Assembly: GCF_003259185.1 (NCBI RefSeq) | Contig: NZ_QGMP01000002.1 | Coordinates: forward strand, 1 to 64,000 | From: Isoalcanivorax indicus | GTDB taxonomy: Bacteria > Pseudomonadota > Gammaproteobacteria > Pseudomonadales > Alcanivoracaceae | Direction: 5' to 3' | DNA: 64,000 nucleotides | In this document: one piece after another, positions 1-64,000 of the stretch | Position numbering within the stretch: the first letter of the stretch is position 1 | Layout of the letters: each line of letters begins with the position of its first letter | Notes under the pieces: model-generated | The model's input: the letters and a program-made list of their open reading frames with translations, nothing else | The model's database searches: none | Told to the model about the DNA's origin: nothing | Position numbers and translations under genes: made by a program

Positions 1-47
1 CATGGATGCCGAACGAGAGCCTACATGGATGTATTCACGGCGTGTCC
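1..47. repeat. Dispersed repeat, core copy 1
   Basis: This 47-base stretch matches bases 39357-39403 at 39 of 47 positions without gaps. The shared skeleton is CATGGATGCCGAACG, then AGCC, CATGGA, TTCACGGCG and GTCC. It lies downstream of the rlmI-like stop codon in non-coding DNA. The inverted-repeat arms that flank the second copy are not visible here, perhaps because the window begins at base 1. Confidence 0.6.
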
Positions 48-114
48 AGAAACCCTTTACCCGCCCCCCGAGGGCCACAACCACCCAACCAACAAAGAAT
101 GGGACGCCCCAACG

Positions 115-1317
115 TCAAAGACTGGGCAATATCCGGGCAAACCAGCTTTTCAGGTAGGCCGTCTCGGGAATTGCCGGATGCACAGGGTGATCTTCGGCCT
201 GCCCGGCCTGGGCAAACACCTGGGCAAAGCGATCGATATGGCGCGCGCTGGCACGCACCACGTCCAGCAGCTGTGCCGCCGGCAGATGCATCGAGCAGGA
301 GGCCGATACCAGAATGCCGCCCGGTGCCACCAGACGCACCGCCAGCTCGTTGATCGCGTGGTATCCCGCCAGGCCGTTTTTCGCGTCCTTGCGACGCTTG
401 ATAAAGGCCGGCGGATCCAGCACCACGATATCGAACTTCTCGCCCGCCGCCGCCAGCTCCTTCATGCCCGCGAACGCATCAGCGTGCAGGGACTGGACCC
501 GGTCACCGACACCATTGGCCTCGGCATTGCGGTGCACGTATTCCAGTGCCGCCGCGGAGGAATCCAGACAGGTGACGTCGCTGGCGCCCTGGGTGGCCGC
601 CAGCACCCCCCAGGCACCGCAGTAGGCGAACACGTCCAGCACGCGTGCGCCCTTCGCCAGCGGAATCAACTGGCGGCGGGCCGCGCGGTGGTCAAAAAAC
701 CAGCCTGTCTTCTGCCCGCCCGCCAGCGGCGCACTGTATTCGACGCCGTTCTCGGACAGTGAAACGGATTCCGGCAGGTCGCCGTGCAGGGCGCGGGTGT
801 AGGCCTCCAGACCTTCGAGTTCGCGGATGCTGCTTTCATTCTTCGCCACCACCACGCGGGCCCCGTGCTGGGCCACGAGGATATCGGCCACGCGATCCTG
901 CACGGCTTCCATGCCCGCCGTCCCCGACTGCATGACAAACAGATCGCGGTAACGGTCGATGACCAGGCCCGGCAGGCCGTCAGCTTCACCGAATACGGCG
1001 CGGTAACAGTGTTCCGGGAACAGTCGCTCGCGGAAAGTGATCGCATCGGCGATGCGTTTTTTCAGCAGGCTGCCGGACAGACCCTGTTGCGGGTCGCGGC
1101 TGAACAGACGGGCACAGATCAGCGACTGAGGGTTGGCGTAGGCGCGGCCCAGTGCCTTGCCGCGGTAGTCTTCCACGACCACCTCGACACCGGGCGTCAG
1201 ACCTTTCAGCGGCGTGCGCTCGGTATCCACTTCGTTGGAATAGATCCACAGGTGGCCGGAACGCAGGCGGCGTTCCTCGCCACGGCGCAATCGCAGGGTG
1301 GGCAGGGTGTCGGTCAC
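115..1317 (-). CDS. rlmI: RlmI-like class I SAM-dependent 23S rRNA cytosine-C5 methyltransferase
   Basis: This 400-residue protein has an N-terminal PUA-like RNA-binding segment (about residues 5-75) and a C-terminal Rossmann methyltransferase fold. The SAM-binding motif lies at residues 226-239 (VLDVFAYCGAWGVL), the DPPAF motif at 301-305, and a SASCS segment at 339-343 supplies Cys341 as likely catalytic nucleophile. GQKTGWFFDHR at 201-211 is also typical of the family. E. coli RlmI methylates C1962 of 23S rRNA and has about 396 residues. The gene lies 66 bases downstream of the GNAT gene on the same strand, so the two may be cotranscribed. Exact target base is inferred from family. Confidence 0.85.
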   Translation of the reverse strand: MTDTLPTLRLRRGEERRLRSGHLWIYSNEVDTERTPLKGLTPGVEVVVEDYRGKALGRAYANPQSLICARLFSRDPQQGLSGSLLKKRIADAITFRERLFPEHCYRAVFGEADGLPGLVIDRYRDLFVMQSGTAGMEAVQDRVADILVAQHGARVVVAKNESSIRELEGLEAYTRALHGDLPESVSLSENGVEYSAPLAGGQKTGWFFDHRAARRQLIPLAKGARVLDVFAYCGAWGVLAATQGASDVTCLDSSAAALEYVHRNAEANGVGDRVQSLHADAFAGMKELAAAGEKFDIVVLDPPAFIKRRKDAKNGLAGYHAINELAVRLVAPGGILVSASCSMHLPAAQLLDVVRASARHIDRFAQVFAQAGQAEDHPVHPAIPETAYLKSWFARILPSL

Positions 1318-1383
1318 GGGCGCTATCCGGTGTCTGTCAGGGGGCGCCCAGTCTAGGGAACCTCTGGATAACTATCCAGCGGG

Positions 1384-1950
1384 TCAGCCCGAATGGGCCA
1401 CGCTGCGGCGGTAGCGCCGTATCATGATCAGATCGAGGCTGGCGCCGCGCTGGCTGGCTGCGCGATCTGGCGGCAGGATGCGGTTGCCGCAGAAGACAAA
1501 GCCCGCTCGGGCATAGAGACGCTGGGCACGGGTGTTGCCCGCCCAGACATCCAGCAGCATGTCAGCGCCGGCCTGCTCCGCCACTTCGGTCGCTGCGCCC
1601 AGCAACGCATTGCCCAGGCCCTGTTCCTGGGCCGAAGGCAGCACATAGATGCGGCGTAATTCCAGGGCACCAGAGCTGAGCATGCAAGGCAACCAGAGGT
1701 CTTCGGCGGGCGTATCACAGACACCGACCTGTGCCAGACCCAGGATGACGCCCTTGCGGCGCGCCACCAGAAACAGGTCCGAGCGGGCCTGCATGCGCAG
1801 GTGCCAGGCGGACAGCGGGCCATTGAGGTCTCGTTGCAGCGCGGCCGGGCCCAGCATGTCGGCAAAGCTGTGGGCATGAACGGTCTGCGCGACGTGAGCC
1901 AGCTCCGCCAGGTCGGCGCGGCGCGCCCGTTCAATGCGCAGGGTGGTCAT
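1384..1950 (-). CDS. GNAT-family N-acetyltransferase
   Basis: This 188-residue protein is a cytoplasmic acetyl-CoA-dependent acyltransferase of unknown substrate. The acetyl-CoA motif A runs from residue 98 to 117, with beta strand LRRIYVLP and pyrophosphate loop QEQGLGNA. The motif B region at 139-151 has the usual N-x2-A-x3-Y-x3-GF pattern (NTRAQRLYARAGF). Its start codon lies inside the preceding small membrane-protein gene, with a 20-base overlap, which suggests translational coupling. The rlmI-like gene follows. A ribosomal-protein or small-molecule acetylation role is possible, but nothing in the sequence decides it. Confidence 0.8.
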   Translation of the reverse strand: MTTLRIERARRADLAELAHVAQTVHAHSFADMLGPAALQRDLNGPLSAWHLRMQARSDLFLVARRKGVILGLAQVGVCDTPAEDLWLPCMLSSGALELRRIYVLPSAQEQGLGNALLGAATEVAEQAGADMLLDVWAGNTRAQRLYARAGFVFCGNRILPPDRAASQRGASLDLIMIRRYRRSVAHSG

Positions 1951-2107
1951 GCTGCACCTGCATTGCCGTCGTCACGGTATCCGGTTGCCCCCCGGCCAGC
2001 ACAATCAAACCAATGCTCACCAGAATGATGACCAGCATGACCAGGGAAGCCAGGGTCATCATCCTGTTATCGTTGAACTGTTCGCGGATCAGATCCTGGT
2101 GACGCAT
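1931..2107 (-). CDS. Small single-pass membrane protein, 58 residues
   Basis: An ATG at 2107 is preceded by a good ribosome-binding site (AAGGAGCT, about 6 bases away). The frame encodes a charged N-terminus (MRHQDLIREQFNDNR), one hydrophobic helix at about residues 16-39 (MMTLASLVMLVIILVSIGLI and onward), and a short polar tail ending in HDHPAH. The stop lies 20 bases inside the acetyltransferase gene, so both are probably on one transcript. I do not recognise the family. The topology is most likely N-in with the tail in the periplasm. The strong ribosome-binding site, clean transmembrane helix and overlap make it a likely real gene. Confidence 0.65.
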   Translation of the reverse strand: MRHQDLIREQFNDNRMMTLASLVMLVIILVSIGLIVLAGGQPDTVTTAMQVQHDHPAH

Positions 2108-2318
2108 GCTGGAGCTCCTTGTGTTTATTTACCGCTGTTTGTTCTTTTTATTGTGATCATTCTTGTTGTTGTTATGCGGTAATGCGGCCTTGTTCGGGCA
2201 CGCCAGAGCAGACTATTCCGGTGCACAAGTGTGCGCAGGATAATGCGGGACAATCATCGGTTAAATCCGGCCAATCGATTTCTGATTTGACACAATCAGA
2301 CACCCTGCCGCCATTTGA

Positions 2319-2334
2319 TGTGACGGAAATCACA
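2319..2334. promoter_or_regulatory. CRP/Vfr-like binding site
   Basis: The sequence is TGTGA, six bases, TCACA: a perfect match to the symmetric CRP half-site consensus. It overlaps the stop codon of the AraC-type regulator and lies about 212 bases upstream of the small membrane-protein gene. That distance is long for direct activation, so function is uncertain. Confidence 0.35.
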
Positions 2335-3424
2335 TATTTCTGGGCTCGCGCCCCAGCAGGTAGTCGCTGGGCGACATGCCGGTCCAGCGGCGGAAGGCCT
2401 TGGCAAAGGCGGAGGAATCGGCAAAGCCCAGCATCATGGCCACTTCCGTGACGGACTCGCCGCCCCGGGCGAAGTATTCCCGGGCCAGTTTCTGCCGCAC
2501 GGCATCCAGTTCCTGCTGGTAGCTGGTGCCGCTCTCGGACAGCTTGCGGCGCAGGGTGCGGCCGCTCATACCCAGGTCCGACGCGGCGTTTTCCAGCGAC
2601 GGGAAGGCGCCATAGCAACGCATCAGCAGGCGCCGCAGCCGCACCGGCAGCAGGCGCATGGCGCGGGTGGGGATATTCTCGAACAGGGTCTTTTCCGCTG
2701 ACATGGCCATCAGGCGATTGGCCAGGGGCAGCTCGAAATCCGCCAGCGACGCATCACCGACGATGCGGGTGCGTGGCTGATCGAAGAGGACCGGGCAGCG
2801 GAAGTAGCGGCGGTAGATATGCCCCCAGGCCGGTTCCGGATAGCTGAATTCCACCCGGAAGGCATCACGGCCTTCACCCACCAGATGCAGAAAAATATTA
2901 TAGAAACTGACCGTGTTGAGTTCGAAGAAGAAATGCGAATACGGGTGCAGCGGGATCGCTTCGCTGATTTCGAGCCACCCTTCAGCGCCGCTCATGTCGG
3001 CGGTCATCTCCAGCGGCGGGAACAGCTCGTCGCAATAGCGGCACACGGTTTCCATGCACTCGCGCAAGGTCGGCTGGGTCACTGCAGCCATGCCCGCCAT
3101 GCCGTGATGCGAGGCCGTCATCAGGTTGCCCATGACCAGACCAAGGTAAGGCATGCCCAGCGCGCGCACCGCCTGGTCCACCAGCGCCAGGCACTGGCGC
3201 GTGCTGATGAAGCGGGCGTCATCGCCATCGCGGTAATCAATTCCGGCGTTGCGGTAGAAGGTTTCGGGATTGATGCCGATGATGGTGTCGAGAATTTCGT
3301 CGGGATTATTCAGGCGAATCTGGCTACGACGCTCGAGCCAGTCCATTTTCAGGACCAGCCCCTTGCGCAGATCGAAGTAGGTCTGCATGTGCCCCAGTGG
3401 AATGCACTCGGTGTCGATATCCAT
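2330..3424 (-). CDS. AraC-family transcriptional regulator
   Basis: This 364-residue regulator has a long N-terminal ligand-sensing domain of the arabinose-binding-like type (about residues 20-210) and a C-terminal AraC double helix-turn-helix at about 276-355. The second helix-turn-helix carries the signature LGFADSSAFAKAFRRWTG followed by MSPSDY. This architecture is shared by OruR/ArgR-like and lipid- or alkane-responsive regulators in pseudomonads and Alcanivorax. The ligand cannot be read from sequence. The neighbours (glycine cleavage operon upstream, small membrane protein/GNAT/rRNA methyltransferase downstream) do not name a clear target, and all lie on the same strand. Confidence 0.85.
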   Translation of the reverse strand: MDIDTECIPLGHMQTYFDLRKGLVLKMDWLERRSQIRLNNPDEILDTIIGINPETFYRNAGIDYRDGDDARFISTRQCLALVDQAVRALGMPYLGLVMGNLMTASHHGMAGMAAVTQPTLRECMETVCRYCDELFPPLEMTADMSGAEGWLEISEAIPLHPYSHFFFELNTVSFYNIFLHLVGEGRDAFRVEFSYPEPAWGHIYRRYFRCPVLFDQPRTRIVGDASLADFELPLANRLMAMSAEKTLFENIPTRAMRLLPVRLRRLLMRCYGAFPSLENAASDLGMSGRTLRRKLSESGTSYQQELDAVRQKLAREYFARGGESVTEVAMMLGFADSSAFAKAFRRWTGMSPSDYLLGREPRNM

Positions 3425-3447
3425 GACTCGGCCTGTAAAGCAACCCG

Positions 3448-3466
3448 GCGGCAGCCAGACTGCCGC
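3448..3466 (-). terminator. Possible terminator after gcvPB
   Basis: A 7-bp stem (GCGGCAG/CTGCCGC) with a 5-base loop lies about 50 bases downstream of the gcvPB stop. On the minus strand it is followed by only a short T-containing stretch (CGGGTTGCTTT), so it is a weak candidate. Confidence 0.3.
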
Positions 3467-3518
3467 AAGGTCGGGATACTAAGCCGGTACGGGCACCGTC
3501 GTCACCTGCTGGCGCTGG

Positions 3519-4997
3519 TCATTCGCGCCAGACAAGATCCAGTTCACGCGCGGCCTTCACATCATCCAGGCGCCGTACCGGCTGGGTCCAGGGTGCGCCT
3601 TTCAGCAATTCCGGGTCGTTCTTCGCTTCAGCCAGGATGGCCGCCATGGCTTCTACGAACGCATCCAGCGCTTCTTTCGTTTCGGTTTCCGTGGGCTCGA
3701 TCAGGAAGCACTCGGGTACCAGCAACGGGAAGTAGGTGGTCGGCGCATGCTGATTATAGTCCAGCAGCCGCTTGGCGATATCCATGGCAGAGACGCCCAG
3801 CGTCTTCGCCTCTTTTGCGAACGTCAGCAGGAACTCGTGGCTGGCGCGGCGGGCCGGGTAAGCCGCCGTACACCCCACAGCTTCCAGTCGCTTGAGCAGG
3901 TAGTTGGCCGCCAGGGTCGAGTATTCGCCGACGCGAATCATGCCTTCGCGACCCAGCACGCGGGCGTAAAAACCGGCACGCAGCAGGACACCGGCATTGC
4001 CCATGAAGGCCGACAGCTGGCCGATGCTCTGCGGCAGGTCGTTGCGATCCAGCCAGCGATAACGCTCGCCGTCACGGCCCACAATCGGGGTTGGCAGGAA
4101 CGGCTTCAGGCGCTCGCTGACGCCCACCGGGCCGGCCCCCGGCCCCCCCCCGCCGTGCGGCGTGGCAAAGGTCTTGTGCAGGTTCATGTGGATGACATCA
4201 AAGCCCATGTCACCCGGGCGCACCTTGCCGAGAATGGCATTCAGGTTGGCGCCGTCGTAGTACAACAGGCCGCCCGCTTCATGGACGGTTTTCGCGATGG
4301 CATCAATCTGCCGCTCGAACACACCACAGGTGGACGGGTTGGTCATCATCAGCCCGGCAGTCTGCGGCCCGCAGGCGGCTTTCAGGGCGTCCAGATCCAC
4401 ATCGCCATCGCGGTTGACCGGCACTTCGCGCACGGTATAGCCACACATGACGGCCGTCGCCGGGTTGGTGCCGTGGGCCGCTTCCGGAATCAGGATTTCC
4501 GTGCGCCCGTGGTCATTGCGGGCATCGTGGTAGGCGCGAATCATCGCCACCCCGGCAAACTCCCCCTGGGCACCGGCCATCGGCGTCAGCGACACGCCTT
4601 TCATGCCGGTGACTTCCTTGAGAAATTCCTGCAGTTCGTACAGGCAGGCCAGATAGCCCTGGCTGTGGCTCTCTGGCGCCAGCGGATGGCGGCCCAGAAA
4701 ACCGGGCAGCATGGCCGCGCGGTTGGCGCCGCGCGGGTTGTATTTCATGGTGCAGGAGCCGAGCGGGTAGAACTGCTTGTCGATGGCAAAATTCTTTGAC
4801 GACAGGTTGGTGTAGTGACGCACCACTTGCAGTTCCGACACTTCCGGCAATGCCGGGCGGGCACGACGGCGCAGACTGTCAGGAATCGCCGCCAGCCGAT
4901 CAGCGGGCAGGGCTTTCGGCGCCTGAGCCATGGCGCGACGGCCGGGGTGCGAGCGTTCAAAAATCAGCAGGTCATCGCGGGTATCCGGCGTACTCAT
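3519..4997 (-). CDS. gcvPB: Glycine dehydrogenase (decarboxylating) subunit 2, P-protein beta subunit
   Basis: This 492-residue protein is the PLP-binding half of the split P-protein. It decarboxylates glycine and passes the aminomethyl group to lipoyl-GcvH. The PLP-lysine motif [16 protein letters not shown] places the Schiff-base lysine at about residue 275. [23 protein letters not shown] at 67-89 is also highly conserved. The start at 4997 (MSTPDTRDD) was chosen over an upstream alternative because it forms a four-base ATGA overlap with gcvPA and gives the normal family length. It is the last gene of the gcvT-H-PA-PB operon. Confidence 0.95.
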
Positions 4998-6364
4998 GCG
5001 GCCTCCTCGGCGAGCACCGCCGCCAGGGCGGCAGCGTAGGCACTGATGTCTTCTGCGGTGCGCGTCTCGGTGGCGCACACCAGCACGCAATCGGCCAGCG
5101 CGGGATCATCGCGACCCAGGTCGTAACCGCCAATGATGCCGCGCGCCGCCAGTGCCGGCAGCACCTCGGCCGCAGGGCGGGGCAGCCGCAACACGGCCTC
5201 GTGGAACGTCGGCGCGGCAAAGGCTTCACTGACCCCGTCGAGCGCGGTCAGCGCGGCCACCAGATCGCGGGTATTGGCGTGACAATGGGCAGCCACATTT
5301 TCCAGCCCCTCCGGCCCCAGCAGGGACAGGTAGATGGTCGCGGCCGTCATCGCCAGACCCTGGTTGGTGCAGATGTTCGAGGTCGCCTTGGAACGGCGGA
5401 TGTGCTGTTCGCGGGCCTGCAGGGTCAGGGTGAAACCGGGTCGGCCTTCGAGATCGACGGTGCGACCGATGATACGGCCGGGCATCTGCCGTACATGTTT
5501 CTGCTTGCAGCACATGAAGCCGAAGTAGGGCCCACCGGAGGACAGGGGCACCCCCAGCGGCTGGCCTTCGCCCACCACGATATCGGCCCCCTCACTCCCC
5601 CACTCGCCTGGCGGTGTCAGCAGGGCCAGGGCGGTCGGGTTGACCACGGCAATCACCAGCATGCCCTGGGCGTGGGCCCAGTCGGTGAGCGCGTGCACGT
5701 CTTCCAGACAGCCGAAAAAATTGGGCTGGGCAATGACCAGCGCCGCAAAATCCTCGCCGTCGTGGGCACTCAGCGCGGCGGTCGGCGTGACGCCGCTGTT
5801 GCGGTCGACCGGCACGCTGACCAGCTCAACGCCCTGATTGACGCAGATGTCCTGCACCACCTGGCGATAGCGCGGGTTGACCGCATCCGGCATCAGCACA
5901 CGGCCAGACTTCGACTTGCGGTTGGCGCGCAGCGCCATCAGCACGGCTTCCGACAGACCCGAGGCGCCGTCGTACACCGAGGCATTGCTGACATCCATCC
6001 CGGTCAGTCGCGCCATCAGGGTCTGGAATTCATAAATGGTCTGCAACGTGCCCTGGCTGGCTTCCGCCTGATAGGGCGTGTAGGCCGTATAGAACTCGCC
6101 GCGTGTGGCAATCTCCCACACCGCCGCCGGGATGTGGTGCTCGTAGGCACCGGCCCCGAGGAAACACAGCGCCCCGGCATCCTGGCTGGCACGGCGGGCC
6201 ATCAGGGCGGTCACTTCCATTTCCGACAGGCCGTCGGGCAGGGCGTCCAGGCGCCCGGCCTTCAGGTGCTCGGGGATTTCGTCAAACAGGTCCTCGATAC
6301 GTTCGGCACCAATGGCCGCCAGCATCGCCTGCACATCATCGGGGGTGTGGGGAATGTACGGCAT
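4994..6364 (-). CDS. gcvPA: Glycine dehydrogenase (decarboxylating) subunit 1, P-protein alpha subunit
   Basis: This 456-residue protein is the alpha half of a two-subunit P-protein and lacks the PLP lysine, which lies in gcvPB. The N-terminal [19 protein letters not shown] is characteristic, as are [10 protein letters not shown] near residue 70 and [10 protein letters not shown]. Together the subunits form an alpha2beta2 glycine decarboxylase. Its start shares one base with the gcvH stop and its stop overlaps the gcvPB start by four bases, so translation of the three genes is tightly coupled. Many gammaproteobacteria instead have a fused single-chain GcvP. Confidence 0.95.
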
Positions 6365-6756
6365 CAGTCTTCGCTGTCGAGCTGTTCACGGTAGTCGTCG
6401 GCGCTGAGCAACTGCTCCAGCTCGTCGGTGTCGGCCACACGGATGCGGAACAGCCAGCCGTCACCGTAAGGGTCCTGATTGACCAGTTCCGGGGTATCTT
6501 CCAGGGCCTCGTTGACGGCCACCACTTCACCGGACACCGGGGCGTAGATGTCGGACGCCGCCTTGACGGACTCCACCACACCGGCCTCGTCGGTGGCTTT
6601 CATCTCCTGACCCACTTCCGGCAGCTCCACATAGACCAGATCGCCCATGGCGTCCTGGGCGTGATCGCTGATGCCGACATAAGCAGTGCCGTCATCCTCC
6701 AGACGGACCCACTCGTGAGTGGAGGCATAACGCAGCTCGGCGCGGATATCGCTCAT
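6364..6756 (-). CDS. gcvH: Glycine cleavage system H protein (lipoyl carrier)
   Basis: This 130-residue lipoyl carrier shuttles the aminomethyl intermediate from P-protein to T-protein and reduced lipoate to dihydrolipoamide dehydrogenase. The lipoylation site is Lys65 in the motif [20 protein letters not shown]. The length is normal for the family. It lies 18 bases downstream of gcvT and its stop overlaps the gcvPA start by one base. A ribosome-binding site (GGGAAGAGAT) lies just upstream. No lipoate ligase or L-protein gene is present in this window. Confidence 0.97.
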
Positions 6757-6774
6757 GATCTCTTCCCTTTCAGA

Positions 6775-7845
6775 CTATTGCTGGTAGACGGCTTTGCCGT
6801 GCCGCACGAACGGTGGGCGCACGATGCGCACCGGCAGCCGCTTGTTGCGGATTTCCACTTCCGCCGTGCCGGCAACGCCGGCCGGCACGCGCGCCAGGGC
6901 AATGGATACGCCCAGCGTCGGTGAAAAGGTACCGCTGGTGATTTCGCCGTCGCCGGCGTGGGTCACCACGCGCTGATGGGCGCGCAGCACCCCTTTTTCT
7001 TCCAGAATCAGCCCGACCAGCTGCTCCGGGTCCTGCTGTGCTTCCAGGGCTGCGCGGCCGATAAATTCACGACCGTCGTTGAAGGCCACCGTCCACGCCA
7101 TACCGGCCTGCAACGGTGTCACCGTCTCGTCCATATCGTTGCCATAGAGGTTCATGCCGGCTTCCAGACGCAGCGTATCGCGAGCGCCCAGACCACAGGG
7201 ACGCACCCCGGCCTGCATCAATTGCGCCCACAGCGCCACGGCATCGGCCCCCGGCAGAATGATCTCGACCCCATCCTCGCCGGTATAGCCGGTCCGGGCA
7301 ATCAGCCAGTCGCCGTCTTCGGCAAACGCGAACACCTTGAGGGAGGACACCGCCTCACGGCGGGCGCCATCCAGCAGGGCGGCAAGGCGGGAGCGGGCCT
7401 GCGGGCCCTGGACGGCGAGCATCGCCAGTTGCGGCTGCTCGGTCACGGCCACATCGAAGCCGCCGGTCTGCTTCGCCAGCCAGGCCAGGTCCTTTTCACG
7501 GGTGCCACAATTGACCACCAGACGGTAATCATCAGGCCGGCGATAGACGATCAGGTCGTCAATCACCCCACCTTCCTCGTTGAGCATGGCGCTGTACAGC
7601 GCCTTGCCCAGGGGGGCCTTGTCGACATCGTTGGCCAGCAAATGGCGCAGGTAATCGCGCGCGCCGGGGCCGCTGACGTCCACGACCGTCATGTGCGACA
7701 CGTCAAAGACGCCCGCGTCCTGGCGCACGGCATGGTGCTCATCCAGCAGGGAGCCGTAATGCACCGGCATGTCCCAGTCGGCGAAATCGACCATCCGGCC
7801 ACCCGCGGCCACATGCTGGTCATAAAGCGGGGTTCTGTGTCCCAT
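6775..7845 (-). CDS. gcvT: Glycine cleavage system T protein (aminomethyltransferase)
   Basis: This 356-residue tetrahydrofolate-dependent aminomethyltransferase releases ammonia and forms 5,10-methylene-THF. It has the GcvT N-terminal fold ([21 protein letters not shown]) and the conserved FDVSHM at 47-52. [11 protein letters not shown] at 92-102 includes the family's catalytic aspartate, and there is a C-terminal barrel domain. It is the first gene of the operon. Only 75 bases separate it from the preceding lipoprotein gene, and I saw no glycine riboswitch there. The methylene-THF it makes could feed the MetF reaction encoded near 57 kb. Confidence 0.95.
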
Positions 7846-7920
7846 GGAGACTGCGTATCCGGCTACGAAGGTATGCCGCGCATTCTACATGGATGTCCCC
7901 GCCTGTTAACACTCCCGCCT

Positions 7921-10900
7921 TCAGCGCTTGATCGGCCCTGAGGTGTAATTGAGGTTGGTTTCGTTCATCGGAATGCGCAGGTTGACCTCGGCCTCCAGGA
8001 AGCCCAGCGCCACCAGTTCGACATCCAGGTTGACGTCATCCTGGCTCAGCAGCCCCACTTCCATGCGGCCATCCCGGTAGAACTCCACCGGGCCCAGCAG
8101 TTGCAGGGCAAAGCCGTAGCTGCGCTGGTTGTGCTCCAGCGGCACCGCCGCCGGGTTGGCGCCGTCCGGCAGGAAACCGGTGAGCAGCTCCAGCAGGTCG
8201 CCGGTGCCACCCAGCACCGGGTCCAGCACGGGGCCGAGCAGCCCCAGCAGCCCGCCGACCACGTCGCCCAGCCCCGGCACCACACCAATGGCATCGGCCA
8301 GCGCGTCTGGCAGGGTTTCCAGCGCCAGAATATTCACCCGCGGATCCAGGGCCGGGGAATCAATGTACAGGTTCAGGGCTGTCGCGAACTGCGGGCCGTC
8401 GGGGCCTTCGATGATCCAGCCTTCCACCAGACCGGCTTCGCCGTCTTCACAGGGGCGAATGGGCTCGGCATGGGGCGGCGTGGGCGTGCCTGACGTGCGT
8501 GCATCACAGGCATAGCGCACCCGCATGGTCATGGGTCCGGTATCCGCTGGCGCCGCCTCGCCGATGGCGGCATCGGCATCCACCACGACATTGCTGGTCT
8601 GCAACAGGGTCGGATAGAGGTATACCAGCACACCACCGCCTGCCGCCGTGACGTCCGGCGGGACCGGGGTGCGGGCAATGGCTTCGGCGGCCGCAGCGTC
8701 GAAAAAGCCAGCCACATCCGCATCAATGCCACCCGTCAGGTAAACGTAGCAGTCATCCAGCGGGTTACCGCTGCGGTCATTGCCGCATTGCAGCTCGGCA
8801 TCGTTGACCACGCCCCCCACACCGGTGACCTCGATGCGCGCCGAGTTCTTGCGCAGCTCCGGGTTTTCCACCGCATTGTCCTCGCCGGCATCACGCAGCG
8901 TGTTGCTGTTGACGTCAGCGGTCGGCAGGTTGTTGAGGAGGATACGGGCCCACGACACCTCGGGAGCGCCACGGAACACAATGGCCAGATCAGGGCCGCC
9001 GCCATTCAGTGTCGGCGCGGCACCCGGTGTTTGCGCCAGCAATCGGGTGCGCAACGGCAAGTTGTCCGCTGAGCAGATCATCTCTCCCGGCGTGCAGGCG
9101 CTGCCGCGACTCTGGCCGTTGGAGCGCAGGGTGTAGCGATACAGGGCGCCTTCTTCCCAGCGCTCATCGGGAGTAAAGACCAGATCGCGGTCACGCACCA
9201 GCAGCTCGCCGCCCACCAGTCCGGCGCTGCTGCCGTCTTCGTTCAGGCGCTCGACCACAACACTGCCCGGCTGACCGGCCTGCTCCAGCACGATGCTGTC
9301 GCGGTTCATGATCTGCGAGAAGCGTACCTCGATCGGCCGGTTTGCCGGCATCCCCGGCACCGGCAACAGATCATCACTGGTCATACCACCGTCGCAGCGC
9401 CCGCTGACGCCCGCCGCCAGATTGCGCGCACTGGTATCCAGCGCACAGGGGTAGCCGGGGTACACGTTCAGCGGCAGCGGCGACGCGAGCGCGGCGCCGT
9501 CACGCACATACTCCGGCATGGTGAAGGACAAGGTCTGCGGCACCAGCGGGTTGCCGGCGATATCGGTGATGCCATCCTGCAACACGATGTCATAGGTTTC
9601 GCCATAGGCCAGCGCGGTATTGATGACCAGAGAAATGCCGTCCAGCGTCGCATCAAAAGGCACCGGCATGCCGCCGCTGATCACCTCGACCCGGGACAGG
9701 TCATCGCCCAGCCCCAGACTGTTCGGGTCCGGGGCCTTGGTGAAGTTCACCACGATGGGGTCTCCGGGACGCTGCTTGTCACTGTTGTCCTGGAACGGCG
9801 GCACCGCATTGCCCGGCATCCAGGACTGCACCGCAAACTCGCGCATGTCCGGCATCGGATCAGGCCGCTCGTCGTCATCACCGAAACTCTGCATGCGGAA
9901 ACTGAGCGCCCCGAAGGCGGTCTGCACGCCCAGCACCTCCGGCTCCACCACCGTCAACGCATCGGCGGTCAGCCGTCCGTTCTCGACGATGGCCTGCCCG
10001 ATCAGTTCCAGATGCAGGATATTCTGGTTGAAGGCCGCATTGGCTTCCGGGTCGCCGGTGGAGATGGCGATATCCATGAACACGCGCAATTGCCGGGGTG
10101 CGTTCGGGTTACGGCTGAACGGGTTCGGCAGCAGGTAGCCCACCGCATCAGAAATGAATTCCACGGTGACGGTGCCGGAATTGAAGCCCGCCGGCACCTC
10201 ACCACCGATCTTCACCACCAGCTGGTCGCCCATGAGCATGCCACCACGACCGATACGCAGCGGCGACACATCGGGGAAATCGGGCAGGAACGCCAGCTCG
10301 GCGAAGATCATGCCCTCCTGCTGCGACGCGGTATTTTCACCGAGCAGGGAAGCCACCACCGGCACCAGATTGACGGTATCGCCGGTCAGCACCGAACGCT
10401 CACCGCTGGCCGGCGCCAGCAACGGCAACACTGAGGTGGCCCCGGCATCGCGGGGCACAAACGTCTGCGTCATCGGCAACAAGGGATCGCCGTAGCGGCT
10501 CTGCACGGCAGCGCTCGCCGACAGGGTGTAGGTGACACCAGGCTGCAGGTCTTCGTCTGGATCAATCGTGATGAAACGGCCACTGGCAAGCAGGGTGGCG
10601 GGCACCAGTTCGCCATTGGCACGCAGCGATACCGAATCACCGTAGTGCAGCGTTGCGGTGTCCAGTGGCTGGGTGAACTGCAAGCGAATGGATGAAAAAT
10701 CGATGAACTCGAGCAGGTCACCATCAGGGATCATGCGTGATACGGCAAAGGTCTCCGACAGCACGCGATCCGCGCGCGGGCCCTTTTCGGCTGGCGCCGT
10801 GCGAAAACGGATACCCTCATCCGGCAGGCCCGGCAGGCGCGGCGTGCTCAGGACATACTGCGTGTTGCCCGCCAGGGCGGCCTGCGGCCGTACCACCATG

Positions 10901-11172
10901 CTGCGGCCATCATCCGTCAGCGACACATCGGCCGCCACCGGTGTCCCGTCAGCCGTTTCGAGGCGTGCATCGTCCGGGGTGATCTCGACGGCCCGGGAGT
11001 AGCGCACCACCAGCGGCGCACGGGTCGACACCTCAACCTGGTCGGCTGCCGGATAGGTGTAGAACACCGACAGGGCGGGCGGCGCCGGTGTGACCGTTTG
11101 CGAGCTGCCACCGCAGGCGCTCAATAGCGCCGCGCTGGCCAAACCGATAACAAGGAATGCCTGCCTGATCAT
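7921..11172 (-). CDS. Large Ig-like-domain surface lipoprotein, island copy 1
   Basis: This 1,083-residue protein has a lipoprotein signal peptide with lipobox LLSAC and lipidated Cys20. After the lipobox it has Big_5-like Ig modules (residues about 35-125, VSTRAPLVVRYSR; another about 455-550, RPGDPIVVNFTKA; a third near 610). A cysteine motif YPGYPCALD followed by GRCDGG recurs in all three paralogues, as does a calcium-loop-like D-x-N-x-N-x3-D-x-G-E beginning at Asp753. The protein ends in PIKR. It lies 11 bases downstream of its barrel partner and is probably cotranscribed with it. No residues indicate an enzyme. A surface or OM-anchored partner of the barrel is my inference. Confidence 0.75.
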   Translation of the reverse strand: MIRQAFLVIGLASAALLSACGGSSQTVTPAPPALSVFYTYPAADQVEVSTRAPLVVRYSRAVEITPDDARLETADGTPVAADVSLTDDGRSMVVRPQAALAGNTQYVLSTPRLPGLPDEGIRFRTAPAEKGPRADRVLSETFAVSRMIPDGDLLEFIDFSSIRLQFTQPLDTATLHYGDSVSLRANGELVPATLLASGRFITIDPDEDLQPGVTYTLSASAAVQSRYGDPLLPMTQTFVPRDAGATSVLPLLAPASGERSVLTGDTVNLVPVVASLLGENTASQQEGMIFAELAFLPDFPDVSPLRIGRGGMLMGDQLVVKIGGEVPAGFNSGTVTVEFISDAVGYLLPNPFSRNPNAPRQLRVFMDIAISTGDPEANAAFNQNILHLELIGQAIVENGRLTADALTVVEPEVLGVQTAFGALSFRMQSFGDDDERPDPMPDMREFAVQSWMPGNAVPPFQDNSDKQRPGDPIVVNFTKAPDPNSLGLGDDLSRVEVISGGMPVPFDATLDGISLVINTALAYGETYDIVLQDGITDIAGNPLVPQTLSFTMPEYVRDGAALASPLPLNVYPGYPCALDTSARNLAAGVSGRCDGGMTSDDLLPVPGMPANRPIEVRFSQIMNRDSIVLEQAGQPGSVVVERLNEDGSSAGLVGGELLVRDRDLVFTPDERWEEGALYRYTLRSNGQSRGSACTPGEMICSADNLPLRTRLLAQTPGAAPTLNGGGPDLAIVFRGAPEVSWARILLNNLPTADVNSNTLRDAGEDNAVENPELRKNSARIEVTGVGGVVNDAELQCGNDRSGNPLDDCYVYLTGGIDADVAGFFDAAAAEAIARTPVPPDVTAAGGGVLVYLYPTLLQTSNVVVDADAAIGEAAPADTGPMTMRVRYACDARTSGTPTPPHAEPIRPCEDGEAGLVEGWIIEGPDGPQFATALNLYIDSPALDPRVNILALETLPDALADAIGVVPGLGDVVGGLLGLLGPVLDPVLGGTGDLLELLTGFLPDGANPAAVPLEHNQRSYGFALQLLGPVEFYRDGRMEVGLLSQDDVNLDVELVALGFLEAEVNLRIPMNETNLNYTSGPIKR

Positions 11173-11183
11173 CTCGCACCCCC

Positions 11184-12527
11184 TCAGAATTTGATGGTTA
11201 TCGAACCGGCGACCACATGGACATCGCCGTCGGCGGTGACCAGCTCTTCATAGGGCTCACCGTCACTGGAACGCGTGCCGGAAATAATGAAATCCCGATC
11301 ACGCAAATGGTGGTACTGGTAACCGAAGTCGAGCCGCAAGGGGAACGCCAGCACCGGCGGATTCGCAATTTCCAGTGCCCCGCCGAATCCGACAATGATG
11401 CGGTCGTTGTCCAGGTAGTTGATGTTTTCCGTGCGCGTGCTTTTCAGCGGAGACTCTTCGTAGGCCAAGCCGGTGGACACCGACAACATGTCGTTCACCC
11501 GATACTCGGCGCCGATGCGCGGAATGAAGATATCCCGGAATTCGATGTTCGCACGCGACTTGATGGTGTCGCCCTCGAACTCGCGCTCCAGACGCGACCA
11601 GCGCTGGAATTCGCCGGACAGGGCAACGCGGGCGCGGCCGAACTGATACTGGGCGCCTGCGGTCACGATTTCCGGCTGGAAGGAATCAATGGTGCGAATC
11701 GCCAGCAGCAGGCCATCACCGCCCAGGGTTTCCGGGATGATGGCGCGCGCATCCACCTTGGTGCGGGTGTTGGAGTAGCCTTTGTAGACCAGCGCGGTGT
11801 CCAGGTTCTCCATCCAGCAGGGGGTGTGGCTGCAGAAGGTCTCGCCCCAGTTCACGTTGACCCCCAGGATCGGGCGCAGTACCGGTTTTGCGGACACTTC
11901 CAGGCGTTCACGGGAGGTGGTGCCACCCAGCGTGGTGTCCGTACTCAAGGCGGCTTCAGCATGCAGCGTCACGCGCACCGACGCACCGACATCGATGCCC
12001 CGCCACAGGGTCAGCCCGCCGCCGATATTCAGAAACAGAGGCTGCCGGTCATAGGTGAAGAACTGGCCTTCCTCAGACTCACCGGACTCGAAGGCCAGCA
12101 TTTCCTGCCCGAATTTTTCGACTCCGGCGATGAAACCCAGATAGAAAGGCGTGTTGTACTTGGTGACGGAAGACAGATCGGTCTTCATGCCGATCAGCAC
12201 CTGCTGAGACGGCGTGTCGTTGAGCACGTCGCCCTCGCGGGTGGGCGCGTTGAATCCGCCCTGGCTGTCGACGCGCAATTCATGCTCGGCATGAAACAGG
12301 CCCGCCGTCAGTTCGCCGCGCGGATCACGCACCAGAAACGCGGGGTTGTAGTAGGTGGCCGACACCTGACTGTTGAACAGCGACAGCCCCTGCGCCGAGG
12401 CGATATCCGTCGGCAGGATGCCGAAGGTAGTGGCGGTATTGCCCATGCTGGCGTGGGCGCCGAGGGCAGAAATTCCCAGACCGGCGGCACAGACCGCCGC
12501 CATGGACAACCTGAGTGGAGAGAACAT
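11184..12527 (-). CDS. FadL/OmpP1-like outer-membrane barrel, island copy 1
   Basis: This 447-residue protein has a signal peptide cleaved near Ala26 (ALGAHA then SMGN). The N-terminal segment contains an NPA motif (SATYYNPAFLVRDPRGEL) reminiscent of FadL-family hydrophobic-substrate channels. Amphipathic strands follow to a C-terminal phenylalanine (GSITIKF), the BAM recognition signature. Near the C-terminus it has NYLDNDRIIVGFGGALE and a YQYHHLRDRDF segment. A C-x4-C-W pair (CSHTPCW) near residue 236 is shared with copy 2 and absent from copy 3. It is the first gene of a two-gene operon. The transported substrate is unknown; hydrocarbon or fatty-acid passage is a family-based guess. Confidence 0.7.
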   Translation of the reverse strand: MFSPLRLSMAAVCAAGLGISALGAHASMGNTATTFGILPTDIASAQGLSLFNSQVSATYYNPAFLVRDPRGELTAGLFHAEHELRVDSQGGFNAPTREGDVLNDTPSQQVLIGMKTDLSSVTKYNTPFYLGFIAGVEKFGQEMLAFESGESEEGQFFTYDRQPLFLNIGGGLTLWRGIDVGASVRVTLHAEAALSTDTTLGGTTSRERLEVSAKPVLRPILGVNVNWGETFCSHTPCWMENLDTALVYKGYSNTRTKVDARAIIPETLGGDGLLLAIRTIDSFQPEIVTAGAQYQFGRARVALSGEFQRWSRLEREFEGDTIKSRANIEFRDIFIPRIGAEYRVNDMLSVSTGLAYEESPLKSTRTENINYLDNDRIIVGFGGALEIANPPVLAFPLRLDFGYQYHHLRDRDFIISGTRSSDGEPYEELVTADGDVHVVAGSITIKF

Positions 12528-12649
12528 GATATCGCGCTCCGCATGCTTATTATTCGGGTTGTTGCAGCGTGACAGACGCAGGGAGCCGATTCAGCGGGAG
12601 TTTTTTAAGCGGCGTAGTAATCGTGTTACACGGGGGAAAACGAGTGTAA

Positions 12650-12686
12650 ACACACAGGCCATCGGCGCCGCCGACGGCCTGTGTGT
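12650..12686 (-). terminator. Long hairpin after large lipoprotein copy 2
   Basis: A 17-bp stem with one G-U wobble and a 3-base loop (outer arms ACACACAGGCC/GGCCTGTGTGT) lies 32 bases downstream of the lipoprotein stop at 12718. On the minus strand only a weak T tract follows (TGTGTGTTTACAC). It probably separates pair 2 from the promoter of pair 1. Confidence 0.55.
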
Positions 12687-12717
12687 CTGGCACTTTCGTA
12701 TCAGGACCAGGTGCCTG

Positions 12718-15717
12718 TCAGTCCTTGACCGGCCGGGACAGGAAGGTGAGGTTCATCCCCTCTTCCGGAATGCGCAGTGTCATCCCCGCCGCACCAATAC
12801 CAAGCAGGCTGATGCTCGCCGTGATATCCGAGGGCCCACCGATATTGGTCTGGCGAATCACCATGCGTCCATCGGGCATGAACTCCACCGGTCCATCCAC
12901 TTCCAGCGTCAGCGGATAGCTGTACAGGTCATGGGTGAGGGTAATACCCAGCGCGCTGGGCGCCAGATTCGGCGCGTCCAGATACAACTGCAAGGTGGCG
13001 CGCAGGCGCGGGCCGTCCGGCCCTTCATACAGCCAGCCGGTGATCGGTCGGGTGCGGCGACCCTGCTCATCCTCCTCATAGCGCAGCCGCATCACCTGCG
13101 GCCCCGTGGGAATCACGGTCTGATCGGGAATGATCAGCAGCAACAGCAATGCATGCACATCAATGGAGGTCGTCATGATTACCGTGGGACGAATATTGAC
13201 GCGCACGGCGTCTTCCGCGGGATCATAATCCACCACGTCTGCCGTCAGACCGCCAGTGATGTAGAGGAACTTCTCGTCATTGCAGGTCTGCTTGCCGGGG
13301 CTGTAACCGCCGCCGGTAAAGCCACACCCCACATTGGCGTCCAGCAACAACCCGCTGGTGTTGTTGACCCTCAACTCGGCGGCGTTGTCCGGCACAATGT
13401 AATAGCCCGGCCGCTCAGGATCCGGCTGCGGACTGGCCTCACCCGGATCAATGGCGTAGTTGGCATTCACATCCGAGGTCGGCAGGTTGACCAGATGCTG
13501 CAATACATCCCCGGTGTCCGGGCCACCGCGGAAGTGGTTGACCAGGTTCGGCCCACCCTGGTTGCCGGGACGGCCGAGCAGCAAGGCTGTCTGCAACGGA
13601 TAACCGAACTCGGCGCAGATCGCATCGTTACCGCAACCGGTGGGATTCTGGGCCGACGCCAGCACATAGCGATACAGCGCCTCGGTCTCCCATGGCGTGT
13701 CCGGCGTAAAGCGCAACGACCGGGTGTGGCGTTCAAGCCGCCCCTCGACCACGCCAGTGCAGTTGCCCGCCGCGTCCAGGCGCTCAACCCGGAAGGTGCC
13801 TTCACCGCAGTGTTCACCCAGCACTATGCTGCTGGCATCCATGTTCTGTGAGAACTGCACCTCGATGGACCGGGCCCCGGGCAGACGCTCCACCGGCAGG
13901 CGATCGTCACCGCCCTGGCCACCCACACATCGCCCCTGATGCTCAGCCTCGGTGCCGTCCAGGCTGGCATCCTGTTTGGCACAGGGATAACCGGGATAGA
14001 CCGTCAGCGCCATCGGGGCACGGTTGCCGCTACCCTGATAGACCGGCATGGCGAACTCCAGCACCTCGTCGGCCAGTGCATTGCCCGCGACATCGGTCAG
14101 TTGGCTGCTCAGGATCACCCGATAGTCGCTGCCAAACTGCAAGCCATCCTGCGGATACAGCACCAGCGACGCACCATCAAGCCGCCAGTCATGGGCGATC
14201 GGGGCATTGTCACGCTCCAGGGTGACCGCACCTTCGACACTGGCGGGATCAATCGCTTCGCTGAAATTGAGGATCACCGGATCGCCCGGCCGGGCAGCAT
14301 CAGCTTCCGCATCCGGCACCCAGGATTGCAACGTCGGCGGCGTGGTATCCGGCACCGGCGCAGGCGCGTTCAACTGATCCCGGTAAGACTCCAGCCGGAA
14401 CGACAGGATGCCCCAGGCCTGCTCCAGCCCGAGCACGCGCGGCTCCACCACCCCGATGGCATTGATGACCAGCTGGCCGTCTTCCACCATGGCTGTGCCC
14501 GCCAGCTCCACATGCAACAGGTCCTGGCTCAGGGCGCCGTTGGCCTGCGGATCTTCCGCTGTCATGGCCACGTCCATGAACAGACGGATATGCCGTGGCG
14601 AGTCGATATCCGCCGGCCCCACATAGGGGTTCTTCACCAGATACCCCATGGCATCACTGATGAAACGCACCTCGATGTCTCCGGTGCCAAAACCGGCAGG
14701 GACTTCACCGGCAATATTCACCTGTACCGCACTGCCCTCCAGCAAGGCCCCTCGCGCCACACGCAGGGGCGCCGCATCCGGGAAATTCGGAATGTACGCC
14801 AGTTCAGCGAACACATCCCCCTGCTGCTGGGAGCTGCTCTGATCCCCCAGCAGACGGGCATTCACGGGGACATTGTTGATCGGCATGCCCGTCAACGGTG
14901 AGAGAAGGGTGCCCTCGGCAGAATCCCCGGCGCGCTGCACCAGGGTTTCCCGGGGCGCAGAATCAAGCGCCACCAGCGCCCGCTCGACAGGCTCCAGGGC
15001 CTCGCCATACAGGCTTTGCAGCGCCGAGGTCGCACGCAGGGTATAGCTGCCACCGGGGCTCAGATCCTGCTCCGGATCCAGGGTCACATAGTTGCCTTGC
15101 ACCAGGACTCGGGCGGGTACCAGATCCCCCCCGGCGTCTTCCAGAAACAGGGTGTCCCCGTAACGCACCGTGTCGCGCGCCAACGGCTGCGAGAACTGCA
15201 GCCGGAACGCGGAAAAATCCATCACGGGCTGGGTGTCACCGTCGGGAATCAGGCGTGCCAGCGCGAAGGGCCCCGGCAAGGCACGCGCCTCGCGCGGGCC
15301 GGACAGGGCGTCACGGGTCATGAAGGTCAACGGCATGTCCGGCAGCCTGACCTGGCGCCCTTCCGAGTCCAGCGTACCGACACTCACCTGATAGCTGCTG
15401 AGTGGCTTGAGCGGCCCGGTCGCTGACAGCACCAGTGAGCGACCATCCTCGGTCAGACTGGCACTGAACGGCACCGGCTCGCCGGTCTCGTCTTCCCAGG
15501 TCACGGCATCTTCCGGCGCCGTATCGGTCAGCGGGTGCGAGAAGCGCAGCACCAGCGGCGCGCGCGTGGACACCGCCTGCTGGCCGGCATAAGGATAGCT
15601 GTATTCCAGCCGTGGCCGGTCGCCCCAGTCGTCGCTGGTGATCTGTTTGTCACCCCCGCATGCGCTGATCAGCACCGCGGGCAGTATGAGTAGCGCAATC
15701 GAATTTATTGTTTTCAT
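12718..15717 (-). CDS. Large Ig-like-domain surface lipoprotein, island copy 2
   Basis: This 999-residue paralogue of the 7921-11172 and 23549-26956 products has lipobox LISAC and lipidated Cys20. Ig-like modules begin with YPYAGQQAVSTRAPLVLRFS (about 40-60) and RPGDPVILNFSEAIDP (about 475). The conserved blocks are FAELAYIPNFPDAAPLR, YPGYPCAKQ...GRCVGG, EVQFSQNMD and a calcium-loop-like DVNANYAIDPGE starting at Asp749. The C-terminus reads RPVKD, aligned with PIKR and PVKE in the paralogues. It lies 11 bases after its barrel partner. The shared layout implies duplication of the whole operon. The function is unknown. Confidence 0.75.
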   Translation of the reverse strand: MKTINSIALLILPAVLISACGGDKQITSDDWGDRPRLEYSYPYAGQQAVSTRAPLVLRFSHPLTDTAPEDAVTWEDETGEPVPFSASLTEDGRSLVLSATGPLKPLSSYQVSVGTLDSEGRQVRLPDMPLTFMTRDALSGPREARALPGPFALARLIPDGDTQPVMDFSAFRLQFSQPLARDTVRYGDTLFLEDAGGDLVPARVLVQGNYVTLDPEQDLSPGGSYTLRATSALQSLYGEALEPVERALVALDSAPRETLVQRAGDSAEGTLLSPLTGMPINNVPVNARLLGDQSSSQQQGDVFAELAYIPNFPDAAPLRVARGALLEGSAVQVNIAGEVPAGFGTGDIEVRFISDAMGYLVKNPYVGPADIDSPRHIRLFMDVAMTAEDPQANGALSQDLLHVELAGTAMVEDGQLVINAIGVVEPRVLGLEQAWGILSFRLESYRDQLNAPAPVPDTTPPTLQSWVPDAEADAARPGDPVILNFSEAIDPASVEGAVTLERDNAPIAHDWRLDGASLVLYPQDGLQFGSDYRVILSSQLTDVAGNALADEVLEFAMPVYQGSGNRAPMALTVYPGYPCAKQDASLDGTEAEHQGRCVGGQGGDDRLPVERLPGARSIEVQFSQNMDASSIVLGEHCGEGTFRVERLDAAGNCTGVVEGRLERHTRSLRFTPDTPWETEALYRYVLASAQNPTGCGNDAICAEFGYPLQTALLLGRPGNQGGPNLVNHFRGGPDTGDVLQHLVNLPTSDVNANYAIDPGEASPQPDPERPGYYIVPDNAAELRVNNTSGLLLDANVGCGFTGGGYSPGKQTCNDEKFLYITGGLTADVVDYDPAEDAVRVNIRPTVIMTTSIDVHALLLLLIIPDQTVIPTGPQVMRLRYEEDEQGRRTRPITGWLYEGPDGPRLRATLQLYLDAPNLAPSALGITLTHDLYSYPLTLEVDGPVEFMPDGRMVIRQTNIGGPSDITASISLLGIGAAGMTLRIPEEGMNLTFLSRPVKD

Positions 15718-15728
15718 GATGTCCCCCG

Positions 15729-17087
15729 TCAGAATTTCAGGGTGATGGAACCGGCAATCGCATGGACATCCCCGTCCGAGCGCACACGCTCGTAGGGCAC
15801 ATCCGGATCGTCCTGGCGGCTGCTGGTCAGATCAAACTCGCGATCCCGCAGGTGGTGGTACTGATAGCCGATATCCACCCGCAGCGGGAAGGCCAGCACC
15901 GGGGGCTCACGAAACTCCGCGCTCAGTCCCAACCCGACGATCAGGCGATCATTGTCGAGATAATTCACATCCAGTGAGCGATCGCTTTCCAGCGGTGATT
16001 TCTCCCAGGCCAGCCCGCCGGTCACCGTCAGCAGATCGTTCAGCCGCACTTCGGCGCCGACACGGGGAATCACGATATCGCGGAAGCGCAGATTGGCCTG
16101 TTCCTTGATGGTGTCACCTTCCAGCTCCTTCTCCAGCCGCGACCAGCGCTGCCACTCGCCGGTCACGCCCAGGCGGGCGCGACCCCACTGGTACATGGCG
16201 CCGACCGCGACGATCTCCGGCTGGAAGGAATCCAGCGTCTGGATCGACAGCGGCAAACCGATGCTGCCGACCATGCCGGGGATGGTCGCAAAGGCGTCCA
16301 CCTTGGTGCGGGTATTGGAGTAGCCCCGGTAGGCCACTGCCGTTTCCAGGTTGTCCAGCCAGCAATCGGTTTGCGCGCACACGGTGTCGCCCCAGCGCAC
16401 ATTGACCCCGGCGATCGGTCGCAATACCGGCTTCGCCTCCACCGCCAGGGATTCGTGGCTGGTTTCGCCGTCGAGATCAGTCCAGGTGCGCAGGGTGGCA
16501 TCGGCGTGCAGGGTCACGCGCGCGGTCAGGCCCACATCGATGCCGCGCCACAGGTTCATGGCCCCGCCCAGGTTCAGGAACAGGGGCTGCCGGCCATAGT
16601 TGAAAAACTGGCCTTCGCTGGAGGTGGTGGACTCGAAGGCCAGCATTTCCCGGCCGTATTTTTCCACCCCGGCCATAAAGCCCAGATAGATCGGCCGGTT
16701 GTACTGGGTCAGCGACGTCAGGTTGGTCTTCATCCCGATCAGCAGGTGCTGGCTGGGGGCATCCTCCAGCACATCACCGCCCTCGCGGATCACCGGGTCC
16801 GGCCCGCCCAGGCTCTCCAGGCGCAGCTCGTGTTCGGCATGAAACAGCCCTACGGTCAGCTCGCCGCGCGGATCGCGGGCCAGATAGGCCGGGTTGTAAT
16901 AGGTGGCCGATACCTGCGGGTTGAACAGCGACAGGGCCTGCGCCGAGGCCAGATCCTGAGGCAGAACGCCGTAGGTGGAAGCAATATTGCCCATATTGGC
17001 ATGGGCGGTGGACACGCTCAGCAGGGAAGCACTGCACAGGACACCGGCCACACAGCCAGCGCCCCCGAAGCGGGACAGGACAGACAT
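15729..17087 (-). CDS. FadL/OmpP1-like outer-membrane barrel, island copy 2
   Basis: This 452-residue protein starts at 17087, where GGAG lies about 9 bases upstream and a signal peptide follows (cleavage near Ala30, STAHA then NMGN); a longer upstream frame lacks these. It is very similar to copy 1: SATYYNPAYLARDPRGEL, CAQTDCW, NYLDNDRLIVGLGLSAE, YQYHHLRDREF and C-terminal GSITLKF. The barrel ends in phenylalanine as expected for an outer-membrane protein. A 239-base upstream region, AT-rich in its distal part, probably carries the operon promoter. The lipoprotein gene follows after 11 bases. Confidence 0.7.
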   Translation of the reverse strand: MSVLSRFGGAGCVAGVLCSASLLSVSTAHANMGNIASTYGVLPQDLASAQALSLFNPQVSATYYNPAYLARDPRGELTVGLFHAEHELRLESLGGPDPVIREGGDVLEDAPSQHLLIGMKTNLTSLTQYNRPIYLGFMAGVEKYGREMLAFESTTSSEGQFFNYGRQPLFLNLGGAMNLWRGIDVGLTARVTLHADATLRTWTDLDGETSHESLAVEAKPVLRPIAGVNVRWGDTVCAQTDCWLDNLETAVAYRGYSNTRTKVDAFATIPGMVGSIGLPLSIQTLDSFQPEIVAVGAMYQWGRARLGVTGEWQRWSRLEKELEGDTIKEQANLRFRDIVIPRVGAEVRLNDLLTVTGGLAWEKSPLESDRSLDVNYLDNDRLIVGLGLSAEFREPPVLAFPLRVDIGYQYHHLRDREFDLTSSRQDDPDVPYERVRSDGDVHAIAGSITLKF

Positions 17088-17326
17088 GATCTCGACTCCA
17101 GTCTCATTGTTATTCGTGCCGGGTGGCGGGGTGCCGCCCGGAACAATCCACGCGGAGAGGTGCGTGTACTGACTGGAGAGTCTGGCAAACGGACGTTTAC
17201 ACAAACCGTGATGAAGTAATCATTCACATACGACTTTTGTTATCGCATTGTAAATTTAGTGTTAAATGCCACGAAGCGCACAAAGCAAATAGGATCAAAG
17301 GCTTAGGGAGTAATCAGGTAAATCAC

Positions 17327-18937
17327 TCAGCGCATGCGCCGCATCAGCAGGTACACCGGTAACAGTCCCACCAGCACCAGTGTCAGGGAGGGCAGGGCCG
17401 CGCGCGCCCATTCCCCCTCAGTGGTCATCTCATAGATGCGTACGGCCAGCGTGTCCCAACCGAAAGGCCGCAGCAGCAGCGTGGCTGGCATTTCCTTCAT
17501 GACATCGATCAGCACCAGCAGCAGCGCGGTGAGCACGCCCGGCGCCAGCAACGGCAGGTATACCCGCCGCACGGCCTCGGCGGGCGTGGCTCCCAGGGTC
17601 CGGGCCGCATCCACCAGGCGCGGCCGCACCCGCTCGAACGCCGCCTCCACCGGCCCGTAGGCCACCGCCAGAAAACGCACCACGTAGGCCATCAGCAAGG
17701 CCAGCAGGCCACCGAGCAACAACGGCCGCACATTGAAAGTGGCCCCCAGCCATTGGTCGATCGCGGCAAAGCTCAACATGATGCCCACCGCCAGCACAGA
17801 GCCTGGCATCGCGTAACCCACGGTCGCGCCGCGCACTGCGGCATGCACCAACCGATGACGGCGAGTGCGCCGCACATACCCCAGCAACAGCGACAGCACC
17901 ACGGTGGCGACGGCCGCGATGCAGCCCAGCAGAAAGGTGCGCGTGACCAGGCCCCAGTAACGGCTGTCCAGATCCATCCAGGCGCTGTCCACCACCCAGA
18001 ACACCAGCCGACCCACAGGGATGGCAAAGGCGGCCAGAAAGACCAGTGCGGCGTAGCCGGTCAACAACCAACGCTGCAGCGCGCGCGGGCGCACCCGATG
18101 CATCTGCTGCCCGCCTTGCTGGGCAAAGCGGGCCCGGCCACGGCCCATGCGTTCCAGCACCAGCGTCACCAGCACGAACAGCAGCAGCAGCGAGGCCAGC
18201 TGGGCCGCCGCATTCAGGGTGCGCAGGTGATACCAGCTCTTGTAGATGGCCGTGGTAAAGGTGTCGTAGTTGAACACCGCCACCGCGCCGAAGTCCGCCA
18301 GGGTTTCCATCAACGCCAGGGCCAGCCCGGCGGCGATGGCAGGCCGGGCCATGGGCAACGCCACGCGCCAGAAAGCGGCATAGGGCCCCAGCCCGAGGAT
18401 CCTGGCCTGTTCCATCAGGGTACGCCCCTGCACCATGAAGGCAGCCCGGGCGAGCATATAGACGTAGGGATAGAAGACCAGCGACAGACTGACAATCACC
18501 AGCCAGGGCTGGCGCACACTGCCACCGGAGAAGAAAGGCAACCATTGCCGCAGGCTGCCTTGCACCGGCCCGGAAAAGTCCAGCAGATCCAGCGCCACGA
18601 AGGCCAGCACATAAGCAGGCACCGCCAACGGCAACAGCAACGCCCAGTCGAAAAAGCGGCGGCCGGGGAAATCGAGCGTGGAAACCATCCAGGCCAGACT
18701 GACGCCCAGCAGTAACACCCCGGCGCCCACCCCCACCAGCAACAACAGGGTATTCAGGATCAGGTCCTTGAGGACCGTGTCGGCCAGATGCCGCCAGACG
18801 GCGGACTCATCCCCCAGCCAGGACAGACCCAGCACGGCGATCGGCATCAGCACCATGGCCGACAGCAACACGGTCAGCAGCACCAGGGCATCGGGGCGCC
18901 AGCGCCGCAGCTTCAAACGGGTCGATATCAGGTGCAT
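17327..18937 (-). CDS. fbpB: Ferric iron ABC transporter permease (FbpB/AfuB-like)
   Basis: This 536-residue inner-membrane protein has about 12 hydrophobic segments in two homologous halves, the duplicated permease architecture of FbpB/HitB proteins. Each half carries an EAA-type ATPase-docking loop: residues 176-200 (EQARILGLGPYAAFWRVALP) and 443-466 (DAARTLGATPAEAVRRVYLP). It follows the binding-protein gene after 76 bases. That gap holds a possible 7-bp hairpin and no clear ribosome-binding site before the ATG. No fbpC-type ATPase gene lies next to it or anywhere in this window, so the ATPase must be encoded elsewhere. Confidence 0.88.
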   Translation of the reverse strand: MHLISTRLKLRRWRPDALVLLTVLLSAMVLMPIAVLGLSWLGDESAVWRHLADTVLKDLILNTLLLLVGVGAGVLLLGVSLAWMVSTLDFPGRRFFDWALLLPLAVPAYVLAFVALDLLDFSGPVQGSLRQWLPFFSGGSVRQPWLVIVSLSLVFYPYVYMLARAAFMVQGRTLMEQARILGLGPYAAFWRVALPMARPAIAAGLALALMETLADFGAVAVFNYDTFTTAIYKSWYHLRTLNAAAQLASLLLLFVLVTLVLERMGRGRARFAQQGGQQMHRVRPRALQRWLLTGYAALVFLAAFAIPVGRLVFWVVDSAWMDLDSRYWGLVTRTFLLGCIAAVATVVLSLLLGYVRRTRRHRLVHAAVRGATVGYAMPGSVLAVGIMLSFAAIDQWLGATFNVRPLLLGGLLALLMAYVVRFLAVAYGPVEAAFERVRPRLVDAARTLGATPAEAVRRVYLPLLAPGVLTALLLVLIDVMKEMPATLLLRPFGWDTLAVRIYEMTTEGEWARAALPSLTLVLVGLLPVYLLMRRMR

Positions 18938-19013
18938 GGCATCAGGTCAGGCAATGGAGGGCACATTCTGCCCGCCACGCCAGCCCTCCGCCAGTCGCGT
19001 TGGCGCAGAACGC

Positions 19014-20045
19014 TTAGCGATAACCGGCCCGGTCCATCAGCTTCACCGCTTCCACCTGACGGCGACCGGCGATCTCCACGTTCAGGTCATCGGCGCGGAA
19101 GCTGCCCCAGGCCGCGACCGTTTCGTCCGGCGCCACATCCGGGTTGACCGGGTATTCCAGATTCAGGTCAGCGAGCAGGCTCTGCGCTTCTGGCTGTGTC
19201 ATCCAGCGCAGCAGATCCAGTGCGGCCTCGCGGTTCGGCGCATGCCGGGTGAGGCCCGCGCCGGAAACGTTCACGTGCACGCCGCTTTCGCCCTCGCCCT
19301 GATTGGCCCAGAACAGACGGATCGGCATGTCAGGGCGGTCGCGCAGCAATCGGCCGAAATAGTAGGTGTTGACGATGCCGACATCACACTGGCCCGCCGC
19401 AATGGCTTCCATCACCGCGTTATCATTGGCGAAGACGTCCGTGGCGAGATTGCCGATCCAGCCACGCACCACTTGCTCGGCCTGCTCCACGCCCAGCCGC
19501 TCGATCATGGTCGCCACCAGCGACTGGTTGTAGACCTTCTTGGACGTACGCAGGCACAGTCTGTCTGCCCACTGTTCATCAGCCAGCGCTTCGTAGGTGG
19601 ACAGCTCGGCGGGATCAAGACGCTCTGTGGAGTAGACCAGCGTGCGCGCACGCACCGTCAGGCCGAACCAGCGCCCCTCGGCATCGCGCAGGTGCGCCGG
19701 CACCGCGTTGTCCAGGTCGCCGTCCTGCACCGGCTGCAACAGGTCACGGTCGGCAGCCAGCCAGAGATTGCCCGCGTCCACCGTAATCAGCATATCGGCC
19801 GGGCTGCTCGCACCCTCGGCCTGCAGCCGGGTAATCAGCGCGGCTTCGTTATCCGTGATATAGCGAATACGGGTGCCGGTCTCGGCGGTATAGGCGTCGA
19901 AGACCGGCTTGACCAGATGGTCGGCCCGGGAGGTATAGACAACAATCTCGTCGCCACTGCGGGAATCGCTGCAGGCGGCGAGAATCAGGACACACAGGGC
20001 CATCAGCCCACGCTTTACACCCATGCCAAGACTCACGCGCACCAT
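19014..20045 (-). CDS. fbpA: Fe(3+) ABC transporter substrate-binding lipoprotein (FbpA-like)
   Basis: This 343-residue protein has lipobox LILAAC and Cys25, so it is probably a lipid-anchored periplasmic binding protein. The mature protein begins with DEIVVYTSRADHLVKPVFDAY, the class of periplasmic ferric-binding proteins. The adjacent tyrosines Tyr228-Tyr229 (IVNTYYFGR) match the iron-chelating YY pair of FbpA/FutA. The start at 20045 was preferred over 20081 because a GGGAG ribosome-binding site lies 5 bases before it. A Fur-like box lies at 20067-20085. With the permease it should import ferric iron once an ATPase is supplied. Confidence 0.88.
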   Translation of the reverse strand: MVRVSLGMGVKRGLMALCVLILAACSDSRSGDEIVVYTSRADHLVKPVFDAYTAETGTRIRYITDNEAALITRLQAEGASSPADMLITVDAGNLWLAADRDLLQPVQDGDLDNAVPAHLRDAEGRWFGLTVRARTLVYSTERLDPAELSTYEALADEQWADRLCLRTSKKVYNQSLVATMIERLGVEQAEQVVRGWIGNLATDVFANDNAVMEAIAAGQCDVGIVNTYYFGRLLRDRPDMPIRLFWANQGEGESGVHVNVSGAGLTRHAPNREAALDLLRWMTQPEAQSLLADLNLEYPVNPDVAPDETVAAWGSFRADDLNVEIAGRRQVEAVKLMDRAGYR

Positions 20046-20066
20046 ATTACTCCCGATAAAGAAGGT

Positions 20067-20085
20067 AAGAATGGTTCGCATTATC
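20067..20085 (-). promoter_or_regulatory. Fur box candidate before fbpA
   Basis: On the minus strand this 19-mer begins GATAATG and matches 14 of 19 positions of the consensus GATAATGATAATCATTATC. It ends 21 bases upstream of the fbpA start codon, a position where Fur-iron(II) binding would block transcription. It supports iron-repressed expression of fbpA-fbpB. Confidence 0.6.
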
Positions 20086-20126
20086 CTTCAATGGACGGGC
20101 CGGGCGCAAGCCCGCCTGCCCACGAA

Positions 20127-20150
20127 ACAGGGCGGCCAACGCCGCCCTGT
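20127..20150 (-). terminator. Terminator-like hairpin after DUF4397 gene
   Basis: A perfect 10-bp stem (ACAGGGCGGC/GCCGCCCTGT) with a four-base loop lies 43 bases downstream of the DUF4397 stop at 20194. On the minus strand it is followed by a short TTTCG, so the U tract is poor. It separates that gene from the Fur-controlled iron operon. Confidence 0.5.
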
Positions 20151-20193
20151 CCGCTGTCTTCTTCAGGCCCGATTTTCTTCAGGCCCGGTTGGC

Positions 20194-21597
20194 TCAATCC
20201 GACAGAACGATGAAGCCGAAATCGTCAACCGCCTCCCCAAGGTCCGGGTTGCGCGCTACCAGGGTGGTGACCGTCCCGCCGTCAAGCTGCACGGCTTCCA
20301 CATTGATCGCGACGGCACCCCCGGCACGGACTCTCACGTCATAGGTATCGGGCGGCAACGCGAGGTAAGGCGTGATATCGCCGACCTCGAAGCCGGGCAG
20401 CGTCGGCATCACTTCGCCCATTTCGATCTGGTTCACGGTAACCGCCTGCGCATTGGGCGTCACAAACACGTCCACCGTACCGGCCAGGGACGCCGCATGA
20501 ATGGCCCGCACCCGGGCATCCGTCGCCACCGCGCGCCGGTCGTCCTGAGCAAGTATGGCAAACAGGTCCGACGCCCCCATGTCCGCAGGCAGGTCGCCCG
20601 CCGCCAGTGCCGTGTATGCCGTGCCACCTTCCAGCTCCGCCGTGGCCACGATCGGCGCGGCATCAGCCCCTTGGCCGGCGACGCCAATGCGCAGTTCATA
20701 CTCGGCCGGGGGCAGAGCGTCTGCGGTCAGGTCCTGGCCAAACTCGATCATGTCCACCAACGGCTCGGCGTCCGAGGCCAGCGGCGCAGGGCCTGCAAAT
20801 ATCTCGGCGGTACCGACGCCGGAGGCGGCATGCACGGCACGCAAGGATGCTGTGTTGTTCACATCGCGCAGAACGAAATCATTCCCCGCGCCAGTGGAGA
20901 CCAGCAGATCAACCGGAGCACCCGGACCCGGGTTATCCAGCGCGAGCACCAGCAGATCGGCACCGCCGGGCAATGCGATGGCGCCCGAGTCGAAGACCAC
21001 ATCCTCGACATCATTGCTGCTGCCCGCCGTAATACGAATCCGGTACTCCCCGGCAGGCACCGTCACCTGCTCGGTATGGTCGTAAAACGAGAATGTCGTC
21101 AGTGGCATGTCCAGCGCCGCGTCCGGCGCGGTGACAAACACCGACACTTCCGGCGCGCCCGGCGCAGCATGTACGACCTGCACCCGAGTACTGTCGGAGG
21201 GCACAAGGGAACGTTGATTAACGATCACCTGTGGCCCAAAGCTGTCGTCAGCCAGAAGACCCGCAGCAATCACCGTGGTTTGCGTGTCACGCTCCAGGGT
21301 CAGGGATTCACTGATCGCGCCATCGATCACGCCGGCTGCCGCCAGCGCATCAACATCCACATCATATCGGTCAGCACGCAAACGCAGGAAAGAGGAACCA
21401 CTTCCAAAAGGCACACCCTGCAATGCCTCGACGGCTTCACCGTTAACACGAATGTTCACATCCGGCGCATCGGTCGCCGCATGAATCACCCTGACATCTG
21501 CTGTCGGGCGAATACTACTGCTACTGCCTCCGCACGCCGACAACCCCACCACGCCCGCTGCGCACAGCAGGCCCGCCATCATCTTGATTGATCGCAT
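20194..21597 (-). CDS. DUF4397-repeat lipoprotein, four repeats
   Basis: This 467-residue lipoprotein (Cys22 in GLSACGGS) is built from four DUF4397-type repeats. They begin near residues 37 (VIHAATDAPDV), 141 (VVHAAPGAPEV), 254 (AVHAASGVGTA) and 366 (AIHAASLAGTV), a spacing of about 105-113. Each repeat is a predicted beta sandwich. These domains occur in exported proteins of marine bacteria and have no established enzymatic role. The ATG at 21597 was chosen because the longer frame begins at a TTG and leaves the signal peptide internal. GGGGTG lies 7 bases upstream. It lies between two hairpins and is probably monocistronic. Confidence 0.8.
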   Translation of the reverse strand: MRSIKMMAGLLCAAGVVGLSACGGSSSSIRPTADVRVIHAATDAPDVNIRVNGEAVEALQGVPFGSGSSFLRLRADRYDVDVDALAAAGVIDGAISESLTLERDTQTTVIAAGLLADDSFGPQVIVNQRSLVPSDSTRVQVVHAAPGAPEVSVFVTAPDAALDMPLTTFSFYDHTEQVTVPAGEYRIRITAGSSNDVEDVVFDSGAIALPGGADLLVLALDNPGPGAPVDLLVSTGAGNDFVLRDVNNTASLRAVHAASGVGTAEIFAGPAPLASDAEPLVDMIEFGQDLTADALPPAEYELRIGVAGQGADAAPIVATAELEGGTAYTALAAGDLPADMGASDLFAILAQDDRRAVATDARVRAIHAASLAGTVDVFVTPNAQAVTVNQIEMGEVMPTLPGFEVGDITPYLALPPDTYDVRVRAGGAVAINVEAVQLDGGTVTTLVARNPDLGEAVDDFGFIVLSD

Positions 21598-21645
21598 GTC
21601 TGACACCCCATAGCACAAAGAAAGGAGGCGTCAGATTGGTCTCCG

Positions 21646-21664
21646 TGACATCAAGGTGATGTCA
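21646..21664. promoter_or_regulatory. Operator-like inverted repeat upstream of DUF4397 gene
   Basis: TGACATCA, a 3-base spacer, then TGATGTCA form a perfect 8-bp dyad. It lies 48 bases before the start codon at 21597 and inside an outer dyad CGTCAG (21629-21634)/CTGACG (21667-21672). It could be a regulator site or an mRNA leader hairpin. Confidence 0.4.
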
Positions 21665-21757
21665 AGCTGACGGCGCAAACAGAATTCTTCTCCGGAAATG
21701 AGAGGTCGGCATGAACGGCGCGTCAGGATGGAATCAATACAGGGTGAAGAAGACCCG

Positions 21758-21787
21758 AAAAAAAAGCCAGACGCCGCAGCGCCTGGC
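21758..21787 (-). terminator. Rho-independent terminator after DUF4397 gene
   Basis: On the minus strand a 9-bp stem (GCCAGGCGC/GCGTCTGGC, one G-U pair) with a TGCG loop is followed by eight T residues. It lies 41 bases downstream of the stop at 21829. This is one of the best terminators in the window. Confidence 0.9.
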
Positions 21788-21828
21788 CTGAAAATAATGC
21801 TGCCACAAAGGTGGCAGCCTTGCGGCGG

Positions 21829-23427
21829 CTAGCCGATGGCAACACCGATATCCAGCAGTTCCACCTCAAAGAAGCCTTCATCTTCATCCGGGTTGCGGAT
21901 AATGAGATCGAGGATCGAACCGTTATCGATAGCACCCGACTCACTGTAGATCACATCGAAACCACCATCGTTCAGGGGCACAGCAATGCGAATGTCATAG
22001 TCACCGCCCGGAAGGACGAGGTAACCGCTATCCCGACGCACATCCAGGGTGAAATCCGGAGCCACCTCGGCAAACTGCACATCAGCATCCGTGATGTCGC
22101 CCGCTTCGGTCACGAACACGGCTACAGGACCCGAGAGCGACCCCGCATGAACGATGCGCAAGCTCGCCTGCGTGGCAATCGGGCGAGTCTGTCGCTCCAG
22201 GAAGAGCGGGAACAGTTCAGCCTCGACATCCACGGCATGCCCCCCGGCGATGGCGATGTAGCCGCGCCCCTGACCGACCATCAGATGGTTGGCGGCAATC
22301 GGCGCCTCAGCGGCACCCGCACCCTCCGCATTCACGCGCAGTGCATAGCTGCCCGCATCAACGTCAGTCCGCAGGCTGTCACCAAAAGCTATCGAGGGGA
22401 TCGTCGGGTCTGTGCAGACGTCGCTATGGTCTTCGTCACCATTGACGCAGGCGATAAAGGCCGCCTGCGGCGCGAAGTAGACTTCCGCATCACCGACGCC
22501 CGCAGCCGCATGCACCACATTCAGCGCGGCGCGGTCGTTGATGTCGCGCAGCACCAGGCTGCTGGTGGCGTTCGGGAAGCTGACCAGCAGATTGATCGGC
22601 GAATTGTCCGCAATCTGCAGCGAGGCGCCCGCGCTGTCGATAGCGCTGACCAACAGATCATCACCAGCGCGCAGGCCAACAATGTCGCTCTCGAAAACAC
22701 GGGTCTGCGACGCGGCCAGCGTGACACATATCTGGTAATCCCCCGCAGGTACTTCGAGACGGTCGGTGAAGGCGCCAAACGATGCGTCGACCACCACCGG
22801 CTCGCCAGCGGTACAGTCAAACGACTCGTCGAGCGTCGTCAGGCCCTGAGGGTCCAGACCGCCCTCACCGTCATCACCGCCCTCGTCACCACCGTCACCA
22901 TCGTCGTCCTCGTCGTCTTCAGGAGGCAGAACAGGCTCAATCGCAGCCAGATAGATGTCCACCGCTGGCGCGCCAGGCGCAGCATGGACCAGCTGAACCC
23001 GTGCCTGTCCCGCGCTCACCGGCGCTCGCTCGGTCTCGATCACGACAGGGCCGAAGGTGCCATCATCCAGCAACCCGGTGGCCACAAGGGTCCATTGGCG
23101 ATCGCGTTCGAACAACAGTGTTTCATCAATCACGCCATCCAGGGTCACGCCTCCGGGAAGATAGGCGTCAACCGTCACGTTATAGCGGCTTGGCCGCACA
23201 CGCTGAAAGGCCGACGACTGCGCAAAGCCCAGCCGATTCAAGCGAACACTGGCATTCTCATCAATACCATCATTCTGCAAGTTAACCCGCACGTCCGGCG
23301 CATCCGTGGCTGCATGGACAATACGCAGATCAGCGGTCGGACGGGAATCGGAGCTGCCGCCGCAGGCCGCCAGACTGGCTACCGCAGCGGAGACAGCTGC
23401 GACGCCCATGAGTTTTCTGAATTTCAT
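21829..23427 (-). CDS. DUF4397-repeat lipoprotein with acidic linker
   Basis: This 532-residue lipoprotein (Cys22, SLAACGGS) is a paralogue of the 20194-21597 product. It has four DUF4397 repeats starting with IVHAATDAPDV, LVHAAPGAPAV, VVHAAAGVGDA and IVHAGSLSGPV. An acidic Asp/Glu/Gly insertion (PPEDDEDDDGDGGDEGG) interrupts repeat two. A possible disulfide segment CVNGDEDHSDVC lies in repeat three. The start at 23427 has an excellent ribosome-binding site (AAGGAGAACAAG), whereas the longer frame has no signal peptide at its start. Strong terminators lie on both sides, so it is transcribed alone. The acidic stretch may bind divalent cations; that is inference. Confidence 0.8.
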   Translation of the reverse strand: MKFRKLMGVAAVSAAVASLAACGGSSDSRPTADLRIVHAATDAPDVRVNLQNDGIDENASVRLNRLGFAQSSAFQRVRPSRYNVTVDAYLPGGVTLDGVIDETLLFERDRQWTLVATGLLDDGTFGPVVIETERAPVSAGQARVQLVHAAPGAPAVDIYLAAIEPVLPPEDDEDDDGDGGDEGGDDGEGGLDPQGLTTLDESFDCTAGEPVVVDASFGAFTDRLEVPAGDYQICVTLAASQTRVFESDIVGLRAGDDLLVSAIDSAGASLQIADNSPINLLVSFPNATSSLVLRDINDRAALNVVHAAAGVGDAEVYFAPQAAFIACVNGDEDHSDVCTDPTIPSIAFGDSLRTDVDAGSYALRVNAEGAGAAEAPIAANHLMVGQGRGYIAIAGGHAVDVEAELFPLFLERQTRPIATQASLRIVHAGSLSGPVAVFVTEAGDITDADVQFAEVAPDFTLDVRRDSGYLVLPGGDYDIRIAVPLNDGGFDVIYSESGAIDNGSILDLIIRNPDEDEGFFEVELLDIGVAIG

Positions 23428-23495
23428 CTTGTTCTCCTTGATTATTCTGTTGTGCCTGATCACAGACACAAGCTTGTCATTCAATCCGCTGCGTG

Positions 23496-23523
23496 AAAAA
23501 AGGGCGGGCCGGGGTAGGCCCGC
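23496..23523 (-). terminator. Rho-independent terminator of the copy-3 operon
   Basis: On the minus strand GCGGGCC, a 6-base loop, then GGCCCGC are followed by CCTTTTTT. The hairpin lies 25 bases downstream of the lipoprotein stop at 23549 and ends the third barrel-lipoprotein transcript. Confidence 0.88.
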
Positions 23524-23548
23524 AAACTCACACGCAAAAGGCAAACTC

Positions 23549-26500
23549 TTATTCCTTCACCGGATCCGCAACGAATGCCAGCGAAGCATCACCTGCCCGC
23601 AGTGCGAGGGTGACGTTTGCATTCAGCAAGCTGATGGCATTCAGACGTGTATCCAGAACAGCATCTGCTGTATTGATGGCCGCAATCACCATACGCCCGT
23701 CTTCGAGGAACGTTACCGGGCCGCGAAGACTCAGCGAAAAGGTCAAGGACCGGATATTGTGATCGAGTGACGTCAGACCGAGCACGGGCGCATAAACTCG
23801 CGCGTCCGTCTGGGGCGCATCCACCAGCAGATCCAGGGTCGTCTCGAAAATCGGCGGGCCGTTCGGATCATCCGGATTAACACGAATCCAGCCTGTTCCG
23901 GCCTGAGTGCGATTGTTCTGTTCATCCAGCGCATAACGGGTACGCATGAACTGGGGACCCGTCGGCGCAGGGCTGCGCGGAGTACCCACACCGGACGTCG
24001 CAAACAGGTTAACGCTGGTGGTCGCGATCATGGTCGGGTAAAGCGCCACGCGCACCGCCTGCTCTCCGGATACTTCGTCATATACGTCCACACCGATGAT
24101 GTCCGCATCCAGACCGCCGTTGACATAGATGAAGGCTTCTTCATGACAGGTGCCTCCCGTGGGCGAGCAGCCGATTCTCAGGTCGTCCACTTGCCCACCG
24201 GTGGCCGCGATACTCAGCCATGATCCATTGAGCGGTATCTCGAACGGGCTCGGACCAGCATCCGGGTTGTTCGGCTGAAGGAACTGATGTCCCTGCCGCG
24301 GCACCAGTGTCGGACGCTCCTCGGGATCAAGCAGCGAATTGGCGTTCACATCCGGAGTGGGCAGCGTGACCATGGACTGGAACACTGCGGTGGTCGGCTC
24401 TGTGCCGCGGAAGAAGATCTCCAGGTTCGGGCCACCGCCGGTGTGCGTGGGCGCGCCATTATTGCCTGTGGGCTGTGTCGAGAAGAAACGCGTCATCAGA
24501 GGCAGATTGTCTGCTGAGCAGATGATATTGCCTGTGTTGCAGTCTGCCCGTGCATTGGCCAGGTTGGTCCGGTGTGGTGCGGTAGCACGAATGCTGCCGT
24601 TGGAAACCATGGTATAGCGATAGGTTTCTCCCTCGATCCATGGTTCATCCGGAACGAACCGCGCGCTGCTTTCGCTCACTTCCAGCCGCCCGGGCACCGG
24701 CTCGATGCAGGTGTTGCCGTTTGCAGTCATGCGCTCAACCCGGAATGTACCGACGTTGCAAGCGCGGCTGCCGTCCAGGTTGCCGAGCCTGAAGCTGTTG
24801 GTATTCATGGGCTTGGAGAAGCGCACCCGAATATCGCGGTTTGCAGGAAGCTCGGTGACCGGCATGTTCTCGTTAATGGCAACGACATCACCACCAGCCC
24901 AGCTTTCACGGGAGGTCCGGGAGCCGACACAGCGGCCATGATTCCCCAGCGCAATATTGCGCGCTTCGGTAGCACACGGATAGCCCGGGTAGGTCGTCAC
25001 GGCACGCGGAGACATCGGCACGCGAATGAAACGGTTGGCCTGATTTTCGTCACCCGGGTCAAAGCTCTCGCGAATCTCGTTCTGGGCGTACTCACGGAAC
25101 AGCGGCATGGTGAACTCAAGGAAATAGTCTTGCCCGATGGGGTTGTCGTACAGATCCCGAGCCATGCCATTGATGGTCACTGAATAGCTGTTATTGAAGC
25201 CAAGCCCGCCTTCCGGGTGAATAACCAGTGCAGCACCATCAGCCTTGACCTCGAAGTCCACATCCATGCCGTTACGCTGGACGTTGAGCGCTCCGGAACC
25301 CGGTTTTACGGAATCACGATAGATCGGCCGATCAAACGTCAGGATAATCGGATCGCCCGGGCGAGCCCGATCCACCTGATCGGCGGGCAGCCAGGACTGC
25401 AACGTCGCCAGACCGGCAGGCTCTTGCTGCGGCGGTGCGAGGCTCGGATGATCGTATCCTTCAAGGCGGAACGCCAACGCACCAATGGCACGATCAATAC
25501 CCAGTACATCCAGTTCAATCGCCGCCACGGCATCGATGGACAGCACACCATTCTCGATGATGGCAATACCCACCACCTCGACATGCATGACATCCTGCGT
25601 TAGCGCAGCGTTGGCCTCGGTGCCTTCTGCGCTCATCGCCACATCCATCCACATGCGAACGTGGCGCGGCGCAAAGCGATCATCCGAGCTTTCGTTGGGC
25701 AGCAGGTAGCCCACGGCATCGGAAATGATCGTGACCGAAATATCGCCGGTTTGCAGCTGCGCCGGTACTTCGCCCGAGATCAGCACTTCCACCGGGGTGC
25801 CTGACAACAGATTGCCACGAGGAATACGAAGCGGCGTCACCTCCGGGAAGTTCGGCACGAAGGCCAGATCGCCGTAAAGGTTGCCTTGCTGTGCAGACGA
25901 TGATTCATTGCCCAGCAACGTGGACTGCACCGGCACGGTGTTGATGGGCGCACCTGTCAGCTTGGAAAATACCGTTTCCCCCGTCACGTCCGGGCTGTCT
26001 GCCCGGGCAATCAGATCAGTACGCGGAAAGGTGTTGCGCGCGCGGAACAGATATTGCACCTCTTGCCCCGCTGCCAGGCTGTCTCCGAACTTGCTGCGAA
26101 TGTTACCCATCAGCACCAGCGCATAGTCGCGGCCGCCAATCAGGTCTTCGCGCGGATCGATGGTCAGGTAGTTGTCTTTGGCCAGCAGGTCAACGGGCAC
26201 CATATTGCCCATACCATCCAGCAACAGAACGGTGTCCCCCGCCGTCAGCGTTGATGTATCCAGCGGATGGGAAAACTGCACGCGGATGCTGTGGAAGTCA
26301 CCAAATACCAGCGCGCCATCGCCCGCATCCGGGATAGTACGGGTCACACGGAAATCACCCAGCGTGGCGGATGAGCGACCTGCCGTCGCCGACAGCCGCG
26401 TGGTGAACCGGATCGGCTCTGCCGGTGGACGAATGGCGCCGTTCGGGCCTTGCAGGTTGTTCCAGGTCAGCGTGTACTCACGCGCAGGCGCCAGCCGGCT

Positions 26501-26956
26501 GACCGGATTGATGACCACGCTGACGCCAGTTTGTTCGGTCTGGGTCACGCCCGCCGTGGCATCGCCATCGTCATTTCCGTTGCCGTCGCCGTTGTCGCCG
26601 TTGTCGCCGTTGTCGCCGTTGTCGCCGTTGTCGCCGTTGTCGCCATCATCACCGTCGCTGTTGTCGTCTTCAACCACGACGCGGCCGACCAGGGCGGCGG
26701 TGAAGGGCACATCATTACCGCCCGCATCCCGCAGCCGGATGCGCGATTCCAGATCCGCTTCGGAGACCCCGGCCAGATCACTGCTGAAGCGCAGCACCAG
26801 AGGGGCCGCCACCGGCACTTCCTTCTGGCCGTGATAGGGGTAGCTGAAGACAAGGCTGTCACTGGCCCATCGATCAAAGGTGACTGTGGCCTTATCACCA
26901 CCACCGCAACCGATCAGGGTGAGTGCGGCGAGCACTATGGGTATAAAATATTTCAT
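23549..26956 (-). CDS. Large Ig-like-domain surface lipoprotein, island copy 3
   Basis: This 1,135-residue paralogue is the longest of the three. It has lipobox TLIGC with Cys17. The first Ig-like module (YPYHGQKEVPVAAPLVLRFS) is interrupted at about residues 95-125 by an Asp/Gly/Asn-rich insertion that includes six GDN repeats. Conserved blocks include FPEVTPLRIPRGNLL, YPGYPCATE...GRCVGS, VRFSKPMN, CNTGNIICSADNLPL, the calcium-loop-like DVNANSLLDPEE at Asp869, and C-terminal DPVKE. It follows its barrel gene by 14 bases and ends at a strong terminator. Function is unknown; location is probably the outer membrane. Confidence 0.75.
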   Translation of the reverse strand: MKYFIPIVLAALTLIGCGGGDKATVTFDRWASDSLVFSYPYHGQKEVPVAAPLVLRFSSDLAGVSEADLESRIRLRDAGGNDVPFTAALVGRVVVEDDNSDGDDGDNGDNGDNGDNGDNGDNGDGNGNDDGDATAGVTQTEQTGVSVVINPVSRLAPAREYTLTWNNLQGPNGAIRPPAEPIRFTTRLSATAGRSSATLGDFRVTRTIPDAGDGALVFGDFHSIRVQFSHPLDTSTLTAGDTVLLLDGMGNMVPVDLLAKDNYLTIDPREDLIGGRDYALVLMGNIRSKFGDSLAAGQEVQYLFRARNTFPRTDLIARADSPDVTGETVFSKLTGAPINTVPVQSTLLGNESSSAQQGNLYGDLAFVPNFPEVTPLRIPRGNLLSGTPVEVLISGEVPAQLQTGDISVTIISDAVGYLLPNESSDDRFAPRHVRMWMDVAMSAEGTEANAALTQDVMHVEVVGIAIIENGVLSIDAVAAIELDVLGIDRAIGALAFRLEGYDHPSLAPPQQEPAGLATLQSWLPADQVDRARPGDPIILTFDRPIYRDSVKPGSGALNVQRNGMDVDFEVKADGAALVIHPEGGLGFNNSYSVTINGMARDLYDNPIGQDYFLEFTMPLFREYAQNEIRESFDPGDENQANRFIRVPMSPRAVTTYPGYPCATEARNIALGNHGRCVGSRTSRESWAGGDVVAINENMPVTELPANRDIRVRFSKPMNTNSFRLGNLDGSRACNVGTFRVERMTANGNTCIEPVPGRLEVSESSARFVPDEPWIEGETYRYTMVSNGSIRATAPHRTNLANARADCNTGNIICSADNLPLMTRFFSTQPTGNNGAPTHTGGGPNLEIFFRGTEPTTAVFQSMVTLPTPDVNANSLLDPEERPTLVPRQGHQFLQPNNPDAGPSPFEIPLNGSWLSIAATGGQVDDLRIGCSPTGGTCHEEAFIYVNGGLDADIIGVDVYDEVSGEQAVRVALYPTMIATTSVNLFATSGVGTPRSPAPTGPQFMRTRYALDEQNNRTQAGTGWIRVNPDDPNGPPIFETTLDLLVDAPQTDARVYAPVLGLTSLDHNIRSLTFSLSLRGPVTFLEDGRMVIAAINTADAVLDTRLNAISLLNANVTLALRAGDASLAFVADPVKE
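26591..26644. repeat. In-frame 9-bp tandem repeat, six units
   Basis: Six perfect copies of GTTGTCGCC encode Gly-Asp-Asn repeats on the minus strand within large lipoprotein copy 3. Imperfect units flank the array. The unit is a multiple of three, so copy-number change alters linker length without breaking the frame. Confidence 0.95.
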
Positions 26957-26970
26957 GTCAGCACTCCCGC

Positions 26971-28311
26971 TCAGAACGTCATGGTCAGCGTGGCGCCAAA
27001 GACGTGCGCCTGGCCATCTACATTGACCGTTTCATACGGATTAAAACTGCTGTTGTCCGAGGTCAGATCGAACTTTCGCTCGCGCAGATGCTGGTATTGA
27101 TAGGCGACATCCAGACGCACCGGATAGTTGAAGCCGGGCACCTCCGCAAACTCGATACCGCCGCCCACACCCAGCACGATGCGATCGTTGTCGAAGTAGT
27201 TCACGCCACGGGACTCGTTGCCGTCGAGCGGTGATTTTTCATAGGAAATCCCCGACACCACCGAGAACATCGGATTGATGCGATACTCCATGCCAAAGCG
27301 GGGGATCACCACATCCTCGAATTTCATGTCAGCCTGATCGCGCACTGAATCGCGAGCGAATTCGCCCTCAAGCTGAGACCAGCGCTGCAGTTCAGCCACC
27401 GCAGAAATGCGCAGCGCACCGTCGCCATAGCTGGCGCCGACGGCATAGATCTCGGGCTGGAAAGCATGCAGGGTACGCAAGGACAGGCCCAGCCCGTCAT
27501 TGATCAGACCGGGAATGATGGCCAGCGCATCAATGTCCGCCCGCGAGGCCGTTTTTTTCCGGTACGTCAGCGCTGTCTCGACACCGCGCAGCCAGCTGCT
27601 GTCATCCGCACCCAGCACCTCACCCCAATGCACGCTCAGACCGACAATCGGGCTGAGTACCGGCTTGGCCGACACCGCGATCTGCTCGTTGCTGGTGACT
27701 CCGCCTGGCGTGGATTCAAGTACCAGGTCAGCATCCGCCTCCAGGGTCACCCGCACTGAGGCACCCACATCAATGCCCGGTGCCAGATTCGCACCGACGC
27801 CGATATTCAGAAACAGCGGTTGCGCGCCGTAGCGGAAGTACTGGCCCTCATCCGAGGTTTCGGCGTTGAAGCCCAGCATTTCAGTGCCGTATTTCTCCAC
27901 GCCGGCCATCATGCCCAGCACCAGCGCGCGATCGGTGCTGAACAGGTCTGACAGGTCTGTTTTCATGCCGATCAGTACATGCTCGGTGCGACCTGCACCC
28001 ACACCGCTACCATCACGGTTGGGCGCAAAGCTGGAGGCAAAATCCGTGCGGGCATCAATGTCGGTATTGGCCGTCAGGGCCCCGACCGACAATTCGCCGC
28101 GGCGATCTCGGGCCAGGTAGGCGGGGTTGTAATAGGTCGCCGCCACACCGCTGTTGAACATGGACATGGCCTGGGCGGTCCCCACATCCAGCGGCGTCAC
28201 GCCGTAGGTGGTGCCGATATTGCCCATGCTGGCTGTCGCGGTAAGGGGGAACAGGGTCATGCCGGCGGCCGCAAAGAGGGCCCGCCGCGCGCGCGGAAGG
28301 TGTTTCATCAT
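26971..28311 (-). CDS. FadL/OmpP1-like outer-membrane barrel, island copy 3
   Basis: This 446-residue protein has a signal peptide cleaved near Ala27 (TATA then SMGNIGTTYG). It shares with copies 1 and 2 the ATYYNPAYLARDRRGEL block, NYFDNDRIVLGVGGGIE, YQYQHLRERKF and a C-terminal phenylalanine (ATLTMTF). It is the most divergent copy: the C-x4-C pair present in the other two is replaced by GADDSSW, and the N-terminal region after the NPA block differs. It heads the third two-gene operon, and its 322-base upstream region is unusually AT-rich with nested inverted repeats. Confidence 0.7.
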   Translation of the reverse strand: MMKHLPRARRALFAAAGMTLFPLTATASMGNIGTTYGVTPLDVGTAQAMSMFNSGVAATYYNPAYLARDRRGELSVGALTANTDIDARTDFASSFAPNRDGSGVGAGRTEHVLIGMKTDLSDLFSTDRALVLGMMAGVEKYGTEMLGFNAETSDEGQYFRYGAQPLFLNIGVGANLAPGIDVGASVRVTLEADADLVLESTPGGVTSNEQIAVSAKPVLSPIVGLSVHWGEVLGADDSSWLRGVETALTYRKKTASRADIDALAIIPGLINDGLGLSLRTLHAFQPEIYAVGASYGDGALRISAVAELQRWSQLEGEFARDSVRDQADMKFEDVVIPRFGMEYRINPMFSVVSGISYEKSPLDGNESRGVNYFDNDRIVLGVGGGIEFAEVPGFNYPVRLDVAYQYQHLRERKFDLTSDNSSFNPYETVNVDGQAHVFGATLTMTF

Positions 28312-28633
28312 TTTTCTCCAGCTCTTGTTATGTAGTAGCGCTACGTATTGCCAGCCTGCGCGCGTCCTGATTCGCGCATATCGCTACTGGCAACAGAACC
28401 GGTCGATAACTGGTATGGGGGCAGGACCCCCACAATGCCATCAGTTATTGCACGCTAGTTCTAATGACATGTTCTCAGGGGGGAAAGGCGTAGAGGTAGG
28501 TCGTATCAGGACAAAAAAGTTAACCTTGTCTTAACAAAAACGTGACGCAATCAACCTTTTTTGGAGGAAAACCCCCATTAAAACAGGAATTTAGTCCGAC
28601 AATAGAGGGGATAGACAGTATTGCGGTTTTTGT
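28312..28633. other. Non-coding region before the copy-3 operon
   Basis: This 322-base stretch separates the ubiI stop from the third barrel gene. It is AT-rich compared with its neighbours and I see no convincing gene in it. It contains the nested inverted repeat at 28406-28448, a second dyad TTGCCAG (28348-28354)/CTGGCAA (28387-28393), and a 7-bp dyad just after ubiI (ATAGACA/TGTCTAT) that lacks a T tract. It presumably holds the operon promoter. Confidence 0.6.
28406..28448. repeat. Nested inverted repeat in the copy-3 leader
   Basis: Outer arms ATAACTG (28406-28412) and CAGTTAT (28442-28448) enclose a second dyad, TGGGGG (28416-28421) and CCCCCA (28427-28432), with a 5-base loop. It lies 95-137 bases upstream of the barrel start codon. 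It could be a 5' leader structure or an operator. Confidence 0.5.
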
Positions 28634-29842
28634 CTATTTGCGCGCCAGACGAGGCAGATCACCCTGTCTACCGAGGGCTTCACGCGCCAACAGCTGCTTG
28701 ACGGGCACCAGGCGGTTCACCCAGCGCATGCCGGTATTCCGGGCCCAGCGCAGCTCCAGGGCATTGGCTTCGAACAGTGCCTTGATACCCGACAGCGCCC
28801 TGAGCATCAGGGCATTATGCCCCCAGCGGCGGCGTTGGTAGCGATTCAGCGCCGCGGCATGCCATGCGGGCAGGCCGCGTGACAGGGAGCGCTGCATCTC
28901 TTCCGCCAGCACGGCGGCATCCAGCAATCCCAGATTGATGCCCTGGCCCGCCAGAGGGTGGACAACGTGGGCGGCATCCCCGATCAACGCCAGACCCGGG
29001 CGCACATAGTCACTGGCGTGCAGGGTGCGAATCGGGATCACTTGCCGCGCCCCCTGAAAGCTGAGCGCCCCCAGACAGGCGTCGCTGGCCTGGGTCAGCG
29101 CCGCCTCGAACGCTTCGGGGGCCAGCGCCATCAGCCGTTCAGCTTCGCGAGGCCACAAGGACCAGACCAGGGAGCAATCCTGCCCATCGCCAGACAAAGG
29201 CAGTAATGCCAGCGGCCCCGACGTAAGGAAGCGCTGACGCGCACACCCGTCGTGCGGCATCGCACTGCGCAAGCTGCCCACGATGGCCACGTGCCCGGTG
29301 TCCTGGACGGGTGCCGGAATGCCAGCGGCGTCTCGCACCCGGGAACGGGCGCCATCCGCGCCAATCAGCAGCGGGGCCGACAGAACCCGGCCATCCTCCA
29401 GCGTCACCTGCCAGTGCTCGCCCTGACGGCGAATAGCCTGCGTACGCGTACGCGAAAGCCATTGCACGTTGGCCGGGCGCGCCCGGTACAGGGCCGCAAC
29501 CAGCGCATCATTTTCAACAATCCAGCCCAGCGCCTCCGCCTGCACCGAGCCTGCATCGAAGGTCACTTCACCCGTGCCGTCCCCATCCCAGACCTGCATA
29601 CGCTGGTACGCCTGGACCCGTGCCGCAGGCAACTGCGCCCAGGCACCCACCTGCGTCAGCATCCGCTGGCTCGCTTCCGTCAGCGCCGACACGCGCGGGT
29701 GCGGCGGCCCTTCGGGCATGACCGGCTCGGGGGCGGCATCCAGCACCGTCACGCGCAGCCCCGAATCACCGAGTGCGGCAGCCAGCATGCCGCCGGCCAT
29801 CCCGCCCCCTACAATCAACACGTCCACGCCGTCAGCCTCCAT
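28634..29842 (-). CDS. ubiI: UbiI-like FAD-dependent ubiquinone-biosynthesis hydroxylase
   Basis: This 402-residue flavoprotein monooxygenase has an N-terminal FAD-binding GxGxxG (VLIVGGGMAGG) and the downstream GADGARSRVRDAAG block. The flavin-ribityl motif is LALIGDAAHVVHPLAGQGINLG. E. coli UbiI catalyses the C5 hydroxylation in ubiquinone synthesis. The order pepP-ubiH-ubiI matches E. coli. The start at 29842 (MEADGVD) overlaps the end of ubiH by 11 bases and gives the family length; a further 11 upstream codons are possible but lie deeper inside ubiH. Assignment between ubiI and other Ubi hydroxylases rests mainly on gene order. Confidence 0.85.
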   Translation of the reverse strand: MEADGVDVLIVGGGMAGGMLAAALGDSGLRVTVLDAAPEPVMPEGPPHPRVSALTEASQRMLTQVGAWAQLPAARVQAYQRMQVWDGDGTGEVTFDAGSVQAEALGWIVENDALVAALYRARPANVQWLSRTRTQAIRRQGEHWQVTLEDGRVLSAPLLIGADGARSRVRDAAGIPAPVQDTGHVAIVGSLRSAMPHDGCARQRFLTSGPLALLPLSGDGQDCSLVWSLWPREAERLMALAPEAFEAALTQASDACLGALSFQGARQVIPIRTLHASDYVRPGLALIGDAAHVVHPLAGQGINLGLLDAAVLAEEMQRSLSRGLPAWHAAALNRYQRRRWGHNALMLRALSGIKALFEANALELRWARNTGMRWVNRLVPVKQLLAREALGRQGDLPRLARK

Positions 29843-31034
29843 TGGCCAGCCCCATCGCACGCGCCGCAAAACCACTGCGCAGGCCAGGCAGAATATCCAG
29901 CGCTACCAGTCCAAGCTGGCGGGTATGGGCAAACGGGCCAAAACGCACCCGGAACAGCTCCGGCACCCAGCGAGAGGCCTGCCGGATCAATGCCTGATCG
30001 GCGGCACGGCCTTCCGCGTAGCGCTGCAACAGCGCGATATCGCCGGGGGTGCCGGTATCACCGAGGGTATCGGCCAGCCGCGCCAGGTCGCGCAAGGTCA
30101 GATTGAACCCCTGCCCGGCCACCGGGTGCAGACTGTGGGCCGCGTTGCCTACCACCACGCCATGGGGCACGTACTGGGCACAGGCTTCCGTCAGGATCAG
30201 TGGGTAGCGCTGACGCTCGCCGATGCGGGCGAAACGCCCCAGACGATCCTCCCCGAAGGCCCCCTGCAACCGGGCCAGCAAGGCAGCCTCATCGAGCGCC
30301 GCCAGCTCGTCGATGAACGCCCGCGGGCCGGTCCAGACCAGTGCCATACGCGCCTGCGGCAACGGCAACAGTGCCAACGGCCCGGTATCGAGAAAGCGTT
30401 CCCAGGCCACACCGGCAGCGGCTGCCGGCGCCTGCCCCAGGGCGACATTGGCAATCAGGGCGTCGTGACCGAGATCGTGATGCCGGGCGCTGATGGCCAT
30501 GGCATCCCGCACCCGCGAGCGGGCCCCGTCTGCCGCCACCAGCAGCGCGCAGGTCAGGGTAGTGGGGCTGCTGTCGTGGGTCAGGGTAACAGCGTAGCCA
30601 CCGGCCTGGCGGCGCACGCTGTTCACCGTGGCAGGGGCGATCAGCCGCAGGCCCTCATCGCGCCGCGCGGCCTCCAGCAGCACCTGCCCCAGCCAGCGAT
30701 TTTCCACCACCGCCCCCAGCCGCGGCAGTCCTTCTTCTTCAGCGCGTATGCGCGTCTGCCCGAGACGGCCACGCCGGGACACATCCACACTCAGAATCGA
30801 AGCGGCTCTGGACAGCAGGGTGTCTTCCAGGCCCAGTGACGCCAGCAGCGCCAGGGAGCCGGCCGACAAGGCCGTGCTGCGGGCATCAAAGCTCGGTGTA
30901 TCGAGCGCGCCCCCCTCTGCCAGCGGCGCCGCTTCCACCAGGGTGACCGACGGCTGCCCGGCACGACGCCACAACAGCGCCAGCGCCAGACCGGCCATGC
31001 CCCCCCCCACAATGACGATACCCTGGTGGCTCAT
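29832..31034 (-). CDS. ubiH: UbiH-like 2-octaprenyl-6-methoxyphenol hydroxylase
   Basis: This 400-residue FAD monooxygenase is homologous to the adjacent ubiI product. It shows IVIVGGGMAGLALAL at the N-terminus, FDARSTALS near residue 49, ADGARSRVRDAM and GNAAHSLHPVAGQGFNLTLRD in the third FAD motif. It should hydroxylate C1 of the ubiquinone ring precursor at the inner membrane. Its start overlaps the pepP stop by four bases (ATGA) and its stop overlaps ubiI, so pepP, ubiH and ubiI form one translationally coupled unit. Confidence 0.88.
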   Translation of the reverse strand: MSHQGIVIVGGGMAGLALALLWRRAGQPSVTLVEAAPLAEGGALDTPSFDARSTALSAGSLALLASLGLEDTLLSRAASILSVDVSRRGRLGQTRIRAEEEGLPRLGAVVENRWLGQVLLEAARRDEGLRLIAPATVNSVRRQAGGYAVTLTHDSSPTTLTCALLVAADGARSRVRDAMAISARHHDLGHDALIANVALGQAPAAAAGVAWERFLDTGPLALLPLPQARMALVWTGPRAFIDELAALDEAALLARLQGAFGEDRLGRFARIGERQRYPLILTEACAQYVPHGVVVGNAAHSLHPVAGQGFNLTLRDLARLADTLGDTGTPGDIALLQRYAEGRAADQALIRQASRWVPELFRVRFGPFAHTRQLGLVALDILPGLRSGFAARAMGLANGG

Positions 31035-32365
31035 GCGCGACGCTGCCGTTTCTGGCCCGCCATCAGTGCCTCGATGTCAGCCACGGTTTTCGGCACATCT
31101 GCGGTAAGCACCTCGTGACCGTCACGGGTCAACGCCACATCATCCTCGATGCGAATGCCGATGCCCCGCCAGCGTGCTTCCACGGCCTCGTTGTCCGGTG
31201 CCACGTACAGCCCCGGCTCCACGGTCAGCACCATGCCGGGCTCCAGCACACGCCAGGCATCCTGAACCCGGTAATCGCCCACATCGTGGACATCCAGCCC
31301 CAGCCAATGGCCAGTACGGTGCATGAAGAACGGCTTGTAGGCCTCGGTGTCGATCAACTCGCTGACATCGCCCTTGAGCAATCCCAGATCACGCAGGCCC
31401 TGAGTCAGCACCGTCAACGCCGCCTCATGAAACGCGTTCCAGTGCTGCCCCGGGTACACCTCTGCGATCGCGGCATCCTGCGCGGCCAGCACCACCTCGT
31501 AAAGCGCCTGCTGCTCACGGCTGAAACGGCCATTGACCGGAAAAGTACGGGTGATGTCGCTGGCATAGCTGTGCAGCTCACAGCCGGCATCCACCAGTAC
31601 CAGATCACCGTCACGCAACTTGTCGTTGTTGCTGATGTAATGCAGCACGCAGGCGTTGGCACCGCCGCCGACAATCGACGGGTAGGCGGGCGAGCGGGCA
31701 CCATTGCGCATGAACTCATGCAGGTATTCAGCTTCCAGTTGGTATTCGTACATACCCGGCTGCACCGCCTGCATGGCGCGCACATGGGCCGCTGCAGCTA
31801 TTTCACCGGCACGGCGCATGACTTTCAGTTCGGCCGCCGACTTGTACAACCGCATGTCATGCAGCAGGTGCGTCAGCGCCAGAAATTCGCCCGGTGGATG
31901 CGCGCCACTGCGCACCTTGGCGCGAATGCTGTTGACCCAGCTCATGACGTGCCGGTCAAACTCCGCATCACGACCCAGGTCGTAATAGACCCGTTCGCGC
32001 CCCTCGATCAGGCCGGGCAGGATTTCGTCGATATCGTTGATCGGGAAGGCATCGTCCGCCCCGTACTCCGCCACTGCGCCCTCCGGCCCGGCCCGGTAGC
32101 CGTTCCAGATTTCCATGGTGCGATCACGTTCGCGGCAGAACAGCACAAACTCACCGTGCTCGCGGCCCGGAATCAGGGCCATCACCGCCTCCGGCTCCGG
32201 AAAACCGCTCAGATACCAGAAATCACTGTCCTGCCGATACGGATGCTCGACATCACGGTTGCGGGTACGCTCAGGCGCCGCCGGCAGAATGGCGATGCTG
32301 TTCTCTTCCATCTGCGCCATCAGCTCACGGCGACGACGGGCAAATTCCTGACGGGAAATCGACAT
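31031..32365 (-). CDS. pepP: Xaa-Pro aminopeptidase P
   Basis: This 444-residue dinuclear metallopeptidase removes N-terminal residues preceding proline. The pita-bread metal ligands are all visible: Asp259 (LVDAG), Asp270 (YASDITRTFP), His353 (RTGHWLGLDVHDVG), Glu383 (TVEPGLYV) and Glu407 (GIRIEDDV). The N-terminal aminopeptidase-P domain contains YRQDSDFWYLSGFPEPEAV. E. coli PepP has 441 residues. The gene lies 20 bases downstream of ygfB, and its stop overlaps ubiH. A ribosome-binding site (AGGAGAG) lies just before the ATG. Confidence 0.95.
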   Translation of the reverse strand: MSISRQEFARRRRELMAQMEENSIAILPAAPERTRNRDVEHPYRQDSDFWYLSGFPEPEAVMALIPGREHGEFVLFCRERDRTMEIWNGYRAGPEGAVAEYGADDAFPINDIDEILPGLIEGRERVYYDLGRDAEFDRHVMSWVNSIRAKVRSGAHPPGEFLALTHLLHDMRLYKSAAELKVMRRAGEIAAAAHVRAMQAVQPGMYEYQLEAEYLHEFMRNGARSPAYPSIVGGGANACVLHYISNNDKLRDGDLVLVDAGCELHSYASDITRTFPVNGRFSREQQALYEVVLAAQDAAIAEVYPGQHWNAFHEAALTVLTQGLRDLGLLKGDVSELIDTEAYKPFFMHRTGHWLGLDVHDVGDYRVQDAWRVLEPGMVLTVEPGLYVAPDNEAVEARWRGIGIRIEDDVALTRDGHEVLTADVPKTVADIEALMAGQKRQRRA

Positions 32366-32385
32366 GCTCTCTCCTGCGCTCCGGC

Positions 32386-32970
32386 TCAGTGTGTCACCGG
32401 GGGCGTATCGCCCCGGGCCTTGCGCTCGCGGGCCATCACCATCTCGGTAAACACCATCAGTGCGGCCATGCGGGTGTGCTCGGCAATCTGCGCAAACATG
32501 GATTCTTCATCATCACTGTTCTCTTCCGGCAGGCCCACCTGGCTGATAGCCGCCAGGTCCGACAACGCCTCTTGCAGCCCGGCGGGCAACTCGCTGTCAC
32601 GCAACCCGGCACTGCCGGTGCCAAAACCCACCAGGAACCCCTCGCACCACTGCGCCAGGGCCGCCACCCGCTGGCCCAGCTCTTCCGCATCATCGGGCAA
32701 CAGCAGGACCAGCTCCATGTCGTCGCCGGCCAGGCCCTCGGCGGCCAGGTCTCTCAGGGTCAACAATGTCGACGAGACGGTGGCAGGCCACTGGCCGCCC
32801 AGTTCAGCATGCGCACCCAGCACGCCCAGCAGTTCGGCATCGTGGCCGCCACTGCCGGTGCTCAGCAAACCGCAGATCACACCGTGCAGTTCTGCCGGGC
32901 TATGTCGCACGCCGGACTGGCCAAGGGCATCCACAAGGGGTTCGAAGTAGTCGGCGGTGCCTTTTGTCAT
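32386..32970 (-). CDS. ygfB: UPF0149 family protein YgfB
   Basis: This 194-residue cytoplasmic protein of the YgfB/UPF0149 family is identified by LHGVICGLL near residue 28, by the helical acidic layout (EGLAGDDMELVLLLPDDAEEL), and by its position upstream of pepP-ubiH. In Pseudomonas, YgfB has been linked to regulation of beta-lactamase and amidase expression; that role is not evident here. It is the first gene of the ygfB-pepP-ubiH-ubiI unit and diverges from the ZapB-like gene, with 94 bases between the start codons. Confidence 0.88.
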   Translation of the reverse strand: MTKGTADYFEPLVDALGQSGVRHSPAELHGVICGLLSTGSGGHDAELLGVLGAHAELGGQWPATVSSTLLTLRDLAAEGLAGDDMELVLLLPDDAEELGQRVAALAQWCEGFLVGFGTGSAGLRDSELPAGLQEALSDLAAISQVGLPEENSDDEESMFAQIAEHTRMAALMVFTEMVMARERKARGDTPPVTH

Positions 32971-32994
32971 GAAATCTTCCTGTGTCGGGGCGCG

Positions 32995-33023
32995 TTGACC
33001 CCCTGCGGGGCCGTCTCTATAGT
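32995..33023 (+). promoter_or_regulatory. Sigma-70 promoter for the zapB-like/zapA unit
   Basis: TTGACC at 32995-33000 and TATAGT at 33018-33023 are separated by exactly 17 bases, close to the sigma-70 consensus. Transcription would begin near 33030, about 35 bases before the start codon at 33065. Confidence 0.75.
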
Positions 33024-33064
33024 ACAGGCGGGGGATTCCTTAGGATAACAGTGCGCACTCTGCC

Positions 33065-33277
33065 ATGAAATCGGAAGATCAGCTTCGGCAACTGGAAGCC
33101 CGCGTTGAGGAACTGGTAAGCATCAGTGCCCGACTGCGCGAAGAAAACCAGACCTTGCATGCGCGCGAGTTGCGATTGCTCGAGGAACGCGCCCAGTTGC
33201 TTAAAAAGAACGACGTGGCCAAGGCCAAGGTCGAAGCCATCATCACCCGCCTCAAATCCCTGGAGCAGGAATCATGA
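33065..33277 (+). CDS. Small coiled-coil protein, TIGR02449 family (ZapB-like)
   Basis: This 70-residue protein is almost entirely a predicted coiled coil (QLRQLEARVEELVSISARLR...LLEERAQLLKKND...). The size, heptad pattern and position directly before zapA match the small TIGR02449 proteins of Pseudomonas and relatives. A role in division-ring assembly analogous to ZapB is inferred from context. Its stop codon overlaps the zapA start by four bases (ATGA), so the two are translationally coupled. Confidence 0.85.
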   Translation: MKSEDQLRQLEARVEELVSISARLREENQTLHARELRLLEERAQLLKKNDVAKAKVEAIITRLKSLEQES

Positions 33278-33585
33278 GCGAATCGGATTCCGTTGTCGTG
33301 CATCTGCTGGACAAGGAATACCGCGTGGCCTGCCCACCGGGAGAGCGCGACAATCTGCTGCGCGCCGCCCGGCATCTTGATCAGCAGATGCGCGAGGTCC
33401 GTGACGCCAACGTGATCGGCCTGGAGCGCATTGCCGTCATGACCGCACTGAACCTGGCACATGAGCTGTTGCAAACGTCGTCCGCCCTGCAGCAACAGCC
33501 CGACAATGAGCGCCTCGCCAAGCTGCTGGGCAAGGTGGATGCGGAAATTCACGCTTATCACCGCCTGCAGGAAAGTCGCCTCTGA
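33274..33585 (+). CDS. zapA: Cell division protein ZapA
   Basis: This 103-residue protein has the ZapA N-terminal segment VVVHLLDKEYRVACPPGERDNLLRAARHLDQQM and a C-terminal helix that forms antiparallel coiled-coil tetramers. ZapA crosslinks FtsZ filaments at midcell. The length is typical (about 100-109). It is coupled to the upstream ZapB-like gene and followed 34 bases later by 6S RNA, the usual gammaproteobacterial order zapA-ssrS-fau. Confidence 0.93.
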   Translation: MSESDSVVVHLLDKEYRVACPPGERDNLLRAARHLDQQMREVRDANVIGLERIAVMTALNLAHELLQTSSALQQQPDNERLAKLLGKVDAEIHAYHRLQESRL

Positions 33586-33611
33586 CACCCCGGGCAGCGC
33601 CCTGATATACT
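33582..33611 (+). promoter_or_regulatory. Sigma-70 promoter for 6S RNA
   Basis: CTGACA at 33582-33587 (overlapping the zapA stop) and TATACT at 33606-33611 are spaced by 18 bases. Initiation would fall near 33618-33620, at the base of the 6S RNA closing stem. Confidence 0.65.
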
Positions 33612-33619
33612 GATCCTGT

Positions 33620-33804
33620 GTTCCCTGGTGTACAGGCCAGCCAGGCGATGTCCCTGAGCCGATGTTTTACTTACCGGGGGCGAATACTGGCGGGTCTGTG
33701 TGCATGTCCGCATCCTTGCGGAAAGCCTGAAGACTCGCCTGACGCCACCACCTTGAACCGCAGGGTTCAAGGGCCAAGCCACGGCAGCGGTACCACCGGG
33801 GAAC
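33620..33804 (+). ncRNA. ssrS: 6S RNA
   Basis: This approximately 185-nt RNA binds sigma-70 RNA polymerase and reduces transcription in stationary phase. The ends pair (GTTCCCTGGTGTAC with GTACCACCGGGGAAC). The interior carries the conserved GTCCCTGAGCCGATGTTT block and the 3' hairpin CCTTGAACC...GGGTTCAAGGG seen in E. coli and Pseudomonas 6S RNA. It lies between zapA and fau as in most gammaproteobacteria. The ends are estimated from the closing stem. Confidence 0.95.
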
Positions 33805-33826
33805 ACTATTTTCTGCAGGATCCGCC

Positions 33827-34441
33827 ATGCCGACTCCGGACCTCACCCCCGCACAACGCCACACACGCCGCACCCTGCGCCAGCATCTGCGCCAGCGACG
33901 CCGTGCCCTGACCCCCGGTGCACAGGACGCCGCCGCCCGCGCGCTGGCACAGCAACTTTCCCGTCTGCCCGCCCTGCGCAACGCCCGGCGTATCGCCGTT
34001 TATCAAAGCGCCGATGGTGAAATTGATCCGCAAGCCCTGTTCCGGCAGTCCGGCTGGCGCCATCGCGACCTGGCCCTGCCAGCGCTCCCGGCCGTTGGCG
34101 CAGGCCCGCTGACCTTCATACGCTGGAACCACCGCACCCGCCTGCGCCTGAACCGCTTTGGCATCAGCGAACCTCGCCCCGACCGTCGACACGCCATGCC
34201 GGCCTGGACCCAGGACGTGGTGCTGCTGCCATTGGTGGCCTTCGACAGAGAGGGAAACAGACTGGGAATGGGGGGCGGCTTCTACGATCGCACACTGGCA
34301 GACCTGGCGCGTCGGCCGCGCCGGCCACTGCTGCTGGGCGTCGCACACCATTTTCAGGGCGTGGACAGACTGCCAGCGGCACCCTGGGATGTGCCGCTGG
34401 ACGGGATCGTCACAGACAGAGAGTACTTCGTTACCGGGTGA
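33827..34441 (+). CDS. fau: 5-formyltetrahydrofolate cyclo-ligase
   Basis: This 204-residue cytoplasmic enzyme converts 5-formyl-THF to 5,10-methenyl-THF using ATP. The basic N-terminal helix (TRRTLRQHLRQRRRAL) and the glycine-rich motif GNRLGMGGGFYDRTL are diagnostic. So is the VPLDGIVTDREYF ending. It follows 6S RNA by 22 bases and may be cotranscribed with it. Its last 11 bases overlap the end of a convergent small membrane-protein gene. Folate metabolism also links it to gcvT and metF in this window. Confidence 0.95.
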   Translation: MPTPDLTPAQRHTRRTLRQHLRQRRRALTPGAQDAAARALAQQLSRLPALRNARRIAVYQSADGEIDPQALFRQSGWRHRDLALPALPAVGAGPLTFIRWNHRTRLRLNRFGISEPRPDRRHAMPAWTQDVVLLPLVAFDREGNRLGMGGGFYDRTLADLARRPRRPLLLGVAHHFQGVDRLPAAPWDVPLDGIVTDREYFVTG

Positions 34442-34583
34442 CGGTAACGCTCTTCACGCCAGCACTGACCGCCATCTGATCATGACGCGACTCATTGCCA
34501 CCGTAGGTCAGGCTGCTCACCAGCACGCCCAGACCGAAAATCACTGCCAGAATTACCAATGCATCAGGTTTTTTCTTGTTCAT
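34431..34583 (-). CDS. Small membrane protein, 50 residues
   Basis: The product has a basic N-terminus (MNKKKPDA), one hydrophobic helix (LVILAVIFGLGVLVSSL, about residues 9-25) and a polar tail ending VKSVTVTR. I do not recognise it. An ATG four codons upstream (34595) is possible; both starts have weak ribosome-binding sites. A longer frame reaching 34742 lacks a credible start. The gene converges on fau with an 11-base overlap. The dyads at 34801-34853 lie in its long upstream region. Confidence 0.5.
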   Translation of the reverse strand: MNKKKPDALVILAVIFGLGVLVSSLTYGGNESRHDQMAVSAGVKSVTVTR

Positions 34584-34800
34584 CGCTTCAGGCATCCCCG
34601 CGCCTTGTTGTTCAACATATTCACTACGCCCTTGGTCCAGGCAAATCCCTGCCTGCAAAAGTGATGCCACCCAAACGCCCTGTGGCATACGAATACCGGC
34701 CTGCAACGCCGGGTAAGAAAGACTACCGGTATGTGACAGCACACAACCGGAACGGGTTCAAAAAATGAACAATTTGGGACCGCAAGTCAAGGGGTTAGGC

Positions 34801-34817
34801 CGAATCTCTGAGATTCG
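34801..34817. repeat. 17-bp perfect palindrome
   Basis: CGAATCTC, one base, GAGATTCG form a perfect dyad between ilvA and the small membrane-protein gene. No T tract follows on the minus strand, so it is not a clear terminator for ilvA. Confidence 0.55.
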
Positions 34818-34837
34818 ACCTTATATTTTGCGCGCAA

Positions 34838-34853
34838 CTGTCATTTTGGACAG
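34838..34853. promoter_or_regulatory. LexA-box-like dyad
   Basis: The sequence fits CTGT-N8-ACAG, the E. coli LexA half-site spacing, but the centre is not the usual TA-rich spacer. It lies 11 bases downstream of the ilvA stop and about 255 bases from the small membrane-protein start, so direct regulation is doubtful. It may be only an ilvA 3' hairpin. Confidence 0.25.
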
Positions 34854-34864
34854 TGAGCGACGCG

Positions 34865-36382
34865 TCAACGCAGGAAGAGCTGATAGGCCGGATTATCGCT
34901 CTCTTCGGTCATCGGGTAGGGCACATCGCGCAGGTCCTTGCGCAAACGGGCCTCTTCCCCGGCAGACACCTGGAAGCCCACCAGCACCCGCCCGTAGGCC
35001 GCACCGTGATTGCGGTAATGGAACAGGCTGATGTTCCAGTGGCTGCCCAGGGACATGAGGAACTTCAGCAGCGCCCCCGGACGTTCCGGGAACTGCACCC
35101 GATAGAGCATCTCACCGGGGTCGGAAGCCATGGCGCGGCCACCCACCAGATGGCGAATATGCAGCTTCGCCATTTCATTACCGGTCATGTCGACCACCGG
35201 ATAGTTCTTGTCCTGCAACGACCTCAGCAACGAGGACAGGTCATCCGAGCCGGGACGAATCTGCACGCCGACAAATATCGTGGCGTCACGTGCATCGCGA
35301 TAACGGTAATTGAACTCGGTGATGGCGCGTCGCCCCAGCGCCTGGCAGAACTGCCGGAAGCTGCCGGGCCGCTCCGGAATGGTCACCGCCAGGATCGCCT
35401 CGCGCTGCTCACCCACCTCGGCGCGCTCGGAAATATGCCGCAGCCGATCGAAGTTCACATTGGCGCCACTGTGCACCGCCACCAGCGTCTTGCCTTCGGC
35501 ACCATGCCGACTGACCCAGTTCTTCAGGCCCGCCAGCGCCAGCGCGCCCGCCGGTTCGGCGATGGAACGGGTATCTTCAAAGATGTCTTTTACCGCCGCA
35601 CAGATTTCGTCGGTATTGGCGGTGATCACTTCGTCCACGCACTTGCGCAGCACCCGGAAGGTCTCCTTGCCCACCTGCTTGACCGCCACACCGTCGGCAA
35701 ACAGACCGACTTCCGGCAGGACCACACGGCGCTGCTTCTCCATCGCCGCCTTGAAGCAGGCTGCATCCTCCGGCTCCACCGCCACGATGCGCACATCCGG
35801 GCGCAGGTACTTGATGTACGCCGCCACACCCGCCGCCAGGCCACCGCCGCCCACCGGCAGAAACACGGCATCAATGGGCCCCGTGTGCTGGCGCAGTATC
35901 TCCATGCCCACAGTGCCCTGGCCGGCAATCACCTCGGGGTCGTCATAGGGGTGCACAAAGGTCAGCTGGTCACGCGCCTCCAGCTCGCGGGCATGGGCCA
36001 GGGCCTCATCGAAGCTGTCACCATGCAGCACGACCTTGCCACCCCGTTCGCGCACCGAACGCACCTTGATCTCGGGCGTGGTGCGAGGCATCACGATCAC
36101 CGCCTTGAGACCCAGGAAACCGGCGGCCAGCGCGACGCCCTGGGCATGATTGCCTGCAGAGGCGCAGATAACCCCGCGCTGTTGCTGGGCTGGCGTCAGG
36201 CCGGCGATCTTGTTGTAGGCCCCTCGCAACTTGAAGGAGAAGACCGGCTGCAGGTCTTCCCGCTTCAGCAGCACACGGTTGTTCAGACGACGGGAAATCA
36301 GGCCGACTTCATGCAACGGGCTTTCTATGGCCACGTCATAAACGCGGGCCTGCAGAATCTTCTTGATGTAGCGGTCCGGCAT
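34865..36382 (-). CDS. ilvA: Biosynthetic threonine ammonia-lyase
   Basis: This 505-residue PLP enzyme deaminates threonine to 2-oxobutanoate, the first step of isoleucine synthesis. The PLP lysine is Lys51 in SFKLRGAYNK; SAGNHAQGVAL and the PLP-phosphate loop PVGGGGLAAGV follow. The C-terminal 170 residues form two ACT-like regulatory domains, the biosynthetic isoleucine-inhibited form. The start at 36382 (MPDRYIKKIL) was preferred because it fits the family length; the longer frame adds 42 low-complexity Arg-rich residues. It diverges from rpiA, a pairing also found in pseudomonads. Confidence 0.94.
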   Translation of the reverse strand: MPDRYIKKILQARVYDVAIESPLHEVGLISRRLNNRVLLKREDLQPVFSFKLRGAYNKIAGLTPAQQQRGVICASAGNHAQGVALAAGFLGLKAVIVMPRTTPEIKVRSVRERGGKVVLHGDSFDEALAHARELEARDQLTFVHPYDDPEVIAGQGTVGMEILRQHTGPIDAVFLPVGGGGLAAGVAAYIKYLRPDVRIVAVEPEDAACFKAAMEKQRRVVLPEVGLFADGVAVKQVGKETFRVLRKCVDEVITANTDEICAAVKDIFEDTRSIAEPAGALALAGLKNWVSRHGAEGKTLVAVHSGANVNFDRLRHISERAEVGEQREAILAVTIPERPGSFRQFCQALGRRAITEFNYRYRDARDATIFVGVQIRPGSDDLSSLLRSLQDKNYPVVDMTGNEMAKLHIRHLVGGRAMASDPGEMLYRVQFPERPGALLKFLMSLGSHWNISLFHYRNHGAAYGRVLVGFQVSAGEEARLRKDLRDVPYPMTEESDNPAYQLFLR

Positions 36383-36525
36383 GATACGAGCCTGATTTTT
36401 CCGTCGGAAGGAGAAGGATTGTACAGGGCGGCGACCTGTTGCGCCTACCAGCATGACCCGGACGCGCGGCTGCCGTAAACTGGGCACCCGAAGATGACAC
36501 ACCACCACTACCCGGATGGGCCCTC

Positions 36526-37179
36526 ATGGATCAGGACGCACTGAAGAAAGCCGCTGCCGACATGGCATTGACCTTCATACAGCCCGGCACCGTTGTCGGC
36601 GTCGGCACCGGCAGCACCGCCAACTTCTTCATTGACGGCCTCGCCGCCATGAAAGACGACATCAAGGGGGCGGTAGCCAGCTCCGAGGCCAGCGCGAAAC
36701 GCCTGCAGTCTCACGGTATCACCGTGCTGTCGCTGAATGACGTCAACGAGATTCCCGTGTACGTGGATGGCGCCGACGAAGTGACCCGCCACCGCGAGAT
36801 GATCAAGGGCGGCGGCGGCGCCCTGACCCGCGAAAAGATTGTCGCCGCCGTGGCCGACCAGTTCATCTGCGTGGTCGATGCCAGCAAGCGGGTCAACCGG
36901 CTCGGCGCCTTTCCGCTGCCCGTAGAGGTGGTCCCCATGGCGCGCTCCTATGTCGCGCGCCGCCTGACCGCACTGGGCGGCCGCCCGAAGTACCGGGAAG
37001 GCTTCGTGACCGATAACGGCAATATCATTCTGGATGTGCACGGGCTGGACATCATGCGCCCGATCAAGCTGGAAGAAGATATCAACAACATCGTCGGCGT
37101 GGTCACCAATGGCCTGTTCGCCCGACGCCCTGCCGATATCGTGCTGATGGCGACGCCGGACGGCGTGGAGCGCTTCTGA
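36526..37179 (+). CDS. rpiA: Ribose-5-phosphate isomerase A
   Basis: This 217-residue enzyme interconverts ribose-5-phosphate and ribulose-5-phosphate in the pentose phosphate pathway. Motifs are [13 protein letters not shown] near residue 26, VDGADEV near residue 83, and [14 protein letters not shown] near residue 95 with the catalytic residues. The length matches the family (219 in E. coli). It diverges from ilvA with 143 bases between starts and converges on the FAH-family gene. It connects functionally to tkt in the 50-52 kb operon. Confidence 0.96.
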
Positions 37180-37194
37180 TCCGCCGCCCGGAGA

Positions 37195-37863
37195 TCAGAC
37201 CACCTCGGTGCGGGTCACCAGGAAGTTGCCCAGCCGAATGGCAAGCCGGTCGCCCACCTGCAAAGGGCCCACCCCCTTTGGCGTGCCGGTAAACACCAGG
37301 TCCCCCGGCATCAGGGTGAAATGCCGGCTGATCTCCGCCACCAGTTGAAAGACCGGGAACAGCATCTGCCCGGTATGGCCGTACTGGCGCATCTCGCCAT
37401 TCACGTCCAGCATCACATCCAGGTTCTGACGCGTGGAGACACCCCGCGCATCGATCAGCCCGGACACCGGCGCACTGCCGTCAAAGGCCTTGGCCTTCTC
37501 CCACGGCAGGCCCTTCTCCTTGAGCCCGTCCTGCACATCCCGCAGGGTCAGGTCCAGACCGATCCCGTAGGCCGCAATGGCTGCCTTGGCCTCGTCGTCC
37601 GACGCCTTGCACAGCGGCGCCCCGATCAGCACCACCATTTCCACCTCGTGATGCACCGCGCCCCGGTCACGGGGAATCGCCAGCGGCGCCTCCAGATGGC
37701 ACAAGGCCGAGGCCGGCTTCATGAACAGCACCGGCTCTGCCGGCACTTCATTACCCAGCTCACGCGCATGTTCCGCGTAGTTGCGGCCCACGCACACCAC
37801 CTTGCCCACCGGCATGTCCATGACCGAACCGTCGATCCATTTGTGCTGATAAGGTGCTTTCAT
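37195..37863 (-). CDS. Fumarylacetoacetate hydrolase family protein
   Basis: This 222-residue single-domain FAH protein has the start of the hydrolase fold at KVVCVGRNYAEHARELGNE and a metal-binding acidic pattern (HHEVEMVVLIG, DLTLRDVQ). It also has LMPGDLVFTGTPKGVGPL. Such YcgM/YisK-like proteins act as acylpyruvases or oxaloacetate decarboxylases/tautomerases; the sequence does not decide which. Its start shares one base with the stop of the D-2-hydroxyglutarate dehydrogenase gene, so they are coupled, suggesting 2-oxoacid clean-up. Confidence 0.88.
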   Translation of the reverse strand: MKAPYQHKWIDGSVMDMPVGKVVCVGRNYAEHARELGNEVPAEPVLFMKPASALCHLEAPLAIPRDRGAVHHEVEMVVLIGAPLCKASDDEAKAAIAAYGIGLDLTLRDVQDGLKEKGLPWEKAKAFDGSAPVSGLIDARGVSTRQNLDVMLDVNGEMRQYGHTGQMLFPVFQLVAEISRHFTLMPGDLVFTGTPKGVGPLQVGDRLAIRLGNFLVTRTEVV

Positions 37864-39248
37864 CAGAGCAACTTGCCCGGGTTCATGATGCCGTTGGGAT
37901 CAAAGATCTGTTTCATGGCGCGCATGTAGTCGATCTCCGCTGCCGAGCGGGAATAATGCAGATACGGCTTCTTGGTCATGCCCACACCATGTTCCGCCGA
38001 AATCGACCCGTTGTACTTCTGCACAATCTCGAAGACCCATTTCGACACATTATTGCAGCGCGCAAAGAATTCCTCTTTGGCCAGTGCCGCCGGCTTGAGA
38101 ATATTCAGGTGCATGTTGCCATCACCGATATGCCCGAACCAGACAATTTCGAAATCCGGATACGCCTGTTGCACCACCGCGTCCACTTCTTCTACAAATG
38201 CCGGCACCTTGCTGACACTGACCGCAATATCGTTCTTGTAGGGCGTATGCGGCGCAATGCTTTCCGAAATGCGCTCGCGCAACTGCCACAGCTGCTCCAG
38301 CTGCTGCAACGACTGACTCATGACCCCATCCAGCACCCAGCCCTGCTCGACGCAATGCTCGAAGATTTCCATGGCCTGATCCGCCGTGGCGTCGGAAAGT
38401 TGCTCGAATTCCAGCAGGCAATAGAACGGCGCCTCCGTCTCGAACGGACGCGGCACCCCATGCGCCAGCACATGCGCCATCGCCTTGTCGGAAAAGAACT
38501 CGAACGCGGTCAGGTCTATCTGCTGCTGAAACGCATGCAGCACCTTCATCACCTCGGCAAAACCCGGCGACCCCAGTACCAGCACCGCCAGATCCTTCGG
38601 CTGCCGCGCCAGCTTCACTGTCGCCTCGACGACAAAACCCAGCGTGCCTTCCGAGCCGATGAACAGATGCCGGAAATCATAGCCCGTCGCGTTCTTGATC
38701 AATCCCTTGTTCAGGTCCAGCAGATCACCCTTGCCCGTGACCACCTTCAAGCCGGTAATCCAGTCCCGCGTCATGCCATAACGGATCACCTTGATGCCGC
38801 CGGCATTGGTACCGATATTGCCGCCAATCTGACTCGACCCCGCCGAAGCAAAGTCCACCGGATAGAACAGCCCCTGTTCCTCCGCGTAATCCTGCAACTG
38901 CTGGGTAATGACCCCCGGCTGCACCGTCACCGCCCGATCATAGGCATCAAACCCCAACACCTTGTTCATGCGATCAAAGGCCACCACCGCCTCACCACTG
39001 GCCGCCACCGCCCCCGCCGACAGACCCGTCCGGCCTCCGGAGGGCACCAGCGCGATGCCATGCTCATTGGCCAGGCGCACAATCTCCTGCACCTCCTCCA
39101 CCGTCTCCGGTAACAGCACCACGCTGGGCGCGGGCGCCCAGACCTTGGTCCAGTCCACCCCATAGCGCTGACAGCTGTCAGCATCGGTCAGGCAGCGAGT
39201 ATCGCCCAGCAGGGGACGGAAGAGGTCTGCAACGGTGTTTTGACTCAT
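37863..39248 (-). CDS. FAD-linked D-2-hydroxyglutarate dehydrogenase
   Basis: This 461-residue protein has a FAD_binding_4 N-terminal domain (LVPSGGRTGLSAGAV near residue 70, SQIGGNIGTNAGGIKVIRYG near 137) and a FAD-oxidase C-terminal domain. The metal site includes FGHIGDGNMHLN and SISAEHGVG. GlcD and D-lactate dehydrogenases share this fold. I favour D-2-hydroxyglutarate because the gene diverges directly from serA: SerA makes D-2-hydroxyglutarate as a by-product and a dedicated dehydrogenase recycles it in Pseudomonas. The start at 39248 gives the family length; upstream codons run into the repeat element. Confidence 0.82.
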   Translation of the reverse strand: MSQNTVADLFRPLLGDTRCLTDADSCQRYGVDWTKVWAPAPSVVLLPETVEEVQEIVRLANEHGIALVPSGGRTGLSAGAVAASGEAVVAFDRMNKVLGFDAYDRAVTVQPGVITQQLQDYAEEQGLFYPVDFASAGSSQIGGNIGTNAGGIKVIRYGMTRDWITGLKVVTGKGDLLDLNKGLIKNATGYDFRHLFIGSEGTLGFVVEATVKLARQPKDLAVLVLGSPGFAEVMKVLHAFQQQIDLTAFEFFSDKAMAHVLAHGVPRPFETEAPFYCLLEFEQLSDATADQAMEIFEHCVEQGWVLDGVMSQSLQQLEQLWQLRERISESIAPHTPYKNDIAVSVSKVPAFVEEVDAVVQQAYPDFEIVWFGHIGDGNMHLNILKPAALAKEEFFARCNNVSKWVFEIVQKYNGSISAEHGVGMTKKPYLHYSRSAAEIDYMRAMKQIFDPNGIMNPGKLL

Positions 39249-39315
39249 GTTTTCCAATCTCCGGGGGAGAGGCCAATCTGTAATGTTGGTCTGGACGACA
39301 ACCACTGAACGTGAC

Positions 39316-39431
39316 GGCCATCGGGGTGCGGTGCACCTTGCCAGGACTGTGTGAGGCATGGATGCCGAACGCAAGCCCCCATGGACGGGTTCACGGCGGG
39401 TCCGGGCAAGGTGCACCGCACCCCGATGGCC
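39316..39431. repeat. Palindromic repeat element between D2HGDH and serA
   Basis: Two perfect 27-base inverted arms (39316-39342 and 39405-39431; each contains GGTGCACCGCACC or its complement) enclose a 62-base centre. The centre includes the 47-base core (39357-39403) that recurs at bases 1-47. The element fills the intergenic region of the divergent genes and could fold into a long hairpin in either transcript. It has no coding capacity, so it resembles a REP-like or miniature mobile element. Confidence 0.8.
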
Positions 39432-39542
39432 CTTACCACGAAACCAGCCGGTCACATGGACGGCATCGCTATTTCGGGGGTTTCCTGCAAGCCCGATATG
39501 ATACCATACGCGCCCATTTCAGAGGTTACCGGAATTACACCC

Positions 39543-40772
39543 ATGGCCAGAACGTCTCTCGAGAAGGACAAGATCCGCGTACTGCTGCTGGAGGGCATCC
39601 ACGACACCGCCGTGGAGAACCTGCGCCAGAGCGGTTACACCAATGTCGAACTCCTCAAGGGCGCCCTGACTGGCGATGACCTCAAGGAAAAAGTGCGCGA
39701 CGCCCATATCATCGGCATCCGCTCACGCACCCAACTCACCGAAGAGATCTTCGCCGCCGCCGACAAACTGATGGCTGTCGGCTGCTTCTGCATCGGCACC
39801 AACCAGGTCGACCTGGGTGCCGCCCTCAGCCGAGGCATTCCGGTCTTCAACGCTCCCTATTCCAACACCCGCTCCGTGGCCGAACTGGTCGTGGGCGAAG
39901 CCATCATGCTGATGCGCGGCATCCCGGAGCGCAACGCCTCCTGCCATCGCGGCGGCTGGCTCAAGTCCGCCAAAGACAGCTACGAAGTGCGCGGCAAGAA
40001 GCTCGGCATCGTCGGCTACGGCAACATCGGCGCCCAGGTCAGCGTACTGGCCGAATCCATGGGCATGAAGGTCTACTTCTACGACGTCGTCACCAAGCTG
40101 CCACTGGGCAACGCCACCCAGGTGGGCAGCCTGAACGAACTGCTCGCCATGAGCGACGTGGTCAGCCTGCACGTACCGGACACCCCCAACACCCGCTGGA
40201 TGATGAAAGAACCCCAGCTGCGCGCCATGAAGCCGAAGAGCTACCTGATCAACGCCGCCCGCGGCAAGGTCGTGGACATCGACGCCCTGTGCGCCGCCCT
40301 GCGCGACGGCCACCTGCTGGGCGCGGCCATCGACGTCTTCCCGGAAGAACCCAAGTCCAACGACGACGAGTTCCTGTCGCCACTGCGTGAGTTCGATAAC
40401 GTCATCCTGACCCCGCACGTGGGCGGTTCCACCCAGGAAGCCCAGGAAAACATCGGCGCCGAAGTGGCCGAAAAGCTGGTGCGTTACTCCGACAACGGCT
40501 CGACGCTGTCAGCGGTGAACTTCCCCGAAGTCGCCCTGCCCTCGCACCCCGGCATGCACCGCCTGCTGCACATTCACGCCAACGTGCCCGGCATCCTCAG
40601 CCAGATCAACCAGGTGTTCTCGGACAACGGCATCAACATCGCCGCCCAGTTCCTGCAGACCAACGAGAAGATCGGCTATGTCGTGATAGACGTGGACGCC
40701 GAGTACAGCCAGCTCGCGCTGGAAAAACTGCGCAATATCCAGGGCACGGTCCGCACTCGCGTCCTGTTCTGA
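39543..40772 (+). CDS. serA: D-3-phosphoglycerate dehydrogenase
   Basis: This 409-residue enzyme oxidises 3-phosphoglycerate in the first step of serine synthesis. It has the D-2-hydroxyacid dehydrogenase fold with NAD-binding VGYGNIGAQVSVLAESMGM and NAARGKVVDIDAL. The catalytic TPHVGGST lies near residue 290. A C-terminal ACT domain ends VRTRVLF, the serine-inhibited E. coli-type enzyme (410 residues). The start at 39543 was chosen for this alignment; the longer frame runs through the repeat element. Serine made here supplies glycine for gcv and one-carbon units for metF. Confidence 0.96.
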   Translation: MARTSLEKDKIRVLLLEGIHDTAVENLRQSGYTNVELLKGALTGDDLKEKVRDAHIIGIRSRTQLTEEIFAAADKLMAVGCFCIGTNQVDLGAALSRGIPVFNAPYSNTRSVAELVVGEAIMLMRGIPERNASCHRGGWLKSAKDSYEVRGKKLGIVGYGNIGAQVSVLAESMGMKVYFYDVVTKLPLGNATQVGSLNELLAMSDVVSLHVPDTPNTRWMMKEPQLRAMKPKSYLINAARGKVVDIDALCAALRDGHLLGAAIDVFPEEPKSNDDEFLSPLREFDNVILTPHVGGSTQEAQENIGAEVAEKLVRYSDNGSTLSAVNFPEVALPSHPGMHRLLHIHANVPGILSQINQVFSDNGINIAAQFLQTNEKIGYVVIDVDAEYSQLALEKLRNIQGTVRTRVLF

Positions 40773-40888
40773 ACCGCCACACCCGGCACCCCGCCCCGAT
40801 GGCCGTTCACGCCATCCGGGCGGAGCCCATCTCGACAGCCCGCTCGCAGACCGCTACCTTGTCGGTTCGAACGTCTGACTGGCTTCCC

Positions 40889-42247
40889 ATGCTGCAACCC
40901 TGGTTCCGCCTGCCCCTGCTCCTGATGGTGACCCTGTTGACAGGGTGCGCCACGAGCTCGCTGTTCAACCCCTATCCCTGGCAGGCAGAGCAATGGAAGA
41001 GCGCACTGGCCAGTGACCAGCCCGACGCCGCCATCACCCGCCTGAATCGCCGCACCCGTGGCGCCGACAAGCTGCTGTACCTGCAGGAACGTGGCCGTGC
41101 CGCACAGATCGCCGGTGACCTGACACGAAGCATCGAGGATTTCCGCGACGTCATCCGGTTGTACGACAACCAGGACGAGCAGGCCCGCATCCGCGCCAGC
41201 GGGGCCGGGTCGGGTATCGCGGCCCTGATGGTCAACGACAACGCCATTCCCTATCGCGGCCAGGACTACGAACGCATCATGGTGCACGGCCTGCAGGCGC
41301 TCAATTACTGGCAGACGGGCGATTTCGACGCTGCGGCGGTGGAGTTCCGCCGCGTCACCCTGGAACAGCAAGTGGCGGAACAGCGCCGCGAGCGTGAAAT
41401 CGGTGACGCCCTGGCAGACGGCGAACCCGTCGCCGCCGTCAGCGATTTCGGTAGCGAACTGGCCGGGCTCAACAGCGCCGCTGCCAGCGTTCGCTCCAGC
41501 ATCCAGAACGCCTACTTCTACTATCTGGCGGGCGTGTTCCGGGAGGCCACCGGCGACTACAACAACGCGCTGGTGGACTACAAACGTGCCTGGGAGGTCA
41601 ACCCGGACATCAGTCTGCTGCCCGCCGACATCGCTCGGGTCGAGGCGCGCATGAACCGGCGCCATGTCAGCGACCAGGGGCTGGTGGTGATCGCTTACGA
41701 ACAGGGCTTTGTGCCGCCACGTGAAGAAGTCAGCCTGCCCATCCCCACCATTCACGGCTACTTTGCCATCGCCTTCCCCACCTACGGGGGTGATCTGGTG
41801 GGCCCGGTGCCGCTGCGCATCCAGCAGGGCGATACCGAACTGGGCCGCAGCGAAGTGGCCACCGCGGTCAGCGGCATGGCCGCGCGGGCCCTGCGTGAAG
41901 CCGTGCCGGGCATGCTGGCGCGCCAGACCCTGCGCGCCGCCGCCAAGTATGAGGCGCAGAAACGCGCCAACGATGATCTGGGTCTTTTCGGCGCTTTCGC
42001 CACCCAGGTTTATAATCTGGTTTCTGAATCCGCTGACCTGCGCAGCTGGCTGACCCTGCCTGCGTATGCCCAGGTGGCCCGGCTGGAACTTCCGCCGGGC
42101 CCGCAGGCTCTCAGGTTGTCGGGGTCAGGAGGCAGTGCTACCGTGGAAATTCCGGTTACCAGAGGGGGCATCACCCTGGTCCGCGTGATCGATACCGGAA
42201 GCCGTTTGCACATCACCGTGATGCCCACCCTGGAGGAACAACAATGA
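40889..42247 (+). CDS. COG3014-family outer-membrane lipoprotein
   Basis: This 452-residue protein has a lipoprotein signal (MLQPWFRLPLLLMVTLLTGC, Cys20). TPR-like helices follow, for example YYLAGVFREATGDYNNALVDYKRA near residue 210. The start at 40889 makes the signal peptide N-terminal; upstream codons add only an unlikely extension. Members of this family sit beside ycfL and lpoB in many gammaproteobacteria, and here the same order is kept. The stop overlaps the YcfL start by four bases. A role in peptidoglycan-synthase activation or envelope assembly is inferred from context. Confidence 0.82.
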   Translation: MLQPWFRLPLLLMVTLLTGCATSSLFNPYPWQAEQWKSALASDQPDAAITRLNRRTRGADKLLYLQERGRAAQIAGDLTRSIEDFRDVIRLYDNQDEQARIRASGAGSGIAALMVNDNAIPYRGQDYERIMVHGLQALNYWQTGDFDAAAVEFRRVTLEQQVAEQRREREIGDALADGEPVAAVSDFGSELAGLNSAAASVRSSIQNAYFYYLAGVFREATGDYNNALVDYKRAWEVNPDISLLPADIARVEARMNRRHVSDQGLVVIAYEQGFVPPREEVSLPIPTIHGYFAIAFPTYGGDLVGPVPLRIQQGDTELGRSEVATAVSGMAARALREAVPGMLARQTLRAAAKYEAQKRANDDLGLFGAFATQVYNLVSESADLRSWLTLPAYAQVARLELPPGPQALRLSGSGGSATVEIPVTRGGITLVRVIDTGSRLHITVMPTLEEQQ

Positions 42248-42621
42248 GATACCTTGCCCTGGTGCTGCTGCCCCTGCTGCTGGTTGCGTGCGCCACCACC
42301 ACCTCGTCACTGCCCGAAGAAGATCGCGATGTCATGCGCTATGACAGCGTGTCTCTGGACGGCCGCCTGGAGCTGCTGGAAGTGAACCGTGCCATGGCCG
42401 GTGATCTGATCCGCACCCAGGTTCTGGTGCGCAACCGCTCTGCCTTTGCCCTCTCATACCAGTACAAGTTCCGCTGGTATGATCGCAACGGCTTCGAGAT
42501 CGCCCCGGAGGGGGAACCCTGGCAGCCACGCCAACTGGCTGGCCGCAGTGAAGAACGCCTGCAGGGCGTGGCCCCGAATCCGTCGGCGGTACGCTTTGAA
42601 GTCTGGGTCCGGGAACAGTAA
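42244..42621 (+). CDS. ycfL: YcfL-family lipoprotein
   Basis: This 125-residue lipoprotein has lipobox LLVAC and Cys16. The mature part is a single beta-rich DUF1425-like domain with LLEVNRAMAGDLIRTQVLVRNRS, then YQYKFRWYDRNGFEI and PNPSAVRFEVW. YcfL is encoded next to lpoB in E. coli (ycfL-lpoB). It is coupled to the upstream COG3014 gene by an ATGA overlap and precedes lpoB by 34 bases. Its biochemical role is unknown. Confidence 0.85.
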   Translation: MRYLALVLLPLLLVACATTTSSLPEEDRDVMRYDSVSLDGRLELLEVNRAMAGDLIRTQVLVRNRSAFALSYQYKFRWYDRNGFEIAPEGEPWQPRQLAGRSEERLQGVAPNPSAVRFEVWVREQ

Positions 42622-42655
42622 ATCCGGCCATCATTGATCTGAAGGAGACAACGCG

Positions 42656-43246
42656 ATGATGCGTGCAATGACACTGGTTGTGATGCTACTGGCCCTGGTC
42701 GCCACCGGCTGTACCCGAGTGCAATACGGTGACGCCACCGCCACGGAAACCGTGACCGTGGATTTCGGCTCCACCGACCTGCAGATGATCGCCACCTCGA
42801 TGGTGGATGATCTGCTGCGCTTCCCCCCGGTCGTCCAGCTGACCGCCGAACGGCGCCCGGTGGTGTTCGTGGACCGGGTACAGAACCGGACCGTTGAGCA
42901 CATCGACACCGAATCGGTGACCGACAGCATCCGCACCCGACTGATCCAGTCCGGCAAGTTCCGCTTTGTGGACATGACCGTGGTGGACCGGGTGCGCGAG
43001 CAAATGGACTTCCAGACCCAGAGCGGCATGGTCGACCCGGCTACCGCCGTGACCATGGGCCGCCAGATCGGAGCCGAGTTCATGCTGTACGGCGCCCTGA
43101 CCAGCATCGTGAAGCGCGATAACCGCACCCGCGATGTCTATTACAAGTTCACCCTGAACATGATGAACCTGGAAACCGGCATCATCGAGTGGTCCAGCGA
43201 GAAGGAAATCCGCAAGACCCAGTCACGCCGGCTGTTCGGTATGTAA
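42656..43246 (+). CDS. lpoB: Penicillin-binding protein activator LpoB
   Basis: This 196-residue outer-membrane lipoprotein (lipobox LVATGC, Cys19) has the LpoB domain: RRPVVFVDRVQNRTVEHIDTESVTDSIRTRLIQSGKF, then AVTMGRQIGAEFMLYGALTSI and a final ETGIIEWSSEKEIRK. In E. coli LpoB reaches across the periplasm to activate PBP1b. The disordered linker after the lipid anchor is much shorter here than in E. coli LpoB, which bears on reach. An excellent ribosome-binding site (GAAGGAGACAACGCG) precedes the ATG. Whether the target here is PBP1b cannot be told; pseudomonads use the unrelated LpoP. Confidence 0.87.
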   Translation: MMRAMTLVVMLLALVATGCTRVQYGDATATETVTVDFGSTDLQMIATSMVDDLLRFPPVVQLTAERRPVVFVDRVQNRTVEHIDTESVTDSIRTRLIQSGKFRFVDMTVVDRVREQMDFQTQSGMVDPATAVTMGRQIGAEFMLYGALTSIVKRDNRTRDVYYKFTLNMMNLETGIIEWSSEKEIRKTQSRRLFGM

Positions 43247-43265
43247 TCCCGACGGGGAGCACACG

Positions 43266-44534
43266 ATGCACACACCACGGCTTCTGCTCGCTCTGCTGTT
43301 CGGCGCCTGTCTGGCGCTCAACAGCCACGCCAGCGAGACCCTCACCCGCAATGCCAGCGGTTATGGCGGCACCCCCCAGCAAGCGGTTGCCAATGCGCTG
43401 GTGGAAGCGGCCCGCCAGGGACTCGGCGTCGTGGTGACGCTGGACCCGGCCTTTCGTACCCAGGTCCGTGAATGGGTGGTAAAGCAAGGCGTCGCCACGG
43501 GCCGCTGGTACAGCGAACCCGAGACCCAGTTGCCGACGCTGGCCTCCGTAGCAGGCTACCGGGTGCTGGCCACCCGGCAGATCAGCGAGGGCCTCTGGCA
43601 AGCGGACGTCGAGGCACAGCTGCTGGATTACGCGCCAGTGGGCCCCGACCGCCGCCATCTGCCGTCCGTGGCCGTAGGCAGCTTCCGCACCGCCCAGCCA
43701 GACTTCGATCTGGGCGGCACCCTGCCCGCCCCCGAAGTCAGCGCACGCCTGCGCAATGCCCTGGTCAACAGCCTCAGCCAGAGCGGTCGCCTGCGTGTGC
43801 TCGACCGCGATTTCAGCGCCGACCTGGATCAGGAACTGAACGTGTCAGCAGGCAGCCTGCTGCCTGCAGCGCAGCTTCAGTTGGGCAGGGAAATGGGCGC
43901 CGACCTGATGCTGGTGGGCGAGATTCGCGATTTTCAGCTGGGTCGGCCGCAACGGCGCTATTACGGCGCCGCGTTCAATGATCTGGAACCGGTGGTTCGC
44001 ATTCACTATCGGCTGATCGAAACCGCCACGGGCGAAATCGTCCGCGCAGACACTTTTGTCTACCGGGAAACACCGGCAGATCTGCGCCGCCGTCTGCGGG
44101 ATGCGGACATTGATCCCGAGCGCGAGCGTGACCGGATCAGTGAATTGCTGTTCCCCGATGTGGCCGCCGACCTGACCAGTACCGTCACCGATACGCTGTA
44201 TCCGATCCGCGTGCTGGCCAGTGACCACGGCAGCTACTACCTCAGCCAGGGCAGCGGCCGACTGGTCGCCGGCAGATTGCTGAGCGTGCACGACACGCTG
44301 CGCGAGCTGGAGGACCCGGACACGGGGCAACGTATTCGCCTGGAAAGTCCACCACTGGCGACGCTGCGTGTTACCCGCGTCCTCGATGACCATGCCGTGG
44401 CCGAACTGGTCGAAGGCAATGCCGCCGCCATCACCGCAGACGCCCTGCTGCGCCCCACCCGTGTCGCCGCCACAACCCCCTCCGGCCGCCCCATGACACC
44501 CGGATCTTCCGCCGCACCCATTCAGTGGGACTGA
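43266..44534 (+). CDS. CsgG/FlgT-like exported protein
   Basis: This 422-residue protein has a Sec signal (MHTPRLLLALLFGACLALNSHA) and no clear lipobox. Residues about 25-120 form a FlgT-N/LPP20-like domain (RNASGYGGTPQQAVANALVEAARQG). Residues 130-280 form a CsgG-like domain (VAVGSFRTAQPDFD, LVNSLSQSGRLRVLDRD, QLGREMGADLMLVGEI) related to that of LpoB. A C-terminal domain follows from about residue 310. It comes 19 bases after lpoB and ends at a strong terminator, so it closes a four-gene envelope operon. The shared CsgG fold hints that it works with LpoB. Confidence 0.78.
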   Translation: MHTPRLLLALLFGACLALNSHASETLTRNASGYGGTPQQAVANALVEAARQGLGVVVTLDPAFRTQVREWVVKQGVATGRWYSEPETQLPTLASVAGYRVLATRQISEGLWQADVEAQLLDYAPVGPDRRHLPSVAVGSFRTAQPDFDLGGTLPAPEVSARLRNALVNSLSQSGRLRVLDRDFSADLDQELNVSAGSLLPAAQLQLGREMGADLMLVGEIRDFQLGRPQRRYYGAAFNDLEPVVRIHYRLIETATGEIVRADTFVYRETPADLRRRLRDADIDPERERDRISELLFPDVAADLTSTVTDTLYPIRVLASDHGSYYLSQGSGRLVAGRLLSVHDTLRELEDPDTGQRIRLESPPLATLRVTRVLDDHAVAELVEGNAAAITADALLRPTRVAATTPSGRPMTPGSSAAPIQWD

Positions 44535-44556
44535 GCGAAACGCGCGCAGCAGGCAC

Positions 44557-44587
44557 AAAAAAGCCGACCCGGAAGGTCGGCTTTTTT
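44557..44587. terminator. Bidirectional rho-independent terminator
   Basis: A 7-bp stem (GCCGACC/GGTCGGC) with a 5-base loop is flanked by six A residues on the left and six T residues on the right. It serves both the CsgG-like gene and the convergent barrel gene. Confidence 0.92.
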
Positions 44588-44600
44588 GGCTACACCTTCC

Positions 44601-45131
44601 TTAGAACTTGAAGGTGAAACCCAGCGAAATACCGTCAAGATCGTAGTCACTCTTGTCCTGCATTCGCATGTACTCCAGGTTCAGGGCCAGGAACGGGTCC
44701 AGATTGAAATCAACACCCGCGCCGTAGCTGCCGCCGTCGCGACTTTGCCCGTTACCCTCCAACTCGAAGCGAACATCCGTCCAGCCACCAATCACATAGG
44801 GCGTGAACGCTGTTTCATTGGGCAAACCGGCACGCGCGTAGAAGCCGTAATAATTGTGGACCTCTGTCTTCAGATTGCCTGGATCCACCCGATCACCACT
44901 AACGCCGAAGCCAAGACGAGTTTCGCCGGAAATGAACGGATTGACCTGCACGCCAAGACGACCACTGAATACGTCATAGTTCGGGTTCGACTGGCCACTC
45001 ACCCGTTGCTCAAGATAGTTGTACTGACCGCCGACATAAAACTCAGGCTGCATCTGGGTCATCGGTTGCGCCTGTACCGCACCAGCGGCAAACAGCGCTG
45101 CAACACCTGTACCTGCTATCCACATTTTCAT
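44601..45131 (-). CDS. Small outer-membrane beta-barrel protein
   Basis: This 176-residue protein has a signal peptide (MKMWIAGTGVAALFAAGAVQA) and a mature part of about eight alternating beta strands ending in SLGFTFKF. The terminal phenylalanine and the VGGQYNYLEQR...GRLGVQVNPFISGETRLGFG pattern fit the OmpA/OmpW-like porin-family barrel domain. The ribosome-binding site AAGGAGATGGATC precedes the ATG. Specific function is unknown. It may be cotranscribed with the Arg/Glu-rich gene upstream, 41 bases away. Confidence 0.8.
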   Translation of the reverse strand: MKMWIAGTGVAALFAAGAVQAQPMTQMQPEFYVGGQYNYLEQRVSGQSNPNYDVFSGRLGVQVNPFISGETRLGFGVSGDRVDPGNLKTEVHNYYGFYARAGLPNETAFTPYVIGGWTDVRFELEGNGQSRDGGSYGAGVDFNLDPFLALNLEYMRMQDKSDYDLDGISLGFTFKF

Positions 45132-45172
45132 GATCCATCTCCTTCTGATCCGATTTACACTCGAGAAAACCC

Positions 45173-45583
45173 TTACTGCTCGGGATAATTACGCACCGGC
45201 CCGGTACGCTCCCGCGCCCTGCGATCTGCATCACGCATGGCATCACTCTGGCCCTGGCGACGCTGCTCCGAGTCCCGTCGCATGTCCTCGCCACGTTGTT
45301 GCGTGTCCTGACGCTGCCGGGCATCACGCTCACGAAGGGTCTCGCGCTGCTGGTCGCCTTGCTCCCGCATCCGCTCACCGCGTTCACGCGCTGCATCGCG
45401 ATTTGCCTCACCACGCTCGCGGGCATGCTCGCGCGCTTCGTCAGCCGTCAGTCGCTGCTCGGCCGCCTGCTGCGCGGCACCGGCTCGCTCCGCACCATCG
45501 CGCTGGGCGGGCTGGGCCTGCGCCGACGCCGCTGCTGCCAACGCCAGACTCAGCAATGTCATTCTCGAAAAACCTGTCTTCAT
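45173..45583 (-). CDS. Exported Arg/Glu/Gln-rich helical protein
   Basis: This 136-residue protein has a signal peptide (MKTGFSRMTLLSLALAAAASAQA). The mature region is almost wholly charged and polar, rich in Arg, Glu, Gln, Asp and Ala (REHARERGEANRDAARERGE and similar), predicted as a long single helix or coiled coil. The start at 45583 has GGGAG 6 bases upstream and places the signal at the N-terminus. I do not recognise a family. It could be a periplasmic or surface spacer. A hydrolase gene lies 29 bases upstream on the same strand. Confidence 0.65.
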   Translation of the reverse strand: MKTGFSRMTLLSLALAAAASAQAQPAQRDGAERAGAAQQAAEQRLTADEAREHARERGEANRDAARERGERMREQGDQQRETLRERDARQRQDTQQRGEDMRRDSEQRRQGQSDAMRDADRRARERTGPVRNYPEQ

Positions 45584-45612
45584 GTCTCTACTCCCAGTCA
45601 ATACAGGTGCGT

Positions 45613-46584
45613 TCAACCCAGATGCTTGTCGATGATCTGTCGCACCTGCTTGCGAATATCCGGATGCTCATTGGCCAACTGATGCCGTGCACCCTTGAGC
45701 ACATGAATCTCCGGCTGATGGAACTTGTCTTCGATAATGCTCAGGTTATGCCGCCAGTCAACGGTCTCATCCATATCGCCCTGGATGATGACCGGGCTGA
45801 CCTGCACGGCCCCGGCGCGCTCGAAGGTCGGTATCCATTTTTTCAGCGCGGATACCCAGCGTGCAGAGAGTGCGCGGTGCTGTAAAGGGTCCAGATGCTC
45901 CAGAAAGTGTAAAAAATCAGGATCATTCGAGTTAACTGTAAAAACGCGTTTTACATAGTCCCGGAACGGGCTGACCAGCGCATGCAGAATACGCCCGGAA
46001 CGCCAGGCAAACGGACGCACCAGGGGGGCCAGCAAAATGACTTTCTCGAAGGGTGACGGCACCCCCTGCACCGCCGTACTGACCAGATAATCCATGACAA
46101 TCGCACCGCCGGTGCTCTGGGCAATGACATGCCAGGGGCGCGGAAATCCATTTGCCTTGTTGGTCAGACACTGATGCAGAACGTCCCGATAGATGAGGAA
46201 ATCGTCAATCGCAGCACGGGGCCCCGATGACAATCCGTGCCCGGGCAGGTCATAGGCCAGCACGGCGTAACCACGCTCAAGAAGGTGGCCGACCACATGC
46301 CGATAGAGCCCCACATGATCGAAATAACCATGCACCACCAGCACCGTGCCCCGCGCCTGCGGTGGCAGCCAGCCGTGCACGGCGATCGTATGCCCGGCCG
46401 CGTCGAAGTATCCGAACGCATGCAACAGATCCGGGTACTGGCGCGCGAAATCGATACCGTAATATTCCGCATAGCGTTTCGCCTCACCGCTAATCACCTG
46501 CGGCGCCGTCCAGTCCAGCGGCTGCCAGCCGGACTGTATGGCGTCGATATCAAAAGGCGGCGAGGCATCGGGTGGTGAACTCAT
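45613..46584 (-). CDS. Alpha/beta hydrolase, lysophospholipase/monoacylglycerol lipase-like
   Basis: This 323-residue hydrolase has the oxyanion HG (VLVVHGYFDHVGLYRH, about 82-96), DLPGHGLSSGPR (112-123), and nucleophile Ser157 in an atypical elbow AQSTGG. Asp in GDMDETVDW and His in KGARHQLANE complete a likely triad. The pattern matches PldB/monoglyceride lipase hydrolases, so a lipid ester substrate is probable. No signal peptide is evident, suggesting a cytoplasmic or membrane-associated enzyme. The start at 46584 was chosen because the upstream extension has no similarity to the family. Confidence 0.85.
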   Translation of the reverse strand: MSSPPDASPPFDIDAIQSGWQPLDWTAPQVISGEAKRYAEYYGIDFARQYPDLLHAFGYFDAAGHTIAVHGWLPPQARGTVLVVHGYFDHVGLYRHVVGHLLERGYAVLAYDLPGHGLSSGPRAAIDDFLIYRDVLHQCLTNKANGFPRPWHVIAQSTGGAIVMDYLVSTAVQGVPSPFEKVILLAPLVRPFAWRSGRILHALVSPFRDYVKRVFTVNSNDPDFLHFLEHLDPLQHRALSARWVSALKKWIPTFERAGAVQVSPVIIQGDMDETVDWRHNLSIIEDKFHQPEIHVLKGARHQLANEHPDIRKQVRQIIDKHLG

Positions 46585-46696
46585 GACCAGAGCATACCCG
46601 CACACTGCTCGGGCGGCGAGTCCAGGCGTTGTCACGACACAAACATGACGCAGCCTGCATCACACTGACCGATTCAACCATCACGGAAGTCCAGGC

Positions 46697-47308
46697 ATGT
46701 CAGCGTTAACCCGTTTTGACCCGGCGACCATGCCGCAACGGCACCGCGCCCGCTTCGTCAATGCACTGACTGGCTTCAAGAGCGCCAACCTGGTGGGCAC
46801 CCGGGACCCCCATGGCCGGGAGAACCTGGCCCTGTTCAGTTCCGCCGTGCATCTTGGCGCGGACCCGGCGCTCCTCGGCCTGATCAGCCGCCCACCCGTA
46901 TCCGAGCGTCACACCCTGGAAAACATCCTGAGCACCGGCGTCTTCACCCTGAACCAGGTCCATGACGGCATCATCCAGGCCGCCCACCAGACCAGCGCGC
47001 GCTATCCCCGGGACGCGAGCGAGTTTGTGGCCTGCGGCCTGACGCCGTGGTACTCCGGCACGCTGGACGCGCCCTATGTGCTGGAAAGTCGTCTGAGGCT
47101 GGGCCTGCGGCTGCGCGAGACGATACCCGTCACCCTCAACAATACCGTGCTGATCATTGGCGAAATCGTGGAGGTGCTGACCCTGGCCAGCGCTGTGGGA
47201 GAAGATGGCCACATTGATATAACGCAGCTCGACGCTGTCGCCATTTCCGGCCTGGACAGCTATCACCGTACACAGCCACTGGCGCGTTATCCCTACGCCA
47301 AACCCTGA
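46697..47308 (+). CDS. Flavin reductase-like FMN-binding protein
   Basis: This 203-residue protein belongs to the flavin-reductase-like split-barrel family. The N-terminal RHRARFVNALTGFKSANLVGTRD and LALFSSAVHLGADPALLGLISRPP resemble the FMN-binding loop, and NILSTGVFTLNQV follows. Related proteins reduce FMN or bind it as a redox chromoprotein. No partner monooxygenase lies beside it. It is divergent from the hydrolase gene and ends at a bidirectional terminator shared with fba. Confidence 0.82.
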   Translation: MSALTRFDPATMPQRHRARFVNALTGFKSANLVGTRDPHGRENLALFSSAVHLGADPALLGLISRPPVSERHTLENILSTGVFTLNQVHDGIIQAAHQTSARYPRDASEFVACGLTPWYSGTLDAPYVLESRLRLGLRLRETIPVTLNNTVLIIGEIVEVLTLASAVGEDGHIDITQLDAVAISGLDSYHRTQPLARYPYAKP

Positions 47309-47333
47309 GGTCAAGTTCCGCACGAAAACAACA

Positions 47334-47391
47334 GCCCGGCACGAAAAAGCCCGCCAGGGCGAATGCCAGGGCGGGCTTTTTCGTGCCGGGC
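47334..47391. terminator. Long perfect bidirectional terminator
   Basis: Two 22-base arms (47334-47355 and 47370-47391) are perfectly complementary, with a 14-base loop. Runs of five A and five T inside the arms give a GC hairpin followed by a U tract in both directions. It lies between the convergent flavin-reductase gene and fba. Confidence 0.92.
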
Positions 47392-47397
47392 GGGCGC

Positions 47398-48462
47398 TTA
47401 TTTTACACGCGGGTCCAGCTCACCTTTTTCATAACGCTGGAACATGACTTCCAGTGACAGCGGCGTGATCTTGCTGGCGTTGCCGGCAGTGCCGAAGGCC
47501 TCGTAACGGGCAATGCAGATATCTTTCATGGCCTGGGTGGCCACCGCCAGATATTTGCGCGGGTCGAACTCCGACTTGTTCTGGCCCAGGAAACGACGGA
47601 TGGCGCCGGTGCTGGCCAGTCGCAGGTCCGTATCGATATTCACCTTGCGCACGCCGTGACGGATACCTTCCTGAATTTCTTCCACCGGCACGCCATAGGT
47701 TTCCGGAATTTCGCCACCGAACTCGTTGATGATCTCGAGCCAGTCCTGCGGTACCGAGGAGGAGCCGTGCATGACCAGGTGCGTATCGGGAATACGGGCG
47801 TGAATCGCCTTGATGCGGTCAATGGCCAGAATGTCCCCGGTGGGCGGACGGGTAAACTTGTAGGCGCCGTGGCTGGTGCCGATGGCGATGGCCAGGGCAT
47901 CCACTTTGGTGGCCTTGACGAAGTCAGCCGCTTCTTCGGGGTCGGTGAGCATCTGGCTGTGATCCAGAATGCCTTCGGCACCGATGCCATCCTCTTCACC
48001 GGCCTGGCCAGTTTCCAGGGAACCCAGGCAGCCCAGTTCGCCTTCCACGGACACACCACAGGCATGGGCCATGGCCACAGCCGTCTGGGTCACCCGCACG
48101 TTGTAGTCGTAATCCATGGGGGTCTTGCCGTCTTCACCCAGCGAACCATCCATCATCACCGATGAAAAACCGAGCTGGATGGAGCGCTGGCATACCGCCG
48201 GGCTGGTGCCGTGATCCTGATGCATCACCACCGGAATATGTGGAAACTCCTCGATAGCGGCCAGGATCAGGTGGCGCAGGAAAGGCGCGCCGGCGTATTT
48301 GCGGGCGCCCGCAGACGCTTGCACGATCACTGGCGAATCCGTCTGATCCGCCGCTTCCATGATGGCGCGCATCTGCTCCAGATTGTTGACGTTGAAAGCC
48401 GGTACGCCGTAGCCATATTCGGCGGCGTGGTCCAGCAACTGTCGCATGCTGATCAGTGCCAT
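47398..48462 (-). CDS. fba: Class II fructose-bisphosphate aldolase
   Basis: This 354-residue zinc-dependent aldolase cleaves or forms fructose-1,6-bisphosphate. Zinc-ligand histidines lie in [11 protein letters not shown] and [20 protein letters not shown] and the phosphate-binding [11 protein letters not shown] are present. The length matches the class IIA Calvin-cycle-type subtype of Pseudomonas. The ribosome-binding site GAGGAGAATCAC precedes the ATG. It is the last gene of tkt-gap/epd-pgk-fba. In a non-sugar-using organism this operon would run mainly toward gluconeogenesis. Confidence 0.96.
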
Positions 48463-48489
48463 GTGATTCTCCTCAATTCATCCTGTCTG

Positions 48490-49641
48490 TCAGCGATCCA
48501 GGATCGCTACGGCCGGCAGTGTCTTGCCTTCCAGGAATTCCAGGAAAGCGCCACCGCCGGTGGAAATGTAGGACACCTGCTCGGTGATACCGTATTTATC
48601 CACCGCCGCCAGCGTGTCACCGCCGCCCGCAATGGAAAAGGCATCGCTTTCCGCGATCGCCTCGGCCAGCTCCCGGGTACCCCCGGCAAACTGGTCAAAC
48701 TCGAACACACCCACCGGCCCGTTCCAGACAATGGTGCGTGCTTCTTTCATCAATGCTGCAAACACATGCGCCGTTTTCGGCCCCACATCGAGAATCATCT
48801 CGTCATCAGCCACCTCGTCCACGGATTTCGTGACCGCTTCGGCATCGGCCGAGAATTCGCGCGCCACCACCACATCCACAGGCAGAGGAATATTCACTTT
48901 CGCCGCAATACGCCGGGCCGCGTCAATCAGGTCATGCTCGCACAGCGACTTGCCCACGGGCTTGCCCGCTGCCGCCAGGAAGGTATTGGCAATGCCGCCG
49001 CCCACAATCAGCTGATCGACCTTGTCGGCCAGGGATTCAAGCACTTCCAGTTTGGTGGACACCTTGGCGCCCCCGACAATAGCCACCAGGGGTTTGGCCG
49101 GATTTTCCAGCGCCTTGCCCAGCGCATCCAGCTCTGCCGCCAGCAGCGGGCCGGCACAGGCCACCGGCGCGAATTTCGCCACACCGTGTGTGGAGGCCTG
49201 GGCGCGATGCGCCGTGCCGAAGGCATCCATGACAAAGACATCGCACAGCGCGGCCATTCTTTTCGACAGCGCCTCGTCGTCTTTCTTTTCACCCTTGTTG
49301 AACCGCACGTTCTCGCACAGTACCAGATCGCCTTCTGCCACCTCGACGCCATCCAGCCAGTCGCGCACCAACGGCACGTCACGCTCCAGCAGCAGGCCGA
49401 GATGTTCGGCCACCGGCTTCAGCGAGGCGCCTTCATCGAACTGGCCCTCTTCGGGCCGCCCCAGGTGTGACATCAGCATCACGCGTGCGCCCGCATCCAG
49501 CGCATGGCGGATAGTGGGTAGCGACGCACGAATCCGCGCATCACTGGTCACCTTGCCGTCTTTCACCGGCACATTGAGATCTTCGCGGATCAGTACGCGC
49601 TTGCCCTTCAGATCCAGATCCGTCATGCGCAGAATGGCCAT
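48490..49641 (-). CDS. pgk: Phosphoglycerate kinase
   Basis: This 383-residue kinase interconverts 1,3-bisphosphoglycerate and 3-phosphoglycerate. It has [17 protein letters not shown] at the N-terminus, [11 protein letters not shown], the hinge region [14 protein letters not shown] and C-terminal [13 protein letters not shown]. The start at 49641 has GAGGTAGCACG upstream and matches the family length; a 64-codon upstream extension is a spurious overlap with the dehydrogenase gene. It lies 34 bases after gap/epd and 27 bases before fba. Its product feeds serA. Confidence 0.96.
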
Positions 49642-49675
49642 CGTGCTACCTCTGTTTGGCGTCGTTCTCTGTGTT

Positions 49676-50686
49676 TTACGGGTGCCGGGCCAGCCAACTG
49701 ACCAGATCCAGCAGTCGGTTGGCATAACCCCATTCGTTGTCGTACCAGGCCACCACTCGCACCATGTCGCCCTGGACACGGGTCTGGGTGGCATCAAAAA
49801 TCGCCGACTCGCTGCGGTGATTGAAATCCACACTCACCAGCGGGTCATTATTGTAGCCGATCAGCCACGGCACTTCGTCCGCACGCCGGGCCATCAGCCC
49901 ATTGACCTCACTGGCCGTGGGCACCTGGCGCAGCCGCAGGGTCAGGTCCACCATGGCCACATTCAGTGTCGGCACCCGGATGGAGCCCCCACTGATGCGC
50001 CCGGCCAGTTGCGGCAGAATCTGCTGCACCGCGCCGATAGCGCTGGAGGTGGTCGGCACAATATTCTGCGCCGCCGCCCGGCCCCGACGCGGATCGCGAT
50101 GCACGTGGTCCAGCAACGTCTGATCAGACGTGTAGGCATGGACCTCCTTCATCAGCACCTGTTCCACGCCCCAGGCCTGATCCAGCGCCGCCAGCAGCGG
50201 CGCGATGGCGTGGGTCGTGCAGGAAGCGGCGGACAGCACCCGCTGCCCCGGCTGCAGCGTTTCATGATTCACGCCATACACCAGCAACGCATCCGCCTGA
50301 TCAAACGGCACCGCCCCGATGATCACGCGCTGGGCGCCAGCACGCAGGTGCTCACTGGCTTCATCATGACCACGGAAGACGCCGGTGCACTCCAGCGCGA
50401 GACCGATCCCCATGTCCTGCCAGGGCAAACCGGCGGGGTCCTCATTGCTGAACAGGCGTGCGGTGTGCCGCCCCACCGTCAGGCCGTCCGCCCCCAGCGC
50501 CGCCAGCCCCGGAAAGGGCCCGTGGGTAGAATCAAAGCGGGTCAGATACAGCAGGTCCTCGGGGCGACCGAGATCATTGATCGCCACCAGCGAAAAGGGC
50601 GCTTGCCAGCCTCCCGCCTCGCGCTCCGCGAGCGCCCGGACAAATGACCGGCCGATGCGACCATAACCATTCAGTGCCACACGCAT
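49676..50686 (-). CDS. Glyceraldehyde-3-phosphate or erythrose-4-phosphate dehydrogenase
   Basis: This 336-residue GAPDH-superfamily enzyme has NAD-binding [17 protein letters not shown], catalytic Cys156 in [13 protein letters not shown], partner His183 in [10 protein letters not shown], and [16 protein letters not shown]. The C-terminus has [15 protein letters not shown]. The segment after the nucleophile is CTTHAIAP instead of the common CTTNCLAP, so the second conserved Cys is missing. Operon order resembles E. coli epd-pgk-fba, which suggests Epd (pyridoxine pathway), but a GAPDH role in gluconeogenesis is equally possible. It lies 13 bases after tkt. Confidence 0.88.
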
Positions 50687-50699
50687 GGTGTGCCCCGTA

Positions 50700-52706
50700 T
50701 CAGCCGATGAGCTCGGCCACTGCCTGCTTCACGGCGTCGGCCGTGATATTGAAGTGTTTGAACAGATCACCCGCCGGCGCCGAGGCACCAAAGCTGTTCA
50801 TCCCGATAATGCGGCCGTCGAGGCCGACGAACCGGTACCAGTAATCCGTAATCGCTGCTTCCACCGCCACGCGCTTGCGCACCGCACTCGGCAACACCTG
50901 CTCGCGATAGTCAGCATCCTGCGCCAGGAAGGCCTCGACACAGGGCATGGACACCACACGCACATTCACGCCATCCAGCGCCGCCGCCGCGTCCATGGCC
51001 AGATGCACCTCGGAACCGGTGGCAATAATGATCGCCTCCGGCTCACCGTCACCCGTCTGGTGCAGCACGTAACCGCCTCGGGCAATGTTCGCCAGGGTCG
51101 CGTCATCGCGGGTCATGCAGGGCAGGCCCTGACGCGTGAACACCAGCGCCGAAGGGCCGTCCGTGCGCTCGATAGCCGCCTTCCAGGACACCGCAGACTC
51201 CACGGTGTCGCAGGGGCGCCAGGTGCGCATGTTCGGGGTCATGCGCAGGTTCGCCAACTGCTCGACAGGCTGATGGGTCGGGCCGTCTTCGCCCAGACCG
51301 ATGGAGTCGTGGGTGTACACCAGAATGGTGGGCTGCTTCATCAGCGCCGCCATGCGCACCGCGTTACGAGCGTATTCCATGAAGACCAGGAAGGTACCGC
51401 CGTAGGGACGCACGCCGCCGTGCAGCTGCATGCCGTTCATGATCGCGGTCATGCCGAATTCACGCACGCCGTAATGCACATAGTTGCCGCTGGCATCCTC
51501 GGCCTTGAGCGCTTTCGAGCCTTTCCAGATGGTGTTGTTGGAGCCGGCCAGGTCCGCCGAGCCGCCGGTCAGCTCCGGCAACAGCGGGCCGAAGGCGTCC
51601 AGGCAGTTCTGGCTGGCCTTGCGGGTGGCCACTTTTTCCATCTTGTTCTGGCATTCGCGGATATAAGCCTCCGCCTGCGCCGCAAAGTCTGCGGGCAGGT
51701 CACCCTTGAGCCGGCGGCTCAACTCCGCAGCCAGCTCAGGATGCTGCTGGCCATAGCCGTGCATCAGGGCTTTCCAGTCCGTCTCGGCCGCAGCACCCGC
51801 CTCGCGCGCATTCCAGGCCTCATAAATGGGCTGCGGAATCTCGAAGGGGCCATGTGCCCAGCCGAGCTCCTTGCGCGTCAGGGCAATCTCGTCATCGCCC
51901 AGCGCCGCACCGTGGCACTCTTCCTTGCCCTGCTTGTTGGGCGAGCCGAAGCCGATCACGGTCTTGCAGCAGATCAGGGTCGGCTGATCCGGGTTCTTGC
52001 GGGCATTCTCGATGGCGGCCTGCACCTCCACCGGATCGTGACCATTCACATTCGGGATCACATGCCAGCCGTAGGCGCGGAAACGCTCCACGGTGTCGTC
52101 CGTGAACCAGCCGTCCACCTCACCGTCGATGGAAATGCCGTTGTCGTCATAGAAAGCGATCAGCTTGCCGAGACCCAGCGTGCCCGCCAGCGAGCAGACT
52201 TCGTGGGAAATACCCTCCATCAGGCAGCCATCGCCCAGGAAACAGTAGGTATAGTGATCGACCACCGGAAAGCCATCACGGTTGAACTGTGCCGCCAGCT
52301 GCTTCTCGGCCAGCGCCATTCCCACGGCATTGGCAATGCCCTGGCCCAGCGGGCCGGTGGTGGTTTCCACCCCCACACACTCTTCGTGCTCCGGATGCCC
52401 CGCAGTGGGGCTGTGCAACTGACGGAAGCGTTTCAGGTCGTCGATGGACAGGTCGTAACCGCTCAGGTGAAGCAGGCTGTAGAGCAGCATCGAGCCATGG
52501 CCGTTGGACAGCACGAACCGGTCCCGGTTGGGCCAGTCCGGATTGGCCGGATTGTGGCGCAGGAAGCCGCGCCACAGCACCTCGGCGATGTCAGCCATGC
52601 CCATGGGCGCACCGGGATGCCCGGAGTTGGCCTGCTGCACGGCGTCCATACTCAGCGCACGAATGGCGTTGGCAAGGTCACGAGGACCGGGGCTTGAGGC
52701 GGGCAT
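50700..52706 (-). CDS. tkt: Transketolase
   Basis: This 668-residue thiamine-diphosphate enzyme moves two-carbon units between sugar phosphates. It has [36 protein letters not shown], the thiamine-binding [13 protein letters not shown] near residue 157, and pyrimidine-domain [18 protein letters not shown]. The start at 52706 ([11 protein letters not shown]) gives the family length (about 665); 20 more codons are possible but not supported. It heads the tkt-gap/epd-pgk-fba operon and works with rpiA. Confidence 0.96.
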
Positions 52707-52851
52707 GTAGCGGGCTCCTGGGCTGTCTGACACGTCATCAATCAAGAACGGCGCCTGCCGGGACAAGCCGGGGCGCCGATCAAAGGGGCGCTATTGTCGC
52801 CCAGGTGGGGGCTGGCGGCAAACTGTCACGACCGATGCTTGGCAGGCGCTT

Positions 52852-53035
52852 TCATGCGCACAGGGGTGAAAGCGCCTCCAGGTCGATACTGGCCGCCGCT
52901 TCCAGGTCATAATCCGCCTCAGAACTGGGGGCTTGTGCCCAGGACACGTGCCAGCCGGTTCTGGCTGATCCCCAGCGGCACCATGAACTCTTCCATCAGC
53001 ACTTTGCCGGGATGAACGTTCGGCAATTTGCTCAT
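52852..53035 (-). pseudogene. higA antitoxin remnant with internal deletions
   Basis: From an intact ATG with ribosome-binding site AGGAGGGTTTA, the frame encodes MSKLPNVHPGKVLMEEFMV, PLGISQNRLAR and VLGTSPQF, then stops at 52919 after 38 residues. This is the N-terminus of an XRE-type HigA antitoxin (normally about 95-100 residues). The other frame then resumes with DYDLEAAASIDLEALSPLCA and stops at 52852, matching a HigA C-terminus. The simplest reading is one deletion between two RLAR-coding repeats plus a short frame-shifting deletion. The antitoxin would lack most of its DNA-binding domain. Confidence 0.72.
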
Positions 53036-53091
53036 TAAACCCTCCTGCAGATGAGTTCGGCTTCCCTGTCGATGAAGCTGCTGATCGCCAT
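53035..53091 (-). pseudogene. higB toxin remnant, 18 codons
   Basis: The frame MAISSFIDREAELICRRV ends in TAA, which shares a base with the higA ATG. It resembles the first residues of HigB/RelE-like toxins (typically M-I-x-SF-x-D-R/K-E-x-E-x-I). The remaining 75 or so residues, including the catalytic ones, are gone. Gene order toxin then antitoxin and the adjacent operator support the assignment. Confidence 0.58.
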
Positions 53092-53100
53092 GGGCAAGCC

Positions 53101-53117
53101 ATAACGCACTGCGTTAT
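53101..53117. promoter_or_regulatory. Palindromic operator of the decayed higBA locus
   Basis: ATAACGCA, one central base, TGCGTTAT form a perfect 8-bp dyad, 9 bases upstream of the higB remnant start. Toxin-antitoxin operons are autorepressed at such palindromes, so this is the probable old HigA operator. It could still be bound by a HigA encoded elsewhere. Confidence 0.55.
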
Positions 53118-53134
53118 ATATGGCGCAGCTCGTC

Positions 53135-53176
53135 ATGCCACCCCTATATCAAAAAGTTTTGATATAGGGGTGGCAT
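53135..53176. promoter_or_regulatory. Perfect 42-bp palindrome before the SahR-like gene
   Basis: Arms 53135-53154 and 53157-53176 are perfectly complementary over 20 bases with a 2-base centre; the inner part is ATATCAAAA...TTTTGATAT. It ends 20 bases before the ATG at 53197 and would overlap the promoter. Position and symmetry suggest an autoregulatory operator for the dimeric ArsR-type regulator. Confidence 0.75.
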
Positions 53177-53196
53177 TCCTCTAAACTCGCCCTCTT

Positions 53197-54201
53197 ATGA
53201 CACTGCCACAGCCGCAACCACAGCTGCCCGAGGGTGGCGACCTGCTGGACGCACTGACCGGCCTGCTCCGCGCTGCCGGCGATGGCCTGCGACTGCAGGT
53301 CTTGCAGGTACTGGGCAGCAACAGCTTTGCAGTGCTGGAACTGTGCGAGGTGCTGGCAGTGCGGCAATCCGGCATGAGCCACCACCTGAAAGTGCTGGCC
53401 AGGGCAGGGCTTGTGGAGCAGCGGCGGGAGGGCAACACCATCTTTTATCGGCGGCGGCTGCCGACGGCCGAGGGCGAGCCCGCCCTGCTGCACCAGGCGC
53501 TGCTGGACGAACTGGATGCACTGCCGCTGGCCACCGAGGTGGCCGAGCGGCTGGCCGGGGTGGTGGCCCGTCGGGCCGAGCAGAGCCGGGCTTTCTTTGA
53601 TCGTCATGCCGGGGATCTGGCGGCTCGCCAGGACCTGATCGCTGACTTTGATCAGTACGGCGAGCTGGCGGCGGAGATGCTGGCCCGGGCACTGCCGGAG
53701 GGCGGCCAGGCGGCACTGGAGATCGGACCCGGCGATGGTCGCTTCCTGGCCTGGCTGGCGGGCCGTTTCGAGCAGGTGACCGGGCTGGACAATACCCGCG
53801 CCATGCTGGATCACGCACGCCGCAGTGTGCAGGGCCTGAAAAATGTCACGCTGTGTCTGGGAGAATGGCCGCAGGCGGCACCACCACGCCAGTTTGACGC
53901 GGTAGTGTTGAACATGGTGCTGCATCACTTGCCTGCACCCGGCGACAGTTTCATCAGCGCCGCCCGACGCCTGCGTCGCGGCGGCGTGCTGCTGGTCACC
54001 GAACTGAGCCGCCACGACCAGGCCTGGACCCGCGACAATTGCGGTGATCAGTGGCTGGGCTTCGAGGAGGCCGAACTGACCGGCTGGGCAGAGCGGGCCG
54101 GGCTGACATTGCTGGAAAGCCAGTTTCTGGCATTACGTAACGGTTTTCAGGTCCAGGTGCGCACCTTTGCCCACCTGGATGCCACGACATTCACTACCTG
54201 A
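53197..54201 (+). CDS. ArsR-family regulator fused to a methyltransferase domain (SahR-like)
   Basis: This 334-residue protein has an ArsR winged helix at about residues 20-90 (LAVRQSGMSHHLKVLARAGLVEQRREGNTIFYRRRL) and a class I methyltransferase fold with SAM/SAH loop ALEIGPGDGRF at 173-183. It stands directly upstream of metK, ahcY and metF. SahR regulators of Proteobacteria are ArsR-type and control SAM-cycle genes in response to SAH; in this fused form the methyltransferase domain probably serves as the sensor. No metal-binding CxC is visible in the helix. The start lacks a clear ribosome-binding site. The palindrome at 53135-53176 is the likely operator. Confidence 0.82.
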   Translation: MTLPQPQPQLPEGGDLLDALTGLLRAAGDGLRLQVLQVLGSNSFAVLELCEVLAVRQSGMSHHLKVLARAGLVEQRREGNTIFYRRRLPTAEGEPALLHQALLDELDALPLATEVAERLAGVVARRAEQSRAFFDRHAGDLAARQDLIADFDQYGELAAEMLARALPEGGQAALEIGPGDGRFLAWLAGRFEQVTGLDNTRAMLDHARRSVQGLKNVTLCLGEWPQAAPPRQFDAVVLNMVLHHLPAPGDSFISAARRLRRGGVLLVTELSRHDQAWTRDNCGDQWLGFEEAELTGWAERAGLTLLESQFLALRNGFQVQVRTFAHLDATTFTT

Positions 54202-54234
54202 CAACGACCACATCACCATGGAGTCCCTGCATCG

Positions 54235-55395
54235 ATGAGCGAATATTCCATCTTCACGTCCGAATCCGTGTCCGAAGGTCATCCGGATAAAATGGCTGAC
54301 CAGATTTCTGATGCCGTACTGGACGCGATCATCAAGGACGACCCCCATGCCCGGGTTGCCGTGGAAACCATGGTCAAGACCGGCATGGCCATCATTGCCG
54401 GGGAAGTCACCACCTCCACCTACGTGGATCTGGAAGATGTGGTGCGCCAGGTCATTCTGGGCATTGGCTATGACAGCTCTGATGTCGGCTTCGACGGCAG
54501 CACCTGTGCGGTACTGAATGCCATTGGCAAGCAGAGCCGCGATATCGCCATGGGCGTGGACGAGAAAGAAGACAAGGAAATCGGCGCCGGCGACCAGGGC
54601 CTGATGTTCGGTTTCGCCACAGACGAAACCGATACGCTGATGCCCGCACCGATCTTCTTTTCTCACCGTCTGGTGGAGCGCCAGGCGGAACTGCGCAAGA
54701 ACGGCGTGCTGCCGTGGCTGCGCCCGGACGCAAAAAGCCAGGTCACCCTGCGCTACGAGAACGGCAAGCCGGTGGCCATTGATGCCGTGGTGCTGTCCAC
54801 ACAGCATTCGCCGGACATCAGCCAGAAAGATCTGCGTGAAGCGGTTATGGATGAGGTGCTGCTGCCCGTGCTGCCGAAAGAATGGCTGCACGACAAGACC
54901 CGCTTCCATATCAATCCCACCGGCCAGTTCATCATCGGCGGCCCCATGGGCGATTGCGGCCTGACCGGACGCAAGATCATCGTCGACACTTACGGCGGCA
55001 TGGCCCGTCACGGTGGCGGCGCGTTCTCTGGCAAGGATCCCACGAAAGTGGACCGCTCTGCGGCCTACGCCGGGCGCTATGTGGCCAAGAACATTGTGGC
55101 TGCCGGACTGGCGTCGAAAGTCGAGATTCAGGTGAGCTACGCCATCGGCGTGGCAGAACCCACCTCCATCTCGCTGAATACGTTCGGCACCGGCAAGGTA
55201 GCCGATGACGTGATCATCGAGCTGGTACGTCAGCATTTTGATCTGCGCCCGCGCGGCATCATTGAGATGCTGGACCTGCGCCGCCCGATTTATCAGGCGA
55301 CGGCGGCCTATGGTCACTTCGGCCGCGAAGGCAACAACTTTACCTGGGAGCGCACCGACAAGGCCGCTGCGCTCAAGGCCGACGCCGGGCTGTAA
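54235..55395 (+). CDS. metK: S-adenosylmethionine synthase
   Basis: This 386-residue enzyme makes SAM from methionine and ATP. The N-terminal [24 protein letters not shown] holds the ATP/metal site. [16 protein letters not shown] and [19 protein letters not shown] (the phosphate-binding loop) are invariant motifs. The length matches E. coli MetK (384). It lies 33 bases after the regulator gene and is probably cotranscribed. No SAM riboswitch is visible in that short gap, so control by the palindrome upstream of the regulator is likely. Confidence 0.97.
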
Positions 55396-55413
55396 GCCGA
55401 CGTCATACCGGCC

Positions 55414-55485
55414 TGTCCGAGGGGCGCTGCAGCGGCACGACCGCGAGGCTCGGGCACGGCCGGTAATCCGAACAACGGCGCCCAT
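55414..55485 (+). promoter_or_regulatory. S-adenosylhomocysteine (SAH) riboswitch
   Basis: The leader of ahcY matches the ahcY-type SAH aptamer. Helix P1 pairs TGTCCGAG (55414-55421) with CTCGGGCA (55449-55456), enclosing the conserved GGGGCGCTGC and the GAGGCTCGG block. The pseudoknot pairs GGGCGC (55422-55427) with GCGCCC (55478-55483) in the AACGGCGCCC 3' motif. These riboswitches turn on ahcY when SAH accumulates. The 3' motif ends about 30 bases before the start codon. Confidence 0.9.
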
Positions 55486-55515
55486 TCGCACACACTGTGA
55501 ATGGAGAAAAGACTG

Positions 55516-56904
55516 ATGAATGCCAAGGCAGAAACCGTTCAGGACTACAAGGTCGCCGACATTTCCCTTGCTGGCTGGGGTCGCCGGGAAATCGAGATCG
55601 CCGAAACCGAAATGCCGGCCCTGATGGCCATCCGCGAAAAATACCGCGCACAACAACCGCTCAAGGGTGCCCGTATCATCGGCTGCATCCATATGACCAT
55701 CCAGACGGCGGTGCTGATCGAAACATTGCAGAGCCTCGGCGCCCAGGTGCGCTGGTCCAGCTGCAACATCTTTTCCACCCAGGATCATGCCGCTGCCGCC
55801 ATTGCCACCGCCGGCACTCCGGTGTTCGCCTGGAAAGGGGAGACCGAAGAAGAGTACATGTGGTGTATCGAGCAGACCTGCCGCACGCCCGAGGGCGATC
55901 TGTGGGATGCCAACATGATTCTGGATGACGGCGGCGACCTGACCGCCTATATCCACGAGACCTACCCGCAGATGCTGGACAAGGTGCACGGCGTCACCGA
56001 AGAAACCACCACCGGCGTCCATCGCCTGTACGAGATGATCAAGCAGGGCACATTGAAGGTCCCGGCCATCAACGTGAATGACTCGGTCACCAAGGCGAAG
56101 AACGACAACAAGTACGGCTGCCGTCATTCGCTGAACGACGCCATCAAACGCGCCACGGACCATTTGCTGTCCGGCAAGAAAGCACTGGTGATCGGTTATG
56201 GCGACGTCGGCAAGGGCTCGGCGCAGTCACTGCGCCAGGAAGGCATGATCGTCAAGATCACCGAAGTGGATCCGATCTGCGCCATGCAGGCCTGCATGGA
56301 CGGCTACGAAGTGGTCAGCCCTTACCTCAACGGCGTCAACGACGGCACCGAAGCGTGCATCGACAAGACCCTGCTGGGCAACACCGATATGCTGGTCACG
56401 ACCACCGGCAACTACGATGTCTGCGACAGCAACATGCTGCGGGCGCTCAAGAAAGGTGCCGTGGTCTGCAACATCGGGCACTTCGATAACGAAGTCGACA
56501 CGGCCTTCATGCGCAAGACCTGGGAATGGGAAGAGGTCAAACCGCAGGTGCACAAGGTCTGGCGTGACCGCGCCGAAGGCGACTTCCTGCTGCTGCTGTC
56601 CGAAGGCCGCCTGGTCAATCTGGGCAACGCCACCGGCCACCCCAGCCGCATCATGGACGGCTCCTTCGCCAACCAGGTGCTGGCGCAGATGTATCTGTAC
56701 GATCAGGCTTATGCCAACCACAGCGATGCGGTCAAACAGCGCATGCTCAAGGTCGAGGTGCTGCCGAAACATCTGGACGAGGAAGTGGCGCGTTACATGG
56801 TGCAGGGCTTCGGCGGTGTGATTACCCGCCTGACCGACAAGCAGGCCGAGTACATCGGCGTCAGCGTGGACGGCCCCTTCAAGCCTGACCACTACAAATA
56901 CTGA
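55516..56904 (+). CDS. ahcY: Adenosylhomocysteinase (SAH hydrolase)
   Basis: This 462-residue NAD-dependent enzyme splits SAH to homocysteine and adenosine. Motifs include [16 protein letters not shown], the substrate lysine region [19 protein letters not shown]-binding [14 protein letters not shown] and the C-terminal PFKPDHYKY signature. The start at 55516 has GGAGAAAAGACTG upstream; an ATG five codons earlier overlaps the ribosome-binding site. The SAH riboswitch controls it, and metF follows after 15 bases. Confidence 0.97.
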
Positions 56905-56919
56905 GGGAAGCCCGTTCCG

Positions 56920-57756
56920 ATGACACAGAAACATGGCATCAGCTTCGAGTTCTTTCCGCCGAAAACGGCGGAAGGGCTCGACAAGCTGATTACGGTTCAA
57001 CAGAAACTGCTGAAGAAGACGCCGGAGTTTTTTTCGGTCACCTTCGGCGCTGGCGGCTCCACCCGGGACCGCACCTGGGACACCGTGATGAAGGTACGCG
57101 AGGCGGGGATCGACACCGCCCCGCACCTGAGCTGTATCGGTCAGGATGAAGAGGAGGTCAGGGCACTGATCCATCGCTATCGCGACGCGGGCATCACGCG
57201 TCTGGTGGCGCTGCGTGGCGACATGCCTTCGGGCATGGGCATTGCCCAGAGCAGCCTGCGTTATGCCGATGATCTGGTGCGCCTGATTCGTGCGGAGACC
57301 GGCGATCATTTCACCATCGAAGTCGCCGCCTATCCGGAGATGCATCCGCAGGCGCGTTCATTCGAGGATGATATTGCGCACTTCAAGCGCAAGATCGACG
57401 CGGGCGCCAATCAGGGGATTACCCAGTATTTCTATAACCCGGACGCCTACGTCTATTATATGGAAGCACTGGAGAAGCTCGGCGTCTCGGCCCCGGTGGT
57501 GCCCGGCATCATGCCGATCACCAACTTCGCCAATGTGGTGCGCTTCTCGGATATGTGCGGTGCTGAAATTCCGCGCTGGATTCGCAAGGCCGCAGAGCAT
57601 TACCAGCAGGACGATGCCAGCTTGCGTGCCTTCGGCGAAGACGTGGTGACCCGGCTGTGTGAGCGCCTGCTGGCGCTGGGGGCACCGGGCCTGCATTTCT
57701 ACACCATGAATCAAGCCGGTACGTCATTGCGTATTCTGGACAATCTGGGGCTGTAG
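56920..57756 (+). CDS. metF: Methylenetetrahydrofolate reductase
   Basis: This 278-residue FAD enzyme reduces 5,10-methylene-THF to 5-methyl-THF for homocysteine remethylation. It shows ISFEFFPPKTAEGLDKL, FFSVTFGAGGSTRDRTWD, LVALRGDMP and AGANQGITQYFYNPDAY. The length is normal for the short bacterial form. It follows ahcY by 15 bases with ribosome-binding site GAGGGAAG. Together with metK and ahcY it leaves only a methionine synthase (absent here) to close the cycle. Confidence 0.96.
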   Translation: MTQKHGISFEFFPPKTAEGLDKLITVQQKLLKKTPEFFSVTFGAGGSTRDRTWDTVMKVREAGIDTAPHLSCIGQDEEEVRALIHRYRDAGITRLVALRGDMPSGMGIAQSSLRYADDLVRLIRAETGDHFTIEVAAYPEMHPQARSFEDDIAHFKRKIDAGANQGITQYFYNPDAYVYYMEALEKLGVSAPVVPGIMPITNFANVVRFSDMCGAEIPRWIRKAAEHYQQDDASLRAFGEDVVTRLCERLLALGAPGLHFYTMNQAGTSLRILDNLGL

Positions 57757-57786
57757 TATCGCCCCACCTCCGGGGAGACGGTGCAG

Positions 57787-59103
57787 ATGAAAGGCCACAG
57801 GGATGCCGCCGACCAGCTTTATGCGCTGGTTGCCAACGACGAAGACGCGCGCGTCTGCACCGACCTGTCCGAGGAGGCCTGCCGGGAAGTGCCCGGCAAC
57901 TTCTTCCGCATGCTCAGTAGCCAGGTGCTGACCAGCATCGGCGACCTGTTAATCAACCCGAAAACGGTACTCGCCTGGCTGATCGGCGCCGTTGGTGCGC
58001 CATCGGCGCTGGTGGCCTGGCTGGTGCCGATTCGCGAATCAGGCTCGTTGATCCCGCAACTGGCCATTGGCGCCTGGGTGCGCCGCCATCCGCAGCGCAA
58101 ACCATTCTGGGTGCTGGGTGCCGTGTTGCAAGGGGCCTCCGTCGCCGCCATGGCGGCCTGTGTCTGGTGGCTCGACGGGCTGGCCGCCGGCCTCGGCATC
58201 ATCCTGATGCTGGTGCTGTTCAGCCTGGCCCGTGGTCTCTGCTCCGTTGCCCTGAAGGACGTGCAGGGCAAATGCATTCCGAAATCGCGACGCGGCCGCC
58301 TTGCCGGTCTGGCATCGACGCTGTCCGGCGTCATCACGCTGGCGCTGGCGGCCGTGATTTTCCATGACGACACGGACCCCGGCCTGGCGCTGTATATCGG
58401 CCTGCTGCTGGCCGCCGCGCTGACCTGGTGGCTGGCGGCCCTGCTGTTCCATCGTGTGGAGGAATTCGACGGCGAAACCGGCGGTGGCGGCAATGCCCTG
58501 CGCACCGCCATCGCCAGCCTCTCCCTGTTGCGCGACGACCGGCCCTTCCGCCGCTTCGTCATCGCCCGCGCCTTGCTGATGGCCTCAGCGCTCGGCGCGC
58601 CTTTCATGGTGGTGCTGGCGCAACAACAGGGCGGCGGCGCCCTGATGCTCGGCACCTTCGTCATGGCCGCCAGCCTGGCCAGCGCGCTCAGTGCGACGGC
58701 CTGGGGCTATATGGCCGATGCATCAAGCCGTCAGGTGATGGTGCGTGGCGGCGCGCTGGCCTGTCTGGCGTGCCTGATGACCGGCGGCCTGGCGCTGGTA
58801 GAGAGTGATTTTTCCGGCGCCAGCTGGTTCTATCCGGTGGCGTTTTTCGTGCTCTCGGTTGCCCATGCCGGCGTTCGTATCGGCCGCAAGACTTATATGG
58901 TGGACATGGCTGGCGGGAACCGGCGGACCGATTATGTCGCCGTGAGCAACACGGCCATCGGTGTACTGCTGCTGGTGGCGGGAGGCCTCAGTGCACTGGC
59001 TTCACTGATCTCCAGCGCGGCAGTGCTGCTGTTGCTGGGTGCCATGGGGCTACTGGGCACCCTCAGTGCCTGGCGACTGCGTGACGTGTCGGCTCAGTCG
59101 TAG
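57787..59103 (+). CDS. MFS transporter
   Basis: This 438-residue integral membrane protein has about 12 hydrophobic segments and a cytoplasmic charged loop in the middle (RVEEFDGETGGGG, about residue 225). It has MFS features, including a motif-like LKDVQGKCIPKSRRGRLAG after helix 5 and GYMADASSRQVMVRGGAL. The substrate is not evident. The ATG at 57787 has GGGGAG at good distance; a GTG two codons upstream is closer than usual. It lies 30 bases after metF on the same strand, so a link to methionine-cycle metabolites is possible but unproven. It overlaps the convergent small gene by 10 bases. Confidence 0.82.
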   Translation: MKGHRDAADQLYALVANDEDARVCTDLSEEACREVPGNFFRMLSSQVLTSIGDLLINPKTVLAWLIGAVGAPSALVAWLVPIRESGSLIPQLAIGAWVRRHPQRKPFWVLGAVLQGASVAAMAACVWWLDGLAAGLGIILMLVLFSLARGLCSVALKDVQGKCIPKSRRGRLAGLASTLSGVITLALAAVIFHDDTDPGLALYIGLLLAAALTWWLAALLFHRVEEFDGETGGGGNALRTAIASLSLLRDDRPFRRFVIARALLMASALGAPFMVVLAQQQGGGALMLGTFVMAASLASALSATAWGYMADASSRQVMVRGGALACLACLMTGGLALVESDFSGASWFYPVAFFVLSVAHAGVRIGRKTYMVDMAGGNRRTDYVAVSNTAIGVLLLVAGGLSALASLISSAAVLLLLGAMGLLGTLSAWRLRDVSAQS

Positions 59104-59363
59104 AATTCGAGAGAAAGGTGGGTGGGCAGGGGGCGGGCTGCCTCGCTACCCGCATGACCAATATCCTCTGCAATGCAGGGACGCAGGCCCACCAGATCAA
59201 AACCGGACATGGCCACCGTGTGCCCCACGGTGTGACCGCGCTTGTGGCAACTTCCCACCGTATCCGCGACCGGTGCATGACGGTGACTCGCTGTCGCCAG
59301 CGCCAGTAACAGCGCCATCCCCAGCATCAGTACGAACACGTAAACAGGCCTGGACATCAGCAT
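59094..59363 (-). CDS. Small exported or membrane His-rich protein, 89 residues
   Basis: The protein begins with a hydrophobic segment (MLMSRPVYVFVLMLGMALLLALA) followed by a tail with seven His and two Cys residues (SHRHAPVADTVGSCHKRGHTVGHT, then CIAEDIGHAG). The ATG at 59363 has GGTGA 7 bases upstream; earlier ATGs in frame (59381 and 59405) lie in or beyond a Fur-like sequence. The His/Cys content suggests metal binding. I do not recognise the family. It converges on the MFS gene with a 10-base overlap. Confidence 0.5.
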   Translation of the reverse strand: MLMSRPVYVFVLMLGMALLLALATASHRHAPVADTVGSCHKRGHTVGHTVAMSGFDLVGLRPCIAEDIGHAGSEAARPLPTHLSLEFYD

Positions 59364-59375
59364 TTTGTTTTCACC

Positions 59376-59394
59376 CGGCATCGTTATCATTATG
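59376..59394 (-). promoter_or_regulatory. Partial Fur-box-like sequence
   Basis: On the minus strand the 19-mer contains ATAATGATAA and matches 12 of 19 positions of the Fur consensus, with the two left hexamers nearly complete and the third poor. It lies 13-31 bases upstream of the His-rich small gene's preferred start. Confidence 0.35.
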
Positions 59395-59580
59395 GGCGGC
59401 GTCAAAATGTGTCAGGGCACGGCAAAATGTGACCTGATGGGACACCAATGTGTCGATTGTTTATCACTGCCGGGCATGCACTAAAGTGCAGATTGATGTC
59501 GTTTTGTTGGGGGAGTGTTACGAGAGAACGCCCTTCTGGGCATTTAGTATCAGACGAAAAATACCACTACTATTTTCGGG

Positions 59581-60297
59581 TTACCTTTTTCGATAAAGGA
59601 GGTCCCACACACCGTGCCCCAGGCGCGCGCCACGGCGTTCGAACTTGGTTTCCGGGCGCCAGGCCGGTCGCTCCGAGAAATGACCCGCACCGGCGATATT
59701 CTCCCAGCCCGTCTCAGCCTCCATCGTGGCCAGCATATGAGCAGCGTAATCCTCCCAGTCGGTCGCCATGTGGAAGACGCCACCGGCAGCCAGCTTGCGC
59801 TGCACCAGCGAAACAAACCCCGGCTGCACAATGCGCCGTTTGTGATGCTTCTTCTTGTGCCAGGGATCAGGAAAATAAAGCTGCACGCGCGTCAGGCTGT
59901 CATCGGCAATACACTGTTCGAGAATCTCCACCGCGTCATCACAGTAGCTGCGCAGGTTCTCCAGCCCGTGCTCCTCGATCGCCATCAGCAGCGCCCCCAC
60001 ACCGGGACGATGTACTTCCACGCCGATAAAATCCATCTCCGGCGCCACGGTGGCCATGGCCACCAGCGACGCGCCCATGCCATAACCGATCTCGAACACG
60101 CGCGGTGCATCACGGCCGAACACGGCCTGTGCGTCGAGCACGCCGCCACTGCGCTCCAGACCATACACCGGCCAGAGCGTGTCCAGCGCACGTTGCTGGC
60201 CGTGGGTCAGGCGTCCCTCACGCAGCACGAAGCTGCGCACACGCCGCATGACGCGGCCGGTTACGGGGTCCTTGTCCTGTCTGATGAAATCAAGCAT
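59581..60297 (-). CDS. trmB: tRNA (guanine-N7)-methyltransferase
   Basis: This 238-residue enzyme methylates G46 of tRNAs. The SAM loop is [16 protein letters not shown] (about 70-85), and [20 protein letters not shown] supplies the conserved PDPW-K-KRHxKRR catalytic block. [15 protein letters not shown] and the C-terminal [17 protein letters not shown] are family signatures. The length equals E. coli TrmB (239). It diverges from rdgC with 154 bases between the start codons. Confidence 0.96.
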
Positions 60298-60451
60298 GGC
60301 GGATCGGCATCTGTCTGTGGGCCCGCCATTCTACCCCAGCGACATGCCAGCGTCCCCGATTCAGCGGCCCGCATATGATCCCTTGAGGTCAGCCCCTCGC
60401 TCCGCTATCGTCCTCGCCTCTCAACCGCCGCCCGAATCAGGACGCAACGCC

Positions 60452-61363
60452 ATGTGGTTCCGCAATATCTCCCTCTATGTCAGCAGCAAGCCGTTCAGCT
60501 GGTCCACCACTGAACTGAATGATCTGCTCGCTGAAGTGCCCTGCCCGCCGATCAGCCAGCAGGCCCTGAGTGTCGATGGCTTCGTGGCGCCGCTGCGCGA
60601 AGATGACCGTCTGCTGCTGGAAAGCGACCACCTGCTGCTGGGCACCTGGCAGGAAACCAGCCGCCTCCTGCCTGCGGCGGTCATCAAGGAAGAGCTGGAT
60701 GAACGCGTCCAGCAGATCGAGGACCGGGACGGGCGCAAACCGGGCAGGAAGGAACGCGCGGACCTGAAGGACCAGATCACCTTCGAGCTGATGCCGAAGG
60801 CCTTTACCCGTTCGCGCCGGATTCCGTTCATGATCGACATGCTGCGCCAGCGCATTCTGGTGGATGCCCCCGCCAATCGCGCCGAGCAGGTCATCGCGGC
60901 GCTGCGCAAGGCGGTGGGCGACCTGCCGGTCAAACCGCCCGGAGCCGATCATGCCCCCAGTGCGGCCATGACGGCCTGGCTGCGCGCCCCCGACACGCTA
61001 CCCGGCGGCCTGACCCTGGGCGACCGCTGCGAGTTGAAGGCCGACAACGACGCCGGCAGCAGTGTGCGCTACACCGCCGTGGATCTGGGCAGCCCGGAAA
61101 TCATGGCACAACTGGAAAGCGGTATGGCGGTGGTCAAACTGAATCTGTGCTGGGACGACGCCTTCGAATTCGATCTGGCAGACAATCTGGACATCAAACG
61201 CCTGCGCGCGCTGGACATGCTCAGTGAAAAAATGGACAGCATCGACGGTGATGATGCTGTCAGCGAGCTACTGGCGCGCATCAGCCTGCAAGGCAGCCCG
61301 TTGCGCATGGCGCTGGACCGCCTGCTGACCTTCTTTACCGACACAGAGCAGGGCGCGGCATAG
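60452..61363 (+). CDS. rdgC: Recombination-associated protein RdgC
   Basis: This 303-residue protein has the RdgC N-terminus MWFRNISLYVSSKPFSWSTTEL, the middle LPAAVIKEELDERVQQIEDRDGRKPGRKER and C-terminal LDRLLTFFTD. RdgC forms a ring around duplex DNA and limits RecA loading. The start at 60452 gives the normal length (E. coli 303); a much longer upstream frame is noise. It is divergent from trmB and converges on the lipoprotein gene, with 17 bases between. Confidence 0.94.
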   Translation: MWFRNISLYVSSKPFSWSTTELNDLLAEVPCPPISQQALSVDGFVAPLREDDRLLLESDHLLLGTWQETSRLLPAAVIKEELDERVQQIEDRDGRKPGRKERADLKDQITFELMPKAFTRSRRIPFMIDMLRQRILVDAPANRAEQVIAALRKAVGDLPVKPPGADHAPSAAMTAWLRAPDTLPGGLTLGDRCELKADNDAGSSVRYTAVDLGSPEIMAQLESGMAVVKLNLCWDDAFEFDLADNLDIKRLRALDMLSEKMDSIDGDDAVSELLARISLQGSPLRMALDRLLTFFTDTEQGAA

Positions 61364-61380
61364 CGCGCCCTGCTGGCCCC

Positions 61381-63144
61381 TCAGAAGCCACTGACCGGCC
61401 GCTGCGGCGTCAGTGGCGATGAGGTCGGCGTCAGCCGCACCAGTGATCCTGCGGTGCGGGTATCCACGTAGAGCACATCGAACTCATCGGGGTCCGAACC
61501 GCCGTCACGGCGTGACTGCACCAGCCGGTATGGCCCCGGGGCCAGCCCGAACAGCCGGGCACCGACACTGCCCTCGGGCAAGTTGCCCAGCGTGACCGCG
61601 CCCGCCCGGGGATCTGCCGACGACAGCGCCGCCAGTTCGCCGTTGTCACGCAGCAGGAACACCTCCGAGGCCGACAGCAAACTGAGCTGGTCTACGGCTG
61701 CCGCCGTACCATCGGTCGAGGCACCGACCCACCGGGCATCGTGCAGGTTCAGGCTCTCACTGCCGTCAAGACGCACCGCCGCCGCCACCCGGATTTCCGG
61801 AAACCCCTGGGAACGGTTGTAGAAAAGCCAGCCGCCGCCAATGGCAAAGAAATCGTTCTCGATCTCCTGCCCGAAAATGCTGCGATCATCCGCATCCAGG
61901 ACACGCCGCCCTGATCCGTCAATATTCCAGGCAATGATCTCCGTGGGCGTCGCCAGGGCTATGCCGTTCTCCGTGGCCACCAGGAACGGGCCCTGGGTGT
62001 CGTTCACCTCTTCGACAAGCGACCAACTGGTGCCTTCTACCCTGACAAGATCGAAAGTCTCATTGAAGAGCAGAAACTCCCCCAGCTTGAAGAACAAGAC
62101 ACCATCGTGCGTGGCGATATGCTCGGCTGGCGGCAAGGCCGCACTGCCGCGAACCGGATCGATCTGGCCGAACACCGCCACCGGAAAACCATACGGCTCA
62201 CCGCTCGCGCTGAGCACCGGCTCCACGGTGCCCGCCCCCGCGCCGCCGGGCTGGTAGCGCCACAAGGTGGCCTGTTCCTCATCGATGCCGATGACCAGAT
62301 ACTGGCTGCCGTCTGCCAGGGGCGACCCCAGCGGCTGGACACTGGTTACCTCTTCCAACACCGCACCGCCAGCGTTGACGGCCCCGACCACATCCAGCGC
62401 CACATCAAGGCGCAGCAGCCTGTTGTTGTTGCCGGTATCGACCACCAGATAGCCGCCTCCGGCCGCAGCGCCGGCGTCCAGCACCGTGGCAACCGGCTCG
62501 TGGTCAGCATCCATTTCCAGGGGCGCCACCTGGCCACCATCGCCCACCGAGATCTGCAACCAGTCATCCAGCCGGCGATAAAGAATCAGGGTGCCGAGGG
62601 CATCATTCAGGTCGAACTGGAAAAAGGCGCCCTGCTGGAACGGAATCCCCCCCGGTGCAGACGAGACGCTGACCGGCGAGGGCATGGGTACGCCGGTATC
62701 GGTGCTCACACGCTGGTAGCCGAGACTTTCCGACAACGGCGGAAAATGATTCATGCCATCCCCGTAAAAGACTTGCACAACGCGGAAATCAGCAATGCCA
62801 CCATCGACGGTGATCGTGGCCTCATGAATCGGGAAAACAAGTCGCTCGTAATCGAAGTTCGGACCTGTCAGGCCCTCCGCCAGGCCAGCGTCAACCAGCA
62901 GGGGCGATGCCGGATTCTGCGGATCCACGGCATACAACCCTTCACTGCCTTCAATGGCGACGGTGTAGTACAGGTAATCCTGGTTGTCTGCGTCCCCGGC
63001 CAGACCACTGAGCACCGGCAGGGTATCGCCCCCCTGGCCACCTCCACCGCTCGGCCCGCCGCTCCCGTCGCCCGAACCACCACCGCCGCAAGCCACCAGC
63101 GCGCCCGCCGCAGCCATGATGCTCAGAAAAGCTATCCGTTTCAT
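61381..63144 (-). CDS. Lipoprotein with Gly-rich linker, possible beta-propeller
   Basis: This 587-residue lipoprotein has lipobox ALVAC with Cys19, then a glycine/serine linker (GGGGSGDGSGGPSGGGGQGG). The long beta-rich body has repeating segments such as LYYTVAIEGSEGLYAVDPQNP, LLRLDVALDVVGAVN and FNETFDLVRVEG, suggesting a beta-propeller. I do not recognise the family. The ribosome-binding site AGGAGTCAGGATA precedes the ATG. An exported protein gene lies 105 bases upstream on the same strand. An outer-membrane sensor or scaffold role is possible only as inference. Confidence 0.65.
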   Translation of the reverse strand: MKRIAFLSIMAAAGALVACGGGGSGDGSGGPSGGGGQGGDTLPVLSGLAGDADNQDYLYYTVAIEGSEGLYAVDPQNPASPLLVDAGLAEGLTGPNFDYERLVFPIHEATITVDGGIADFRVVQVFYGDGMNHFPPLSESLGYQRVSTDTGVPMPSPVSVSSAPGGIPFQQGAFFQFDLNDALGTLILYRRLDDWLQISVGDGGQVAPLEMDADHEPVATVLDAGAAAGGGYLVVDTGNNNRLLRLDVALDVVGAVNAGGAVLEEVTSVQPLGSPLADGSQYLVIGIDEEQATLWRYQPGGAGAGTVEPVLSASGEPYGFPVAVFGQIDPVRGSAALPPAEHIATHDGVLFFKLGEFLLFNETFDLVRVEGTSWSLVEEVNDTQGPFLVATENGIALATPTEIIAWNIDGSGRRVLDADDRSIFGQEIENDFFAIGGGWLFYNRSQGFPEIRVAAAVRLDGSESLNLHDARWVGASTDGTAAAVDQLSLLSASEVFLLRDNGELAALSSADPRAGAVTLGNLPEGSVGARLFGLAPGPYRLVQSRRDGGSDPDEFDVLYVDTRTAGSLVRLTPTSSPLTPQRPVSGF

Positions 63145-63249
63145 TATCCTGACTCCTGATTGGAAAGCTCCAATCTACGGAGATCAGGGGTTAAACACCT
63201 ATCCCCCTACTGGGCTACCCCGACAGGGGAGACGGATTCACCCGCCGCG

Positions 63250-63717
63250 TCACTGCTCATCCACGAGTAACGACACGCCGTAGGCACAGGGTGCAATATC
63301 GCAACTGGCCATTCTCACCACCACGGTCACCTGCATGTCCCTGACCGGTGTGTATTCCACAATCGGCACATCGTCGGGCAACAGGTCACTGGTGAGTGTG
63401 CTGCCATCGTGGTCAAGCAGCAGCAGGTCCAGATCGTCACAATCCATGTCACAGACGGCATAGAAAACATGGTTGACCCCTGCCCGAATCCGGAACGGAA
63501 TCCGGTCTTCTCCGCCGTGACCCAGGGCGCCGTAGCGAGGCGCGCCCAGCATCACATAGCCTTCATCCGCGAAGAACCGCGCGCCTTCTTCCAGCTGCAA
63601 CTGGACAATGCGATCAATACGGTCGGACGCAGATACCGCGCCAGTCCCCGCTATGGCGATGACCGCCATCATGCCCAGGCCGGTCTTCATCATGGCTGCT
63701 TTCATCACTGCTCTCAT
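63250..63717 (-). CDS. Exported 155-residue protein with four cysteines
   Basis: The product has a hydrophobic signal-like segment (MMKTGLGMMAVIAIAGTGAVSA) and a beta-rich mature domain. The domain includes FRIRAGVNHVFYAVCDMDCDDLDLLLLDHDG and a distal SCDIAPCAYGVSL. The two Cys pairs and the Asp-rich loop suggest a disulfide-stabilised, possibly calcium-binding pre-peptidase-like domain. Several start codons are in frame; the ATG at 63717 has AGAGG upstream. I cannot name the family. It may share a transcript with the lipoprotein gene that follows. Confidence 0.6.
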   Translation of the reverse strand: MRAVMKAAMMKTGLGMMAVIAIAGTGAVSASDRIDRIVQLQLEEGARFFADEGYVMLGAPRYGALGHGGEDRIPFRIRAGVNHVFYAVCDMDCDDLDLLLLDHDGSTLTSDLLPDDVPIVEYTPVRDMQVTVVVRMASCDIAPCAYGVSLLVDEQ

Positions 63718-63815
63718 CGCTCGAGGCCTCTGGTTGTCTGTCGTGTCTTGTTTTGCCGCGCCCACCGAACCCGCCCGGTCATGCCTGAGGGGGACACGGT
63801 GAATCAGATAAACAT

Positions 63816-64000
63816 CTATGAAGACTGGAGGCCTTCCCGGGGCGGCGGCACACGGCGACGTGGCGCCTGATCCGTTGCCAGCTCGATGTCGTGTTCCTCG
63901 CCATCCTGCCAGACACGCAGCCGGGCCTTTTTACCGGCTTCCGTTGCACTGACCAGTTCCAGATAGTGCATCGGTGACGACGGCGTTTCGCCATTCACCG
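63816..64000 (-). CDS. C-terminal part of an unidentified protein (runs off the window)
   Basis: About 61 codons are open to the window edge. The readable end contains MHYLELVSATEAGKKARLRV and WQDGEEHDIELATDQ, then a basic Arg/Pro tail ending REGLQSS. A GTG near the edge could be a start, but the frame is open there and the gene probably begins beyond base 64000. Another minus-strand frame across the same bases gives an Arg-rich, less protein-like product. Confidence 0.45.
   Translation of the reverse strand, partial: VNGETPSSPMHYLELVSATEAGKKARLRVWQDGEEHDIELATDQAPRRRVPPPREGLQSS

What the first reader, a model, noticed from the sequence alone, without database searches (positions are those of the whole stretch)
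7921..28311. Three paralogous barrel-plus-giant-lipoprotein operons: candidate undescribed outer-membrane system
The sequence shows three same-strand operons with identical architecture: a FadL-like barrel (446-452 residues), an 11-14 base gap, then a lipoprotein of 999-1,135 residues. Both members share motifs across all copies (ATYYNPA and a C-terminal Phe in the barrels; YPGYPCA...GRC, DVN-x-N and a final P-x-K in the lipoproteins). FadL-type barrels move hydrophobic molecules. Inference: each lipoprotein is a dedicated plug, lid or surface receptor for its barrel, an arrangement formally like SusCD but built from different families.
Basis: partly seen in the sequence, partly recalled or inferred. 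Interest (0 to 1): 0.8.

Follow-up and report, generated by a model that had tools for sequence, protein, structure and literature searches.

The report
Alkane-uptake pairs with swappable outer-membrane partners
The three gene pairs are extra copies of AupA-AupB, a known two-part alkane uptake system of oil-eating marine bacteria, and relatives of the large lipoprotein also turn up beside a second, unrelated kind of outer-membrane channel, a pairing I did not find described.

Summary
In detail: three same-strand pairs, each a FadL-like barrel (447, 452, 446 aa), an 11, 11 or 14 base gap, then a lipoprotein (1083, 999, 1135 aa). 'Undescribed' is wrong. All three barrels match NCBIfam alkane uptake protein AupA (E 1e-134 to 1e-169, below its equivalog cut-off), and layout, 11-nt gap and multi-copy state are those of aupAB in Marinobacter hydrocarbonoclasticus (PMC5989066). 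There AupA (outer membrane) and AupB (mostly inner membrane) co-precipitate and are needed for uptake of micellar hexadecane. The plug, lid or surface-receptor reading is therefore disfavoured; a periplasmic hand-over factor fits better. The genome holds five such pairs. Of 45 AupA ORFs in 12 genomes of its family, 43 are directly followed by AupB. New, as far as I searched: a distant branch of AupB-like lipoproteins (profile E 3e-110) sits before an OmpW/AlkL-type barrel, unrelated in sequence to AupA, in 38 of 39 genes examined, two of them in this genome. In one family a gene of DUF748 type (AsmA/YhdP-related) follows. So the lipoprotein, not the barrel, seems to be the constant module. Function of the OmpW-linked form is inferred only.

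The parts
26971..28311 (-). AupA-like FadL-type barrel, pair 3 (446 aa)
   Evidence: Toluene_X E 5e-15; NF041571 AupA 449 bits against cut-off 840
23549..26956 (-). AupB-like Big_5 lipoprotein, pair 3 (1135 aa), 14 bases after its barrel
   Evidence: Big_5 E 1.5e-28; lipobox LIGC-GGG
23504..23523 (-). Terminator-like stem (7 G-C pairs, then T-run) just after pair 3
   Evidence: 17 terminator-like sites found in 10900-28700; 11.1 expected in shuffles
15729..17087 (-). AupA-like FadL-type barrel, pair 2 (452 aa)
   Evidence: Toluene_X E 2.5e-8; NF041571 558 bits; model pLDDT 83, Foldseek best hit a FadL homologue E 1e-16
12718..15717 (-). AupB-like Big_5 lipoprotein, pair 2 (999 aa), 11 bases after its barrel
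   Evidence: Big_5 E 1e-36; lipobox ISAC-GGD; model pLDDT 90, pTM 0.88
11184..12527 (-). AupA-like FadL-type barrel, pair 1 (447 aa)
   Evidence: Toluene_X E 4e-10; NF041571 564 bits
7921..11172 (-). AupB-like Big_5 lipoprotein, pair 1 (1083 aa), 11 bases after its barrel
   Evidence: Big_5 E 2e-28; lipobox LSAC-GGS

Best explanation
The three pairs are paralogous members of the AupA-AupB alkane-uptake family in an Alcanivorax-type bacterium (five pairs in all). Likely mechanism: AupA, a FadL-type barrel, takes a long-chain alkane from a micelle or oil surface and lets it out sideways into or through the outer membrane. AupB, an acylated, mostly beta, periplasmic protein of Ig-like domains plus two long-strand beta regions, docks on the barrel from below and helps the nearly insoluble alkane leave the outer membrane and reach the inner membrane, where alkane hydroxylase sits. 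The copies probably differ in chain-length preference or regulation. Shown elsewhere, in Marinobacter: need for alkane growth, uptake of micellar hexadecane, locations, binding of AupA to AupB. Shown here: homology, pairing, predicted folds, copy number. Inferred: hand-over by AupB, and specialisation of the copies.
For: NF041571 AupA matches 3 of 3 barrels, E 1e-134 to 1e-169. Same order, strand and spacing as SP17 aupAB (11 nt) and the same multi-copy habit, up to six in Alcanivorax sp. DG881 (PMC5989066). A Marinobacter adhaerens plasmid has the same pair. Linkage from the barrel side: 43 of 45 AupA ORFs in 12 family genomes are directly followed by AupB; the other 2 are a tandem A-A with AupB 688 bases after the second. 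In 74 named loci 96 of 102 AupA ORFs are followed by AupB; of the other 6, 4 have AupB just before them (3 within 49 bases or overlapping, 1 at 334 bases), 1 is the first piece of a split AupA whose second piece is linked, and 1 is covered by an over-long AupB frame. The three canonical FadL genes of this genome have no AupB-like neighbour. A and B trees agree: Mantel r 0.72, best of 999 permutations 0.14, 94 pairs. Fold: FadL, TodX and TbuX are among the top PDB matches, TM-scores about 0.45-0.6. The genome has 12 FA_desaturase-family genes; of the 8 loci looked into, 4 hold EHYGL or QHYGL, a string I associate with AlkB (association recalled).
Against: No barrel reaches the AupA equivalog cut-off (449-564 against 840 bits), so these are family members, not proven functional equivalents. 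Linkage was tested from the barrel side; from the lipoprotein side one AupB without AupA in a 15.5-kb stretch was seen (L202), and the paper too reports isolated copies. Cys-Gly lipoboxes predict outer membrane by the E. coli rule, against an inner-membrane AupB; but Marinobacter AupB homologues also carry Gly (19 of 20 with a recognised lipobox), so the rule and the published fractionation may simply disagree. Tree agreement is also expected from shared species history (41 of 91 splits shared). AlkB identity was not confirmed: NCBIfam named none of the 4 candidates at E 1e-10.
Confidence: 0.85

Rival explanations
1. SusCD-like: each lipoprotein is an outer-membrane plug, lid or surface receptor of its barrel.
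For: Close pairing; Cys-Gly lipobox, outer-membrane default in E. coli (rule recalled); a small part of SP17 AupB co-fractionates with the outer membrane (PMC5989066).
Against: Most SP17 AupB lies with the inner membrane. The lipoprotein model is nearly all beta, not the helical SusD fold (recalled), and the barrel is FadL-type with its own N-terminal segment. In one genome family the related lipoprotein-OmpW pair is followed by a DUF748/YhdP-related gene, which points to the periplasm.
Confidence: 0.07
2. The lipoprotein is a barrel-assembly or stabilising partner (pilotin-like) and does not touch the substrate.
For: Pairing with two barrel families unrelated in sequence would suit a helper as well as a carrier; the SP17 complex is shown by co-precipitation.
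Against: About 1,000 residues is large for a pilotin (recalled). Canonical FadL and OmpW in the same genome lack such a neighbour.
Confidence: 0.13
3. Same architecture, but some window copies carry other hydrophobic substrates (fatty acids, wax esters, terpenoids, aromatics).
For: Copies are diverged (barrels 49-66% identical); scores fall below the AupA equivalog cut-off; FadL relatives carry many hydrophobic compounds.
Against: SP17 aup mutants grow normally on hexadecanol, palmitate, wax ester and triglyceride; the published family is almost confined to alkane degraders.
Confidence: 0.25

Closest known systems
AupA-AupB (aupAB operon), Marinobacter hydrocarbonoclasticus SP17, PMC5989066
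   Same: FadL-type barrel then large partner, same strand, 11-nt gap, several copies in Alcanivorax, marine alkane degraders
   Different: Window barrels score below the AupA equivalog cut-off. The main text has no occurrence of lipoprotein, lipobox or Ig-like, and names OmpW once, about AlkL.
FadL / TodX / TbuX (Toluene_X, PF03349)
   Same: Fold
   Different: Three canonical members in this genome stand without an AupB-like gene
OmpW / AlkL (PF03922)
   Same: Barrel family found after the second branch of AupB-like lipoproteins
   Different: The lipoprotein-linked OmpW barrels are longer (mostly 265-311 aa as called) and in most scans match only part of the OmpW model; the canonical OmpW of this genome has no such partner
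SusCD
   Same: Outer-membrane barrel encoded next to a lipoprotein
   Different: Neither partner is of those folds; AupB reported mostly at the inner membrane

Membership tests
AupAB alkane-uptake family | Barrel homologous to AupA | tested here: met
   NF041571 E 8e-168, 1.5e-169, 1e-134 over 428 or more of 444 profile positions
AupA as NCBI equivalog NF041571 | Score at or above the curated cut-off of 840 bits | tested here: not met
   558, 564 and 449 bits; so not filed as the AupA equivalog, only in the wider family
AupAB alkane-uptake family | AupB-type gene directly downstream, same strand, short gap | tested here: met
   3 of 3 in the window, 5 of 5 in the genome
AupAB alkane-uptake family | Several copies in Alcanivorax-type genomes | tested here: met
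   Five pairs here; 2-5 strong barrel matches in each of the 11 other family genomes searched
AupAB alkane-uptake family | Induction by, and requirement for, growth on alkanes | not testable with these tools
   Needs expression data and mutants
AupAB alkane-uptake family | AupB at the inner membrane and bound to AupA | not testable with these tools
   Lipobox present, but membrane choice cannot be read from it safely
FadL/Toluene_X | FadL fold | tested here: met
   Top PDB hits 3dwo, FadL and its mutants, TodX; E 1e-16 to 1e-12; one of the three window barrels was modelled
SusCD | TonB-dependent barrel plus SusD-fold lipoprotein | tested here: not met
   FadL-type barrel; lipoprotein model almost all beta with a few short helices
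OmpW family (partner of the second AupB-like branch, outside the window) | PF03922 above its gathering score | tested here: met
   6 of 6 barrels scanned; the rest placed by profiles built from such barrels

The most novel reading that the evidence does not exclude
AupB-type lipoproteins are a general receiving module for hydrophobic cargo that works with two unrelated outer-membrane channels: FadL-type (AupA-AupB) and OmpW/AlkL-type (lipoprotein gene first, barrel second). In one bacterial family the second form is extended by a DUF748 protein related to AsmA/YhdP, which suggests a continuous outer-to-inner-membrane hydrocarbon conduit. The genome of this window carries both forms (five FadL-type pairs, two OmpW-type pairs).
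Probability: 0.5. Interest if true: 0.72.

Novelty: new member of a known kind. Interest (0 to 1): 0.42.

Why it matters
How nearly insoluble alkanes cross the periplasm is open; AupB is the only candidate protein for that step that I met in the papers opened. Seeing its relatives coupled to a second channel family makes the question testable: the shared part of the two systems should be the part that does the periplasmic step. It may also give a genome marker for hydrocarbon uptake beyond FadL and AlkL alone.

Tried and rejected
Rejected: SusCD analogue (folds and published location). Rejected: 'no known relatives' (NCBIfam, PMC5989066). Weak: the residue after the lipobox Cys as a guide to location. 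In AupB it is Gly in nearly all cases, also in Marinobacter, where the SP17 protein is mostly at the inner membrane (2 of 98 recognised sites acidic). In the OmpW-linked branch it is Glu or Asp in 26 of 39, Gly in 10, Ser in 3; this count rests on the automatic picks (Glu or Asp 24) with four of them corrected by eye from the N-termini printed; the tally mis-picked several sites and should not be used.

Led nowhere: PDB sequence search with AupB (best E 0.05); Foldseek with the AupB model returned Ig-like and S-layer repeats with low TM-scores among the 50 rows shown, so the two long-strand beta regions stay without a named relative; the strand faces show no more than any beta sandwich would; plasmid searches with OmpW-linked lipoproteins gave only the M. 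adhaerens AupB and nothing. A DUF748 profile found nothing in 3,217 open frames of the window and loci L045-L184, so in what I saw that link is limited to one family. The names of the families numbered f69, f170 and f210 were not established. Paper searches listed no title or abstract start about an AupB-like gene paired with an OmpW barrel; most listed papers were not opened, and the library misses most subscription papers. PMC5989066: parts 1-5 of 7 plus a term search; PMC7822026, PMC5174103 and PMC6304351: passages only; the rest: listing only.

Limits: neighbours were looked for after the first OmpW pair was seen; the OmpW profile comes from the first five barrels; chance linkage was not computed. 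Loci overlap in part (the same genomes under two names), so their counts are not independent. One search kept the best 80 of 205 candidates. No complex could be predicted (single chains only), so cognate against swapped pairs was not tested. L158 is the one OmpW-branch gene without a barrel in about 6 kb downstream.
Full report
Observation. The three pairs are as described. On the minus strand lie barrel 11184-12527 and lipoprotein 7921-11172; barrel 15729-17087 and lipoprotein 12718-15717; barrel 26971-28311 and lipoprotein 23549-26956, with 11, 11 and 14 bases between partners. Pfam places 3 of 3 barrels in Toluene_X (FadL) and 3 of 3 lipoproteins in Big_5. A terminator-like stem follows pair 3, so that pair looks like a two-gene unit and the two DUF4397 lipoproteins downstream are probably separate.

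Identity. NCBIfam NF041571, 'alkane uptake protein AupA', matches all three barrels over nearly full length at E 1e-134 to 1e-169, though below its equivalog cut-off of 840 bits (449, 558, 564). The paper behind the name (PMC5989066) describes an operon of a FadL-like gene and a second gene 11 nt downstream in Marinobacter hydrocarbonoclasticus. AupA lies in the outer membrane, AupB mostly in the inner membrane with a small part beside AupA; they co-precipitate; mutants grow more slowly on paraffin and hexadecane and not at all on hexadecane in Brij 58 micelles. The authors find aup genes in 76 bacteria and up to six copies in Alcanivorax, and propose that AupB helps alkane pass from outer to inner membrane. 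A proteomic study (PMC7822026, passages) saw both homologues 4.6 to 4.9 times as abundant on hexadecane in another Marinobacter. So the window's arrangement is published; these are further members, and I file them in the family, not as the AupA equivalog.

The genome. Two more pairs lie elsewhere, five in all. The three canonical FadL genes (233-376 bits) have no AupB-like neighbour, whereas the five AupA-like genes, weak against the same model (25-43 bits), all do.

Linkage elsewhere. Of 18 genomes searched (own included), 12, all of the window's family, have AupA-like barrels, 45 strong matches in all; 6 genomes of other families of the order have none. Of the 45, 43 are directly followed by AupB; the other 2 form a tandem A-A with AupB 688 bases after the second. 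In 74 named loci from a species-level collection (Alcanivorax, Alloalcanivorax, Marinobacter, Mangrovitalea, and MAGs under other names; best 80 of 205 candidates kept), the script found 102 AupA ORFs, 96 followed by AupB. Of the other 6, four (L090, L125, L128, L148) have AupB just before them (334, 45 and 49 bases, and overlapping; in L148 the stretch ends 529 bases after AupA), one (L095) is the first piece of a split AupA whose second piece is linked, and one (L136) is covered by an over-long AupB frame. This tests linkage from the barrel side. From the lipoprotein side, all seven full-length AupB-like genes of this genome stand beside a barrel, but one AupB in a related genome stands alone in a 15.5-kb stretch (L202), and the paper also mentions isolated copies. 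In 369 genomes drawn evenly from the class, the AupA profile at E 1e-30 found only this genome. Trees of 94 pairs agree (Mantel r 0.72 against at most 0.14 in 999 permutations; nearest neighbour the same in 60 of 94; 41 of 91 splits shared), as expected for pairs that travel together, though shared species history adds to it.

Structure. The barrel model (pLDDT 83, pTM 0.81) finds FadL homologues, FadL, TodX and TbuX as best PDB matches. The barrels share a YYNPA motif; FadL also has a known NPA motif (a delta-NPA mutant is among the hits), but that the two coincide was not checked. The lipoprotein model is good (pLDDT 90, pTM 0.88, 73 sequences). It is nearly all beta: by my reading of the strand pattern, four Ig-like units (Pfam finds three Big_5 stretches) and two regions of long strands (about 256-445 and 725-995). 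The Foldseek rows shown are Ig-like or S-layer repeats.

A second branch. The lipoprotein search in this genome also gave two distant hits (31% and 29%). Each is followed by an OmpW-family barrel (Pfam above cut-off) on the same strand, 13 and 33 bases downstream. Profile comparison shows the lipoproteins to be one family with AupB (probability 100, E 3e-110, 954 columns), while the barrels are unrelated in sequence (probability 0.35). I then collected this branch: 33 genes in 30 stretches (two split genes counted once each) from the genus, the family (28 rows of 498 bits or more, own two included) and two distant families. 32 of 33 have an OmpW-type barrel downstream on the same strand: 30 within 78 bases or overlapping, two at 1.5 and 2.5 kb. 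One of the 30 is L183, a gene in two pieces about 5 kb apart; its barrel follows the second piece (L214). The one without is L158. Six more, in one further family of the order, all have it: 38 of 39. The order is the reverse of aupAB: lipoprotein first, barrel second. The canonical OmpW of this genome has no such neighbour. In 390 genomes of the order, 14 carry the branch at E 1e-140 or better; in 369 of the class, 4 at E 1e-25. In 398 of the phylum at E 1e-25, 5 genomes matched, of which only the window's own is clearly of this branch; in each of the other four the gene viewed scores higher as AupB.

A third neighbour. In the six genomes of that further family a gene of about 970-1,010 codons follows the barrel on the same strand. 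Pfam calls it DUF748, with weaker YhdP and AsmA matches, in 3 of 3 scanned; the other three are alike in position and N-terminal sequence and were not scanned. AsmA-like proteins are thought to be lipid bridges across the periplasm (recalled). Near two of the distant-family genes (L156, L158), on the opposite strand, lie MlaD-type genes (2 scanned, both MlaD) and, in L156, an ABC auxiliary lipoprotein (1 scanned), again a hint of lipid traffic between membranes.

Mechanism. Best reading: the barrel admits the hydrophobic molecule, and the AupB-type lipoprotein, docked below, receives it or helps it off the outer membrane. The need for both proteins, their binding and their locations are shown in Marinobacter; the rest is inference. 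That one lipoprotein family sits beside two unrelated barrels favours a role in the step both systems share, the periplasmic one, over a role as lid of one barrel type. A helper role in barrel assembly is not excluded.

Novelty. The finding as given is a new member of a known kind. The OmpW-linked branch and the DUF748 extension I did not find in print, in a limited library and mostly from listings. They are the part worth following.

Noticed in passing
window 20194-21597 and 21829-23427 (minus): Two DUF4397 lipoproteins (467 and 532 aa) between pairs 2 and 3; two ORFs of the same kind also lie between pairs in a same-genus genome (L055), so they may belong to the neighbourhood.
   Followed up: partly
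window 17327-20081 (minus): ABC permease (BPD_transp_1) and a solute-binding protein between pairs 2 and 3.
   Followed up: partly
window 2330-7845 (minus): Glycine cleavage genes (P-protein as two subunits, T-protein) and an AraC-type regulator next to pair 1.
   Followed up: partly
window about 26550-26670 (minus): Asp-Gly-Asn repeat (DNGDNGDNG) inside the third lipoprotein, which accounts for part of its greater length.
   Followed up: no
L047 (G000:C1:1533000-1552000): Two AupB-like lipoprotein plus OmpW-type barrel pairs in tandem in the window's own genome; a GMC oxidoreductase and an alpha/beta hydrolase and, by eye, an aldehyde dehydrogenase lie near.
   Followed up: yes
L193-L198: AupB-like lipoprotein, OmpW-type barrel, then a DUF748-type gene (3 of 6 scanned); in L196 an 832-aa frame that looks like an MMPL transporter by eye follows. 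Three (L193, L197, L198) have a histidine kinase-like frame nearby; that of L193 was scanned.
   Followed up: partly
L156 and L158: MlaD-type genes on the opposite strand beside the AupB-like gene.
   Followed up: partly
L090, L125, L128, L148: AupB upstream of AupA, the reverse of the usual gene order.
   Followed up: partly
L073: Tandem AupA-AupA with a single AupB 688 bases downstream.
   Followed up: no
L202 (G008:C40:263000-278500): An AupB (1098 aa) with no AupA in the 15.5-kb stretch.
   Followed up: no
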